A stretch of DNA of 64,000 bases from Isoetes taiwanensis (lineage: Eukaryota > Streptophyta > Lycopodiopsida > Isoetales > Isoetaceae). The position numbers were made by a program, and so were the translations under genes. Below, piece after piece: positions 1-64,000 of the stretch (positions are counted from its first letter, which is position 1; each line of letters starts with the position of its first letter). The notes beneath the pieces are model-generated. The model had not been told where the DNA came from. It saw only the letters and a list, made by a program, of their open reading frames with translations, and did no database searches. The stretch lies in assembly GCA_021234155.1 (NCBI GenBank), contig JAJEKV010000058.1, forward strand, positions 8,182,992-8,246,991, written 5' to 3'.

Positions 1-1630
1 GACCGGAAGGCTACCACTGCTACCACGCCAAACAGATGAGGACCCACACTTTAATGCCGTGATTCACACACTACAGACAGATTCAACGTCGGTCCATTCA
101 ACAGCCGGATAAGGAGGGTAAAATTGTTTGTTTAAAGCCAAGACTAATGATTAATTTGAGTTCTAACTTTGTAGTACAGCTAAAGCATCATTTTGTTCAT
201 CAAACATGTGTGAAACATTAAAATACCTCACTGCTGATTTTGACAAGGAGGGATGGAAGCTAAAGCCCAAGTAAAAATGAATGTGGCAGCATCCTACACA
301 GTCCATACAATGCCTCAATGTCGATTTTGACACAAGGGATGGAAGCTAAGCGGGGAGCTTTATGTACAATACTTGAAAATTATGTGTTGCAAAGAATGCT
401 TGAATATGAAGCAGCTAGCAGAGGAGAAACTGCCAATGGCGAACCCTTTTTTACTGCTCTAGTCCGTTCCTTTTCGAGAATAAAGGCCTAATATTAGCAA
501 CATTGGAAAATTTTCAGTTCAAAAGATGGCATTGTTTATTTCATAAAAAGCCGTTTTTTTAGTGCTTTTTAAAGAGAAGAAGCAAATGGAATGTGCAAAA
601 CACAACAAATGTGCTTGTTTTATTCTACAATTTCCTTGATTTGCATTTGCTGGTTCAACATGCAGGTTTTGTTAATTTACGAGGTTATTCGTGATATTTC
701 TCTCCTTGTTATTTGGTCCATGGCATGTGAGGCTCTTTGCTTGGAGTCGTGGATATCATAAACTTGAGTTTTTATGCTGCTCTGGTCTCCATTCAGAGCA
801 TCATTATTACAAGCATCATTGTTTTTATATGGCATCATTACAGGCATCATTGTTTTCATTGTTTTTGAGTTTTTCCTTGATTCATTATTTTCATGTGGCT
901 ATTTTGGGGCGTTAGCATGGACTACTATGGTGAGACTAAGAAACAATTTGCTATGGCCAATTCTGCTATGGAGCCACAATCAGGCCAGTGCTCTGAAGAA
1001 GATGAATATCTTGCGAGAAATGTTTATGTGATGTCTTTCAAATAAAGTTTTGGTGCAGAAAGATGCGAACCCATTAAGTTGTGTCTTCGTAAAGGTGCTT
1101 TGGCCAGACTTAGAGATTAAAAGTAACAATTCCATGGCAAATGAGTTTGCAAAACTTAAAACTCAATGTACAACCTTGGAGGGAATGCAACTTTGACAAA
1201 ATATCAGTATGTTTTGATTTGCTTTTTCTCCTTTCCTTCTTTTTACAGTTTACATCTTAATACAAGGTACAGATCTGCCACATGTCTTTATTGAATATTG
1301 CATATACCACATTTTCTTCATAATGTATATCACCATTGGCATACAGTTCTACATCCATGTCCCTTTTTGCACAAAGAGCAGGAAATAACATCAACAATGA
1401 CTTAGACTTTTGAATACCTCAGGTTCACATTAAGTCCATCCATTCTTCAGTTCACATAAGTCTCCATCCATTCTTCAAAGATTTCAGAATGCATGATGAC
1501 AATTTTAACAGGTATGGGATGCAGGTGATTCGAAAATATGGCTTTTGATTTGTATTCCCGATTAGGGTAAGAAATGTCCATGGAATTGCACAAGTAAGCC
1601 AACTCTAAACCTTAACACATACCTTAACAC
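1..1630. other. Non-coding AT-rich stretch
   Basis: I see no gene here. Open frames are short (under 90 codons), have biased composition and resemble no family I know. Between about 240 and 350 a phrase close to 'aaggagggatggaagctaa' occurs twice in degenerate form. The stretch is best read as intergenic DNA or old, unrecognisable repeats. Confidence 0.6.
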
Positions 1631-1639
1631 ATACGGAAC

Positions 1640-1790
1640 AAGTTATTTTGGAATATACGTTTGATTTCTTATCAAGCATAAATGTATTCCAGAATACACA
1701 TTTGCTTTCTCAGGAAAGCAAAAGTGTATTCCAGAATACACTATTGCTTTCTCTGAAAATCCAAAGTATATTCTAGAATACACGTTTGTT
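1640..1790. repeat. Short palindrome array, TGTATTCCAGAATACA type
   Basis: Four degenerate units with the core ATTCCAGAAT flanked by TGT/ACA (variants TGGAATATAC, ATATTCTAGAATAC) alternate with AAAGCAA-type spacers. The second and third units are near-perfect dyads of 16-18 bp. The core contains TTCnnGAA, the inverted pair of a heat-shock-element unit, but spacing is not that of a classical HSE. Confidence 0.65.
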
Positions 1791-1794
1791 TTTT

Positions 1795-2228
1795 AAAAAG
1801 CAAAAGTATTATTTTACATTTTTTGTTTTATGTGTCCTAGTGTTCATTTATTTACTTTATTATTTTTTTGTTTTTTAAATGTGGAAACTTAGGACAGATA
1901 CCCAGTCGCAACATCTGACAAGCGTGTTGTTCAATACGCACCAAATTTAGAGGGTGCCAAATTGATCTACTGAAAAAATTTAAAGAAATAATTATTATTT
2001 TTTTCTTCTATTTTGATGTTTTTGATATCTCACTTTCGGAGATTATGTATTCATGTACACATTTTGCCATTTTCAAGAGTGTTTCTTTGCACAAAGCAAA
2101 CTTGTCACTTAATGAGGAGCCAAAATGAGGGAAAAAAAAAAACTGAACCTTTTGAAATTCTCAAGTTTATTTACAAAAGGCCAATTACGGGAGTGCTGCA
2201 ACACTCCCGTTTAATTTGCAACCTTGTT
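1795..2228. other. AT-rich non-coding stretch before element copy 1
   Basis: This stretch is T-rich, with homopolymer runs and no credible reading frame. It ends at the left border of the duplicated DUF7869 element; sequence identity with the second copy begins at about 2229. Confidence 0.55.
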
Positions 2229-2230
2229 TA

Positions 2231-2530
2231 CCTTGGAGGGTTATGTATACCTCAATACTTATAGTATGGTTATGTGTATTACAAAAGGTTATGTATACAT
2301 TGCATACTATGGTTATGTGTATTACAAAAGGTTATGTATACCTGATAACAATAAGATTACAATAAGATAACAATAAGAGTACAACCAGATTACAATAAGA
2401 TAACAAGTACTATTATTTTACTATTACTTATATTACGGTTATGTGTATTACAAAAGGTTATGTGTACCGTTGTATACTAACACAACCCTGATTACAATAA
2501 GATAACAAGTAATATTATTCTTCTACTATT
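2231..2530. repeat. AT-rich minisatellite at element left end (copy 1)
   Basis: The phrase GGTTATGTGTATTACAAAAG alternates with GGTTATGTATACC, followed by ATTACAATAAGATAACAA units. The same array occurs at 11783-12080 in copy 2. It is non-coding and probably a subterminal repeat of the element. Confidence 0.7.
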
Positions 2531-2769
2531 ACTCAATGATCGAACTAGCGTATATGCCCGTGAGATCCTTTCGATCATGAACATTTGACACTCCCTATTC
2601 CACAGAGATGGATGACAACATCGACGGGATCGATAATAATGGCGAGGATTGAGAGCAACAAAGTGGTGAGCCGGTCTTCAAGCGGTATATCTCGCCAAGC
2701 GGCACCGCTTTGAAGTCCTCATGATTCATCTTGCAAGTGATAGAATCACGCTCAAGACCGTATCGTCAT
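2529..2769 (-). pseudogene. Mini-gene C, copy 1 (decayed)
   Basis: This is the counterpart of 12083-12320. The minus-strand frame starts near 2769, downstream of a TATAAATATAC box on the minus strand at about 2811-2827. Small insertions and deletions relative to copy 2 break it into several frames. The C-terminal phrase around VIIHLLWNRE resembles the ends of mini-genes A and B, so all three look paralogous. Function unknown. Confidence 0.3.
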
Positions 2770-2901
2770 AGCTAGATCGGAGGCCAATGTTGCCTTTTCG
2801 GCAATTTGATGTATATTTATACCCACCAAAATTATTGATGGTATATACCCAAGAAAATTATTGATGGTATATACTCGTATAAAGGCAATGAACACCAATA
2901 A

Positions 2902-2934
2902 TTCACATCAATAATTTTACTTCACTATAAAAGC
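2902..2934 (+). promoter_or_regulatory. Mini-gene A promoter, copy 1
   Basis: The TATA box CTATAAAAG (2925-2933) follows AATTCACATCAATAATTTT, and the ATG follows 35 bp later in a conserved CATTCATCTCCCATGG leader. The same cassette recurs about 640 bp downstream and in element copy 2. Confidence 0.5.
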
Positions 2935-2967
2935 AGCTCCATCGGTGGTAGAGCTCATTCATCTCCC

Positions 2968-3190
2968 ATGGCTTCCTTGCCCGATCGTCCCGAGAACATC
3001 CAATCCTTCGGTGCTACTTTAGCTATAATGATGCATTGGTGAATGCTACGTAAATGGTATCAAACTTGATCCATGGTCTGCAGTCCAAAGCAGATGGTCC
3101 CAAGCGAGTGCTTGCAAGAAGCTCACTCGTGTTAAGGTCCACCTTTATTGGCTTCCCCGATCGGAGATCTTTGAGCTGAATAGCATCAAT
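2968..3190 (+). pseudogene. Mini-gene A, copy 1 (frameshifted)
   Basis: It starts at the ATG of the conserved leader and encodes MASLPDRPENIQSF, then shifts frame relative to copy 2 after a missing CAG-type base step. The downstream frame in both copies contains a phrase like RVKVHLYWLP, shared in form with mini-genes B and C. The full product would be about 65-75 residues. I do not recognise the family; it is probably an accessory ORF of the element or a captured small gene. Confidence 0.3.
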
Positions 3191-3453
3191 GTGCTTTGAT
3201 GTTGATGATGAGTGAATCAGATACGCTAAGGATATAATAATGACATGAGTACCTATGAACTATGCAAGTCGCCTTTAATTTCAATCACACCTATATTAGT
3301 CAAGCAGCAATGACGAGTGAATCATCGATGATATGTATACCTATAATAATATAAGCACTTATGATTTGTGTATCTGTTAAGGATATATATAATATAAGCA
3401 TAGTGAATATTAGTTGATGTATAGAATTTGAGTATATGATAGAATCGTACCTG

Positions 3454-3513
3454 TACGAGTACATGATACTTGTATACGCCCGTACGAGTACATGATACTT
3501 GTATACGCTCAAT
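3454..3513. repeat. Two-copy 31-bp tandem repeat
   Basis: GTACGAGTACATGATACTTG plus TATACGCC occurs twice head to tail, and again at about 13010-13070 in element copy 2. It lies between the two mini-gene cassettes. Confidence 0.75.
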
Positions 3514-3528
3514 GATGGCGCTACAGTC

Positions 3529-3571
3529 CACCCCAATAATTCACATCAATAATTTTACTTCACTATAAAAA
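3529..3571 (+). promoter_or_regulatory. Mini-gene B promoter, copy 1
   Basis: A second copy of the AATTCACATCAATAATTTT / CACTATAAAA cassette (TATA at 3563-3570) precedes an ATG at 3607 in the same CATCTCCCATGG context. It is almost identical to the mini-gene A promoter, which shows a tandem duplication inside the element. Confidence 0.5.
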
Positions 3572-3606
3572 CAGCTCCATTCGGGGCTAGAGGTCATTCA
3601 TCTCCC

Positions 3607-3850
3607 ATGGATTATTTGCCTTCTCTCGTTTCACCACATCGAGGCGATCAAGTGCTCAATGAGCCACTCTGATCTTGTTGGTTGCCTAGACAGGCATCTT
3701 CTTCTTGATCCCTACCTGCGAAGAAAAGCTTTGGGCGCTGAGATTCATTGCCCTGCGTCAATTCGTGTTATGATCCATCTGATTTGGCTCCCTGAGCGCA
3801 TGAGCTATGAGATATCAGGGATCACTACTACAGATCCTGAAGATGAATGA
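3607..3850 (+). pseudogene. Mini-gene B, copy 1 (frameshifted)
   Basis: The frame begins MDYLP at the ATG of the duplicated promoter cassette. After one or two small indels it continues as DLVGCLDRHLLLDPYLRRKA, then IRVMIHLIWLPERM, and ends at a TGA near 3848. The IHLIWLPER phrase parallels VHLYWLPDR in mini-gene A and IIHLLWNRE in mini-gene C. The restored length would be about 80-100 residues. Function unknown; the paralogy is my inference from the shared promoters and this phrase. Confidence 0.35.
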
Positions 3851-4016
3851 ATCACCTGTTCAATATATAAGCACTTCTGACCATCTTATCTATGAATCAT
3901 GTATGCATTTATATATTAAAGATGTAAGCATTTATATATGATCACAAATATAGTAATGTACAAGATCTTATGTATTAAGATGAAAGATATGTATTACAAG
4001 TACAAGATCTCATGTA

Positions 4017-5230
4017 TTAAGATGAACAATGTGCTATGTCTTTCCACATGTCTATAATATATTTCGGAATTTGGACTGTTTTCGGCCTCTTGCCATTGGC
4101 ATCCCAGGCATAATGAATAGCATCTAAATTTTCATACCTTGAAGGATCGGAAGGATTAGGCCGCCAACGCTTAGTCAAGCAGTCTTTGTAGTCCCCTCCA
4201 GTAGGCTTCCACCACGATATAAAAATATGGCCAAAATATATAGATTCTGGATCAAGAACAGCATTCTCCTCTGCATATCCTAACCAAGTGGCAGTGTTAT
4301 CATCTCCAGGTCTGACTAGAACAAACATACCCTTTGTCACATGTACGTGAGGATCAAACTCTTCAAGAGGCAACACTGGACGGCCATCTGACGGGCCACT
4401 ATAAGATGGTAAAGGTCGTGTGACCAAGGCAGATACGTCGACCTCTGGAACAAATGTTGTTTGTTCTAGAGGAGCTTGTCTTGTTTGTGGCCAAAATGCA
4501 TCATTTTGAGGACGTCCTGGAGCAACATCCTCCAAAGAGATAAGAAGCTGGCTCCAATACTCAACACTTGCCGTGTATTGCCTTGCAAACAAGCTAGTTT
4601 CTTGATTCTTACATATGTCCTTCCATAGGGAGATGTATTTGTTGATGCTATCCTTCAACCCTGGAAGATCTTTCAATGTTGGTCTAGGAGGAATATTTTG
4701 TGGCACACCACTTGGTATCATTGGCTGACCATGTGCATCCTCTTTCCACATTCTAATTCCTGGAGAATCTGCTGGAAGCCACTCTTTATGTGTAGGACGC
4801 ATTTTGTATTGCATAACAGGCCAATCTCCTGCCATCTTAAATTTGAAGAGCAATGGTTCAAGATGCCCAACCAGGCGTTGGCCCTTATCGAGGATGATCC
4901 CTTCACAAAATCCTTCCAATTTGGAACTTCATCAATAAAGTATGGAATTGGGGATTTTGCATTGCATTTGCTAAACAAGTAAAGTAGCTCGTAGTGTCAA
5001 AGCATCCTACTAACTCATCAAGGTTGAAAATTTTCCAAATAAAGCATCAATATCATCATGGGTGTGGCCGACCATCATAAAGCCCACTTGGATCTCATCA
5101 AAGACCTTAAGCCAAGTCAAATAAGATAAGTATGAAAAGACATACCTATTTTTGTTTTGCCCTGCTGCATTATCAAGTGGCAAATAGAGATTTCGGGGAA
5201 GAGGGTTGAACACCCCAGGATTCGTTGTAG
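4017..5230 (-). pseudogene. DUF7869-type transposase, C-terminal part, copy 1
   Basis: The frames, read on the minus strand, carry the hallmark LPLDNAAGQNKNRYVFSYL and GHTHDDIDALFGKFS, then a long C-terminal region with DEVPNWKDFVK and a final WWKPTGGDYKDCLTKRW segment (300-residue open frame at 4017-4919). The conserved Asp residues in the first two phrases fit a DDE/RNase-H-like nuclease fold. The region is split by at least two frameshifts (near 4920 and 5000), and everything upstream of LDNAAGQ is absent. It therefore cannot encode a complete enzyme. The domain name is from memory of the family, not from a search. Confidence 0.65.
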
Positions 5231-5811
5231 CCGGGGGGACCCTCCCTGGCGCCCTTGATATTGAATGTAACCCCTCCTGCGGCTCCTCCTGCACTCGTGC
5301 CCAAAAGTGCTATAGCCTCCATGGCTGCCTGGATCCGCGCATTTGTTGATACTTTACAAGAGCTCTATTGGAGTGTATCCTGTTATCTATACTACTACCG
5401 ACTGGTATACCACGTGTGTTGGCACATATGGCGACTTCGGTGCTACGTGCCCCCTCTGGATTACTGCATACCGTTCCAATGTTGGTACCGGACCAGATTT
5501 TGCCCACAACAGATCGATGAGAAAGCTCTGCAGATCGATGATCGCAGAGGGTAAATGAGCTACCTCTGCTGCCCCTCATGCTTTGCAGAGCTGCTATTGC
5601 CGACACCATGGCACATTTCTCTTCCAAAAATGGATTGAATCCAGCTCCACCATATTGAGGAGGCAAATTTTGATTCATAGGGAAGCTGCTTTTCATATCC
5701 CATGGATGAAAAAATACCCTCGCTCTCATCCCCTGCTTGATCGAACATTATAAACCTCATTTGGGTAAATGGCCCCAAAGATTTATCATCCGGGGCGAGA
5801 TTTTCAAGCAT
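5231..5811 (-). other. Unrecognised open frames next to truncated element
   Basis: Minus-strand frames of 139 and 83 codons overlap here. One reads FNPFLEEKCAMVSAIAALQS, which faintly recalls the segment before the AP2 domain in some ERF proteins, but no AP2 domain follows. A frameshift separates the two frames. This sequence replaces the missing half of the DUF7869 element. I do not assign a function. Confidence 0.25.
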
Positions 5812-7496
5812 TAATTTTGGTATTTAATATAATGTACTATCTTCAATTCAATTCTTTTGCGCTTAAGTTGTTTGGGAATAATAAGGATTTTTTTAGTTTC
5901 GCTTCGTTTCCATTTGGTTTTATCTCCTCAAGTCCTATGACATCATATAGCCAACATAATGTGTATATGGTACACAGTTTGGTGGTATCTATGGAGAAAA
6001 ATTGGGATCCTCGATTAACCTAATTATTATACAGGCATTTCCACCCTATTACACATTAATCAATCCTACGGAAAAATAGCAAATCATCTCAATAGATGAT
6101 GCAGTACACTTGACCTCTAAAGCCCCACTCTAAACAAGTAATAAAGCTGTAGAAAACCCTTCATTAATATTCCTGATTAGTCTGCGCTATTCATTGAGAA
6201 TGCATCCATGTCTTACAAGCGTAAGTTCTTAAACATTTAAAAGTTGTCTCCTTTGTTGAAAATGTTGGTCATTTGGAGAGGAGACACTAGAAGTATACAG
6301 AAAGAGAAGAACGACTCCAGCTTCTTAGAATTCTGAATTTGAAATACTTTTCTTTCAACATTTCCATTTTGTATCATGCGCTAGATCAGTTTGCTCTTGC
6401 AAAAGACCGATCGATTTTTCTATTTTTTTCCCCTCCTCATGCAAACCTAAATTGTAGAAACAATAGGGGCTTAGAATTTCTGTAGTGATGATGATCGCCT
6501 ATGCAGAGTAAGGCATTTGCATGATTTACCACCGCATCGTAGAGAAAAATGCACGATTCTCGCAAATATAAACTCGTAAATACGAATTGAACTGAGAAAT
6601 GCAAAACCAAATCCATTAAAATGATGTCCGATCACGGAAAAAAAAAACTACAAATATCAAGATCTATGGCGGACTTTGTCGAAAATCCAAAAGGACTTCT
6701 CGACATTTGGGTGCGAGATCCCAAGCTTCCCCGTGGGTCGGATCATAGTAATATAATCGACTCAATAATCTAGTTACAGAGGAGATGCAGAATAGATCGT
6801 ATGCATTTTTGAAAAATCCCATTCCGGCAATCATTATGGCATTGAAATGGTATAGCTGCGTGTTCGCCCTGTTCCAATGCTTTAAGAACCTGACACCTTG
6901 ATCCGCGATTCCCTTTGTAGCTTACATAAATTGTTTCCATCGATCGATTTTGCCCACTAGCTCGTCTCTTCTTTACTTAAACCCAATGGCTACTGCCTCC
7001 AAGACATATAATTTGTCTTTCTTTATTACATACACAGTAAGTATATAGATGATCTGTGTCTTTTCAGTTAAAGATGTAAAATAAAATGGTAGGAAAAAAG
7101 CATTTATACAGAATAGATGCCATTTTTTATTTCAAGATTATCACTAGATGCAAAAGTTTTCCTTTTAAACTTACCAGATGCTGTCTATCTGTGCAGGGTA
7201 TCTAATTTCCAAAGGATCATACATTGAGCAGAGCCAATAATCGTGCTGGACAATATTGCATGATGCATATCATAAATTTGTTCTTACCATATGGAAAGAT
7301 ATTGGGTTATTAATGGGTCATGTTTTATTCATATGCATTTTGAATAACCATTTTGCATAGATAGACAGTCTGAGCCACTCTCCTTCAAACTATCTTGCTC
7401 GAATATTGCGAAGGGAAATGGCCATGATTGTCTGCAGGCCTCTGGATCTAACCATAGGGGAATTAATTTGAACAACCTCGACATGTTTTCTCGTGC

Positions 7497-7520
7497 ATTC
7501 TCGACTCGCAAGTCGAGAAT
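7497..7520. repeat. Perfect 10-bp inverted repeat with 4-bp loop
   Basis: ATTCTCGACT and AGTCGAGAAT are separated by CGCA. No U-tract follows, and in a plant genome there is no reason to call it a terminator. Confidence 0.8.
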
Positions 7521-7783
7521 CCCCTAGCCAGCCAATTCTCCTGTGTCTGGTCGCAGGTGCCTCGACCCACACAAGGCCCCCAAAATTGAACCAATATGAT
7601 TTTTTTCTTATGGTTTATTGGTGAAAACTAAATCCATAAATCAGTACATGTTAGTGGGTTCAAAAGTTTACAAACCATATCTAGTTATCTAATATGGTTC
7701 ATCAATATATCTTTCTAAGGTGATAAGCCAACATTGTTTTGTGATATGGTATTGAAACATGGCAATTTTAATTGGTCTCTATA

Positions 7784-8160
7784 ACAACTTAAACTATATG
7801 ATATATATTATCGTTTAGCATATCACGTTTAGTAGACTGGTATTTGATCACATCTATCTTCTTCAGTATATTGACATGGTAATTTTAAGTGTATAATTAT
7901 CATGATGCTTTATAGTGGTTACTTATCATGATGCTTTACATTGATTAATCACCAATACATAACGCGGTGAATATATTTGGTTTAAATATACTAATATGAC
8001 TTTTTTTACCCTATCTTTCTCCATGGTACTAAAATGTAATCATTTCAGGTAGTTTTTCTAGCAACTTAAAATGTATGATACGAACTAATACTTAATATAT
8101 CAAGTTTAATGGAATGGTACTTGATCTCATCTATCTTCCGTGGTCTATTGACTTGGTAAA
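7784..8160. repeat. Diverged direct repeat, ~100 bp, spaced ~280 bp
   Basis: The two segments share CAACTTAAA, GTATGATA-type text, TATATCA-GTTTA, TGGTA-TTGATC-CATCTATCTTC and ATTGAC-TGGTAA in the same order (7784-7883 and 8062-8160). They look like old copies of one repeat. Confidence 0.5.
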
Positions 8161-9019
8161 TTATTCGAATATTTTGTAGTAATTAATGGTCAACAAATAA
8201 CGTGGCAAATTGACATAGTTTAGTATGCTTTTTTTTTAATGATTTCAAATAGTTAATCAATATGATTTTGAAACGATATATGCATAACTAGTTTTTTAAC
8301 GTATATGATATTTAATAGTGCTTCATATGCAAAATTTATTTATACAATATTGGAGCATGGTTAAATATCACAATAAACTTAAATGCTTTGAAACATGCTT
8401 GATTGCAAAATATGCAGTTGTATGTAATGATTATTCGTTAAAAAGTTTCACTACATAGGACAATCTTACTTCTAAGCATTGACTCATTGTTTTTATTAGG
8501 AAGAGTGAGACAGAATTTGAAGCACAATGTTCAAATTGATCTTTTTTTTAATTTTAAAATATGGTCTTATATATAACAGCAAATGCAAAACGGCAATAGT
8601 CTCATCTTCCAATACCTCCTTGGAGAGTTTGAAGATTAGCATGAGGATGCTAGTTGCCATTACTAGCATCTGAGTTTAACTGAAACTTTAGGTGATCATA
8701 GAATCCAAAGACATTGCCCAGAATCACGGGTGCAATGTAGGGCTCCTCCACTGGCCTGCAGAAAAAATTCAAACTTGATCTTCATTATTTAAATGGCATG
8801 ATAGGATACACAACATAGTAAATGCAGCAAGCAGCATAGTCTTACCTGTAGTAGATATGGCACCAATATGTAGAATGAAAATTGTGCAAACGCAAATCAT
8901 GCGCTCCAAAAATTCCTTAAGCAATGCAAAGATCCGGTTTTGCATGCTAGTCGGGCTTAGCAATTCCGCTTAAACCCGAGGGCAAATGCCCGAGCCCTTC
9001 CGGCCACGCGATTAAGTTT

Positions 9020-9790
9020 CGCAATCATTTGTAGTCGTTTCTCTCGTCAATTTGAAACTCAAATCAGCTCCCCGCTTTCTCAAATCATCCACTTTACTTA
9101 CTAGTTCTTTTAATATCATGTTTTGCTCTTCCATTCCAGCTCTTTGCCAAATCCTGCATCTAATTTTTGTTCTATCTTGTCAACAATTGATGAACCCATT
9201 TTCCTACATTTACACCTTGCAATGCTTCCATGAATCTATCTCTGATACTTTTTCTTTGACAAGTACATGAGCACTCTCCATGGCCATGTCGTTAAGCCTA
9301 AAATTTTCAAGGTCAAATTCTTTCATGAGCTCTAACTTTGACTTCCAAAAATGCACCCTAACTTCCAAGGAGAAAGAAAATCTTTAACCTTGACACGCTC
9401 CCATTATTCCATCGATGCACATGATTGAGACCATGTTCTTTTTGATTCTCGCTGGGTGATCAAAAGTTCCAAACTTTGTTGCATCATTATCAATAACCTT
9501 TTTATGCAGTTTAACACTTTCGGACAAATGCGCCAGTCATGTATTTGGTTAAAAAATCGTGCAAGGATAACATCTTGTTGGGTCGTCATCTTTGAAGTTG
9601 ACAATTCTTCTCTACTCTTAAAGGAAGTACTTACGGCTTTTAATAAATCCAATGAATATGTCGCTTCATGCCAAAGAAGAGAGTAACAATGTCTATGCAG
9701 ATACAAATCCTAATTATATCCAAAGCATGGTTGAAGTTTGCAACACGTACATTAAGTCAAATGATTTCTATATTTCTTGCAACAAAGGCT
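9020..9790 (-). pseudogene. Decayed coding remnant, coiled-coil-like
   Basis: The minus-strand frames are protein-like but broken. A 100-codon frame at 9404-9706 (MYLHRHCYSLLWHEATYSLD, rich in Lys, Ser and Leu) is followed downstream by VDKIEQKLDAGFGKELEWK in another frame and by NMILKELVSKVDDLRKRGAD in a third. The heptad-like spacing suggests a coiled coil. At least two frameshifts separate the pieces. I do not recognise the parent gene; it is probably a relic. Confidence 0.3.
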
Positions 9791-9799
9791 TTGCAATAG

Positions 9800-10505
9800 C
9801 TAAAAGCTCCTTTGTATAATATCTATCAGCTGTTCTACAAAATCTGGCCCCTATATACCATAGAATCCCACGTGACTAAATGGTATTATTCATTGCATAA
9901 AATAAGAGTTCACATGTTAAAACACTGAGGAGTTTTAGGATAGCTTACTGAAGTAGCATGAATTCCTGTCATGCCTAAATTGTTGTAGATACTATGGAAT
10001 GCTGTGCATGATTCAACTCCACTGAACTTATCAAGCTAACGTCTATCTGCAAATAGATACATAAACATAATACACAAAAGGCAGGAAGATTGGAGGCAGA
10101 GTGTCCTATATGCATGCCATTCTTAGGACAGTAATATAGAATGCACATAATGCTCAACTTAAGCCAACCAACTCAAAAACATTGGAAAGACATCAAGAAT
10201 GTTGCTTACCAGTCGTGGTCTGTTATTTAAATACGAAACCTTAAGAGCAGCGGCCATGCTTCAAAGAAACTCCCCTGTTGCAACGAACCCACTGAAGACT
10301 ACAACCAGAATACATTCTGAAAATGCAGTCATGGCTTTGGGGACATTGGCAGCAATATTTTGCTGCTCTTCAAGCATCGAAGCTCGGTCGAAGCTCCGCT
10401 CAATCCGCGATGGCCACCCGCTGCCCTCGCCGCCCTAAAAGAAAACCTTAATCTTAGAAATTCACTTCAAAGGCAAATCGAAATATTTCCTGTTGTTGAG
10501 CTCCT
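9800..10505. other. Non-coding stretch
   Basis: There is no convincing gene. A plus-strand frame at 10199-10438 has ordinary-looking composition but no recognisable motif. Confidence 0.45.
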
Positions 10506-10510
10506 TTCTG

Positions 10511-10605
10511 GCTTGCCCCTAGGGGTCATGCGGCTTTGTGGTATATTCCAGGTGTATGGTGGTATATGCTTGGAATATGTCGGAAACTGCTCCAAACTTG
10601 CTATT
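10511..10605. repeat. Dispersed repeat with imperfect dyad, copy A
   Basis: GCTTGCCCCTAGGGG, then GTGTATGGTGGTATATGCTT and GGAATATG, ending in AAACTTGCTAT, match 18657-18765 in order. The second copy has a stronger dyad (GCATATTCC ... GGAATATGC). Confidence 0.6.
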
Positions 10606-10866
10606 CCTGTTAATCCTGCCGATGACCCCTATTGTTGCGCGAGGCCCATCGACTGCTCTTCATGCCAGGCAAGGTAATTGGATGCTCAGTTTGTTCTACT
10701 ACTATGAGCGAATAACGTCCTTACGTCGTTGGTGTTCCACTCCATCCAAAATACCTACACTTTTTATGTCTTATCCCATTCTATAGTCGTCCTTACGGCC
10801 TGGCATTTTTTCTTCATTCTCAACAGAGGTCTCCATGGTATCTTTCTAGAGTCCATTTCAAAAGAT

Positions 10867-11140
10867 AAGTTGATCAATCATAAAATCATTCGAAATGGTC
10901 TAGGGGGCTGAGAGGTTTTTAATTAATCATGTCATCCATATGTATGGGATGTGGAGTCGTGGTAGAAGCAAGGGCAGTGTTTGACAATATGGTTGGCCGT
11001 AATTCTTTCTCATGGAATATCATGATGGAGGTTTATATCCGGAAATGTCTGTTGCATGTAGCTCGAGAAATTTTAAAAGGATGCCATATTGCGACTTTTT
11101 ATGCTCAAAGATGCACAACTTGAGGTGGCACTTGAGCTAG
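10867..11140 (+). pseudogene. PPR protein relic (plant PPR family)
   Basis: Read across three frames the sequence gives LINHKIIRNGLGG, then FLINHVIHMYG, then CGVVVEARAVFDNM, RNSFSWNIMM, and AREILKRMPYCDF. These are the ordered landmarks of plant pentatricopeptide proteins (H..IIRNG, N.VI.MYG.CG, ARAVFDNM, RN..SWN.M, ARE.F.RMP.CD), which bind organellar RNA. An internal stop and at least two frameshifts within 280 bp, with no intact repeats on either side, mark it as a decayed fragment of perhaps two repeats. No promoter was seen. Confidence 0.7.
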
Positions 11141-11780
11141 ACTTAGTAGAAGCAAAATGATTCCAAGGATGGCAAAAGCCACAATGCTTAACGCATATTG
11201 TAACATGTTGAAGTGAAAAGTGCAAGCCTTTGAATTCCAGGTTTATCATATCTGATGCACAATGACGTGAAAAAAGTTTCTTCATGAGCTTGCTAGAGGT
11301 ACTTGATTGTTTGTACTTTGCATATATGTAATGTGTGAAGTCATGATTCCATGATGGCAAATATATGCACTTGATTAGCAACTTGATTTTTGACATGCCC
11401 ATTGCTATTTTCATTGCTCTTTTACTTATTCCAAATGACTTGGCTTAAGATTTCTTTCCAGATGAAATCTGTTGTAAATGAAAGATTGGGTCTTTTTTAT
11501 TCGACATAGCTGACGATCTGCAGCAAGTTCATGTATGGGATCATTCCTTCCAGTATAGTCGATGGTTCTTCTCTGTTCATAATAGACAGAATAGTCTACA
11601 TTCCAAGGCGTCCAAGATATCTCATTCGTGGTATATTTCCCCCTTTCCCGACATAGGGACATGACGGGGAAATGATGTGTTCCCCTAGTGCCTATGGAGG
11701 GTTTTTTTGTTCCCCCTCTTAAGCAGAGTTTCATTAAAGTTGGAATTCTGAAGACAAGTTGGAATAATTTTTATATAGTA
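11141..11780. other. Non-coding stretch with a fragment of the 31-33 kb repeat
   Basis: No gene is supported. Around 11630-11730 the text CCCTTTCCCGACATAGGGACA, GGGGAAATGATGTG, and GTTTTTTTGTTC-CCTCTTAAG resembles phrases in the ~675-bp tandem units at 31-33 kb, so a distant relative of that repeat lies here. Confidence 0.4.
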
Positions 11781-11782
11781 TA

Positions 11783-12080
11783 CCTTGGAGGGTTATGTAT
11801 ACCTCAATACTTATAGTATGGTTATGTGTATTACAAAAGGTTATGTATACCTGTTGCATACTATGGTTATGTGTATTACAAAAGGTTATGTATACCTGAT
11901 AACAATAAGATTACAATAAGATAACAATAAGAGTACAACCAGATTACAATAAGATAACAAGTACTATTATTTTACTATTACTTATATTACGGTTATGTGT
12001 ATTACAAAAGGTTATGTGTACCTGTTGTATACTAACACAACCAGATTACAATAAGATAACAAGTAATATTATTCTTCTAC
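11783..12080. repeat. AT-rich minisatellite at element left end (copy 2)
   Basis: The units are the same as at 2231-2530 (GGTTATGTGTATTACAAAAG and ATTACAATAAGATAACAA). This copy keeps CCTGTTG and CCAGATT where copy 1 has shortened versions. Confidence 0.7.
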
Positions 12081-12082
12081 TA

Positions 12083-12320
12083 TTACTCTGAATGATCAGA
12101 ACTAGCAGAAGGCGCTCCAGAGATCCTTTCGATCATGAACATTTGATACTCCCTATTCCACAGGAGATGGATGATAACATCGACGGGATCAGGATAATGG
12201 CGAGGATTGAGAGCAAATGGTGAGCCACCTTCAAGCGGTATATCTCGCCATGGCACCGCTGAAGTCCTCATGATTCATCTTGCAAGTGATAGAATCACGT
12301 TCAAGACCAGAATACGTCAT
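12083..12320 (-). pseudogene. Mini-gene C, copy 2
   Basis: A minus-strand ATG at 12320 begins MTYSGLERDSITCKMNHEDF. After one frameshift near 12240 the frame continues PLEGGSPFALNPRHYPDPVD, then VIIHLLWNREYQMF, and ends SSDHSE at 12083. A TATAAATATAC box lies on the minus strand at 12361-12376, about 45 bp upstream of the ATG, and is divergent from the mini-gene A promoter. The restored product would be about 80 residues. The VIIHLLW phrase is shared in form with mini-genes A and B. The family is unknown. Confidence 0.4.
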
Positions 12321-12360
12321 AGCTAGACGGAGGCCAATGTTGCTGCACTCGGCAATTTGA

Positions 12361-12376
12361 TGTATATTTATACCCA
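12361..12376 (-). promoter_or_regulatory. TATA box of mini-gene C, copy 2
   Basis: On the minus strand the text is GGTGGGTATAAATATACA, about 45 bp before the ATG at 12320. The same box is present in copy 1 near 2811-2827. Confidence 0.45.
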
Positions 12377-12447
12377 CCAAAATTATTGATGGTATATACC
12401 CAGCAAAATTATTGATGGTATATACTCGTATAAAGGCAATGAACACC

Positions 12448-12485
12448 AATAATTCACATCAATAATTTTACTTCACTATAAAAGC
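12448..12485 (+). promoter_or_regulatory. Mini-gene A promoter, copy 2
   Basis: CCAATAATTCACATCAATAA, TTTTACTTCA and CTATAAAAG (TATA at 12476-12484) precede the ATG at 12520. The CCAAT-like start, TATA box and leader are shared with mini-gene B. Confidence 0.5.
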
Positions 12486-12519
12486 AGCTCCATCGGGTGG
12501 TAGAGCTCATTCATCTCCC

Positions 12520-12724
12520 ATGGCTTCCTTGCCTGATCGTCCAGAGAACATCCAATCCTTCAGGTGCTACTTTAGCTATAATGATCTGCGGTGAATGCTA
12601 CGAAATGGTATCAAACTTGATCCATGGTCTGCAGTCCAAAGCAGATGGTCCCGCGAAAAGCTTGCAAGAAGCTCACTTTCGTGTTAAGGTCCACCTTTAT
12701 TGGCTTCCCGATCGAGATCTTTGA
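12520..12724 (+). pseudogene. Mini-gene A, copy 2
   Basis: The ATG at 12520 opens MASLPDRPENIQSFRCYFSY, closed by TGA at about 12594. The adjacent frame continues CYEMVSNLIHGLQSKADGP and then FRVKVHLYWLPDRDL to a stop at 12724, so one frameshift probably separates the two halves of a ~70-residue protein. The product is basic and without signal peptide or membrane segment. I do not recognise it. Its shared promoter and shared VHLYWLPDR-like end link it to mini-gene B. Confidence 0.4.
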
Positions 12725-13087
12725 GCTGAATAGCATCCGCGTGCTTTGATGTTGATGATGAGTGAATCAGATCGCTAAGGATATAATAATGACATGAGTA
12801 CCTATGAACTATGCAAGCTGTCTTTAATTTCAATCACACCTATATTAGTCAAGCAGCAATGACGAGTGAATCATCGATGATATGTATACCTGTTAAGGAT
12901 ATAATAATATAAGCACTTATGATTTGTGTATCTGTTAAGGATATATATAATATAAGCATAGTGAATATTAGTTGATGTATAGAATTTGAGTATATGATAG
13001 AATCGTACCTGTACGAGTACATGATACTTGTATACGCCCGTACGAGTACATGATACTTGTATACGCTCAATGATGGCGCTACAGTCC

Positions 13088-13130
13088 ACCCCAATAATTC
13101 ACATCAATAATTTTACTTCACTATAAAAAC
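13088..13130 (+). promoter_or_regulatory. Mini-gene B promoter, copy 2
   Basis: A second CCAATAATTCACATCAATAA / CTATAAAAA cassette (TATA at 13121-13129) lies 44 bp upstream of the ATG at 13165. It is nearly identical to the mini-gene A promoter 640 bp upstream. Confidence 0.5.
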
Positions 13131-13164
13131 AGCTCCATTCGGGGCTAGAGGTCATTCATCTCCC

Positions 13165-13497
13165 ATGGATTATTTGCCTTTCTTACGTTCACCACATCGA
13201 GGCGATCAAGTGCTCAATGAGCCACTCGATCTTGTTGGTTGCCTAGACGGGCATCTTCTTCTTGATCCCTACCGCCGAAGAAAAGCTTTGGGCGCCGAGA
13301 TTCATTGCCTCCGCGTCAATTCGTGTTATGATCCATCTGATTTGGCTCCCCGGCGCGCAGCTATGAGATATCGGGGATCACTACTACGAATCCCGAAGAT
13401 GAATGAATCACCTGTTCAACATATAAGCACTTCTGACCATCTTATCTATGAATCATGTATGCATTTATATATTAAAGATGTAAGCAGTTATATATGA
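13165..13497 (+). CDS. Mini-gene B, copy 2: small unknown protein
   Basis: The open frame has 110 codons, beginning MDYLPFLRSPHRGDQVLNEP and DLVGCLDGHLLLDPYRRRKA. The ATG is the first after a TATA box and a leader conserved with mini-gene A. In copy 1 the equivalent of the C-terminal half reads IRVMIHLIWLPERM in a different frame, so this longer frame may be slipped after about residue 55 and the true end may lie near 13400. No domain is recognised. Its place beside the transposase suggests an accessory gene of the element, which is inference. Confidence 0.4.
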   Translation: MDYLPFLRSPHRGDQVLNEPLDLVGCLDGHLLLDPYRRRKALGAEIHCLRVNSCYDPSDLAPRRAAMRYRGSLLRIPKMNESPVQHISTSDHLIYESCMHLYIKDVSSYI

Positions 13498-13549
13498 TCA
13501 CAAATATAGTAATGTACAAGATCTTATGTATTAAGATGAAAGATATGTA

Positions 13550-16104
13550 TTACAAGTACAAGATCTCATGTATTAAGATGAACAATGTGCTATGTCTTTC
13601 CACATGTCTATAATATATTTGAATTTGGATTTTTTTGACCCTCTTGCCATTGGCATCCCAGGCATAATGAATAGCATCTAAATTTTCATACCTTGAAGGA
13701 TCGGAAGGATTAGGCCGCCAACGCTTAGTCAAGCAGTCTTTGTAGTCCCCTCCAGTAGGCTTCCACCACGATATAAAAATATGGCCAAAATATATAGATT
13801 CTGGATCAAGAACAACATTCTCCTCTGCATATCCTAACCAAGTGGCGTGTTATCATCTCCGTGTCCTGACTAGAACAAACATACCCTTTGTCACATGTAC
13901 GTGAGGATCAAACTCTTCAAGAGGCAACACTGGACGGCCATCTGACGGACCACTATAAGATGGTAAAGGTCGTGTGACCAAGGCAGATACGTCGACCTCT
14001 GGAACAAATGTTGTTTGTTCTAGAGGAGCTTGTCTTGTTTGTGGCCAAAATGCATCATTTTGAGGACGTCCTGGAGCAACATCCTCCAAAGAGATAAGAA
14101 GCTGGCTCCAATACTCAACACTTGCCGTGTATTGCCTTGCAAACAAGCTAGTTTCTTGATTCTTACATATGTCCTTCCATAGGGAGATGTATTTGTTGAT
14201 GCTATCCTTCAACCCTGGAAGATCTTTCAATGTTGGTCTAGGAGGAATATTTTGTGGCACACCACTTGGTATCATTGGCTGACCATGTTCATCCTCTTTC
14301 CACATTCTAACTCCTGGAGAATCTGGCTGGAAGCCACTCTTTATGTGTAGGGCGATTTTGTATTGCATAACAGGCCAATCTCCCCGCCATCTTAAATTTG
14401 AAGAGCAATGGTTCAAGATGCCCAACCAGGCGTTGGCCCTTATCGAGGATGAATCCTTCACAAAATCCTTCCAATTTGGAACTTCATCAATAAAGTATGG
14501 AATTGGGGATTTTGCATTGCATTTGCTAAACAAGTAAAGTAGCTCGTAGTGTCAAAGCATCCAAGCGAACTCATCAAGGTTGAAAATTTTCCAAATAAAG
14601 CATCAATATCATCATGGGTGTGGCCGACCATCATAAAGCCCACTTGGATCTCATCAAAGACCTTAAGCCAAGTCAAATAAGATAAGTATGAAAAGACATA
14701 CCTATTTTTGTTTTGCCCTGCTGCATTATCAAGTGGCAAATAGAGATTTCGGGGAAGAGGGTTGAACACCCCAGGATTCGTTGTAGTTGAAGTATTTGGC
14801 AATACTTCTCCCATAGAAGCAAGTTTGTTCTTCAAAGGATTGATGTCCTTGACTGCTTGCATCCATTGGCAATCTGCAGGCTTACTTCCACATAAGTCAC
14901 CTATCTTGTCCTCTTGCACCAATTCCAAGTTATGCAATATTCTAGAAAGTGAACCAATGTGGAAGTTTGAATCATCTTTCCATAAATCAAGTGAAAAATG
15001 ACCATAGGCACGACCACCATGCCCATGAGTCAAAGCTCCTGTCAAACTGCTCTTCAAGCGATCACCTCTCCATACATATTTTGCTAGATGATGACTTCTA
15101 GGCACTAAAGTCTTAACCTGATCCATCTTATCATGTATTATACATAGATGATTTTCAGGAGACCGCTGTGACAATGCTCTCCAATGCCAATATTGACTTC
15201 TGCAAGAGCGTTGCTCTAGCATATGAGACCGACGTTGAATTGCAAGATTTCGTCTCTCTCTCTTGTATCTTTTGTTTTTTCCAGCTTCTGCTTAATTACG
15301 ACCTTGAGATGTTGCATTTAGAGAAGGTCAGTATTTTTGCAATGCTAACATCCGGAAATTCTCTTTTCCATATACTATAGAAAGAGTTCAAGGCTACAGT
15401 TGTTCCTGTAAGCTCTTCAACGACTGCACCAACTTCTTTATGTATAAGCTTCTTATTAAGAATGGAAGGAAGCTTCCGTACATTTTCTCTTACATCATCT
15501 CTACCTCTTTTGCTCCTATGGGGAATACTTTCAGCATTCTCCTGAATGAATCTGTCTAGCACACATTCGGTGGCCAGTGTAGAAGATCTAGGCTTCTTAG
15601 AGCCAGTATTACCATGTTCAGCTACCTTTGCACCTGCTTCAAATCTGTTTCTCCAATTGTAAAATGTTGACTGACTGATACCTAAAGCCATCGCCCACCC
15701 AGCCAAGACAATTCCATCCCCTTGAGCACTATCCTGTCCTCTCCTTCTCCTGTGTAAGTCACACTCAGCACGTCAAAAAAATACGTAACCCTTGCATTGT
15801 ATGGTTGAGATAAAAATTCTTTTCTTAATTCACATACTTGATGCTTGGTAAGTTTCTTGTTGCAAGTATTTTTGCAGCAGCTTGACTTCATGAACTTATT
15901 GATTGAAGTTGTGGAGCATAGCCTTTCCTCTTTGCTCTTTCCCTTGGGCTGTCTTGGAATCCTATGTGTGTAAGTATACTTCCTTTTTCGTTTGAATTGA
16001 GCCTGAATGTTGTCCTCAAATGATTCTATTTCCATATCCTCATTTTCTTTAGCTTCTCGAGCTTGCAGATGTTGTGAGACAGTCCTTCCATCCTGCAGCA
16101 TCAC
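13550..16104 (-). pseudogene. DUF7869-type transposase, copy 2 (near full length, frameshifted)
   Basis: On the minus strand the domains run in order. First come a basic N-terminus and a Cys cluster (SSCCKNTCNKKLTKHQV). An HTH-like segment follows (GISQSTFYNWRNRFEAG). A linker with IPHRSKRGRDD comes next, then QKLEKTKDTRERDEI. The nuclease-like core has IIHDKMDQ, YGHFSLDLW, LPLDNAAGQNKN and GHTHDDIDALFG. The C-terminal region ends in CLTKRWRPNPSDPSRY. The acidic residues of HDKMD, LDN and HDDID are candidate DDE metal ligands. Frameshifts occur near 15690, 15290, 15225, 14500 and 13850, so it is broken as written. Its homologue at 53.8-56.6 kb has the same order, which supports a single ~850-residue parent. 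Confidence 0.7.
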
Positions 16105-16242
16105 ATCGCTATTTTCCCATTGTACAAGTGCATTTTCTCACTGGCTTTTTTTACGCACAAGCATGACATTTGAGATCCTCTCGTAATTAGTGCAGAAGGA
16201 TCTTTCCCACACGAGCCCCACCTTTGAGTCTCCTAAAATTCA

Positions 16243-16452
16243 TCACAACAAAGATCCCGGGATCATCAAGACAATTATGGCCTCTGCATATTTACTTCGG
16301 TCACATGCATGAAGAATGTGGCAATGCTTATCCAAGAGATCGGTTCTTGAGAAACTAAGTGGTGGTTCATCATCATCTGATGCTATCCTGCGAGAGGAAA
16401 ACGTGTAATGAGATCTCTTTGTAGGATCAATTTCTTCATCTGCATCTGACAC
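16243..16452 (-). CDS. Short ORF upstream of the transposase
   Basis: The 69-codon frame is MSDADEEIDPTKRSHYTFSS followed by FSRTDLLDKHCHILHACDR and a hydrophobic IIVLMIP. It may be a first exon or N-terminal piece of the copy 2 transposase, or an unrelated fragment. The stop is in frame just beyond the hydrophobic end. No family is recognised. Confidence 0.25.
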   Translation of the reverse strand: MSDADEEIDPTKRSHYTFSSRRIASDDDEPPLSFSRTDLLDKHCHILHACDRSKYAEAIIVLMIPGSLL

Positions 16453-16466
16453 TGCCTCTACAGATT

Positions 16467-17123
16467 CTACGGAGTAGCTAAATCAATGGCATGATATCTT
16501 ATATCCTGCCGAGGCCATTCGATAAACGTGCCCACAGCCTCTTCAATGTTGTCAGCGCCATCACATGGAATCGGAAGGATGTGGGTAGGCACTACAGCCT
16601 CGGTAACTTGCCGCCACGCGTTGAGTGCGTCAACATTCTTCCCATGGATGCAAGTTCTATTCACGCAGACACCCTTACCAACCACAGTATTATTACTGAC
16701 AAGGTTCACCATATTCTCTCGTCTTTGCTATTGTTTGTAGGGCGGAGCGATCGACACCGAAGTCCGATGATGTTGTGGAGGGACTACTAGGCAAGTTGGG
16801 GTATCGATGTCGAGGCGTTCCCGATGACATAGTTGGGGCTCCTTCCACGATGGATTCACTTGATTTCGAGGCCATTCGATGAATGTCCCCACGGCGGCAA
16901 TGTTATATGCTCCCTCACACGGAATGGGAAGCACATGGGTGGGCACTATGGCTTCAGTGACCTCCACGACCACATTGCACCATGGAATGTTCCTGCCATG
17001 CAGATGGCCTCTATGCAATTCATGTCCCCTGGCAACTACCACATCCCCATCGACAAGGTTACGCAGGGGCCTTTTCCTATGAGAATCAATACACATATAT
17101 ATATACTTGTTAAGGACATGCAA
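16467..17123 (-). pseudogene. Tandem DUF8039-like domains of a plant transposon protein
   Basis: Two minus-strand segments (16480-16712 and 16860-17090) encode the same ~70-residue module: NLV..., HGKN or HGRN, V(T)EAVVPTH(I/V)LPIPC(D/E)GA.NI, and AVGTFIEWPR. The signature 'VGTFIEWPR' with 'LPIPC' is what I associate with DUF8039, found in plant transposon-encoded proteins often joined to Ulp1-like proteases. The two modules are in different local frames with spacer sequence between, and no ATG-to-stop frame spans both. It is therefore a fragment. It abuts element copy 2 but is not part of copy 1. Confidence 0.55.
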
Positions 17124-17189
17124 CCCTCGATGACATATATACTTAGTAAAAATAGCGCGAAAATGTGAAAGAAATTATACGACATGAGA

Positions 17190-17490
17190 CAAATGGCGCA
17201 GCTGCTCCATTTACGAAATGGCGCAGTCGCGCCCTTTACATTTAAATGGCGCAGCTGCGCCATTTGCCTATCAATGTGCCATTTTCCTTGAAATGGAGCA
17301 GCTGCGCCATTTTCCTTGAAATGGAGCAGCTGCGCCATTTCCCTTTTAAATGGCGCACCTGCGCCATTTAAAGGGAAATGGCGCTAATGGCTCCCATTTC
17401 AAGGAAAATGGCGCAGCTGCTCCATTTCAAGGAAAATGGCGCAGCTGCTCCATTTCAAGGAAAATGGCACATTGATAGGCAAATGGCATC
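17190..17490. repeat. Palindrome cluster, GGCGCAGCTGCGCC core, forming a long hairpin
   Basis: About ten units of the perfect dyad AAATGGCGCAG/CTGCGCCATTT and variants (GGAGCAGCTGCGCC, GGCGCACCTGCGCC) occur here. From 17261 to about 17486 the units are themselves arranged as a larger inverted repeat centred near 17358. The arm starting GCCTATCAATGTGCCATTTT returns as AAAATGGCACATTGATAGGC, with one extra unit in the right arm. The same dyad fills the introns of the gene at 26.7-30.2 kb. Confidence 0.85.
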
Positions 17491-17499
17491 TTCAATCTA

Positions 17500-17725
17500 A
17501 ATGCTATATCTAATAGCTAGAGTTATGGATTCCTATTACTACAAGATTCAGCAAGACATCAATTGTTGAGAACTTATCTACTGAACAAGATAGAGAAGAT
17601 CTACCCTTAAATATATTAAAACATTTAACATCCTACATCCTACATTAAACATACTAAAACATTTAACATACTAGAACTGAATAGCCTCTAACCTGGAGGT
17701 GATTGACGATTCCGGATCTGCCATA
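17500..17725. other. Short AT-rich spacer
   Basis: There is no gene. A small repeat, ACATTTAACATCCTACAT / ACATACTAAAACATTTAACA, lies at 17610-17670. Confidence 0.5.
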
Positions 17726-17729
17726 TCAG

Positions 17730-17800
17730 AGAATGCGCCTGAAGAATTTGGACAAGCGCCTGAATAATCTGGACAAGTCTGGACAAGCGCCTGGAGAATC
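17730..17800 (+). repeat. 21-bp coiled-coil-coding repeat, left part
   Basis: About three units of GACAAGCGCCTGAAGAAT-type text read as the heptad (L)DKRLKNL. The same unit and orientation reappear at 25765-25900, on the other side of the ~8 kb inverted-end element. The element therefore appears to interrupt one array. Confidence 0.6.
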
Positions 17801-18075
17801 CATTAGAGGTAATTTGAGATCTCCTTTTGTCCCCATAAGAATCCTCCAATAGAATGAGTACTCTATATCAAACTGCAATTAATGCAGCATTAACAACTTC
17901 ATTGCATCGTTTTTTCCCTATAACTTTTGATCTACTCATGAAAATGTTGCGACGTTTGTTGCATTAGATGCAGAATGAAAAGATCTTTCAAGTGATATAT
18001 GGTTATGGGGATTTTTATTTGGAGGGTTTTTTTGAAGATGGCTGAGAGGGTTTCTTAGAAGAATCTTCTTAAGAA
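17801..18075 (+). repeat. Left terminal inverted repeat of the capture element
   Basis: It is inverted relative to 25370-25762, with the ordered anchors listed under the element. The arms are diverged, so the element is old or the arms have not been homogenised. Confidence 0.6.
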
Positions 18076-18830
18076 TATTCTGATATGGCGGGATGAAATC
18101 TTTTCCAATCTTGAAAACTGACAACATGTCACTCTCTAGTACAAAATTGGAAGCTATTTCCTAGTCATTTAACATCCACCTTTCAAAGAACGAGCAAAAT
18201 TCACCATTGAAGCAAGAAGCAAGAATCTCACAATCACAATTATTTGCATCCATTAGAAATTAAAGTTTCTTTCACAAACCAAGTTTGATGGTGTCTCGCC
18301 AGAAAGAGAAAGGATTCAAATTGTGGATAAGAAGTGTCAATAGTGAATTTCCCCGTATAAACACGGAAAGGATTCATACAGAATATAAACCAAGTGAGTG
18401 TCTGGAAGGGGTTTTTTTATCGATGTTTTCATATGTATACTAGAGGTTTCAATTCCCCTCTTACTGACATTCTAATATAATCTCTCGATGGAAGGGATAT
18501 GGAAAAGGTGAATCTTCCAAGCGAATTTATGAAGTTCTAAAAATCCATCGAGGCATTGATTGAGGCCCACAAATACTTTTGAATATCAAGGCATTTGTGA
18601 TTAAACATGGCACCCCTTAAGATTTCGTAAGTAACACTCATTTTATTCGTTTTTGGGTTGCCCCTAGGGGGGCAAGCCCTTGTTTATGTGGGTGTATGGC
18701 ATATTCCAAGTATATGCTAGTATATACTAGGAATATGCTAATGACTGCTAAAAACTTGCTATGGAGGGTAAACTGGCGGTGGTCGCCGTTGTTGGGCAGC
18801 GACTTTGAAACTGGCTAACCGGTTTAACAG
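18076..18830. other. Element interior before the ECD fragment, with dispersed repeat copy B
   Basis: No coding frame is recognised. At 18657-18765 lies the second copy of the repeat seen at 10511-10605: GTTGCCCCTAGGGG, then GCATATTCCAAGTATATGCT facing AGTATATACTAGGAATATGC, an almost perfect dyad, then AAAAACTTGCTAT. Confidence 0.55.
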
Positions 18831-20035
18831 ATGGAGTCTTCCACGGCAATGGACGCTGTTCTATACGCTCTGTGCCCTGATTTTGTAGTAAGTAACAGCG
18901 TCCCAGAAATTGACGTCCTTTCTCGACTCTCAGACCTTCGGCAGGTATGCCTTGAAGCAGTTTCGAGTATCGCATCTTCTTACATTTGGCAGCATCAGGC
19001 TTTTGATTTGGAAATAGCTATTAAAACCCCTTCATCACATTTTGAACTATCTATTAAAGATTGGAAACACGAAGATGATCGTAAGTAGGAGGCTGGGTCT
19101 TGGATAAGTTGTCCTTGCTGTATGGCAAGGTGAAATATGGATATAACATAGAGGATGAATGGTTTGTGGCCCATTTGTTGTATGAAATTTCTAGAAGGGT
19201 TGCAAGTATATCAATTCAGGTGTGGGATTCAGATGGGCATTTTTTGTTGATTGAAGTGCATATAGTATACCTAGGTGGCTAAAACCCGAGAACATCACAA
19301 ATCGTATATTTATTAGAAGAGGCTGCCTTCTCATCTTGCCGTTACCAAAATCACCAGCATAGATCTTTAAGCTGCATGTGAAACCTTCTCTCAGAGGTGC
19401 TCTGCAGGTTCTAGTTGAAGGGGAAATTGCTACTAAAGGCGCAGATGGTGTCCAGGAGGCTATAAACAGAAGACTGAAAGGATATCCTGGAAAAGCAAGG
19501 CTTAATATGCATCACATGAGATGCTAGGGTTCCACTACCAGTTGCACAATTATTGAAACACGAGCCTCAATTAGTTGCATTGGCTGTGGATGCCTTCGAT
19601 AACAGGGATATTGATGCCATGAAAGCAGCTTCTTGCATGAAGAAGTTTTTGACATTTGGCCCCAGAAAGTGAACCAGAAATGGTCACTCTGCTGGTATAC
19701 ATGTCTAGAGTGTACAACTTATGCAAAGAATTGTTGCAAGTTCAAAATGCTATCCAATACCACCATTCTCTTTTGAATATCGTGAAGCCGGAGGCATATC
19801 GCGAAATGTTCTTGAATCTTGATTTTGCAGTACCGCCATGCATGCACCAGTGAGATGTATTGGTGATATACTTGCTCTGCCATATTCCGTCAACGACTTT
19901 GCTGGATTAGGCAATTCAAATAGTAATGATGATTCGTGGATGCATAATGAGGAGCAGAACTTCACCAAGCCATGGACGAAAGGCAAAGGGAGATTGATGC
20001 TTATGAGGCAAAGAAAGTAGGCTTAAAAGAAGAAT
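18831..20035 (+). pseudogene. Ecdysoneless (SGT1/ECD)-like gene fragment
   Basis: The frames give, in order, AVLYALCPDFV, SYIWQHQAFDLEIA, YGYNIEDEWFVAHLLYEIS, IQVWDSDGHFLLIE, PRWLKPENITNRIFIRRG, GALQVLVEGEIATKGADGVQ, INRRLKGYPGKARLNMHHMR, VPLPVAQLLKHEPQLVALAV and ELHQAMDERQREIDAYEAKK. This is the landmark order of the Ecdysoneless/SGT1 family: D.EWFV, SIRVWD.DGEFLLIEAA, WL.PE...NRVFI, and the GYP...NMHR region. The family acts in cell-cycle and splicing-related functions in other eukaryotes. At least four frameshifts or stops interrupt it. The pieces follow with little or no intron between them, so a processed copy is possible. Confidence 0.8.
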
Positions 20036-20380
20036 CTCACATCCGAAGAGTGCGGGTAATATTTGATTTAGCATTGTCTTTACCTTCGGACTTAAAGAAG
20101 CTGCTTTGCTCAATTTCGAGATGACATTGCGCTTATTCCAAATGATACCGAGGAAGTATGTGAGGCTGGCACGCAAAGGAAGAATGCTGCAAAACTTAGG
20201 ATATGCATATGAAGGCTTTAGATTTCGTGGTAGGTCTAATAGAAGCCACAGACTTAGATTGTTTTGAGGTTGGAAAAAGCTTGACAATAGAGTATCAAAA
20301 CTATGTCTTGCAGTTTTAAAAGCGCAACAAGAATTTTAAACTTGACTGATCACTTCTGTTCACAGATAGCGGAAGACTAG
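20036..20380. other. Junction region between ECD and NAC fragments
   Basis: Frames such as DDIALIPNDTEEVCEAGT look protein-like but are short and unrecognised. This may be a further captured fragment or the end of the ECD segment. Confidence 0.3.
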
Positions 20381-21071
20381 CCTAGCATTCCCGTCGGTGT
20401 AAAGTTTCCAAGTGACAAGGAACTACTTGAACATCTTACAGCAAAAGTAGGAAGCGGTACCCTAAAACCTCATCCATTTATTGATGAATTCATTCCTACT
20501 TTAAGCTTTGAAGATGGGATCTGCTATACTCACCCCGAGAAGTTGCCAGGTAATTAACTCTCCTTTTTCATGTCAGCAGACTCAAAGAACTATCATTCAT
20601 ATAATTACTTCGTGTTGTGCAACATATTGGCTTAAGGTGTAGTAAATTATGAATCTAAAGCTGGTGGCTTTACAGAGCTGTGTGCATATCTGCTATTGCA
20701 AGCTTATGGTCATTGTCAATTTGTATATGAGGCTATCTGAACTATGACTTTGTTAGTATACGTTGTGATGGAATTTTCATCGTCCTGCTAATGCATACAC
20801 AACTGGTACATGTAAACACCGAAAAATACAAAAGGATAGTGAAAATACATCCAAACACTGGCCGGCACAAAACTGGAAAAACTAGAGCTGTTGTGGAAAA
20901 TGGGATACAGTACGGGTACAAGAATATCATGGTGCTTTATACAGGTTTTGCAAAAAACATGAAGCCTAAGAAAACTTGTTGGGTGATGCATCAATATCAC
21001 ATTGATAAACATGAAGAGGAAGGAGAGGGGGAACTGGTTGGATCAAAGATATTTTACCAGACTCAACCCAA
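20381..21071 (+). pseudogene. SOG1-like NAC domain fragment
   Basis: The first piece (about 20384-20549) reads [40 protein letters not shown] and HPEKLPG, then a GTAATT donor. The second piece (from about 20805) reads [50 protein letters not shown] and SKIFYQTQP. This is the NAC DNA-binding fold, with the HPFIDEFIP and GICYTHP spacing typical of the SOG1-like branch, the plant DNA-damage-response regulators. The intron between the pieces is kept, so this segment was probably captured as DNA. The activation region with SQ motifs is absent. It runs without a stop into H+-ATPase sequence. Confidence 0.8.
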
Positions 21072-22431
21072 ACGTCATGATACTGCCGACACAGTGAGAC
21101 GTGCTTTGGAATTGGGAGTGAACGTGAAAATTATAACTGGAGACCAGCTTGCTATTGCTAAGGAAACAGGTCGTCATCTTGGAATGGGTACCAATATGTA
21201 TCCAAAGACGACACTTTTTTCAAATCAACATGATGCCAATCTTGTAGGAATGGATGAGGGTGAACCGCTTGAGCAAAGCGCGGATGGGTTTGCGTCTTTT
21301 TTCCCCGAGCACAAGTACAATATTGTAAAACGTTTGCAAGAACGTAAAACATATCCGTGGCATGACAGAGATGGAGTAAACGATGCACCAAAGATTAAAG
21401 AAAGCGGAACATTGGAATTGCCGTTGCGGATGCAAATGAATCTGCGACCAAATGCGGTGACATTGTGTTGACACAACCAAGATTGAGTGTTATAATTCAT
21501 GTTATCCTTACAAGTCGATGTATATTCCAAATAATGAAGAACTATACAATTTATCTTTGGTCTATAACGGTTTGTATTGTACTAGGATTCTTTTTCTTTG
21601 GCACTAATATGGAAATTGAGTTTTCTCCTTTTATGGTTCTCATCATTGCCATGCTTAATGATGGCACCATCATGACTATTTCAAAAGACGAGGGTAAAAG
21701 CCTTTTAAAATGCCTGGACGGTTGAAAACTACGTGCTATTTGTAATATCTTGCCTTAATGACCATAATATTTTCTTGGGTCAGTCATGATACACATTTTT
21801 TTGAACATCATTTCAAAGTGCACCGAATTGCTCATGATAAGAGGCAAGAGACAAATTCATATACCCGCAAGTGAGCATTGTGAGCCGTGCACTTATATTT
21901 GTTACAAGGTCACAAGGATGGTCTTTTATTGGGAGACCGGGAACTATGCTTGTAGTCGCTTTTGCGATAGCACGCTTACTCTTATTGCGGTTTATGCCCA
22001 CCGGCCGTTTTGCGAAAAATACGCTGGTTGTGGTTGGGGTCAAGCATGCATTGTATGGTTGTATAACATAGTGTGGTATTTACCATTGGATATCATAAAG
22101 TTCACTATAAGATACATATTGAGTGGATCAGCTTGGGATCTTGTGATAGAAAGGAAGATTGCTTTTACTACGCAAGAAAACTATGGGCGTGAAGCACGCC
22201 GGGCCCAGTGGGGCGCCCATTGCCGGGATGCCAAATCTTTGAAGCACCAACCGTTCCCGGCACACCATTTCACTTCTCTGCGTGGCTGATCGTGATCTCG
22301 CCGAAAAAGCAAAATGGCGGGCAGAGATGGCAAGGTTAAAAGACATTCACGTACTTAAAGCACATGTTGATGTGGTCGCAAAGTTGAAAGGTTTGGATGA
22401 CATAGCTATTCAACAATCTTACACCATATGA
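21072..22431 (+). pseudogene. Plasma-membrane H+-ATPase (AHA type) C-terminal half fragment
   Basis: It begins at [20 protein letters not shown] and [19 protein letters not shown] (P-domain). [16 protein letters not shown] and DGVNDAP follow, then the membrane segments ([59 protein letters not shown]). The regulatory tail is [39 protein letters not shown]. The penultimate Thr, the 14-3-3 docking site in this family, is kept. The DKTGT phosphorylation site and transport membrane half are missing. At least four frameshifts occur. No introns are visible across a region that is normally intron-rich in plant AHA genes. Confidence 0.88.
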
Positions 22432-24050
22432 CGAAATTGTGGATAAACCACAAAACGAAGCATTTGTTTCACCACTTTGTCCATTATTTGATTTTGAATT
22501 GATAAGCATTGTGCTGGGTTTATGACTGTCAATCAAAGGACACTCTCCATGTAAGAGGTCGTTGTACAACTAGTCATTAGCCTACAAACCCTTGCCATGA
22601 GTGATTTGATGTAAAAGAAACTTTATCTATATAGCTTAAGTTTTGAAAATTTATTTGATGCCCTTGGTCAAAGTCCATGTCCAGGACAAGTGTACTTGCG
22701 TCAAATACTCTTTAGTATTTCATAATCCACGAAATGCCCTCAGACTACCATATTTTAGCACAACAAAGAGTGTTGTACAAGAAGACCTTTTGTTGTCTAA
22801 GAACCAAAAAAATTCACATCGGAATCATTATCACTAGATGCAAGGGCACTAGGGCCCTAGGTGAAATAAGAAACTTATGGGGGGATTTGTAAAAGCGAAT
22901 AATTAGAAGATGCTTTATGTTTTGCACTATTTCACCAAGGACATTAAATTTGTAAAATCCCGAAGGGATCATTTCTACAACATTAAACTACTCAGTTGCA
23001 TACACAACTCAATCGAGGGGCACTTGTGGACGGGCTTGTACATGAATGTAGGGGACCCACAAACTGATTGTAAGAACATGGTAGGGGTCTACTTTAATTT
23101 AAATATAGATTATGAAAACATGACTTCATGGTTTGAGTTTGATTCAGGCCACTTCACCCTCAAGAAACTGGAGGGCAACCCTCCGTGCGCAGCACCTTGT
23201 TCATTTTGGACCTTGGAATTCAAAATCATGACCCCCTTCCTTTGCCAAAATACAAAGACGCTACTCCAATGCGTAACCAACTTCAATGGCTTTTACATAA
23301 ACTTGTGGGCCATTCGATAACAAAATTGCCACCCAATGGTTCAATGAGATCTTGCCAACGTACACGACACAAGCAAATGGAGTGCTAATCCTTTGTATTA
23401 AAGTACCAACATGGTCCTCTTCCCACTAGATTATGCTCCTTATGAGCTTCGCACTTTGTATTTATAGTGTTGTATCAAATTTTCAACTTCATCTTTTTGT
23501 TGGCCTTCATGTCTAGATTATTATTTATCATTGGTGTATCATATATTAGCATGAGCAGATGACATGGTACATCCAAAATATAAGTATCGTGGTTATATTT
23601 CACTTTTTTATCCCATTACAAAAATATTGAAGGTGCAAAATCATAGCTCTTCAATTTACCAAGACACTCAAATATGGATATTGCCTGTTTGGATTCAAGA
23701 TAACATTGTTCACTCATGGTATTTTTATAGGCACCATGAATTTTTATAGGCACTTTGTAGGAAGATATTATTATCCTATGTGATCCTTATAGAATTATAG
23801 AAGCATGTATCAATTAAATAGAGGCATTGATGTTGTAACCATTTTAAACCACACATACTTTATTAGTGTTAAGCCGAAAGGAATAAATAAGGTAAATGCT
23901 TTGGAGAAAGAAAGGAGGACGTTGACGGTAGTAGGTAAATGCTTTGGAGAAAGGAAGACGTTGAGAATGACAAGAGAGTTTTATTTGAAAATAGTGTGCC
24001 CCTTCTTTTTACTTGAATGCATGTTTTTTTTGGCAGAAGAGCATGTTTGC
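22432..24050. other. Element interior with one unrecognised ORF
   Basis: A 136-codon plus-strand frame at 22910-23320 (MLYVLHYFTKDIKFVKSRRD, then NIDYENMTSWFEFDSGHFTL) has protein-like composition but matches nothing I know. The rest is AT-rich. At 23895-23970 the phrase GTAAATGCTTTGGAGAAAG occurs twice. Confidence 0.4.
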
Positions 24051-24500
24051 CACAATCTTTCCAGACCCAGTGCGCCGGCGCGCATGCTCTAAACAGGTAC
24101 TAAATATTTTTCAAGTTTGTAACTTTCTCTGATTTCTCTGATCTTTCCGGCGCTCATGCTCTGTCTCAACGCTCATGCTCATGATTTCTCAACGGATTTT
24201 TTTCTATGCTCATGCTCTGTCTCAACGCTCATGCTCATGATTTCCGGCACTCATGCTCATGATTTCTCAACGGATTTTTTTCTATGTCTCAACGGATTTT
24301 TTCTATGTTTGTAACTATGTCTCAACGGATTTTTTTCTGGACAGACTTTGAACTAGGTCTTTCCAGACCTAGTGCGCCGCCGCACATGCTCTGCAGCTGT
24401 GAAATATTTTTCAATCTTTGTCCTTTGTCTCAGCGGAATTTGTTCTTGACAAAAGAAGAGCGCAAGCTACAATATTTCTAGATGTAGTGCACCGGTGCAC
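24050..24500. repeat. Mixed short tandem repeats with GTGCGCCGGCGC-type palindromes
   Basis: Three degenerate units of TTTC(C)AGACC(T)AGTGCGCCGGCG and GCACATGCTCTG occur at about 24058, 24358 and 24475. Between them lie repeats of GCTCATGCTCATGATTTCTC and AACGGATTTTTTTCTATG. The core is a near-palindrome around GCGCCGGCGC. Confidence 0.65.
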
Positions 24501-25369
24501 ATACTCTGATAACAGTAAATGTTCATACTGATTTTATCTAGTTCTTGGCTGAATGTTATCGGGTTGCTAAATCGTGTTTTTTGAAGTAATAACATTCCTT
24601 GCATCCCAGACATTTGATTGTTTTGTTTCATGTTTTATTTTGCATCATGAGAAGCTCCTTCTGCAGCAACTGAATGTCCTGGTCCTCACACTATTGAAAA
24701 AGACATAAAGTTGCTCGTACATCTAATGTTCTAAAGAGCAGTGATGAAGTGGAAGAATTGCTACAGGTCGCTAAGGCGGCACAAAAGAACGTAATGCCTC
24801 ATGTATCTTTGACATTAAGCCAAGTAATGTATCTGAGTTCATCTTCCAAGTAATGTATCTGAGTTCATCTTGCAATGGTGGCCTTGTTTTGTTATATTGT
24901 GGCCCTCACCATATGCTTTGTCGTTTTTCTTTTATGCTTTTCTTTTATTTGCACATTTCAGGTTCTAATGTTGAATAGCTCTTGTTTCCGGTGTCAAAAC
25001 TTCATTTGAAATGCAACAAATTAATTTCTAGCCTTTGTTGCAAACAACATGATCTTAGTTTTTGTTTTTCTATTCTAGGATCTGCTTGAACTTCCAAAGC
25101 AACATAACTATATAAAACTTATCGCCCACTCAGAAAATAATCAATTTTTAAAGAACTGTTGGCAACTTCTTGCAAATATAAAGTCTAAATGTTGCGAACT
25201 TCTTGTTGAATGTCCAAATATTTGTTGAAAAAGGCATTGATTTTGAACTTCAATACTTTGTACAACAAATGCTCTGATAGACATTGGAGAGTCAACTCCA
25301 AACAAGTGAACCAACGAAAATCTAGAACATTTTGTCTATAAATCATTTGTATATAAGCAAGCCCTCTAA
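24501..25369. other. Element interior with a possible coding fragment
   Basis: At 24653-24810 the frames read EAPSAATECPGPHTIEKDIK and then VLKSSDEVEELLQVAKAAQK, which looks like part of a real exon with one frameshift. The family is unrecognised. The remainder is AT-rich without a gene. Confidence 0.35.
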
Positions 25370-25762
25370 ACCCTTCTCAAAAAAACCCTCCAAAAATTTG
25401 CACTCTATGGTTATGATGTATTTCAATACAAGCCATATGTGTTAACCCTAAAAAATATGGTTTTTTGCTCTTTTCTTATATATTTACATCCCAAAAGATA
25501 TAACAATGGGTTGTCATTAGAAAGATCTTGAGGAGACGAATCCATTGCCACAAATAGTGTTCGAATCGGAGTTTTTGATCAAAAGTTATAGTAGAAAAAT
25601 GACACTGCAAAAGTTAGTTAGAACTGCATTAATTACTGCTGCCACATAATACTGGAATAAAATACACTGGAGCTCTTCTCTTATTGGACAGTTTAAAAAG
25701 CTGATGTGGCTTTTTAAGCATCCCTTAATGGGACAAAATGAGATCTCAAATTACCTCTAATG
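25370..25762 (-). repeat. Right terminal inverted repeat of the capture element
   Basis: It is the inverted partner of 17801-18075. From its outer edge the reverse complement reads CATTAGAGGTAATTTGAGAT, TTTTGTCCC, TAATTAATGCAG, CTATAACTTTTGATC and GGAGGGTTTTTTTTGAGA. It is about 120 bp longer than the left arm because of indels. Confidence 0.6.
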
Positions 25763-25764
25763 TG

Positions 25765-25905
25765 GACAAGCGCCTGAAAAATGAAGACGAGCGCCACTAG
25801 AATGAAGCCAAGCGCCTGAAGAATGAAGCCGAGTGCCTAAGAACGAAGCCGCGCGCCTGAAGAATGAAGACAAGGGCTAAGCGGCTGCAAAAGAAAGACA
25901 AGCGG
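25765..25905 (+). repeat. 21-bp coiled-coil-coding repeat, right part
   Basis: Five to six units of AAGCGCCTGAAGAATGAAGCC encode the heptad KRLKNEA, with one internal TAG and a frameshift. The unit and orientation are the same as at 17730-17800, beyond the other end of the ~8 kb element. Confidence 0.7.
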
Positions 25906-26120
25906 CCAAGCTGACAACTGCTGCTATCGACAAAGGAACCAACGTTTAAGACGGAATAGATGTCGGAGAAGCGCCCTGCTTTGTCGACCAAGTGATCTCA
26001 GGCGCAAATACCTACGAATATTGAAACGAGGACAAGGTGCATAAAATCGCAACCGTCGGAGTCGAGTATAGCGCCTTCTAATGACCATGTCTGCCTCCTG
26101 ACAGCAGACAGCGAAAGGGG
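25906..26120. other. Spacer upstream of the GC-rich repeats
   Basis: There is no recognised gene. The sequence leads into the repeats in front of gene 1. Confidence 0.4.
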
Positions 26121-26127
26121 CCCATTA

Positions 26128-26412
26128 TGAAGTGCACGGGCGGGCAAATTCAAAGTTCAAAATATGGGCGGGCAAATTCAAATTTCAAATTTGAGCGGGC
26201 CGGCGGCGGGACACGGGCGTGCGGGCGGAATGACTCAAACTACTTAAAATTTATACTGGCGAACGGGGGGGAGAAACGGATGGGCGGGAAAATTCAAAAT
26301 TTTTAAAATTTATAGAGACGGACTGGCGGGCAAGAAAAATCGAAATTTTCAAAATTTCGAGAGACGGACGGGCGCGCAAATTTGAAGAGACGGGCGGGCG
26401 GGTAAAATTGGT
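26128..26412. repeat. GGGCGGGCAAATTCAAAATTT repeat upstream of gene 1
   Basis: About six degenerate units alternate a GC-rich GACGGGCGGGC block with AAATTCAAAATTT. They lie 240-520 bp upstream of the gene 1 ATG and are followed by a pyrimidine-rich stretch. The arrangement parallels the repeats before gene 2 (59680-59840) and before the orphan exon at 33807. Confidence 0.75.
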
Positions 26413-26651
26413 TTTCTTTTCTTTCCCCCGACTTTTCTTTTCTTTTCTTTCCGTCCAATTTTCATTTTCAATTTCATTGTTCTTTTCTCCCGCCTTCCGC
26501 CTTCCGCTAGCGCCAGCGCCAGCGCCTAGCGCCTTGCACACTCTCTCTCCTATTCAACCATCTTCTCTCTCTAGCGCCTGTTGATCCGGGAGCGCTCGGA
26601 AAAAAAGTGGAGTAGGATTTATACGGTCCTGTACTTTTATACTTTTATACA

Positions 26652-29600
26652 ATGACGCAATCTTCGATCAAAATCCAAGAGCCAGGCTCAGGTTAGTATC
26701 TGTTGTTTCTATTCTTATCGATTTGTAGTGTCTTAGGTAACTAAAATGGCGCGGACGCGCCATTTCATTAGGAGAGGGTGGGCTTTTAGCAGCCTTTCCT
26801 CCTATAGTTTTGAAATGGCGCAGGTGCGCCATTTCCATAATGTCTGTTCATATTCTTATAGAAGCGGACCCATAGAAGAGCAAATGGCGCAGGTGCGCCA
26901 TTTAGTCTAAATGGCGAATCTGTGCCATTTGCTTTTCGAAGGGACCCATAATAGAGCAAATGGCGCACCTGCGCCATTTGCTCTATTATATAAAAGCTAA
27001 ATGGCGCAGGTGCGCCATTTAGTCTAAATGCTGTTTGCTGTTTTAACTTTCTAGCACATGCCATTTCTCTCACCATGCTTACCTCGCAGCGGCTAGTGCG
27101 CCGAAGAAATGGAACGTGGTGACATCGAGGAGCATAGTCCTCACTGGAAGGTCTTGGTGTATGGAGATCGTTAGAGCCATACCCTTGACTGAAGGCGTAG
27201 ACCCAACCGAGGGAGACAAGAGGCGAGAACTTTGCCTCCTTGTCAAATCAGGTACAGGTGAAGAAGGAGCCTCAGCCGTGGCCCAGATGGGCATCATTGT
27301 CAACATGAGGGAAGTCAAGAAACAAGGAAGACTTGACTTTCTTGGTTGCACAGTGGAAGATCCGGTCACTGGCAGCATTGATCTCTATTGCATGGATTGG
27401 CAGTGCTACGAGCCTGCAATGATGGAGTCCAGCATGAAGGACCAAGCACTGTCGGCCAAGAAAAAAGGTTGGCCGCTGCCATCTTATGAGTCCAGACAGC
27501 AAGCAGATATCAAAGGCACGGTAGAGATCCTGAAAGGATTCGGTATTCTGCGAGCGGCAATGGACATGTCCAAAAACTCCGTGTCCTACATTGTAAGAGC
27601 GAAGATCTCAGGCAACATGCCAGCAGTAATGGATAGCAGATGGCTGCTGGGAGAGATGCAGAGAAAAGGTGGAAAAGGTAAACCAGCCACCAGAGTTGCC
27701 AAAGTAGCAAAAACAGGCGGAGGTGATGAATTACAAAGGGATACAGAACAAGAAGGAGGACGAGACGATGAGAAGAGAGATGAGGATGATGTGCATCAGG
27801 ATGAGAAGAGGAATGATGTTGATGCTCATAAACATGATTCTCCTGTGAAGTCCACTAAGAAGCCTGCTGATGAGAGGTCTGCTGATAGTGACTGCACTAT
27901 TAGTGACAATAAGGAGGCTACAAAGCACATAAGAAATGTAGCATCCACAGCAGATAGCACTCCAGCAAAGAGAAAGCAAGAAATCAAAGCACAAATAAGG
28001 GCCAGGAAATTACAAAAGATTGCAGATCTTCAAGTGCCCGAGGAACTAAAGATGGACCGTGACGAAGAAGAAGAAATGGCAGAGGAAACACTAAAGAAAA
28101 TACAAAAGCACGGCCACATGTTCCCCCTTGGAGTCACATACACCAGAAGAATATCTATCTGGGATCTAGAAGAGGCCCCACCTAATATGACCGCCAGGGT
28201 TATTAACCCCGAGCATGTTAGGAGGCTCTGCAAATCATTTGCTGAGGATCCACACCCGGTATTCACTCCAGCAGATGTAGTGCCCTTTGATCCGGATACA
28301 AAGGAGTTGCTGAGCTGGTCACAGGAATCTGACCTGATTCGGAAAAGATTTTATATTATCAATGGTAATCATTCGGTCGCTGCTGCTCAGCTCGTGTGCA
28401 GTAAGTTCGGGACAGAGGATGCTAGAGCTGAGCTCAGCAAGATCTATGTCTATAGAATATGCAGAGTTCTTTCTGGAGAGATCAGTGACCTGGACCTTCT
28501 TCAGCTCAATGTGGATGTGAATGATATAGTAGCAAAGAATGTCTTCAAGGAACCATATGTGGATCAGATCCACCATCTTCGCAAGCAGTACCAGGAATGC
28601 GGAAGACCAGCCCCTGCTAGTAAAGGACAGTCAAGAAGCGACGAGTACAAGGTACGTTTACGTCTCCTTACCCATACATTTATCGAAATGGCGCAGCTGC
28701 GCTATTTGAGTTGAAATGGCGCAGCTGCGCCATTTGAGTTGAAATTGCGCAGCTGCGCCATTTGATGTAAATAGCGCAGCTGTGCCATTAGATGTAAATG
28801 GCGCAGTGCGCCATTAGATGTAAATAGCAACATTTGAAATTCTAAAATCGCCAGTTCTCTTGCAGCACTACCATGAAATGGCAGACAAGATTCTGAGGGG
28901 CAAACACACGAAGGATGTCAATCGGTTTGTCTTCATGCCAGATGATGTCTATGCACTCTTCCGCCAGATGTGGAACAAATGGAGGAAGGGAGAACTTAAG
29001 GACAATAGGGGTCAAGCTATAGTAATCAATTTTGCTAAAGACAAAGACTACTTCAGTGACAACTACCTTAGATGCATGAGGGGCTTGGACTATGATGATT
29101 GTAGAAAGGTCCTCGAAGAAGCTTTAAGCGGGGATATATACGTCAAAGTCACCTCAGATTACAAAGGCGATAATTTCTTCAAGACGAGGGCACAGAACTT
29201 AAGAGTACTTGCTTACATGAAGAAGGAGATACTGCACTTCATTGCAGATCAAATTGGCACTAAGTACAAGAAATTCGAGGACCTACGGAAAGCCACAGAC
29301 CACTTCTCAGATAAAGCACTTCTGGCTTGGGGGGTATGCCACCATAAGTGGGTACAGGAAGGAATACTCAAAGAGGGAGTTCATGGTAACATGCCATTCT
29401 CCTTGGCCAGGTCCATTCGAAAAATCCTTCAAGGACCTGCCAAGATGGTTTGTGGAGCATGTCACTGCCGGGAGGATTCCAAACGAACATGCGATTCTAC
29501 CGCCAAAGATGATATGTTTAGATGCAAGGCGACTTACTCCGGTTTGGAATAGTGAGATCAGAACGTTTCTTCGATAACGCCTCACGAGATGACGATGTAG

Positions 29601-30231
29601 AGACATCTTGGATTCTATGTTTACGCCAGTAGGAGCATAACTTACTATTTGCCAGTGCGTTTGAAAGACTAGAATCCGGTCAAGAGTGTTTGTAGGAATC
29701 TATGAAGAGGAGACTGGAGCTACGGTGGTTCAGAATCAAAGAGCCACAAGCTCTTCTATTTGCCTTTCACGAGGATTTCGGCACGCAGGCGGGAGAGCCC
29801 GACGAAGACACGAACCTCGGAGCTATCACGGCGACCATCCTAGAAAGCTCCATAAAATTCCTCCTATTCCTAAGGAAGCCATCGGAAGTGAGGGTGATGT
29901 TATGGCTAAAAACTCATGCAAGGCAGGGTTTAAGTGGAGTTGGCGGGGTATGGAGGGAGAATATCCGGGTGCATAAACAGATTGGTCCCGCAGAATCTGC
30001 GTTCTACCTTGTTGATAAGCTCGCCCTCAAGGTAACATCGTCTTGGATTTCTTCTCCGGTGGAGCCTTCTCTAGGGCATCCCTTCATGTAGGAAGAATCG
30101 GTGTGACATACGAGCATGAGTTAGGAAAGATGAAATGCGTAGCGGGCATTCTGGATAGGGTCGAGAACGTCATGTACCCATGGCTTGGCTTGACCCAAAG
30201 GCCATTGACCAACGCCAACGGGAAGTCTTGA
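26652..30231 (+). CDS. Gene 1: ParB-like / N6-N4 methyltransferase-like fusion protein
   Basis: Exon 1 (26652-26691, MTQSSIKIQEPGS) ends at GTTAGT and joins in frame to exon 2 (27090-28651) after CTCGCAG. Exon 2 ends at AAG/GTACGT and joins in frame to exon 3 (from 28866 after TTGCAG). The N-terminal ~200 residues are unknown, followed by a charged linker and a coiled coil. A ParB/sulfiredoxin-like domain lies at about residues 370-460: RISIWDLEEAPPNM, HVRRLCKSF, FTPADVVPFDP, FYIINGNHSVAAAQL. Exon 3 continues about 170 residues to a frameshift near 29400. Past one more shift at 30030, KLALK plus IVLDFFSGGAFSRASLHVGR matches motif I of beta-class N6/N4 DNA methyltransferases. A DPPY motif is not visible. 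Two frameshifts may be assembly error or decay. Confidence 0.55.
26736..27030. repeat. Palindrome cluster in gene 1 intron 1
   Basis: Six units of AAATGGCGCA-(GG or CC)-TGCGCCATTT and variants occur within the 398-bp intron. One unit near 26960 extends into a perfect 20+20 bp dyad (ATAATAGAGCAAATGGCGCA and its complement) around a CC centre. They belong to the same family as 17190-17490. Confidence 0.88.
28683..28830. repeat. Palindrome cluster in gene 1 intron 2
   Basis: Five head-to-tail units of AAATGGCGCAGCTGCGCC plus ATTT, separated by GAGTTG or GATGT, fill most of the 214-bp intron. Single-base changes (AAATAGCGC, CTGTGCC) accumulate toward the 3' end. Confidence 0.88.
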
Positions 30232-30239
30232 CTTTGCAC

Positions 30240-31050
30240 GATGGTGAATCTCAGAAGGGGGCAGACGAAGAAGCTACTCATCTGAGAAAGGTGAGACGTC
30301 GGGCAAAGCCGGAGCGAAAGGGATCAAATTGACCGCGATAAAATTAACACGGATGATTATGACAAAGTCTCGATGAACACTTCCCGGCAATGACTATTAA
30401 AAAAATTCTGTGTTTTGAAAAATTGTATCTTATATAATATTTCTATTAATATATATCTACATGGTCTTCTGAAAATATGTGTTATCTATAGCAAAATGGC
30501 ACGAGAGCACTATTTGCTTAGTCTTCACGTTCACGCAAATAGCGCGCCTGCACTATTTGCTCGCTCTACACCTTGAAGTAAATAGCGCGCCTGCACTATT
30601 TGCTTGCTTTCACGTTCAAGCAAATAGCGGCGCACCATTTGCTTCCTTTCACGTTAAAAATAAATAAGCGTTTGCGCTATTTGCTTTGTGGTTATTTCTA
30701 AACTAAAGGAGCGGCCGCGCCATTTTGTTTGCTTGCTGGGCCCTTTTTGGCAATTTAATATCTGCTTTTGTGGTTCTCGGGCCGCTTTTCCTCATACTTT
30801 CCAAGTAAATGGCGCCATACTTCTCTTCCTGACAACTAAAACCGCGCTGTTTTATATTAAATGTAGCGGTTTTTGCATGATAACTGGTTTCTTTTTAAGC
30901 AAATAGTGCCATATCTAGCCATAAATGTGTGATAAAACAGGGAAGAAACTGATTTCATGAGAAATTGGAATCACGAAATTTCCAACTTTAATGAAACTCT
31001 GCTTTCTTGGGGTTTCTCTTCAAAACCTCGAAAAAACTCTGCATGCAAGC
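30240..31050. other. Region 3' of gene 1 with degenerate palindromes
   Basis: No further coding frame is recognised. From 30494 to 30905, units such as AAATAGCGCGCCTGCACTAT and CAAATAGCGGCGCACCATTT are degenerate relatives of the intron palindrome. They suggest another intron or a decayed 3' part of gene 1. A partial unit of the next tandem array begins at about 30960. Confidence 0.55.
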
Positions 31051-31054
31051 TCTA

Positions 31055-33061
31055 GTTCGGCGATCCTTGCTAGCTCAAAATGTGATTTTGACTTTGGGCA
31101 TGAGTCCAGAGCATCTAGTTTACTGTAGGGACCAGTGATTATGACCAACAGAGCCAAACTCGATTTGCTACAAGCAACTAGTCTATCTTTCATTCGATGC
31201 ACTCTAGCCTAGTGCTATAATGTAAAGCTAGCACGTACTTGGCAGTCCGGGCGTTTGACCGATTCCCTACTCCTCAGACATGTGTCCTAGGGTAACTCTG
31301 GCCTTTTGGATGCAACCGCACAGTCGAAAATTTCGTTGCATGCCAACTGGCATGCTCCGGTCGCACAATGTCCAAAGCTCGCGCGCCATCACAATGGAGC
31401 AAGTTTGGAACTGGCACTTGGGGAGGTTTTTTTGTTCTTTTTCTTAAGGTCTCTCTTCGAACCCTCGAAGGAACCCTGCACGCAAGCTCTTAACCCCTTC
31501 AGAGGCAAGGAAGGCTGCCAAAACCTAAACCCTACAGATTTACTAGGGTTTAGGTATCGGGGGAATAAAACAGCTCCATTTATTAATCCCACCGTTCAAA
31601 TAGTAGTTCATGTTATGTGAAACATTCTCAAAAAGAAAAATTGGACATCCACCGCACGGATGTCCCAACCCTCAAATGTTCCCCTTTACGGACATAAGAC
31701 AAGAGGGGGAAATGATGTGCCCCTCCAGTTCGGCCATTCTTGCTAGCTCAAAATGTGATTTTCACTTTGGGCATGAGTCCAGAGCATCTAGTTTACTGTA
31801 GGGACCAGCGATTATGACCAACAGAGCCAAACGCGATTTGCTACAAGCAACTAGTCTATCTTTCACTCGATGCACTCTAGCCTAGTGTTATAATGTAAAG
31901 CTAGCACGTACTTGGCAGTCCGGGCATTTGACCGATTCTCTACTCCTCAGACATGTGTCCTATGGTAACTCTGGCCTTTTGGATGCAACCGCACAGTCAA
32001 AATGTCATTGCATGCCAACCGGCATGCTCGGTCACCTACAATGTCCGAGTTCAGGCCATCACAAGCGAACAACGAGCAAGTTTGGGCCGGCATTTGGGGA
32101 GGGTGTTTTGTTCTCCTTCTTAAGGTCTCTCTTCGAACCCTCGAAGGAACCCTGCACGCAAGCTCTTGACCCCTTTAGAGGCAGGGAAGGCTGCCAAAAC
32201 CTAAACCCTACAGATTTACTCGGGTTTAGGTATCGGGGGAATAAAACAGCTCCATTTGTTAATCCCACCGCTCAAATAGTAGTTCATGTTATAGGAAACG
32301 TTCTCAAAAAGAAAAATTAGACATCCACCGCACAGATGTCCCAACCCCAAATGTTCCCCTTTATGGACATAAGACAAGAGGGGGAAATGATGTGCCCCTC
32401 CAGTTCGGCCATTCTTGCTAGCTCAAAATGTGATTTTGACTTTGGGCATGAGTCCAGAGCATCTAGTTTACTGTAGGGACCAGCGATTATGACCAACAGA
32501 GCCAAACTCGATTTGCTACAAGCAACTAGTCTATCTTTCACTCGATGCACTTTAGCCTAGTGCTACAATGTAAAGCTAGCACGTACTTGGCAGTCCGGGC
32601 GTTTGACCGATTCCCTACTCCTCAGACATGCCCTAGGGTAACTCTGGCCTTTTGGATGCAACCGCACAGTCAAAAATGTCGTTGCATGTCAACCGGCATG
32701 CTCCGGTCGCACAGCGCGCCATCACAACGGAGCAAGTTTGGAACTGGCACTTGGGGAGGGTTTTTTGTTCTCCTTCTTAAGGTCTCTCTTCAAACCCTTG
32801 AAGGAACCCTGCACGCAAGCTCTTGACCCCTTTAGAGGCAGGGAAGGCTGCCAAAACCCTAAACCCTACAGATTTACTAGGGTTTAGGTATCGGGGGAAT
32901 AAAACAACTCCATTTGTTAATCCCACCGTTCAAATAGTAGTTCATGTTATAGGAAACAATCTCAAAAAGAAAAATTGGACATCCACCGCACGGATGTCCC
33001 AACCCCCAAATGTTCCCCTTTACGGACATAAGACAAGAGGGGGAAATGATGTGCCCCTCCA
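31055..33061. repeat. Tandem array, three units of ~675 bp
   Basis: Units begin at the phrase TTGCTAGCTCAAAATGTGAT (31071, 31744 and 32419, measured at TAGCTCAAAA), giving periods of 673 and 675 bp. Each ends in GGGGGAAATGATGTGCCCCT. Every unit contains CCTAAACCCT and AGGGTTTAGG facing each other 11 bp apart, a telomere-like inverted repeat. The minus-strand frames of 60-77 codons repeated in each unit follow the repeat and have no known motif. It is non-coding as far as I can tell. Confidence 0.88.
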
Positions 33062-33600
33062 TTACATCCTAGAATTAGGACATTTAGAACATTTAAAGCA
33101 CGTTGCAAGCCACTTTGCCTTTGCGCAACAGTCAGGAATTGGACCACCAGATGCAACCTAAGGCACCGTAGCAAACCCAATGCTGCAGGTTTGACATCAG
33201 TCTCAAATCTGGCTCACTTGAAATGCTAAGGAAATTTGCTGCTACAGTAGAGGAGAGCTTTTAAATACTGTTGATAATGTGCATGTGCAACTATACTCTT
33301 GATAATGTGCATCATCTTCCTGCAACTATACTATTGACAATGTGCATGTGCATGCAGACGGCAACTCCTGGGCACAAAGGTTTTTCCATTGACTGGGAAT
33401 AAAGGCATCTCAAAATGTTGTTGTGCTTGAACCTGGTGCAATTTACAAATTCTTGTAAGACAGGGTAGAAGCATGAAAGGGTGGGCAAAAAAAGTGCCCG
33501 TATTTTACATTTACATATTCAAAATGTAAGGAAATCCCTCCCCCCAGAAATTATTATTCTTGGAATGAATCATTAATAGGGCAAATAATTTTGAACTCTC
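33062..33600. other. Non-coding spacer with a small repeat
   Basis: There is no gene. Between 33268 and 33356 the unit TTGATAATGTGCAT plus CAACTATACT recurs three times. Confidence 0.5.
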
Positions 33601-33633
33601 CTCCCGCGCTCTGTTCAACCTTCCTCCCGCTCG

Positions 33634-33770
33634 AACCTCCATAGCCGAAAGCTTGACATCCATATTCGAACCTCCATAGCCGAAAGCTTGACATCCATAT
33701 TCGAACCTCCATAGCCGAAAGCTTGACATCCATCCATAGCCAAGATCAGGACCTCCATAGCCAAAAGCTT
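33634..33770. repeat. 35-bp tandem repeat upstream of the orphan exon
   Basis: GAACCTCCATAGCCGAAAGC plus TTGACATCCATATTC occurs three full times and then degenerates. It ends about 40 bp before the ATG at 33807. Confidence 0.85.
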
Positions 33771-33806
33771 GCATTTTCAGAGAGCTGAAGCACCAGGGAA
33801 GAGATC

Positions 33807-33961
33807 ATGACGAAACAGCTTGGAACAAAGACATCTCCAAGGAAATCTCCTTGCAACAAACCTGTAAAGCCCATGCCAAGGTCTCCCACTAGAACTGTCG
33901 CCCGAAAACTCAAGAGTGGGTCTTCTTCAGATCGGAGGTCTTGCTGCCCGAGTTTGACAAG
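33807..33961 (+). CDS. Orphan basic first exon
   Basis: The ATG opens 51 codons rich in Lys, Arg, Ser and Pro (MTKQLGTKTSPRKSPCNKPV, then RSPTRTVARKLKSGSSSDRR) and ends at CCGAGTTTGACAAG/GTAAGC, a strong plant donor. The layout resembles the first exons of genes 1 and 2: upstream tandem repeats, a short basic exon, a good donor, then repeat-filled DNA. No downstream ParB-like exon is recognised before the foldback element. It may be the start of a third family member cut off by insertion, or an unrelated exon. Confidence 0.4.
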
Positions 33962-34189
33962 GTAAGCATCAGGCAGCTTAGGAGCAACAATTTTGATAGC
34001 ATGTTTCTAGGGCTAGTGCAAACACACTCACCCCGGTTTTTGGTCCACTGTTGAAAACATCAGTTTTGGTAGGTCTACATGTCCTGTTTTCAAAGAATCC
34101 TACATGTGGATTTGTGAAGGTATGGTTTTGTTCGATAATGGTGTTCTTTTTTCAGTGGACTAAAACATCCACTGTTGTTTTGTAGTTTC

Positions 34190-34725
34190 TTCTATTGTGA
34201 CATGTCATTTTATAATACAATCCACTGTAGGAAAGAGTACTTGAATTTCTACATGTCTAATAATTCTATTGTCACATGTCTTTATAGATGTACGAAAGAA
34301 TATTTGATTCTCTACATGTCCTATACTTCCATTCACATGTCTTTATAGTAGTAGGACAGAGTACTTTATTTGCTAAGGCATTGTAGGAAAGAATACATGA
34401 ATTACGACATGTGTAATACTTCTATTGTCACATGTCTTTATAGAAGTCGGAAAGAATACTTGATTCTCTACATGTCATATGCTTCCATGTCACATGTCTT
34501 TATAGTAGTAGGACGAGTACTTTATTTGCTAAGGCATTGTAGGAAAGAATACATGAATTACGACATGTGTAATACTTCTATTCTCACATGTCTTTATAGA
34601 AGTAGGAAAAGAGTACTTGATCCTCTACATGTCCTATCCTTCCATATCACGGGTCTTTATAGTGGTAGGACCAAGTACTTGATTTGCTACATGTGATGCC
34701 GTGCACGATCACATGTTCTTATACT
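34190..34725. repeat. ACATGTCTTTATAG minisatellite, ~164-bp higher-order unit
   Basis: Units of CACATGTCTTTATAG(A/T)AGTAGGA and TACTTGATTCTCTACATGTC alternate. GTAGGAAAGAATACATGAAT recurs at 34382 and 34546, giving the 164-bp period. The sequence is non-coding. Confidence 0.75.
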
Positions 34726-34789
34726 AGTATTCCATGTAACACAAGTTACTTCAACTACTTCAATTACTTAACACCTATTTTTTGCATAA

Positions 34790-36405
34790 CGTGGCACCAA
34801 CATGCCAAGGTGGCTCTAACATGCCACCTAGGCTCAAAACATGCCAAGGTGGCTCCAACATGCCACCTAGGCTCCAACATGACAAAATGGCTTAAACATG
34901 TCACCTAGGCTCCAACGCGTGCTCAAACATGCCACGCAGAGGCTCAACATGCCACCTATGCTCCAACTTGCCAAGGTGGCTCAAATATGCCACGTGGGCT
35001 CCAACATGCCACCTAGGCTCCAACATTCCTAGGTGGCTCAAACATGCCACATAGGCTCAAACATGCCATGCAGGGCTCACTTAGGCTCCAACATGCCAAG
35101 GTGGCTCCAACATGCCACCTAGGCTCAAACATGCCAAGGTGGCTCAAACATGCCACCTAGGCTCCCAACATGCCACCTAGGCTCAAACATGCCAGGTGGC
35201 TCAAACATGCCAAGATGGGCTCAAACATGCCACCTAGGCTCCAACATGCCACCTAGGCTCAAACATGCCAAGGTGACTCAAACATGCCACGTGGGCTCCA
35301 CCATGCCACCTAGCCTCCAACATGCCAAGGTGGCTCACAACATGCCACCTAGGCTTAAATATGCCAAGTTGGCTCAAACATGCCACCTAGGCTCCAACAT
35401 GCCACCGGTGGCTCTAACCCGCCACCTAGGCTCAAACATGCCACGTGGGCTCCAACATGCCACGTGCCAAGGTGGCTCCAACATGCCACCTAGGCTCCAA
35501 CATGCTCAAACATGCCAAGCTGGCTCAAACATGCCACCTATGCTCCAACTTGCCAAGGTGGCTCAAATATGCCACGTGGGCTCAAACATGCCAAGGTGGC
35601 TCAAGCATGCCACACAGGGCTCCAACATGCCACCTAGGCTCTAACATGGCAAGGTGGCTCAAACATGCCACGTGGTCTCCAACATGCCACCTAGGCTCCA
35701 ACATGCCAAGGTGGCTCCAACATGCCAAGGTGGCTCAAACATGCCACCTAGGCTCCAACGTGCTCAAACATGCCAAGGTGGCTCAAACATGCCACGTGGG
35801 CTCCAACATGCCAAGGTGGCTCAAACATGCCACCTAGGCTCAAACATGCCAAGGTGGTTCCCACATGCCAAGGTGGCTCCAACATGCCACCTAGGCTCAA
35901 ACATGCCAAGGTGGCTCAAACATGCCACCTAGGTCGCAACATGACAAAATGGCTCAAACATGCCACCTAGGCTCCAACGTGCTCAAACATGCCACGCGGG
36001 CTCCAACATACCACCTATGCTCCAACTTGCCAAGGTGGCTCAAATATGCCACGTGGGCTCCAACATGCCACCTAGGCTCCAACATTCCTAGGTGGCTCAA
36101 ACATGCCATCTAGGCTCCAACATGCCACCCAAAGCTCAAACATGCCGTGGCTCAAAAATGCCAAGGTGGGCTCAAACATGCCACCTAGGCTCCAACATGC
36201 CAAGGTGGCTCAAACATGCCACGTGGTCTCCATAATGCCACGTGGGCTCCAACATGCCAAGGTGGCTCAAACATGCCACCTAGGCTCAAACATGCCAAGG
36301 TGGCTCCAACATGCCATCTGGGGCTCCAACATGCCAAGGTGGCTCGGGCATGCCACCTAGTCTCAAGCATGCCACCTAGGCACCCCAAGTGGTGACATGG
36401 CATGC
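34790..36405. repeat. ~19-bp satellite, left arm
   Basis: Roughly 80 units of C(A/T)(C/A)AACATGCCA(AGGTGG or CCTAGG)CT occur. The apparent ORFs (HAKVAQTCHLGSN-type peptides) are by-products of the repeat, whose stop-free frames shift from unit to unit. Confidence 0.9.
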
Positions 36406-36539
36406 CAAGTAAGCAAGGTCAAGTTTTGACTAGGCCAAAACCAAAGATGTCCATCTTTGGTCTTTTCGATGGGTGATGTTGGCAAATTTTAGGTGACATG
36501 GCTAGATGATGGTGACATGGACCTTGGATGTCTTTGCAA

Positions 36540-37260
36540 ACAGGGCGGAGCACCTCGACGGGCCCCTTTCTTGTGAAGGGGAGTCTCAGAAAGGTATATA
36601 TCTTTGGTGCATTTTCTCGTGGGCGTAAAGACCACCCCTCTCCAAGAAACGCCAAAGTAGGTCGTTTACTACACACTTGTAGTCAATTGGCATGGAGGTG
36701 GATCTTTGAATACCTCCTAGTGAGGGTAAGTGATTGATCCCCAGGGGAAACTTCGGGCCGTGGAACTTGTCCCCTAGGGTAATTTTGCCGTTCGGACGCC
36801 CTTGTATAGAGGTCGGGATCGCCAATCCGGGGCCTCCTCCATGCCCCAAAATCGAAAACGTGGTCTAAACCTTGTCGGGGCCAGCGGCCATCCCAATAAA
36901 AAATCGAGGGTCTAAAACTCATCCCAGGAAATACCGGGATTTTCCTATACTCTCGGGGCCATTTGGCAAGCCAGCTGGCTGAAAACCAGGATTTTTCCCC
37001 GCCCCATGCATTAATTATGAATTTCCGACATAAACACAAAGAAAAGCACGCATAAAAATCCGGGTCTCGAAAAAGGTGAAATCTTGGCGGGATGTGCGGC
37101 ATGACGGCGCATATAAAACTTGGTCCCCTAGGTAATGGGGATGTTCCGGGTCCATTGGCCACCGGTTCGGTTTCGGTGGGGGTCGGCCGATCCCTCGGCC
37201 CCGGCTTGGACTAGCCCTCATGAGAACAAGATACTTGGGGTTCACCCCGAGGCCACCGTA
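36540..37260 (-). repeat. ~826-bp interior repeat, inverted copy
   Basis: AAAGACCACCCCTCTCCAAG, GGTAATTTTGCCGTTCGGAC and GTGAAATCTTGGCGGGA are the complements of phrases in the plus-oriented units to the right. With 37470-37930 it makes an inverted pair around a ~370-bp spacer. No protein is recognised. Confidence 0.75.
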
Positions 37261-37319
37261 GAAGATTGAAGTGAGAATAGCAGCACTAGGACTGCTAGGG
37301 TGGTATACATGTGACCACG

Positions 37320-39350
37320 GAGAAGCAAAGCTAGCTCCACTACCTAGTAGGGCGTTCTGGGCCGGTGGTCTCCGGAAGGGGTTGGCTCGGGCTTCGTCTC
37401 ATGCCTCTGCTTGTGCTTCTATTGCGGTGCATTTTTCTCTTGCGTGTGCAGCGTCATGCTGCACATCCTGCCAAGATTTCACCTTTTTTCGAGACCCGAA
37501 TTTTTATCTGTGCTTTTCTTTGTGTTTATGCTCCGGAAATTCATAATTAATGCATGGGGCAGGGAAAAATCCTGGTTTTCAGCCAGCTGGCTTGCCAAGT
37601 GGCCCCGAGAGTATAGGAAAATCCTTGGTATTTCTGGAGGAGTTTTAGACCCTCGATTTTTGATTGGGATGGCCACCGTTGGCCTTGACAGGGTTTAGAC
37701 CACGTTTTCGATTTTGGGGCATGGAGGAGGCCCCGGATTGGCGATCCGACCTCGCCGCGTCGTCCGGAACGGCGAAATTACCCTAGGGGACAAGTTCCAC
37801 GGCGAGTTTTCCCAGGGGATCAATCACTTACCCCTCACTAGGAGGTATTCAGCATCCACCTCCATGCCAATTGACTACAAGTGTGTAGTAAACGACCTAC
37901 TTTGGCGTTTCTTGGAGAGGGGGTGGTCTTCTGCCCACGAAACTTGGTCCCCTAGGTAATGGGGATGTTCCGGGTCCATTGGCGGAGCCAGTTCTCGATT
38001 CGGTGGGGGTCCAACCGAGTCCCTCGGCCCCGGCTTGGATTAGCTGCAAGAACAAGATACTTGGGGTTCACCACGAGGCCCACGGTAGAAGATTGAAGTG
38101 ACAATAGGAGCACTAGGACTGCTAGGTGGTATACATGTGACCACGGAGAAGCAAAGCTAGCTCCACTTTGCTTTCGTGGCGTTCTGGGCCCAAAGATCCT
38201 CCAGAAAGTCGGGCTTCGTCTCATGCCCTCTGCTTGTGCTTCTATTGTCGGTGCATTTTCTCTTGCGTGTGCAGCGTCATGTTGCATATCCTGCCAAGAT
38301 TTCACCTTTTTTCGAGACCCAGATTTTTATCTGTGTTTTTTTTTGTGTTTATGCTCCGAAAATTCATAATTAATGCATGGGGCGGGGAAAAATCCTGATT
38401 TTCAGCCAGCTGGCTTGCCAAGTGGCCATGAGCATCTGAGGAAAATCCTCGGTATTTTGGGAGAGCTTTAGACCCTCGATTTTTGATTGGGATGGCCACC
38501 GCTTGGCCGACGAGGTTTAGACCCGTTTTTGATTTTGGGGCATGGAGGAGGCCCCTCGTTGGCGATCCGACCTGTGGCCGCGTCGTCCGGAATGGCGAAA
38601 TTACCCTAGGGGACAAGTTCCACGGCGAGTTTTCCCAGGGGATCAATCACTTACCCCCCCACTAGGAGGTATTCAGCATCCACCTCCATGCCAATTGACT
38701 ACAAGTGTGTAGTAAGCGACCTACTTTGGCGTTTCTTGGAGAGGGGGTGGTCTTACGCCCACGAAACTTGGTCTCCTAGGTAATGGGGATGTTCCGGTCC
38801 ATTGGCGAGCCGGTTCGATTCCGGAGTGGGGGTCCAGCCAGTCCCTCGACCCCGGCTTGGACTAGCACTGCGAGAACAAGATACTTGGGGTCACCACGAG
38901 GCCACGGTAGAAGATCGAAGTGAGAATAGCAGCACTAGGGCTGCTAGGTGGTATATACATGTGACCACGGAGAAGCAAAGCTAGCTCCACCACCCGATGG
39001 GGCGTTCTGGGCACCCGGTGGCCTCCCAAGGGGTTGGCTCGGGCTTCGTCTCATGCCTCTGCTTGTGCTTCTATTGCCAGTGCATTTTCTCTTGCGTGTG
39101 CAGCGTCATGCTGCACATCCTGCCAAGATTTCACCTTTTTTCGAGACCCGGATTTTTATCTGTGCTTTTCTTTGTGTTTATGATCCGGAAATTCATGATT
39201 AATGCATGGGGCGGGAAAAAATCATGGTTTTCAGCCAGCTGGCTTGCCAAGTGGCCCCGAAAAGCGTCTGAGGAAAATCCCGGTATTTTCTGGGTGAGCT
39301 TTAGACCCTCGATTTTTGATTGGGATGGCCACCGTTGGCCCTGAGATCAT
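37320..39350 (+). repeat. ~826-bp interior repeats, two full units and a part
   Basis: GCAAAGCTAGCTCCAC occurs at about 37326, 38152 and 38978. Each unit carries GATTTCACCTTTTTTCGAGA, CAGCCAGCTGGCTTGCCAAG and CCTAGGGGACAAGTTCCAC in the same order. CAGCCAGCTGGCTT holds a 12-bp dyad. The ORFs are repeat-driven and unrecognised. Confidence 0.85.
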
Positions 39351-39369
39351 ATTTCTTGCATGAAGTCCT

Positions 39370-40235
39370 AGTCATCATGCCCACATGGCATGTTTGAGCC
39401 ACCTTGGCATGTTGGAGCCTAGGTGGCATGTTGGAGCCACCTTGGCATGTTTGAGCCTAGGCGGAATGTTCGTGCCTAGGTGGCATCACCTTGGCATGTT
39501 GGAGCCACCTTGGTGGCATGTTTGAGCCACCTTGGCATGTTTGAGCCGAGTGGCATGTTTGAGCCACCTTGGCATATTGGAGCCTAGGTGGCATGTTGGG
39601 AGCCCATGTGGCATGTTTGAGCCACCTTGGCATGTTGGAGCTTAAGTAGCATGTTGGAGCCCACATGGCATGTTTGAGCCTCATGTTGGAGTCTAGGTGG
39701 CACGATGGAGCCCACATGGCATGTTTGAGCCACCTTGGCATGTTGGATCCTAGGTGGCATGTTTGAGCCTCATGCATGGCATGATTGAGCCACCTTGGCA
39801 TGTTGGAGCCTAGGTGGCATGTTGGAAACCCACATGGCATGTTTGAGCCACCTTGGCATGGTGGAGCCCACGTGGCATGTTTGAGCCACCTTGGCATGGT
39901 GGAGCCTAGGTGGCTTGTTTGAGCCACCTTGGCACGTTGGAGCCTAGGTGGCATGTTTGAGCCACCTTGGCACGTTGGAGCCCACATGGCATGGTTGAGC
40001 CACCTTGGCATGTTGGAGCCTAGGTGGCATGTTTGAGCCACCTTGGCATGTTAAAGCCTAGGTGGCATGTTTGAGCACCCTTGGAATGATGGAGCCTAGG
40101 TGGCATGTTTGAGACACCTTGGCACGTTGGAGCCCATGGCATGGTTGAGCCACCTTGTCATGTTGAAGCCTAGGTGGCATGTTGGAGCTTAGGTGGCGTG
40201 TTTTGAGCCATATTGGCATGTTGAGCATTATGGGT
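39370..40235. repeat. ~19-bp satellite, right arm (inverted)
   Basis: GGCATGTTTGAGCCACCTT and GGCATGTTGGAGCCTAGGT alternate about 45 times. This is the exact complement of the left-arm units. Confidence 0.9.
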
Positions 40236-41000
40236 TTGTAGACTTGACTTTGTAAAGAATGTTTCAATGGTTATCTAGAGAATATTTCTAGAAGTACAAA
40301 GGACCAAGGATTGATCATATATCATGGTCCACAAGTTTGCCTTGTGTAGGCGCCCGTATTATTGGACATGTACATAACCTTGTGATATTCATTTCCTTTC
40401 CTTCTAGTCTGTTTGAAATGTTGCGGAATTAGAAGCCCTCAATCTGGACTCACGAGATTCAACAACCCACTGTTCACGAGTCGTCCATGTAACCACAACA
40501 GGGAAAATGGAATTTCATTCTATTAAATGTCCACGTCACCACCATCTTGCCATGTCACCCAAAATTTGCCAACATCATCAAATGAAAAGTTCGATATCTT
40601 TTCATTTTTGGCCTAGTCAAAAACTTGAAATTGCTTACTTGGCATGCCATATCACACTTAGAGTGCCACATCATCTTTTCCATGCTATTTGTTCATGCGC
40701 TGTAAAATCCTAACCACTTGTGGCAAGGGAAGCATCCCATAATGTGAACCCTACATTTTTTGCATCGAGACGGAGACAAACATGCCCAAAAGCTTGCATA
40801 GTCATCATCATGTCCACATCACCCATATCTTGCCATAAAATTTGCCACATCACCCCATGGGAAACCAAAGTTGCACATTTTTATATTTTTGGCCTAGTCG
40901 AAAGTTTATCTTGCTTGCTTGGTATGACATATCACCAATGGCATGCCACATCATCATCATGTGCATGTCAACTTTTCGCCAAATTTCAATTTTCTCCACT
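40236..41000. other. Right end of foldback element and a second partial terminus
   Basis: No gene is supported. Positions 40530-40690 are the inverted terminal segment. Positions 40800-40985 repeat the same phrases in diverged form (ATGTCCACATCACC, TTTTTGGCCTAGTCGAAA, GGCATGCCACATCATC), as if two elements or two termini were adjacent. Confidence 0.5.
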
Positions 41001-42560
41001 CATTTCATGGAGATTGCAAGAAATACCCTTCAGCGACGGACGCCGTTTAAACCCTAGCTCGGCTATGGTGGGCCGGACTTTATTCAAAATAGAGCTCAAG
41101 CGGGCGACAAACGCGCTGTTTGGCTTTGCCTTTCTATATGTCGCCAAGCTATGGCAACATCGAAGGGGGTGTATAGGCGGCACGGCAGGAGCTATGAAGG
41201 TGGAAGCTATGGTGGTGGATGCTATGTTGAAGGAAGACCCCCCCAAGTGGAAAATGTCCCCAACTAATATTCATTGGGGGTCATTATACCTAACTACAAC
41301 GTCGAAAATAAATTGTAGTATAGGTTTTTTTTTGCCGAGATGAACGGACGAGATTTGGCGCCGATGAACGGTTTGGATTGTGATCCTCGTAGTATCATCC
41401 TATTGGTTGTCAGCCTTCCCGCCTTGGGTCGTGCCTGCACCTTTCCTTCCGGCCTTATCCTTCCTTCCGGCTATGGCGACCTCTTTCCTTCCGGCTATGG
41501 CGACCTTCTTTTCCTTAGTGATGGCGATGGCGATGGCGAGGGCAAGGGCAAGGGCTGGCCTTAGTGGCCTTGCTTGTTCTTGGATATGGCAAATCCAGCG
41601 TCCTCATTACAAATCCAGGATCACAAAGAGATCTGGCATGTGCTAACATCGCTCCTTCCGGCTATGGAAACCTCTTTTCCTTCAAGCCTTCTTTTCCTTC
41701 AGGCTATTTTCCTTCTTTTCCTTCTTGGATATGGCAAATCCGGTGTTCCCATTACAAATCTTGGGATCAGAAAGAGAGCTGGCGTCATCATCGGCATGAC
41801 AAGCGGTCAGAGGATCCTTAAGTAGTCGATTCTTTGCTAGCGAGGTTACACTTTTTTTCTGTTTTTGTTTTGTTGCTTTCGATTTTAAAATTTGGCGGGG
41901 GCTGGCGGTTTGCAAAGGGCAAGGCTAGCCGGATTTGCAAGAGGCGGGGGCTAGGTTTTACTTCTAACTCTTTACTTTTCTTCTTGTTCTTCTTGTTTTC
42001 TTTTTATAACCCGGTGGACAAATTATCTTTGTCGGATATAAAAGCGTGGCGATTTAGCATTGAAGAAGAACGGATGATCATCACGGTGCATCGCGGTTCT
42101 TGTTGCGAAGGAATCACATCCTCGATCACAACAATAGCCCAATCTGTTGTGTTCTTCCACGAAATCTTGAGAGATGGAAATCGAATGAAGTCACCCGACC
42201 GTAGGTTTTTCGGACCGAGCATCTTGTTTTAGGGCATGCTAAAGCATTTTGCATCTTGTGATGAGGAGGGGGAGGTTGCCATGGCGGGGTTAATTCCGTG
42301 CAGAGGCAGATCCGGTGGTGGCAAAAAAACAAGCGAGTGCAATAGGCGACTTTGCAAAGTTTGAGAACAATTTGAAAGGCCTAAAGGCCGTTTGCCGAAG
42401 TTTGTCGATTGATTACGAATCATGTAGATTTTTGCGAGAACCTTGGCAAGAAGGGGTTATCGATCATCGCAAACCAAACTATGGCAAAGCGGGAGATTCC
42501 TCACTACATGACCGGGTGAAATTATGCATTCTCAAATTCAAATTTTGTATGTTGATATAA
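41001..42560. other. Unassigned region with short repeats and weak ORFs
   Basis: TTCCTTCCGGCTATGGCGAC recurs at 41440-41510 and 41655. GATGGC/GAGGGCAAGG simple repeats follow. A ~60-bp phrase beginning GGATATGGCAAATCC at 41582 recurs at 41728. Protein-like frames at 41834-42232 (PVDKLSLSDIKAWRFSIEEE) and near 42330-42530 (ENNLKGLKAVCRSLSIDYES) might be exons, but I recognise no family. Confidence 0.35.
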
Positions 42561-43600
42561 GAGTGGAGTATGTGGAAGAGGTAGTTCCAAATTGATTCAT
42601 TTGAATCTAATATCGACTAGTTGCGATGCATTGTATTAGGCAAATACTTGCCTTTACGAAAAAAATATATCCAACTTCATGGTTTTAGTCTACAATTTTT
42701 TATCAGTATTTTTCTTTTCCAATTCTCGATTTTGCTGTAAATTATGAACATCTTTTCCCTCCAATGGTTTTAATGGCATGTATTTATTTGCATATAATGA
42801 TTTATCAAAGAAGCAGTTAAACTTAATGATCCACTAGATTCCCACAAGCTTTCTTATTTTAAATACAATCATATTGATTTTTAAATTGTAGTATATATTA
42901 TTATTTTAATCTATGCCATGTGGCAATATTTGATTGGTTAGAAGATATGTTAGAAACATCAATGGTTTTTCTATATGTCATAATAGTAATTCTTTATTTA
43001 AAAATATATGCCACGTGTTGATATTCGATTAGTTAAAATAACTTTTTTTTATTTAAAAAGTATACTACATGTCAGTATTTCATTAGCTAAAAGGCAATTA
43101 GAAACAACACCTTGTTTTTTCTATATGTTATTATAATGCTCTTTTACATGTCCTTATTTTACAAAAACAATAGATAGATTTCAATAACACGTGTCGTTCT
43201 TTTGTAAATAACATGTGGTTTTTAATAGCACTAAAAACAATAGATAGATTTCAATAACACGTGTCGTTCTTTTGTAAATAACATGTGGTTTTTTTAAAAA
43301 CCATTGTTGTAAGTTAGTCTTTCACGTATAGCAATATTTAAATCTACGTGTCTTATTTTAAGGAAGAACAACACGTGGCTCCTAAAAAAAACAACAGTCA
43401 AGAAAAAAATCACACGTCGAAAAAGTTCGGTAAAAACAACACTGAAAAAAAGGACACGTTGACAAAAAAACAAAAAAGTGCTAGAAAAACCACCGTGGAA
43501 TTTTTTGCCAAAAAACCACTGTCTCTTTGTGCAAATCCGGATAAACGGGCCACGTGGACTTTTGGGGCCATTTTGGTGTTGTTTTTGGCATAAAACAACA
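42561..43600. other. AT-rich stretch with ACACGTG-type motifs
   Basis: No gene. Many CACGTG/ACATGT hexamers occur from 42900 to 43560. A 61-bp segment (AAAAACAATAGATAGATTTC through AACATGTGGTTTTT) is duplicated in tandem at 43163-43222 and 43230-43291. Confidence 0.55.
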
Positions 43601-43644
43601 CTTCCGTTAGGGGTTATCAAGAGTGCAGGATTAAGCCTGGTTGG

Positions 43645-46600
43645 ATGGCAGATTTTTTTTCTGTGTATCACGTTTTTTGTAGGAGGGACATTGCAAATCA
43701 TCACATTCCATTGTATTTTGCCCGAGCATATGCACTTCATTACAAAGGAGTACGCATTGATTGGGATGAGGTGAAAGCAAGTGCAAGTCTTCATTCAAAA
43801 GGCTCTCAAAAAGAATCTGACCTGACAGAATTAGCTACAGTAAAGTCTTCCAATGTTAAAGCTATTAAATGTATGCCTCAGGTAGAATTGGGGCAGCAGT
43901 TGGAAATGATGAAAAGGTGGAGGGAAACAAGAGCATTAGATTACGCCTCCATGCTTGATGAAATCTGAGACTTTAAAAGAGAAAAGGAAAACAATGGAAA
44001 TTGAACTGTTGAAGCATGAGAGTGATAAGAGCTTCTTGACAAGACTTGTGCGAGTAAAGATGCAAAAATATGTGAGCATTCAACATTATGGCGGGTTTAA
44101 AAGCAAGCGGGAAGCCAAGCCCGATGTGCAAATGGCTTTGGCATCCCATTTAGAGGAGGAGAAATCAAGTTATATTGCTGACTTAGATGCTCTAATGATT
44201 CCCATTGATTGTTTAAAGGCTGATTTGCAAGAATTAGAAGCTGCCATTGAAAAAATCAGCAAGGATTTGGAAGTTAATTCCAAGCTGTGAGAATAGAATA
44301 AAGGAGATGACTAAGCATTTGGAAAGGTCGGACCCGATAGGCCTGCAGCCCGCTCCCATACTCGGCAAAGGCGGGCGCTTCATTCTCACATATAAGCAAT
44401 ACTTGCTTGCAGCAGCTACAATGATTGCCTTGACTTCGACCATGGTAATATCTCCACTTTGTGGTCATACATATTGTCTATTTTGTCTTATATTCAGGGT
44501 TTCAACAACGAATACATGTGTACATGATTGTTCATGGTCCGAGGACTGCGACAACTTAGGAATCCCTTCTGAAGGTACATCTATTTCTATTTTGATTACA
44601 TAATTAGTTTGAGTGTACTTAGATGTAGTTAGTTTCCATCATGTACATAATCAGATTAACATTTGATTTGGCGTGGTTTTGTCTTTCTTGTAAAGAGGAA
44701 ATGTATTTGCTTCAGATTTTACATTTACATGTGCCATGAAGTGCTTTTAAGAATTCCTTTACTGGGGTGTATTAATAGGGTGTATTGCATTGGTACTTTG
44801 CATTTACATGTGATCGAAATGCATATGAATTTGGTATTTGACTTTCCTTTACATTCAATCTTTGAATGATGTATTTGATAGGGTGTATTGATAAAATATT
44901 TTGTTAAAATACATTTGAATTTAGTATTTGGTTTTCCTTTACATTGTGATGCTATGTACACTAATGTACTTCTATTTTGTCGTTACATTATCGCCAGAAA
45001 GTTTGCTGTAGTAAAAACCTACTTGCATGTAATTAACATTTGTTACTGTTTTTGATTTGCATCTGATTGTTTTTTTCTTGATTTTGCTTCTATCTACTAC
45101 TCGCATCTTCCCTTGATTCTGAATCAAGTGTTTACATTTCTTATTGACACCCAATTGTGTCAATGCGGACATGGGTAGTATCAAGAAAGGAAGAAGTAAA
45201 ACCTGCAGGTAAACTAAATAATTCATGTTTAGGTGCACTATGCTTAAGTTCGAATATAGCAAAATTTCATGTTGTAGGTGAAAAGAAGAATGTTATTGAG
45301 ATGGGGTTGCATTTACCATTCTCGGACATCCCAATTCTTGAACTCGGCACAAAAGATCTTTGCTTCTATCGATGTTGGAAGTCCATCCACATCTACATCA
45401 CCTTTGAGAATTGCAACAACTCATAAGCAATCGGTCGCGATTTGGAGACAGAGGGGTATGTGGAAGGTAGGGTGATGACATTCTGATTACATTAAGATTG
45501 CATCTGTTGTAGTTAGAGTTCACTAATGTTCAATATTTTGCAGCAGAGGTTGTTTTCCAAAAAGAGATCCCACCAAGTGAAGCGGGAGTCGCTATTATTG
45601 AGCAACTAGTCGAAAGCCCGTAAAATAATTCTCTCTCCTTTTCAGGGTTTCTAATTTTTTTTTTTTGTATTTTGAAACTTACGTTGACGTGTTTACAGAT
45701 AAAATTACTGAAGATGTTGGTGACGACATTGAAAATAGTCCTGAAGCTGCTGTTTTTCAAGTTGAGGAAAAGGCTTGTTCTTTGGCAGGTACGTGTTTCT
45801 TTTTTTGTCTTGCTTTCAAAACATTAGAATGAAGCACTTTCTTGTCTTCAGAGACTTGCGACGATTCAAAGGAGCTAGATGATGTTGAAGAAGCCTTGGA
45901 GATTGCAGCCAAGGCAACGACTAAATTTATGGTCAAAGCTGATGCCAAAATAGCTGGAAAAAAGAGAGTGCAAACCAGAGCAGGGACATCCGCTGCAAAA
46001 CGGTAATTGCTAGCTTACATTGACTTACTTATACTTTAATAGCTTATTATATTTTACTCGTTTTGTAGGTCTAAACCACTGGAAACAGAGATTGGAAGGT
46101 ATCAATTTATGCTTTATTGTCATGGATCAATTGTTAATATGACACTAACATTGACTTACTTATGCTTCAGTAGCTTATTATATTCTACTCGTTTTGCAGG
46201 TCTAAACCACTGGAAACAGAGATTGGAAGGTATCAATTTATGCTTTATTGTCATGGATCAATTGTTAATATGACACTAACATCTTGGATCTGACAACAGA
46301 AATGATGACAAGGATAAACTTATGGAATTCGCGCCATTCACGCCATTCAAGAACTGTCCGCCGGCTGAAATGAAAGTGGTTGCATCTGACATAGCAATTT
46401 TATGTGCAACTAACTCTAAAATGAGTAGCCGCTTAGTGGATCTTTATGGCAGGTAATAACCAGTTTATGTAACCGAAATTGTATTTGTTGCTATTCCTTG
46501 TCCGTAATGTTAATCTTAATCTAATCCAGTGCTTGTATGAGACATTGCCTTTCGGTGGAAGAGCAAAATCTTTTTTATCCGCTTACAACTATATAAGGTT

Positions 46601-47350
46601 TAAAAGAAGCTACCAAAGAAAGAAAAAGAAAGGGTGAATCAGGTGAAGGATCAACGAATGTCATTGAAATAGTGAAATCGGGGATGAAAAGGATTGTGGT
46701 AGCTAAATGCCATCATATCCTTGCACCTATCCTTGAGAATGACCATTTTGTCTTTGGCTGTTTTTTTTACCTTTCGCACCATCGATTCAAGATCCTACCT
46801 GCACCAGGAATTCACGTCTTGAATCCTCTTACAGGTTATGCGACGAACGAGAAAGCAATCAAAGGGTATGTAATACTTTAAGTTGTTGCTTTGCTTTTCT
46901 TCGCTAATTGATCTGCTAAAATTTAAGTGATATGTAGGCTGCACACACAAATGTTAACCACATCGATCGGTCAAGTATCTAGAGTCGATTTCATGAAGAG
47001 AACTAATGTTAATCGGATTCGAAGAAGTAGAGGTGCCACAAAGCAGCCCGATTTAACATCATGTGGGTTGTATGTGATGGGATTTATGCACAAATATGTT
47101 GAAGCTCTTGTCTCTGGTAGAGATATGGAAGTAAGTTGTATGCCTTCCCTTGTATGTACTGCATCTCATGTTCCTTTAAATATTTCTAACCTTATTTATG
47201 GATGTCACAGATTACATCTAAATGGTTCTCTCATGAATACATACATCCGTGACAATTTCTAATAGATGCTTTGGTCATGCATTGTGATGCCAATCAAAAG
47301 AACGTATCGGCCAATGAGTCCTCGATTTACGAAATGATCATGAGTCTGAG
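43645..47350 (+). CDS. Multi-exon transposon-type gene with Ulp1-like protease domain
   Basis: The exons inferred from plant-like donors and acceptors begin with CRRDIANHHIPLYFARAYAL and GVRIDWDEVKASAS, followed by a coiled-coil stretch (43955-44290). Small acidic exons lie between 45545 and 46010, then 46300-46452. The protease-like exon is about 46600-46865 (HHILAPILENDHFVFGCFFY, IHVLNPLTGY), followed by 46938-47130 (KQPDLTSCGLYVMGFMHKYV) and 47211 onward. The order H-F, N/D, Q, C-G fits the C48 (Ulp1/SENP) fold, cysteine proteases common in plant DNA transposons. The usual HW is HF, and the Asp position reads Asn, so activity is doubtful. Exon limits in the first half are tentative. Confidence 0.5.
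46018..46280 (+). repeat. Tandem duplication of a 131-bp mini-exon segment
   Basis: Two nearly identical 131-bp units contain an intron end (TTTTGTAG or TTTTGCAG), a 33-bp mini-exon coding SKPLETEIGR, and the following donor GTATCA. The transcript could include the mini-exon once or twice without changing frame. Confidence 0.85.
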
Positions 47351-47612
47351 TATCTGATTTTGCAAGATGAACTATGTAACAGGCTTATATATATCTTTTG
47401 TTCACATTTGTGTTCACATTTCCTATCATAAGGAATGTGTAAATGACACTATCTTTGAATAGTATACTCTTGATAGTATACTTTATGACTATGTAAGTTT
47501 TTTTTTTTGAAGAAAAAAGATTTCTGATTTAAAGAACCCTTGTACCCTTTTTGGTCAATCAAAACAGTTACTTGATTGTTTCGACTGTTACAACATTACT
47601 TGATTGTTTTGA

Positions 47613-48195
47613 TTGTTTCAACACCACACTACCACACCCCACCACACTCCACCACACCACATCATACCACCACACACCACTACACACACCACCACCACCA
47701 CCCCCACCACCACACCCCACACACCACCACACCATTCACCACACACCACATCCGTTCTGGTGAATATGATAGTTGGTGTATGGTCTATGGTGTATGGTGT
47801 GTGGTGAATGGTGTGGTGTGTAGTGGAGTGTGTGGTGGGGTATGTGGTGAATGGTGTGGTGTGTGGTGGGTATGTGCTCGTTCTGGTGAATATGATAGTT
47901 GGTGTATGGTCTATGGTGTATGGTGTGTGGTGAATGGTGTGGTGTGTGGTGGGGTGAGTGGTGGGGTGAGTGGTGGGGTGTGTGGTGAATGGTGTGGTGT
48001 GTGGGTGGGATGTGCTGGTTACGGTGAATATGATAGTTGGTGTATGGTCTATGGTGTATGGTGTGTGGTGAATGGTGTGGTGTGTGGTGTGGTGTGTGGT
48101 GAATGGTGTGGTGTGTGGTGGGATGTGCTCGTTCTGGTGAATATGATAGTGTGGGGCATGGTATGGTGCATGGTTTGGTGTGGTATACACACCCT
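47613..48195. repeat. CCACACCAC/GGTGTGTGG simple repeats forming an inverted repeat
   Basis: Positions 47620-47752 are C/A-rich CACCACAC repeats. Positions 47770-48190 are the G/T-rich complement arranged in ~120-130 bp units starting CTGGTGAATATGATAG. CACCACACCATTCACCACAC at 47725 faces GTGTGGTGAATGGTGTGGTG at 47797. The ~190-codon frames on both strands are repeat artefacts. Confidence 0.9.
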
Positions 48196-48199
48196 AACA

Positions 48200-48770
48200 G
48201 TTTAGTGTTCATTTCATGCAGATGGTATTGTTCAAGAGGTTTCTGGACCAACATCCAGAAATTTTTGGCAGATGCTTCAAGATGCATTTAAAGAAAAATA
48301 CTCTGAACATATTTTCCTATTGGCTGCTGGTTACCATATTTTGTTAGTGTGCAGATCATAAATTCTGCACCTTGAAATTCCTTGTTGGCTTTAATGTTTG
48401 TTTTGGTATACTATTTCAGTAATTGTACTTTGCATTTTATAATTAATGACAAAAACTGTCATTAACTTGAGTTGCACCAAAAACTTGAGTTGCAAACTAA
48501 GTACCAAACATGTTTCTTATATCTATACAGAAAGGATAGAAATAGTTCAGTTAACTAAAAGAACAGTGGAAACTCAAAGAATAGTTAAAGCAAAAAAAAT
48601 AGTCACAACAGCTGTAGAGAAGAGGAGTTCTGTCATTAATGAAAAAGCTTTACAAAAAATGGAGTCACAAGGACTATTGCTTCTGTGTTTAATTAAAAAG
48701 CTTTACAAAGAATAGTCACAAGGACTATTACCAAAAAAATTGAAACCAGGGATTACAAAAAACAAGGCTT
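48200..48770. other. Spacer
   Basis: An 89-codon Lys-rich plus-strand frame (48446-48715) ends with a repeated KLYKE-type phrase caused by a local duplication of AAAAGCTTTACAAA. No recognised gene. Confidence 0.4.
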
Positions 48771-48775
48771 GATCT

Positions 48776-49102
48776 TCAGGCCATCTTCAGCTCTATATGA
48801 AGGTCGTCCTCCATGGTATACATCTTCATTTCGAGGAGTCGCTCCTCGTCGAGGTAAGCCTCATGCACCCACTCGATCACCCGCAACGAAGCGACAGCCT
48901 GATGATCCATGATGAGCTTCTCCACCTCTGGTGGAGTGAACTTCGCCCTGACTGTAACCGGGTGGCCTCCGGAGGAAGACACGGATTCTCCGGAGGAAGA
49001 CACGGATCCTCCGGAGGAAGAGGAGGACCGTCTTTGGCGGGGGAGGAGCAGCACAATGGCGGGATAGTGTTCCCTGCGGAGTGTGGTCTTGAACTTGGCC
49101 AT
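48776..49102 (-). CDS. Small orphan protein, 108 residues
   Basis: The minus-strand frame starts MAKFKTTLRREHYPAIVLLL, continues with a Ser/Gly tract (residues 25-45) made by two to three copies of a 21-bp unit TCCGGAGGAAGACACGGATNC on the plus strand, and ends EERLLEMKMYTMEDDLHIEL plus KMA. It is more GC-rich than its surroundings and intronless. The C-terminal half (AKFTPPEVEKLIMDHQAVAS) looks like a folded helical segment. The family is not recognised and no promoter is certain. Confidence 0.4.
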   Translation of the reverse strand: MAKFKTTLRREHYPAIVLLLPRQRRSSSSSGGSVSSSGESVSSSGGHPVTVRAKFTPPEVEKLIMDHQAVASLRVIEWVHEAYLDEERLLEMKMYTMEDDLHIELKMA

Positions 49103-49289
49103 GGCGGAAGTGAAGGAGATGGGCCGGAATGGGGAAGGAGTGAAGGAGATGGCGGAATAGACGATGGGGCCGGAATGAAGCTACTGAGGCAAATTTTTGG
49201 GAATAAAAAGGGATGTTTGCATGCATACGATTTTGTTTTGGGAATTAGGCGAAAGAGGAAAGGGATGTATCCATGCATACGATTTCACA

Positions 49290-49640
49290 CCCTAGCACAA
49301 CCCTAACACAAAGTTAGCAATATCCCACATGCATGTATCACAAAAAACGTGCACATATATAAATAGGGTTTTGCTTATTATTGATAAGTGTGGATAGAGA
49401 TTTAGATGTTGAAAAGTTATGGCTCGCTGGCTTGTAATCTTGATTCTGAGCCGCCGTGTCATAACTGTCCAAGATGTAATCCTAGTCCACCCTTTTTTTA
49501 GTAATGGGCTCAAATATCCCACATGCATTCAATGTTCCTCAACAATTGCCAAATCAACAAATTGCCAAATCAACAAATGCCAAATGAATGGATTATGTTA
49601 AGGCATATTGTGTGCCTATGCATATTGTGTTTGGTAAAGC
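49290..49640. other. Spacer with a plus-strand TATA-like motif
   Basis: CATATATAAATAGGG at 49350-49365 could be a core promoter pointing right, with an ATG at 49419. The short frame that follows (60 codons) is not recognised. At 49550-49580 the phrase AATTGCCAAATCAACAA is repeated. Confidence 0.35.
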
Positions 49641-49666
49641 GTGAGTCAACAATATAGAGATAACAA

Positions 49667-49913
49667 GGAATATTCCTTATTACCTTGAAAGGAATATTCC
49701 TTATTGCATTGAAAGGAATATTCCTTAGCGCCTAGTTATCAGGAATATTCCTTATTACCTTCAAAGGAATATTCTTTAGTTTGTTTAAGTGCACCCATAG
49801 TTACAAGGAATATTCCTATTACCTTGAAAGGAATATTCCTTTTTGCATTGAAAGGAATATTCCTTAGTGCCTAGTTAGCAAGAATATTCCTTATTACATT
49901 GAAAGGAATATTC
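49667..49913. repeat. Palindrome array AAGGAATATTCCTT, ten units
   Basis: Ten copies of the 14-bp dyad (two or three with one change) are separated by ATTACCTTG-, ATTGCATTG- or GCCTAGTTA-type spacers. A larger unit spanning several dyads is itself duplicated (49672-49745 and 49813-49880). Each dyad contains GAATATTC, the nGAAnnTTCn form of a heat-shock-element half pair. Confidence 0.9.
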
Positions 49914-49929
49914 CACATTGAGTATAGCT

Positions 49930-52600
49930 CTTTCCTTTTTATCAATAAAAATTCTTTTTCAACTAGAACTTTGGTTTCAATCTGTAATGAATTTCCTTTG
50001 TTTGAGTTGTATTGTTCTTGTTCTCGACTCGCTATCCGAGAAATCTGGGAGAAAGCTCGAACCCACACTAAGAGACAAATATTCGAATTATGGGCAGTTT
50101 TCGAGTCAGAGTTCTTTTTTTTGTGTAAAATAACAGGGTTCCAAAAAAAAGTGGGAATGGAATGAGACCCGACTTGTAAGAATTCATAGTATGTTTTATT
50201 CATTTTTCATCCGATGAATTAAATTCTACTAATGATTTGGTTTAAACTCCTATGATATGCTTTCAAAAAAAAAACTTTGTGAAAGTTACTGGAATTTATT
50301 TGGTATGCTCTGTTCATCTGTTACAGAAGCAAGCTGTTGCCATTTAATTGAACTAAAGATCTTTCCAGGTATTCAAATGATCATGTTGAACACATTTCCA
50401 AGATCAAACTGATGGTTTAGAAACTTATATCCATTTAGTCATCCTAGTGTAGAGAATGATTGCAATGCATAATGCCACGGTTCTATTGCGATAGCAATAA
50501 AACCGACATTCCTTGGATGGGGACGCCCCTTGTTGCACTCCCTATTTATTCAGCCTCTTTCATTGTTTCGTCATCGGCGTTCTCTTGAGCTAGGTTTTTT
50601 CATCTTCTCTATCCTACCAATTTGTCCTACCTCCTTCATTCTTCTTGCTCTTTCTTGCTGTTTCCCACTGCTTACCGGATTGGATTGCGCTTCAGTTAAA
50701 CCGTAGCTCTTTTATTATTTGAGATCTCTGGCGGTTTTCGTTTTCTTCCCTTTGTTAGTTCTCTTCTCTGTGGATGGAGTTTGGGCTTTATCAAGCTCGA
50801 GTCTGTTTCGAGCGGCCTAACCTCATCGGTGAGGTATGCACATTTGATTGGGTTCGGTTCTAACAGTGGTTATTTGATAGCCAGGATTTGGTTTCTGCAT
50901 ACTCGGAGTATGGTACTTTCTAGCCTGGATTCAGTACCTTGAAGCGGCAGCCGGGGTTTCATCAGAGAGGGGTTTTTCTGCTAGCCTGGGTCAACTTGCT
51001 GGAGCCGAGATGGTCCCACTAAGAATATGACCAGACTAGACTCAGTTTGGTATTTCTGTTCCCTGTGCACTTTATATCGATGAGCAAGGCTTTCTTGTCT
51101 ATATAATCATATCATTCCATGTGCGCATATGTTAAGTTCGTTTATCATGCCTTAGAGGTGTGTATTTTTATGTTTGGGCATACCTGTCCATAATCTGTCC
51201 CATGTGGTTGTAGTTTGTTTTTCTTTGTCTACTCGAATGTTCTTTGCTTTGCAGTTGACTTGACATATTGTTTTCTTAATTAAAAATCTGTTCTGATCTT
51301 TTCCATACTGTGAACATTCACATTAATCTTAGTGCACTAATCCTCTTATTCATTATCCCGTAGAAGTTTAGCATGCATATATTTTATGGCTTTTGGTGCT
51401 TGCTCTTGTTTTGCTCCATGGGTTACTTTAGACTTATATCCTCTTTTAGGACTCAGTCCATTCCTTTTGCAACTGCACATAGCTTATATTTGTACGTCTT
51501 GGTATTCCCTCACAAAGTTTCTTATGGTGCTCGATTTACTTAATTTCGTTTTGTTTCATTTGGTCGGTTGTTGGTTTCGCTGTTTGTTGCCTTAGTTATT
51601 TAAATAATAATACTTTGGCCATGACCTGTCTTACTAAGTTCCTTTTTTGTGGTGTATCAACTTGGTGCATTCTTCGGCGTTGCATACATTTGGTACTTTA
51701 ACCTACACTAATCCATATATTCGTTGTTGGATCTTGTTGCTCAGGTCAATTTACAGTTTTGGCAAGGCCATTTATATTACTTCATTTTAAATAAATTTTA
51801 GCTTGGCATGTTCATTCACATTACTTTATCATTTGTTACTTAGATCTAGTTTGTTTCTGTGCTACATACAGATGTTGGATCGTTTCCTTTGATTTTTGGT
51901 TTTTTTTGTTGCTATTTTACATGTTTCTTACATAGTTCTTTGCATTTTTTCCTTTGGATGCCCTCTTGTCTTGTTTCTGGAAGATCGAGAATTCGAATGT
52001 GATCCCTTTGGGTTAATCTTTGCTATGGTTGACTTAGCCTTTCTTTTTGCTCTTGTTTCTTTGGTTCTATTGTTTCATTTATTCTATATATGGCATCAAT
52101 CTGATGTTTCTAGTTGCTCCTGTTGCTGCTTTAGCCATAGTCTCCTTTTACTCCATCCCTTTGCTTTATTGTTATTGGTGGTCGTAATTCCTTTGCTCGC
52201 CTTCATCCCTCTAGAAAGTGCAGGACTAGTTTTCATATTTGGCTTCGTGTAATAGTTGAGGGATAGTTGTTGTTTCACGAACTGAGGTATGTTGGTTGAA
52301 GTCCAGTTCTTTGCTTTTCCTGAGGAGTAATTGCACCTCAGTTGTGATGTGATTATGGTACATTTAGAGTCGGTATTTTATTTGTTTTAACTCCTCTTGG
52401 TGAGCTTCTCAGGGGGTATTTGCATCAATAACATGCCTGGGCAAGACCAAGTGATCAATCTTGGTCGATCAGGAGCCCACGAATCTTCGTAGATTTGGTT
52501 CCGTCTCCATTCATCAGTGGATATCGACATTGTTATGGCCGTTGCTTTATCGGTAGAGATGGATGGTTGCATACATCTTGATTAAGGTTCGACCCCCAGT
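49930..52600. other. Long T-rich non-coding stretch
   Basis: No gene is recognised. Frames such as 51896-52252 are Leu/Phe/Val-rich because of T-rich composition, not because of recognisable membrane proteins. Positions 50500-50800 are pyrimidine-rich and might be an untranslated leader or a retroelement LTR fragment, but no second LTR or tRNA-binding site was found. Confidence 0.5.
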
Positions 52601-52631
52601 TTTTGCATTTGAAATGCCCTTTAATTTTCTC

Positions 52632-53592
52632 TAATCTCAAACCTTGCATTCAATGGTTTTTGCATTCAAAAGGCCCCGTATATATTTTCTCTAACCTCAT
52701 GTGTTGCATTTGATGCCCTTATATGGTTTTTTGCATTTTGAAATGGCCCCTGGATTTTCTCTAATCTCGAACGTTGCATTTGATGGTGTTTGTATCGTAA
52801 GTTGATGTAATTTCACTTCGTTGGAATGCGGTTGCTTGTTTAAGCAAACATCTGGGGGGTGAATGGAAGGTTAGAAGGATTTTATTGGTCTTCTTTTGCA
52901 AGTTATGTGATTCACAGTTTTATTGCTTGTTGGTATTATATCGTTACGTGATTTGGTAGTTTGATGTATTTTTCATGAAAAATGGTCCACTCTCTCCATT
53001 CTGACGTGCTTGTATTTTTCATTTGGTACTATTTTCATTTGCCTCGTCACTTCCATTTCTTTTGTATATCGCTATTATTTCTCATTTCTTATTCCTATTT
53101 ACTCCATGGCTCCATGACACTTTTTCCAGGCTTCTGGTGCCATTGCTCACTTACTCATTTGTTATCTTTGTACACGTTGTGTCCACTTTGGCTGTGTTCG
53201 CTTCTACTTCGCATGGATATCTGATCCCTTGGTGCTATTTGCCCGTTGTTGGTCCCTTTAGCTCTCAAACCTTGCATTCGATGGTTTTTGCATTCAAAAG
53301 GCCCCGTATATATTTTCTCTAACCTCATATGTTGCATTTGATGCCCTTATATGGTTTTTTGCATTTTGAAATGGCCTCTGGATTTTCTCTAATCTCGGAC
53401 GTTGCATTTGATTGTGTTTGTGTCGTAAGTTTATGTAATTTCACTTCGTTGGAATGCGGTTGCATTTGGAATGCTTGTTTAAGCAAACATCTGGGGGGTG
53501 AATGGAAGGTTAGAAGGATTTTATTGGTCTTCTTTCGCAAGTTATGTGATTCACAGTTTTATCGCTTGTTGGTATTATATCGTTACGTGATT
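52632..53592 (+). repeat. ~330-bp direct repeat, two copies spaced ~305 bp
   Basis: Positions 52632-52953 and 53260-53592 share AACCTTGCATTC-ATGGTTT, AAAAGGCCCCGTATATATTT, GTTTAAGCAAACATCTGGGG and GGTTAGAAGGATTTTATTGG in the same order. The second copy has a ~10-bp insertion. GTTTAAGCAAAC is a small dyad. The repeat is non-coding. Confidence 0.85.
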
Positions 53593-53773
53593 TAACCATC
53601 ATTCATTTAAATTGGATTTATGTCAGGATTTTGGACCATTTTGGCACTGCAACTTTTTCCCGGGTTAGTAAATTTGCATCGAGAATGTGACTTTTTTTTT
53701 TATAACAGCACAACATGATTGCATTAAAAATTAAAAATATTTCACATATGCATGTCGAGTTACATATTGCCAA
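53593..53773. other. Spacer 3' of the DUF7869 transposase
   Basis: AT-rich, with a T9 run at 53692. There is no gene; it may contain the 3' end of the neighbouring minus-strand transposase. Confidence 0.4.
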
Positions 53774-56601
53774 TTACTTCTCGGAATTGACCCCTAGAGA
53801 TATCATAGCTTTCTTCCTCACTTCCACAGGTATTGTAACCCTAGCAGTCTTGCTTGGGATGACCTTTGGGGTCCATGAAAACAAAATAGTATCTAACTCA
53901 ACCCAATCATCACCTTCAATAGGCTTTCTCTTCCATTTCTTTGTCCAACAGTCTCTATACCTTTCTTCCTCTGCCACTGCATTTAACTGGTGCACTGGAC
54001 ACCACCACTCCACACGAACTTTGTTCACATTGCGGTCACCTACTTCTTTGCAAACCTCTGAGATGGTGTAACCCATCCACACAGGGTATATCTCTTTGCG
54101 CTCTGGTACTATAAGTGCAAATTGATGGCAAAGCAAGTCATCTTTCGGATCATAATCCTTTCCTAGGACCAACATAGTGTTTTTCAGCAGCTGGAGGAGC
54201 CATGGACTTGCGAATACTACTAACCACATCATCAGCTTCCTCGGGTAATATCAAGTCTCTCCACCTAGTCTTAGGTAGCCATCCATCTTTGAGTTCATCA
54301 GAGGATGTGTCTACTTGTCCCAATAATCCATGTACCTGTGTCCAATAATCTATCAATGCAAGGTTGGTATCATCGGGGTTATTTTTCCAATACTTGATGT
54401 ATTCAGAAATGCCGTCCAATGTGCTTTGCAATGAATCCACCTCTGGAAAAGGCTTAAGAGCTTTTGGTTGACCCCTTGGAATCTTAGGTTTACCATTTTC
54501 ATCTTCGTGCCATATAGGTACTCCCTCATCTGGCCTCCATTTATCATCTGAAGGTCTCATCTTCCATTGCATGATTGGCTTATTTCCCATGACCCAGAAA
54601 GTGTACTGAAGAGGTCTAGATTGACCTTCCATATCAAGAGCATAACCTTCGATAAAATTCTTCCAATCAGGCACCTCTTGTATGATCAACCCTATAGGAG
54701 AAGGTGAAATGCATTCACTAAGAACTTCCATTAGTCTAGGAAGATTGGTCACAGTTTGAGATTTCAACTGCGCACTATACTTCCCAAACAATGCATCCAC
54801 ATCCTCATGAGTATGTCCAGGCATTAAGAACCCTAAATTCACTCTTTCAAAGACACCCACGGCTGTTAAATAAGATAGGAATGAGAACATATACCTGTTT
54901 TTATTCTGTCCAGCACAATTGTCAAGTTGGAGGAGGAACCTTGGTGGTAGATCTCGAGGTTGGGGACGTGAACTTGAGGCTCCAACATGTTCAGAAGCAC
55001 CTGACTTCCTAAACCTTGCCTTAGTAAACTTCTCTAAATTATTAGGCTTTCTATCCAACAATGCACTGAAGAGTGGTTGGCTACCACCTCCAGGGTTGTG
55101 GAGGTCACCGGAATAACCACTCTCATAGTTCCTCAAGCACCTCATCACACTTCCAATATGAAAATCAGGACCATCACTCCACAATTGCAAACTAAAATGG
55201 CCATAATAAATTGGCACCCTGCCATGCACTATTGCACTGTCGTCGGAGAGACTTGCAAAGGATAAGCTCTATTGATTTGCTTGGGTATGTAACTATCTTG
55301 GGCAAACAAGTCTTCGATTGATCCATCTTGTCATGTATAATACAAACATAGTTATTGGGTTCCAAACATGATAATGTTCTCCACATCCAATAAGTGGATC
55401 TACATGATGGTCTATCATGTGATCTTTCATTTGCTCCCTTATCTTAGCCCTTTGGCTTGGTTGCTTGGTCTTATCAAGAATCTCTTTCAACTTAGCACAC
55501 AAGTTGCACTTTGCAAAGTTGTTCGGTGTCTATAGTGACATGCTTGAAGTGCTTGCTCCATAGTCTCATGGGAAATTTGGGTTGAGATATTGCAGGTACC
55601 TGTAGTTCTCGAAGCAAAGCATTGACTTCCTCCAATATGCTCTTCTGGGTACAATGGGATGGCAATCTCTTCTCGACAACTATTTTTCCCTGTTGATCTT
55701 TCCTACTTTTATGTGGCATATTCTCAGCATTGAATTCAACATATTTTTCAAAAACCTCCCTAGCAGCCAGGATCCTAGAAGTTGGCCTCAACATGCCATT
55801 ATTTCCATGTAATACAATTTTACTCCCCTTTGCATGACTTGCTTGCCAATTTTGCCAAGTTGAAATTGGAATGCCATGAATATGTATCCATGCAACTTTA
55901 CATATCCATATCCCTAGCAGTGGGTATTTTTTTTTCTTTGGAAATTGTTCATCTTGAAGTGCAAGCTCATGAATGGAGTACATGTAAGTCCTCCTCTCAT
56001 CACAAGTATACTCTTGGAAGGTGGCTCTTGCTTCCACCAATTCATCAATTTCAAACTTCTGAATACAATTAGCCCAACAACATTCCATTCCCCTTACCTT
56101 AGTCAGAGCTTCACGTGAACAATCACTACTTGACTTGGACCTCTTGCTAGGATAATGTTTCACCAATGAGTGTGCCCTCTTCTCTGAAAATGTGGTCCTG
56201 GCAGCTATTGGAGGTGCATTAAGAAAATCAGTGTCATCCACAACCTCTGGCTCTGGTAAAAGGAATTCTCCTATAAACTCAATGCAGGCTATAGGCCATG
56301 GCATGACGCATGGAACCTCCAATTGTTTAATACAAGCAGTGCAATCCTGGTGATTTGATCCATTTTCCTTCCATTTTTCCTCTAAACTTGTTATGGCCAC
56401 ACCCACTTTATCCTCTCCTAACCTTTCATCATTGACAGCCTGGATAGGATCAGCTAGTATGATAGTTCCTTCACCTACTAGCTCCTTATTGCATTGGTGC
56501 TTCACTTTCACCTTCTTATTCTTCCAATCCAACCTACTGTAGAGGACAATTTGCTTAGTAGTCTCAGCCTCAACACCCTTTGGGAGGTCCACAGCATTGA
56601 C
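53774..56601 (-). pseudogene. DUF7869-type transposase, second subfamily
   Basis: On the minus strand, an exon starts after TGTTCTTGTAG at about 56601 and runs 366 codons. It holds a Cys pair region (DCTACIKQLEVPC), ECCWANCIQKFEIDELVEAR, IPISTWQNWQASHAKGSK and MPHKSRKDQQ. Further frames give KLKEILDKTKQPSQRAKIRE, VCIIHDKMDQSKT, YGHFSLQLWSDG, LQLDNCAGQNKNRYMFSFL, GHTHEDVDALFGKYS and VEWWCPV...YRDCWTKKWK. The domain order and spacing are the same as in copy 2 at 13.5-16.1 kb, but sequence identity is moderate, so this is another subfamily. Frameshifts occur near 55495, 55390, 55240 and 54190. The HDKMD, LDN and HEDVD acidic residues are kept. An upstream exon is expected but not found. Confidence 0.7.
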
Positions 56602-57170
56602 CTACAAGAACAATGTTTACAATGGGGTAACAATGTGATAAGAACATGTGGTAACAATCTTGAAACATGTTGGGGGGATAGGCATTACATTTTTACCCTT
56701 TTTAGGATCCACACGCTTTACCTATATAAAGTGAAATGTCTTAATATTAGTCAGAAAAAAGGACAAAGTAATTTTGAGAACCGATTAAAGGGAACTTTAA
56801 GAAATACCAAGAAAACCATTAAATGGACAAATATATGTTGTAACTGCAGCCAAAAATAGGTTGTAAGTATAGCTCAGGCCTAGGTAATTATTGCAAAATT
56901 AATGGTAACATAGGGTGTATGCTAGTAGTACTAATGAGGTAAGTATAGGTCGTGAATCTAGATGGGCCAAAGTTGGTTGTAAGTATAGCTGGGGTCTAGG
57001 TAATTATACAAAATTAATGAAAACATAGGTTTTAAGTATAGCTGACATGTGGGTAATTCTATAGAGAATTATGATAACCTAAGGCGTAATTAATTCAATA
57101 GAAGTAATGATAGGTAATTCGTATATGATATAAATCTTGTATGATGTGATGGAATCATAATTACAACCGC
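56602..57170. other. Intergenic spacer with GTAACAATG and GTAAGTATAG repeats
   Basis: TTGTAAGTATAGCT(C/G)(A/G)G followed by CCTAGGTAATTAT recurs at about 56860 and 56978, and GTAACAATGT recurs at 56625-56655. No gene. Confidence 0.55.
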
Positions 57171-57254
57171 GCCTATAAGAAACCCTCCATTCTTTCAACC
57201 GCCAATCCTTTCTTCCTTCTAGCGCCAATCCTTTCTTCCTTTCTTCCTTCTACC

Positions 57255-57736
57255 ATGGTGAGCCATGCTGCCCGGCCTCGTCCCGCTCCATCCCACCGGC
57301 CTCGTCCCGCTCCATCCCGCCGGACTCGCCTCCGAGAGGCAAAGAGGCAGGTAAAAAAATTGATAAAGAAATCCATTCCCCCCTCCCGCAGATGCCGTTG
57401 TGGCTGCTCTCCGCACCACAGTCCGGATAATTGCGAGGAGTTATTTCTTCAGGGCAAGCTTCGCCCGGGAAAACCAGCACCAGCAGCCCCGAGTCCCCCC
57501 ATACTCCCCTTGATTCAGGTGAGGAGATGGAGAACGAGATTGAGAAAGAAGAAGAAATGGAGGAAGCAGATGAAGAATGGCGGGAAGAATTAGAGGAAGA
57601 AAAAAAGCAACTGATTATGGACGCCCTCTCCTCCTCCGATGATGAAGATGTTGCTGAAGACATCCTGACGAGGATGGCAGATGAAAGCTCAGAGGAAGAA
57701 GAGGAGGAGGAAGAAGAGGAGGCGGTAGAGGGCTGA
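57255..57736 (+). CDS. Small basic-to-acidic protein gene, probably spliced
   Basis: The first frame (MVSHAARPRPAPSHRPRPAP, then SRRTRLREAKRQ) reaches CAG/GTAAAA, a plausible donor at about 57350. The second, acidic part starts within ASPGKTSTSSPESPHTPLDS and continues EEMENEIEKEEEMEEADEEW, then DALSSSDDEDVAEDILTRMA and a poly-Glu tail ending at TGA 57736. A frame change between the halves fits an intron of roughly 100 bp or a frameshift. A CCTATAAGA box lies near 57170. Acidic proteins of this style often precede PIF/Harbinger-type transposases, but no transposase follows, so I leave the function open. Confidence 0.4.
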
Positions 57737-57776
57737 TTTTTTTTTTTTGTTTTTGTTATTTAGTTTTTGGATCAGA

Positions 57777-58165
57777 AGAGCGAGCTAGGCATCTCCTTAA
57801 ACTGCCTAGAACTTCTGTAATTTTGTAACACAGAGCTGGGCATCTCCTTAAACTGCCTAGAACTTCTGTAATTTTGTAACACAGAGCTGGGCAACTCTAA
57901 TAAAAGGCCTTATGTAAACTTTTTCAATGGCAATACAAGGATTTACTGACTGCAATATGTTTCTTTAGTTTCTACTCTAACTTGAAAGCAGAACTGTAAT
58001 TTCTGCAGAAGCTGTTTTGAATTCTGGCAACTCAAATAAAAGGCCTTATGTAAAAATGTTCAATGGCAATACAAGGATTAATGACTGCAATATATTTCTT
58101 TAGTGTCAACTCTAACTTGAAGGCATAACTGTAATTTCTTCAGAAACTGTTTTGAATTCTGGCTC
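57777..58165 (+). repeat. Duplicated 3'-end segments with AATAAAAGG signals
   Basis: GCATCTCCTTAAACTGCCTA plus GAACTTCTGTAATTTTGTAA is duplicated (57790-57895). Then a ~137-bp unit starting AATAAAAGGCCTTATGTAAA is duplicated at about 57898 and 58036. Both longer units carry an AATAAA polyadenylation signal, so this looks like a duplicated 3'UTR of the gene at 57255. Confidence 0.75.
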
Positions 58166-58170
58166 TTTAA

Positions 58171-58383
58171 TTCTTAATTTTGAGAGAGCTGAAGTGAGAT
58201 CACGCCAGGCGCGAAATATGTTTATGTACAAAATGTTTAAATTGTCAAGCGGTCAATACACGCGCTGGCGTGAATTACACCACGATAATTAGCTTTATGC
58301 GGTTCACGCCCGGTGTATTGGATCTGCACAATGTAAACATTTTGCACACAAACATATTTCGGCCGCGGCGTGATTTCACTTCT
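58171..58383. mobile_element. MITE-like element 1
   Basis: The left end AATTTTGAGAGAGCTGAAGT plus GAGATCACGCCAGGCG pairs with the right end GGCGTGATTTCACTTC. The inner arms GAAATATGTTTATGTACAAA and TTTTGCACACAAACATATTT are also complementary. The right end stops at CACTTC, so the outer right terminus is missing. No coding capacity. Confidence 0.65.
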
Positions 58384-58451
58384 ATGAAACGATTAGACCT
58401 GAATTAGTAAACGGCACCATGCTCTGCTTGATCTATCTAATTCGATCTTTC

Positions 58452-58606
58452 ATTCTTAATTTTGAGAGAGCTGAAGTGAGATCACGCAGCTTTATGCATT
58501 TCACGACAGGCGTGTATTGGACCTGCACAATGTAAACATTTTGCACACAAACATATTTCGCCGCTGGCGTGATTTCACTTCAGCTCTCGAATTTAAAATG
58601 ACGGTC
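58452..58606. mobile_element. MITE-like element 2
   Basis: TTTTGAGAGAGCTGAAGTGA plus GATCACGC at the left end and GCGTGATTTCACTTCAGCTC plus TCGAATTTAAAA at the right end form ~28-bp terminal inverted repeats. The middle shares GGCGTGTATTGGA-CTGCACA with element 1 but lacks much of its left arm. No open frame. Confidence 0.65.
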
Positions 58607-59640
58607 TGACTTTCAAGAAATTACAGATCTTGCTTTAAAAGTACGATACAGGATACGCGCATGGCATTTAAGTTACAACTGAATGGTATTAGCTCATGGC
58701 GCTTGGTATTAGCTCATGGCCGTGCTATGGAGGGGCTTGAATTGGAAAATGCTAAGCTGATAATTAGAGTTCGCACCACCACGGTCGCACTATTTTATTT
58801 GCCGAATCTTGAGGAACAACACACGCATTAATAACACCTAGATAAATAACACCTGATATGTAATTAAAACAATGTAAAGAATGCCATCCATGTAAAGAAT
58901 ATCCCATCCATGTAAAGAAAATGTTTTTTTTGAATTCACAGATGCTCAGTGCAGGGCCTTATATTTTTGCAATATTGAAAGAATGGTGCGGCATGCAAGC
59001 CTTTTAATTTCATACATATGGCGAGAATCGGTTTGTGCATTTTAGTATGAGCACTCAATCTTCCTCTATGTCTTCCAAGAAAATGAAACTCACCTTCTTT
59101 AAGCGAATTCATGGCCATGCAACAAAGGTTCGATGCTTTCACCCATTGTGTCTCCATCGGGGATGCCTTACGGGTAATGCTTCGTCATTGAAATGGCAAC
59201 TGGTTACTAGAATCTTCACATGATCATTTCCAAGAGGAACTCCATGGCAGATTGCTTCCGGATCGATTGATTCTATCTTGCAATTTCCCACCCTCCTCTT
59301 CAAATTCGTCGTCAGCATGTAGCATTCTTCCCCAACGCTGTTCAATGTCGCAAGATTGTGGGATTAATTTGGAGCTTGGGTTCCGGAAGAGTAGATGAAC
59401 TTACATGAAGGCGCTCGACATCGCTCAGGCGCCGGCTTCTTCCCAGTTCTTCTGAGTTCTTTCGAGTTCTTCTTGTTCTTCCAAGTTCTTTCGAGTTCGA
59501 ATGACAAGAAAGGCTGGCGGCAAGATTAGGTGGTAGTTTCAAATTATCCGTTAATTGTATGCTTTGCTTTTCTAGCCAAAAGTGAAATCTAATTATGGGA
59601 TTTGACAATACGGTGATTAGTGGGAGCCATTTATCGCTTT
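58607..59640. other. Spacer upstream of gene 2
   Basis: No gene is supported. It contains a small AATGTAAAGAATNNCATCCA repeat (58870-58920) and a GTTCTTCCGAGTTCTTTCGA repeat (59445-59500). Confidence 0.5.
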
Positions 59641-59679
59641 CGTCGCGATGGAGTGTCCCGGCCCATTAGACCCAATCGT

Positions 59680-59840
59680 AAGATTGCTAACCGTCGATGA
59701 AAAGTCGATCCGCGAAATTTAAATATCCGCTCCCTTCTATCGGACCGTCGATTAGAAGTCGATCCGTGATATTTTAATAACCGCTCGCTTTTATCGGACC
59801 GTCGATGAAAAGTCGATCCGAATGAAACCCGTCGATCTAA
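59680..59840 (+). repeat. ACCGTCGATGAAAAGTCGATCCG repeat in the gene 2 promoter
   Basis: Four units, about 60 bp apart, of CCGTCGATNAAAAGTCGATC. Each contains a GTCGAT...GTCGATC direct pair. The last unit ends about 30 bp before the TATA box. Confidence 0.85.
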
Positions 59841-59867
59841 AGCCGACCTAATCGCCTTATGCAAATC

Positions 59868-59876
59868 TATATAAGT
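59868..59876 (+). promoter_or_regulatory. TATA box of gene 2
   Basis: CTATATAAG lies 71-79 bp upstream of the ATG at 59947, at the end of the promoter repeat block, which leaves room for a ~45-bp leader. Confidence 0.55.
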
Positions 59877-59946
59877 TTTTGAATTCCATTTCTTGCTTTT
59901 TGATTGTCGACTTGCTCCGAGACGCTCAAGAACTCCTATCGCGAAG

Positions 59947-62900
59947 ATGCCGTCCAAAGGTCGTGCTGCTCCAAACTCAGGCCGGGCCGCGAGAGAAGAT
60001 GCTCAAGGTCAGTATTGTCATCGATACATTATTGTTATTCATTCATTGTTCATTGCTCTGTATTTCTTGTATTTGCTCAGTATCTTACGCCTATGCTCAG
60101 ATTTGAAGTGACTTAAATTTCTATAGGCTGGCGACACTCCACCTATCATTTCTTTAGCTGCTCATTTCTCTGGCGTGACTTGTATTTGCATCTCGCATAA
60201 TAAATGTCCTTCACGTGTTAAATTGTCCTACTCGTGATTAACCTGTTACGTCTATAATTTGTAAAGTAGTATGACCGTGTTTAATTGGCTGCCTTCGATT
60301 GTGTGGTTGGCATCTTTGTAATTGGCACGCCTTTATGAGTGCATGTCGTAGAATCGGGATCAGTATGCCATTCGGTGCTTTAGCCTGGCCGGAATTGATG
60401 ACCACCCGAAATCGCGCTAAGCGTGTATTGCACCGTCGTTTGCAGGGAAGAAGAGACAAAACCGAATGACTGTTCCTACACCTCCTCCTAAGAAAGCAAG
60501 AGGCTCGGAAGATACTCCAATGAGCTCCGACTCCACGTAAGAAGGGAAAGCCCAATGAGGACGCAGTATCCTATGCATTGTCGATGGATGATAGCGGATC
60601 CATTATTAGAGCAGACACAGATCCTCCATGCCTCGAGGAGAAGATGGATGACAGTGCCGAGTGGTATGTTGATGTAGGCAAAACAAATGGTAAGGTGGAT
60701 CTTGTGTTACACTCCAGAAAGAAAGAGACCGATCTTATGAAGAAACAAGGTATTCTTATCACTTGTGAGGAGCAGGATGACATCTGTTGTCAACTCCTAG
60801 TGGAGGTTGTGAAGAACCACAAGAAAGATCTCGTCAGATTTACACATGCCAGGGCAACTTCTTTCAAAGATGGTCTGATGAAGAAGGACGTGAGTGCTGA
60901 GTCATGTTTCAAGTACGGATGGCCTCAAAATACTGCCATCAATCCAGTTTCTATTAGTGAAGGGGTGTCTGCAGTGAGGAGAGCTTTGCGAGGACCTTCT
61001 CCAAGTTACTACCTGGAGGAGATGAAGCATCAAAATGATATCAGGGATGTACGAAGATTGCTGGACTTAGGAAAGGACATCCCCGCTTTTTAGATTGATG
61101 GCATTTTGGCGAAAAATGACTCCGAAAAGAAATTGCAGCTGGAGGCAATGAGTAGGCTAGTCAAGTATGCAGACAACTACCCACTTGGCCAATCTTTTAC
61201 ACATCCCATCCATGTTGACCGTCTGGTGAGATCACATAAGTCAAGTCTTGTTAGCAGGATGTATGACCCTGAGCACGCAAGAGAAATATTGAGGGCGATG
61301 GTGAGGAATCGAGCCAAGTTCACGCCGCCAGACGTGCTTCCTTGGGATAAGAAAAAGGATGCTCCACTCCGATTGGACAACACTAGAAGAGCTAACCGTG
61401 GAGAACCCTAATGTATGCTTCCTTATTATTGACTGACAAAGATTCTATTGAGGCACAACGATCCCTATCCAACCGGGCTAAGCAAACCCGGGACAAACAA
61501 TGTATCTGCTGCATTACAACCACGGGGAGGTGTCGGTTTCTAAGCCCCCATACCCTAGAGAGGGACACGCGGGAGATTAGTGCAACATTGAACGAAATGG
61601 GCGAAGTCTTTCTTTATAAAAGGTTAGTATATTTGGTGGAATAGAGTCAGATATATCAAGTAGCAATAACAGTAGTATAGTAGGTCCAGCGTTTGTCAAG
61701 GCGTCCCAATTCGCACTTGGCGTGAATTCCGCTTGCCAATTGGCGCTGGGGGTGTATTAGATCCGTAATTGTCACCATGAATACACGTCGGTAGTGCCAA
61801 TGAATCATTTTCATCAGTGGACGAATACACGCCCGGCTTGAATCTGATGGCTTGCCAATTCGCGCTGGCGTGTATTCATCTTTGCCTATTAAAGGACGAA
61901 TACACCAGTATAAATTCGGCGCTGGCGTGTATTCATGCTGCCTATTCGCGGACGAATACACCCGGCCCGAATTCGCGCCTGGCGTGTATTCATGCTGCCA
62001 ATTCGCGCCTGGCGTGTATTCGTCCGCGAAATGTCAGGATGAATACACGCCCGGTAGCGGATTGGCAACGCATCGCCTTTGACGTTTCTGATTATCCCGT
62101 TTGCTTGATCTAAAAGCGGTTAACTTTTGTATGCCCCGCTCATATTGGTGACATGCTTTCCTTACACGTGCAGCCCTTTACGTGGAACAACTCCGTCATG
62201 CCCGCCAAAGAATGGATAGAATATGGAAGACCCCGCAAAACAAAACAGGAGGAACGAAGTCCGAGGAGTTTAAGGCATTGGAAAAGACCTTGGCTCGGAC
62301 TATCATCCAAGATAGGAAACCAAGAGCAAAAAAACAAAAAAAGCGGGAGGAAGCGGAGAGACGTGCAAGGCGGCTTCTAGAGGTCCCTGAGATGCCTACA
62401 AGATCGTCTTCGCTAAGGACAAAGTCCGGGCGAAGTGGAACGAAGTTCACAGGATGCTTATGCTTCGAGAAATGCCTACCCGGACCCAATGGGACGAAGT
62501 GCCTCCTCAAGATACTTCAATATTTGATCTCAAGACTACCAAATGAGGAAAGTACAGGGCCTCCAAGATGATGAAATCATTTGGTTGTTAAATCAATGCA
62601 TAAACAAAGAAGTTCTGTACAAGAAGGCTTCTTCAGTTAAGGACAAAATGTCCTTCATTGATTGTTGCACTCATATAAAGAACATGCGAGTTATGAAGGT
62701 AGCAGTTGGTGAAGAACTTCAGAAGCTATCTGGTGATGTAACATTGTCTGAAGTCGGCCTGCTAGACAAGTATGGCGTGTCTGCTGATGACATCAAGAAA
62801 TACGTCTTTTGGTCGAAGGAATTTCTGCAAAACAGGAAATCAAAGAACCAACAGCACACCTCAAAGCTATCAGATAAGGTGATGGCTGAGCTCAGAAGAA

Positions 62901-64000
62901 AGGTTACCGTCCTAAAAGATATTGGTGGTGACTTACCTGCAGTCCAATACCTGGTCTCTACTGGCTATAAAGGTCTCCTACCCGATACAACAATAGGCCC
63001 TCGTAATATTTCTCTGTTTGTATTGGATAGCAGGACTGCAAAAGGAGAGAAGGGGATGACTCAACAGGAGTACAGCAGTTTTTTTAGTAGCTGCATAGGC
63101 TTAACAACTCAGAAACTCTTTACTATTGTCATCATATGCCCCCCCCAGGAGAGCCTCATATGCATGCTTTGATGGCTTCATACGACTTGGAATGCCTAAA
63201 GGTCGTTAGGGAAGGCTCTCTTCTCTTTGAGACAAAGGATACTGATTTGAGGATGCAGTATAAAAGCGCTTGTATAATCTTCATAATGATATCCCTTGTG
63301 CCAGATGACGACTATGAGGTAGCTAAGAGCAAAGGGGCATCGGATAAAGGTGCATGGCAGTGTTTTCTTCTGGATGAACCCAACTTGAAAAATGTCTTCT
63401 ATAAAGCAGATGATGAGGATGAAGAAAATGAATGCGAGGAATTTGATGTTCCTAACCTCTACCGCAAAGACATCACTCTGGAATTGCTGACAAAAGAAAA
63501 GGGACCCTTGAATAAACATGGGTTTGCAATCAATCTGGCAAGCTATCTTGTTGAGGCATTTGCACCACTTGATACCACTTGCTGTGAATTGCATGTTGGA
63601 GGGTATATTGGTAGAGAGGCCCTGAAGACATCAAGAAGATGTTTAAGTTTCGTCAACGATGACCAGCCCAGGGATTTCCTTGAAGTGTTTTTCGAAAAGG
63701 TACTAGCCACGGCTGATTGGGGTCCTGTGAAAGATAAAAAAGTGTTGGCTTTGGTACCTTACGAAGGGCAGAAGCAGAATACTAGTTCACAAAAGCCTCC
63801 GAGTGCAACTCCAGAATGTTCAAAAAGCAATGCAACCCCCGAGGAGAAGGCCGAAATGCTAGAGCGGGAACGTGAGAGCATGGAGAAAAATTTGGCGTCC
63901 ATGCTTGATAACATTCCAGGTCGTAATGTCCAGGTTGGGGGTACGAGTGCGGCAGTTCCTGATACCAGCCAGGAAGATCATGCAAGCTCAGATGCAACCA
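59947..64000 (+). CDS. Gene 2: diverged paralogue of gene 1, ParB-like / methyltransferase-like (runs off window)
   Basis: Exon 1 (59947-60007, MPSKGRAAPNSGRAAREDAQ) ends at GTCAGT and joins exon 2 (60446, after TTTGCAG: KKRQNRMTVPTPPPKKARGS). Frames then give LGQSFTHPIHVDRLV, MYDPEHAREILRAM, FTPPDVLPWD and VCFLIID...SIEAQRSLSN, matching the gene 1 ParB-like domain. Intron 2 is 61623-62173. Exon 3 has LYVEQLRHARQRM...SEEFK, matching YVDQIHHLRKQ...SDEYK. A frameshift at a C8 run (63139-63146) leads to an open frame from 63151 to the window end, with YLVEAFAPLDTTCCELHVGG and REALKTSRRCL aligning with motif I of gene 1. An in-frame TAG at 61091 and several frameshifts make an intact product doubtful. 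Confidence 0.5.
61690..62060. repeat. Palindromic array in gene 2 intron 2, GAATACACGCC / GGCGTGTATTC
   Basis: At least five copies of AATTCGCGCCTGGCGTGTAT plus TC in one orientation and four to five inverted copies GAATACACGCC(C)GGC lie within 370 bp, separated by GCTGCCTATTCGCGGAC-like text. Adjacent forward and inverted copies can pair into hairpins. Relatives of the unit (GGCGTGTATTGGA) occur in the MITE-like elements at 58.2-58.6 kb. Confidence 0.85.

Follow-up and report, generated by a model that had tools for sequence, protein, structure and literature searches.

Two ParB/methyltransferase-like genes of Isoetes taiwanensis are accessory genes of two large, many-copy DNA transposons

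The stretch of Isoetes taiwanensis DNA analysed here (the window, 64,000 nucleotides of contig JAJEKV010000058.1) contains two genes with ParB-like and methyltransferase-like regions, and these are the right-hand accessory (cargo) genes of two large DNA transposons present in many copies. Element 1 is a whole DNA transposon at 11721–31004, delimited by terminal inverted repeats and a 4-bp duplication; other copies in the genome share these ends. Its left terminal inverted repeat, AAGCAGAGTTTCATTAAAGTTGGAA, lies at 11721–11745 on the plus strand and its right one at 30980–31004 on the minus strand; 25 bp are common to both ends, and the repeat begins AAGCAGAGTTTCATT. The target-site duplication TCTT is found at 11717–11720 on the left and at 31005–31008 on the right. 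A nested insertion of 7,962 bp (7.96 kb) occupies 17802–25763, exactly where a sister copy (L009) is uninterrupted, and without this insert element 1 is 11,322 bp (11.3 kb) long.

Element 2 is a second DNA transposon of 11.5 kb, recognised by inverted repeats and an ATTT duplication at 53594–65141; the window ends at 64000, and the rest of the element is in piece L033. Its inverted repeats, which begin AACCATCATTCATTT, are 31 bp long and perfect (53594–53624 on the plus strand, with the partner at 65111–65141), and together with one base of the duplication they form a 32-bp match with an E value of 1.5e-11. The duplication lies at 53590–53593 on the left and at 65142–65145, in L033, on the right. 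An adjoining tandem unit (52635–53264) carries a paralogous empty target site with a single ATTT, which agrees with the joined flanks of element 2 at 95% over 641 alignment columns. Terminal inverted repeats and 4-bp duplications were observed directly in all four copies with both ends found, namely element 1 of the window (TCTT), L012+L032 (TATA), L019+L030 (TTGT), and element 2 (ATTT). No left end was found in the 18 kb examined of each of the copies L009 and L016.

Both elements have the same two-gene layout: a DUF7869 gene forms the left unit and is encoded on the minus strand, and the accessory gene lies to its right on the plus strand. In element 1, this transposase-like gene persists as broken frames (13853–16137), with DUF7869 in 14461–15291 (Pfam E 2.5e-31) and a helix-turn-helix match in 15296–15772 (HTH_29, E 5e-5, under the curated cut-off). 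A further partial copy of the element-1 transposase half, also on the minus strand, is found at 2226–5230; it is 95.8% identical to 11778–14786 and matches DUF7869 in 5013–5309 (E 3.4e-24). In element 2, the DUF7869 frame (54153–55268, minus strand; Pfam E 5.7e-36) is accompanied by an upstream open frame of 369 amino acids on the same strand (55495–56601), for which Pfam returned no match. With DUF7869 profile matches in both elements and a weak helix-turn-helix match in element 1, this gene is taken to encode a putative DDE-type transposase.

The accessory gene of element 1 (gene 1) begins with an exon at 27047–28651 on the plus strand, a 555-aa open frame conserved in family copies that covers the N-terminal part and the ParB-like region; its box II, at 28358–28393, reads INGNHSVAAAQL. 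A short basic exon had been proposed upstream, at 26652, and was not upheld, as an exact search with 18 bases at its splice donor matched one of 20 other family stretches (L013). The intron at 28652–28865 (GT..AG, after SDEYK), which contains GGCGCA palindromic repeats, was read in the sequence and has matching exon ends in other copies. It is followed by the helical and methyltransferase-like part at 28866–30372, whose frame is open in L016 and L021; the window copy is decayed and loses its frame after about 29440. Translation of the plus strand confirmed the motifs YVDQIHHLRKQ (28556), SDEYK (28637), MRGLDYDDCRKVL (29076), and IVLDFFSGGAFSRASLHVGR (30037).

The accessory gene of element 2 (gene 2), likewise on the plus strand, starts with an N-terminal and ParB-like region at 60524–61408, which shares homology with the gene 1 family. 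What is left of box II (LIIDKDSIEAQRSLSN, in two frames) follows at 61420–61630, where IIDGQHSIEAQRSLSN is open in the sister copy L133, and the linker, helical, and methyltransferase-like region extends from 62179 through 64000 to about 64143. The window copy is decayed here as well: it has a stop codon at 61091–61093, its box II is damaged, and its frame slips in a C-run near 63140–63147, a slip that is absent from L132, L133, and L134. The motifs described for this gene were also recovered, LIID (61422) and SIEAQRSLSN (61444) on the N-terminal side and YVEQLRHARQR (62179), SEEFK (62260), VQGLQDDEIIWLL (62552), and CCELHVGGYIGREALKTSRR (63580) further on. In L133 and L134, the tail of the family-2 protein matches the Pfam NIF profile above its curated cut-off (E 7.8e-6 and 5.5e-7); the sole match of this piece in a PDB sequence search was a HAD hydrolase (E 0.58). 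Without the transposon context, both genes would pass as plant gene families for annotators.

The copy numbers of both genes are high. Gene 1 matches at least 89 genome pieces from 78 scored places, and gene 2 at least 151 pieces from 150 scored candidates, the window included in each case. The initial annotation had described a horizontally acquired or domesticated two-member gene family; with these numbers and with transposon ends around the genes, neither the two-member family nor its domestication could be sustained. High copy number, terminal inverted repeats, and target-site duplications therefore make a transposon family the better match for the locus, the very finding that the annotation had named as telling against it, although its reading of the domains may survive.

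The ParB-side blocks of the two genes are related beyond chance, as judged from alignment (tblastn E 3.3e-8; 61094–61408 against the gene-1 family, hhalign E 2.4e-6, with none of 24 shuffles as good). Kinship is weaker in the C-terminal block (hhalign E 0.027, again none of 24 shuffles as good) and in the linker pair YVDQIHH/YVEQLRH (tblastn E 0.16). The piece of gene 2 at 62528–63169, taken alone, scored no better against the gene 1 family than 11 of 24 shuffles, and tblastn with two C-terminal pieces of gene 1 found no match in gene 2 at E ≤ 1. The blocks said to be shared by the two genes are thus borne out on the ParB side, more weakly in the linker and C-terminal block, and not for 62528–63169 alone.

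Substitution ratios indicate that the family-1 accessory protein is under purifying selection. Among pairs with dS > 0.4, the median dN/dS was 0.080 for the ParB-side part (8 of 46 pairs), 0.097 for the middle part (6 of 31), and 0.110 for the motif-I part (33 of 69), with many dS values saturated. Close copies are relaxed, with medians of 0.31–0.77, and the transposase gave a median of 0.618 from three pairs (from 1 and 3 copies), which are too few. The low dN/dS between subfamilies would speak for a two-member family of host genes, domesticated or acquired horizontally; however, the copy numbers of both genes, the stop codons in 64 of the at least 89 gene-1 pieces, the terminal inverted repeats, the target-site duplications, the empty site, and the relaxed ratios among close copies make such a family very improbable.

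The ParB-like region is tentatively recognised by a motif. Box II of ParB proteins consists of G-x-H/R followed by a basic residue, usually R. Family 1 has a box-II-like IINGNHSV.AAQ with an NGNHS core, and family 2 has IIDGQHSIEAQ with a DGQHS core, seen in one of four copies (L133); in both, S replaces the usual R. The ParBc profile matched none of nine members, and hhalign against 13 ParBs (P1/N15-type, from phages and viral contigs, without Spo0J-type) gave E values of 0.038 to 0.085, which are not significant beside controls at 0.074 and 0.22. Searches with the ParB core by tblastn returned a single match among phages, to a capsid gene (E 7), and a single match among plasmids, to a glycosyltransferase (E 0.07). 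The proposed ParB-like domain is borne out in part, by the box-II-like motif that family 1 shares with one family-2 copy, but not as ParBc by profile.

The C-terminal block weakly resembles N6/N4 DNA methylases at the level of profiles. Pfam N6_N4_Mtase matched three of ten family-1 rows at E ≤ 10, the best being L021 (E 0.0017; 18.8 bits against a curated cut-off of 26.7) and L016 reaching E 0.1; the match spans the C-terminal end of the profile (160–212 of 221). Another weak match of similar strength, to an integron cassette M1E1E6-like family, appeared in three of ten rows (best E 0.0099), and family-2 proteins had no methyltransferase match in Pfam. A PHROGs DNA methyltransferase family matched one of two members (E 3.4e-4). 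In tblastn against phages, 37 records appeared at E 4–10, 36 of them from related Mycobacterium phages, and all 15 among the matches listed carry a methylase or methyltransferase annotation. With hhalign, family 1 matched methylases at E 8e-4 (probability 24.5%), and a joint profile with family 2 added matched 83 phage and viral-contig methylases at E 1.8e-4 (48.8%), the methylase match being limited to motifs X–I; a second match, of gene 2 to methylases (E 0.0074), falls elsewhere in the profile. The methyltransferase-like reading draws on these weak Pfam and hhalign matches, against scores under the cut-off and the lack of a family-2 match in Pfam. Sequence searches of the PDB with the ParB and methyltransferase parts found nothing credible (a synthetic PPR protein was the best match, at E 0.0039), and AlphaFold with window-only two-row alignments gave pLDDT values of 38 and 43 and no usable fold.

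Beta-class enzymes carry motif I, an FxGxG-like SAM-binding loop, and the catalytic motif IV, DPPY/[DNS]PP[YFW]. Motif I is close in family 1 (DFFSGGAF or DFFSAGAF) and changed in family 2 (ELHVGGYI). DPPY was found in none of nine family-1 rows covering the site (LDARQ in eight, LNARQ in one) and in none of the four family-2 copies read (L131–L134, L131 being the window), all of which have LDSRT. Gene 2 had been called degenerate at its methyltransferase motifs; it does have LDSRT and a changed motif I, but it is not alone in this, for family 1 lacks DPPY too. Because neither family has DPPY, the domain is most likely a SAM- or DNA-binding module and not an active amino-methyltransferase. We consider it unlikely that the accessory protein actively methylates DNA at N6-adenine or N4-cytosine, marking the transposon through an LD[A/S]R variant of the catalytic motif. 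The conserved motif-I region between subfamilies, a gene just outside the window that retains DIPY and FSGLG motifs, and a brown-algal relative described in the available text as a predicted 4mC/6mA methyltransferase (PMC12477816) would speak for it; the loss of DPPY in all the rows and copies read and the altered motif I of family 2 (ELHVGG) speak against it. A third methyltransferase gene, at 69325–70344 (extended coordinates, L033/L034), did not outscore its shuffles when aligned to the profile of the gene-1 family.

Related systems are known from algae, phages, and other transposons. First, Sola1-1_Ec32 of Ectocarpus is a giant transposon of 21.5 kb encoding a 1104-aa protein with ParB and DNA methyltransferase parts (PMC12477816, as far as its text was available). 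Like it, the elements described here exceed 10 kb, carry an accessory gene opposite the transposase strand, and would combine a ParB-like with a predicted N4mC/N6mA methyltransferase domain, a likeness by description that here corresponds to weak matches. Unlike it, they reside in a plant and not a brown alga, are shorter (11–12 kb), have a transposase recognised as DUF7869 only, have lost DPPY in both families, and in family 2 add a NIF-type domain. For transposons of green and red algae, PMC12477816 cites Iyer et al. (2011) and Petroll et al. (2025) for similar proteins, by that description the same kind of accessory protein in a different host group. Second, phages and prophages encode a ParB-CTPase fused to an N6_N4 methyltransferase, the same domain pair, according to the portion available of PMC12704722. 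A phage collection showed no full-length sequence similarity to the present proteins, and three example phage methylases match Pfam N6_N4_Mtase strongly, unlike the proteins here. Third, Sola2 transposons make AT-rich 4-bp target-site duplications (PMC3627910, in part), a likeness that concerns the duplication.

The phage-like domain combination would fit an endogenous viral element, but the clean transposon ends with 4-bp duplications make this very improbable. A viral origin is also disfavoured because IMG/VR, scanned for patterns drawn from the alignments of the ParB side, the methyltransferase side, and DUF7869, returned no relative. Another reading takes the ParB-methyltransferase protein as the mobility protein itself, or as part of a split transposase machinery acting jointly with DUF7869. 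In both elements it is encoded on the plus strand, facing the DUF7869 gene, which agrees with this, as does the constraint on family 1. It nevertheless seems improbable, as Pfam, PHROGs, and NCBIfam gave no nuclease or DDE family match for the protein and the brown-algal analogue adjoins a separate Sola-1 transposase (PMC12477816, in the text available).

With a probability of roughly three in four, elements 1 and 2 are two distinct members of a single group of large DNA transposons of the cut-and-paste type, with a ParB/methyltransferase-like accessory gene and the following division of roles. The DUF7869 transposase would cut and paste the element. In the multidomain accessory protein, a ParB/Srx-like domain would follow the N-terminal region, and a helical linker would connect it to a DNA-methyltransferase-like domain of the beta class (motif IV before motif I); in family 2 a NIF/FCP1-type phosphatase-like domain comes next, apparently joined through an intron. 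The ParB-like part of the protein may bind the transposon's own DNA and its methyltransferase-like domain may read or mark element DNA, which could aid the pairing of ends or shield the element against host silencing.

Algal transposons are already known to pair a transposase with a ParB-methyltransferase gene on the opposite strand (PMC12477816, as far as seen); the plant host, the loss of DPPY, and the phosphatase-like tail of family 2 are new, and the parts of the open literature consulted contained no report of ParB-methyltransferase transposon cargo in land plants. With DPPY lost from two diverged families, the question arises whether these proteins retain DNA methylation or only binding. 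Tentatively, and with less than even odds, a ParB-methyltransferase of prokaryote type may have become, in this land-plant transposon group, a sensor without catalysis (LD[A/S]R) that binds the DNA of its own element, in one family with an FCP1-like phosphatase domain possibly acting on RNA polymerase II or chromatin; such a protein would be a regulator, kept by selection, of the element's own silencing or transposition. The high-copy occurrence of these elements in a plant genome extends the host range beyond brown, green, and red algae.

Genes 1 and 2, which lie on the plus strand and join a ParB-like part to a methyltransferase-like part, had been taken in the initial annotation for a two-member plant gene family. 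This reading is wrong, as they are a real pair of cargo genes carried by two DNA transposons with terminal inverted repeats (elements 1 and 2). All of the protein motifs named in that annotation are present in the window, and translation showed that their frames are readable. Gene 1 has an open frame of 555 amino acids (27047–28711) and an intron with GT..AG ends read from the sequence (28652–28865), and the frame of its second part is lost after about 29440 in the window copy. Gene 2 has decayed further, with a stop codon at 61091–61093, a damaged box II in the window copy, and a frame slip within a C run near 63140. Palindromic repeats of the type AAATGGCGCAGGTGCGCCATTT occur in the introns and flanks of gene 1 (26730–27020, 28690–28830, and 30490–30700), and an intron-like stretch of gene 2 (61660–62060) contains short repeats (TGGCGTGTATTC/GAATACACGCC) of a type different from that at the corresponding place in gene 1.

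The limits of element 1 were read from a sample of 20 gene-1 copies (10 kb each), with 8 kb of extra upstream sequence for each of four copies (L009, L012, L016, and L019). A sharp right end, matching 31004–31005 of the window, was found in eight copies read out of the 20. Comparison of joined stretches showed that the window copy runs far leftward, and its left end, at 11721, repeats the right end in inverted orientation. Three copies show both ends: the window copy (about 11.3 kb, flanked by a TCTT duplication), L012 (about 12.4 kb, TATA), and L019 (about 11.7 kb, TTGT). The left end was not found within 18 kb of either L009 or L016. The segment 17802–25763 (7,962 bp), which has inverted ends of its own (ATTAGAGGTAATTTGAGATCTC), is a nested insertion, because L009 runs uninterrupted at that place. 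A frame within it (20731–21468) matches the NAC (NAM) family (E 4.4e-6; 27.6 bits, cut-off 27), in keeping with a plant host, and weakly also a HAD hydrolase, so that the insertion looks as though pieces of host genes were captured.

Element 2 extends past the window, beyond which 6 kb and then 10 kb more were read. A perfect inverted match of 32 bp (53593–53624 and 65111–65142) delimits an element of 11,548 bp when the ends are read as 31 bp flanked by ATTT. Its target is a tandem repeat with a unit of about 630 bp, and the neighboring unit (52635–53264) represents the empty site with one ATTT only; the joined flanks and this site are 95% identical over 641 columns. The T-rich region 50000–54000, with an AT skew of about −0.3, contains this repeat. 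Judged by eye, the ends of the two elements are alike (AAGCAGAGTTTCATTAAAGTTGG and AACCATCATTCATTTAAATTGG). Two large tandem arrays in opposite orientations (34790–36380 and 39380–40230) each carry long open frames whose translation is a short, repeated peptide. Immediately downstream of the window and outside element 2 lies another methyltransferase-like gene (L033:5325–6000 and L034:1–344) with the motifs DIPYGF and GFSGLGAT and a motif IV nearer the classical form; one piece matches Pfam N6_N4_Mtase (E 0.0088) and another gives an hhalign E-value of 0.0017.

In both elements, a minus-strand DUF7869 gene lies to the left of the ParB–methyltransferase-like gene, at 14461–15291 in element 1 (Pfam E 2.5e-31) and at 54153–55268 in element 2 (E 5.7e-36). 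In addition, element 1 contains a helix-turn-helix piece that scores below the curated cut-off (E 5e-5). The aligned frames both keep LDN.AGQNKNR and GHTH.D.DALFGK, and a D upstream of these motifs is seen in element 1; together, these residues look like a DDE catalytic set and may mark a transposase. No mention of DUF7869 was found in the open literature.

The relatives of genes 1 and 2 (families 1 and 2) are numerous in the genome (1.66 Gb in 1,110 contigs). The gene-1 frame has at least 89 matching pieces at a minimum of 78 scored places, and the gene-2 piece has at least 151 from no fewer than 150 scored candidates, the window included in each case; among the gene-1 matches listed, 64 of 89 pieces contain stop codons. 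Pairwise dN/dS was calculated for the ParB-side, middle, and motif-I parts of the family-1 protein, using copies without stops that cover at least 60% of the query. Stops or shortness removed 9 of 21, 9 of 20, and 6 of 19 copies, respectively. Of the 66, 55, and 78 possible pairs, 46, 31, and 69 were used, the others being excluded because their dS was saturated or zero or because they shared too few codons. The medians were 0.080 (8 of 46 pairs), 0.097 (6 of 31), and 0.110 (33 of 69) at dS above 0.4, and 0.43 (18 pairs), 0.31 (14), and 0.77 (28) among close pairs (dS of 0.2 or less); only their direction is safe, because many retained dS values exceed 1.5. In direction, the accessory gene is constrained between subfamilies and relaxed after insertion, as is usual for transposon source genes. 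For the transposase, one copy for one piece and three for the other (three pairs, median 0.618) are too little for such a comparison.

The ParB domain proposed in the initial annotation found no significant match in Pfam, NCBIfam, or hhalign searches and no support in the PDB. An alignment of nine family-1 rows (A1) is strongly conserved around FPLGVTY...FYIINGNHSVSAAQ, and the two families are homologous on this side (hhalign E 2.4e-6). The putative ParB assignment rests on a box-II-like motif, this homology, and a published analogue. Among four family-2 copies, IIDGQHSIEAQ is open in L133 only and damaged in L132, L134, and the window copy. Downstream of the family-2 methyltransferase-like region is an NIF/FCP1-type domain, above the Pfam cut-off in L133 (121–477, E 7.8e-6) and L134 (3136–3615, E 5.5e-7); another L134 piece gives E 0.019. 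Beyond the window, a putative splice (AG|GTAATT..TTTAG|G) would link this domain in frame; L132 is without its AG.

The remainder of the family-1 protein is covered by a 10-row alignment (A2). Long open frames survive in L016 (two exons, 521 and 528 amino acids) and in the second exon of L021 (531 amino acids). The proposed methyltransferase domain has weak matches to Pfam N6_N4_Mtase in 3 of 10 rows, the best of them (E 0.0017) under the cut-off, and family-2 proteins alone have no methyltransferase match in Pfam. An M1E1E6-like family of doubtful meaning likewise matches 3 of 10 rows (best E 0.0099), and a PHROGs DNA methyltransferase matches one of two members scanned (E 3.4e-4). In a tblastn search against phages, 37 records matched with E-values between 4 and 10. 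Mycobacterium phages account for 36 of these, and each of the 15 records listed carries a methylase or methyltransferase annotation. By hhalign, A2 matched 83 phage and viral-contig methylases at motifs X–I (E 8e-4, probability 24.5%), compared to 0.22 and 0.074 for crossed controls, and a joint profile of six A2 rows and two family-2 rows reached E 1.8e-4 (48.8%). Motif IV reads LDARQ in eight and LNARQ in one of the nine A2 rows covering it, and LDSRT in all four family-2 copies; therefore, DPPY is absent from both families in the copies read.

A similar arrangement has been described in algae. Sola1-1_Ec32, a brown-algal transposon of 21.5 kb, encodes a 1104-amino-acid protein with ParB and DNA methyltransferase parts on the strand opposite its transposase, and similar proteins in green and red algal transposons are cited as possibly constituting a new accessory-protein class (PMC12477816). 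In elements 1 and 2, too, the accessory gene lies opposite the transposase-like gene. Sola2 makes AT-rich duplications of 4 bp (PMC3627910), Sola1 is listed for Physcomitrella (PMC9033089), and a survey of the ParB fold notes frequent N6_N4 methyltransferase fusions in phages (PMC12704722). Searches of the open literature that linked ParB to lycophytes, land plants, or plant transposons listed no plant report. We favor the view that the accessory protein may act as a DNA-binding regulator of its element and is probably non-methylating. These results extend a recently described algal kind of transposon cargo to a plant, whose version has an unusual catalytic site and an additional phosphatase-like domain.
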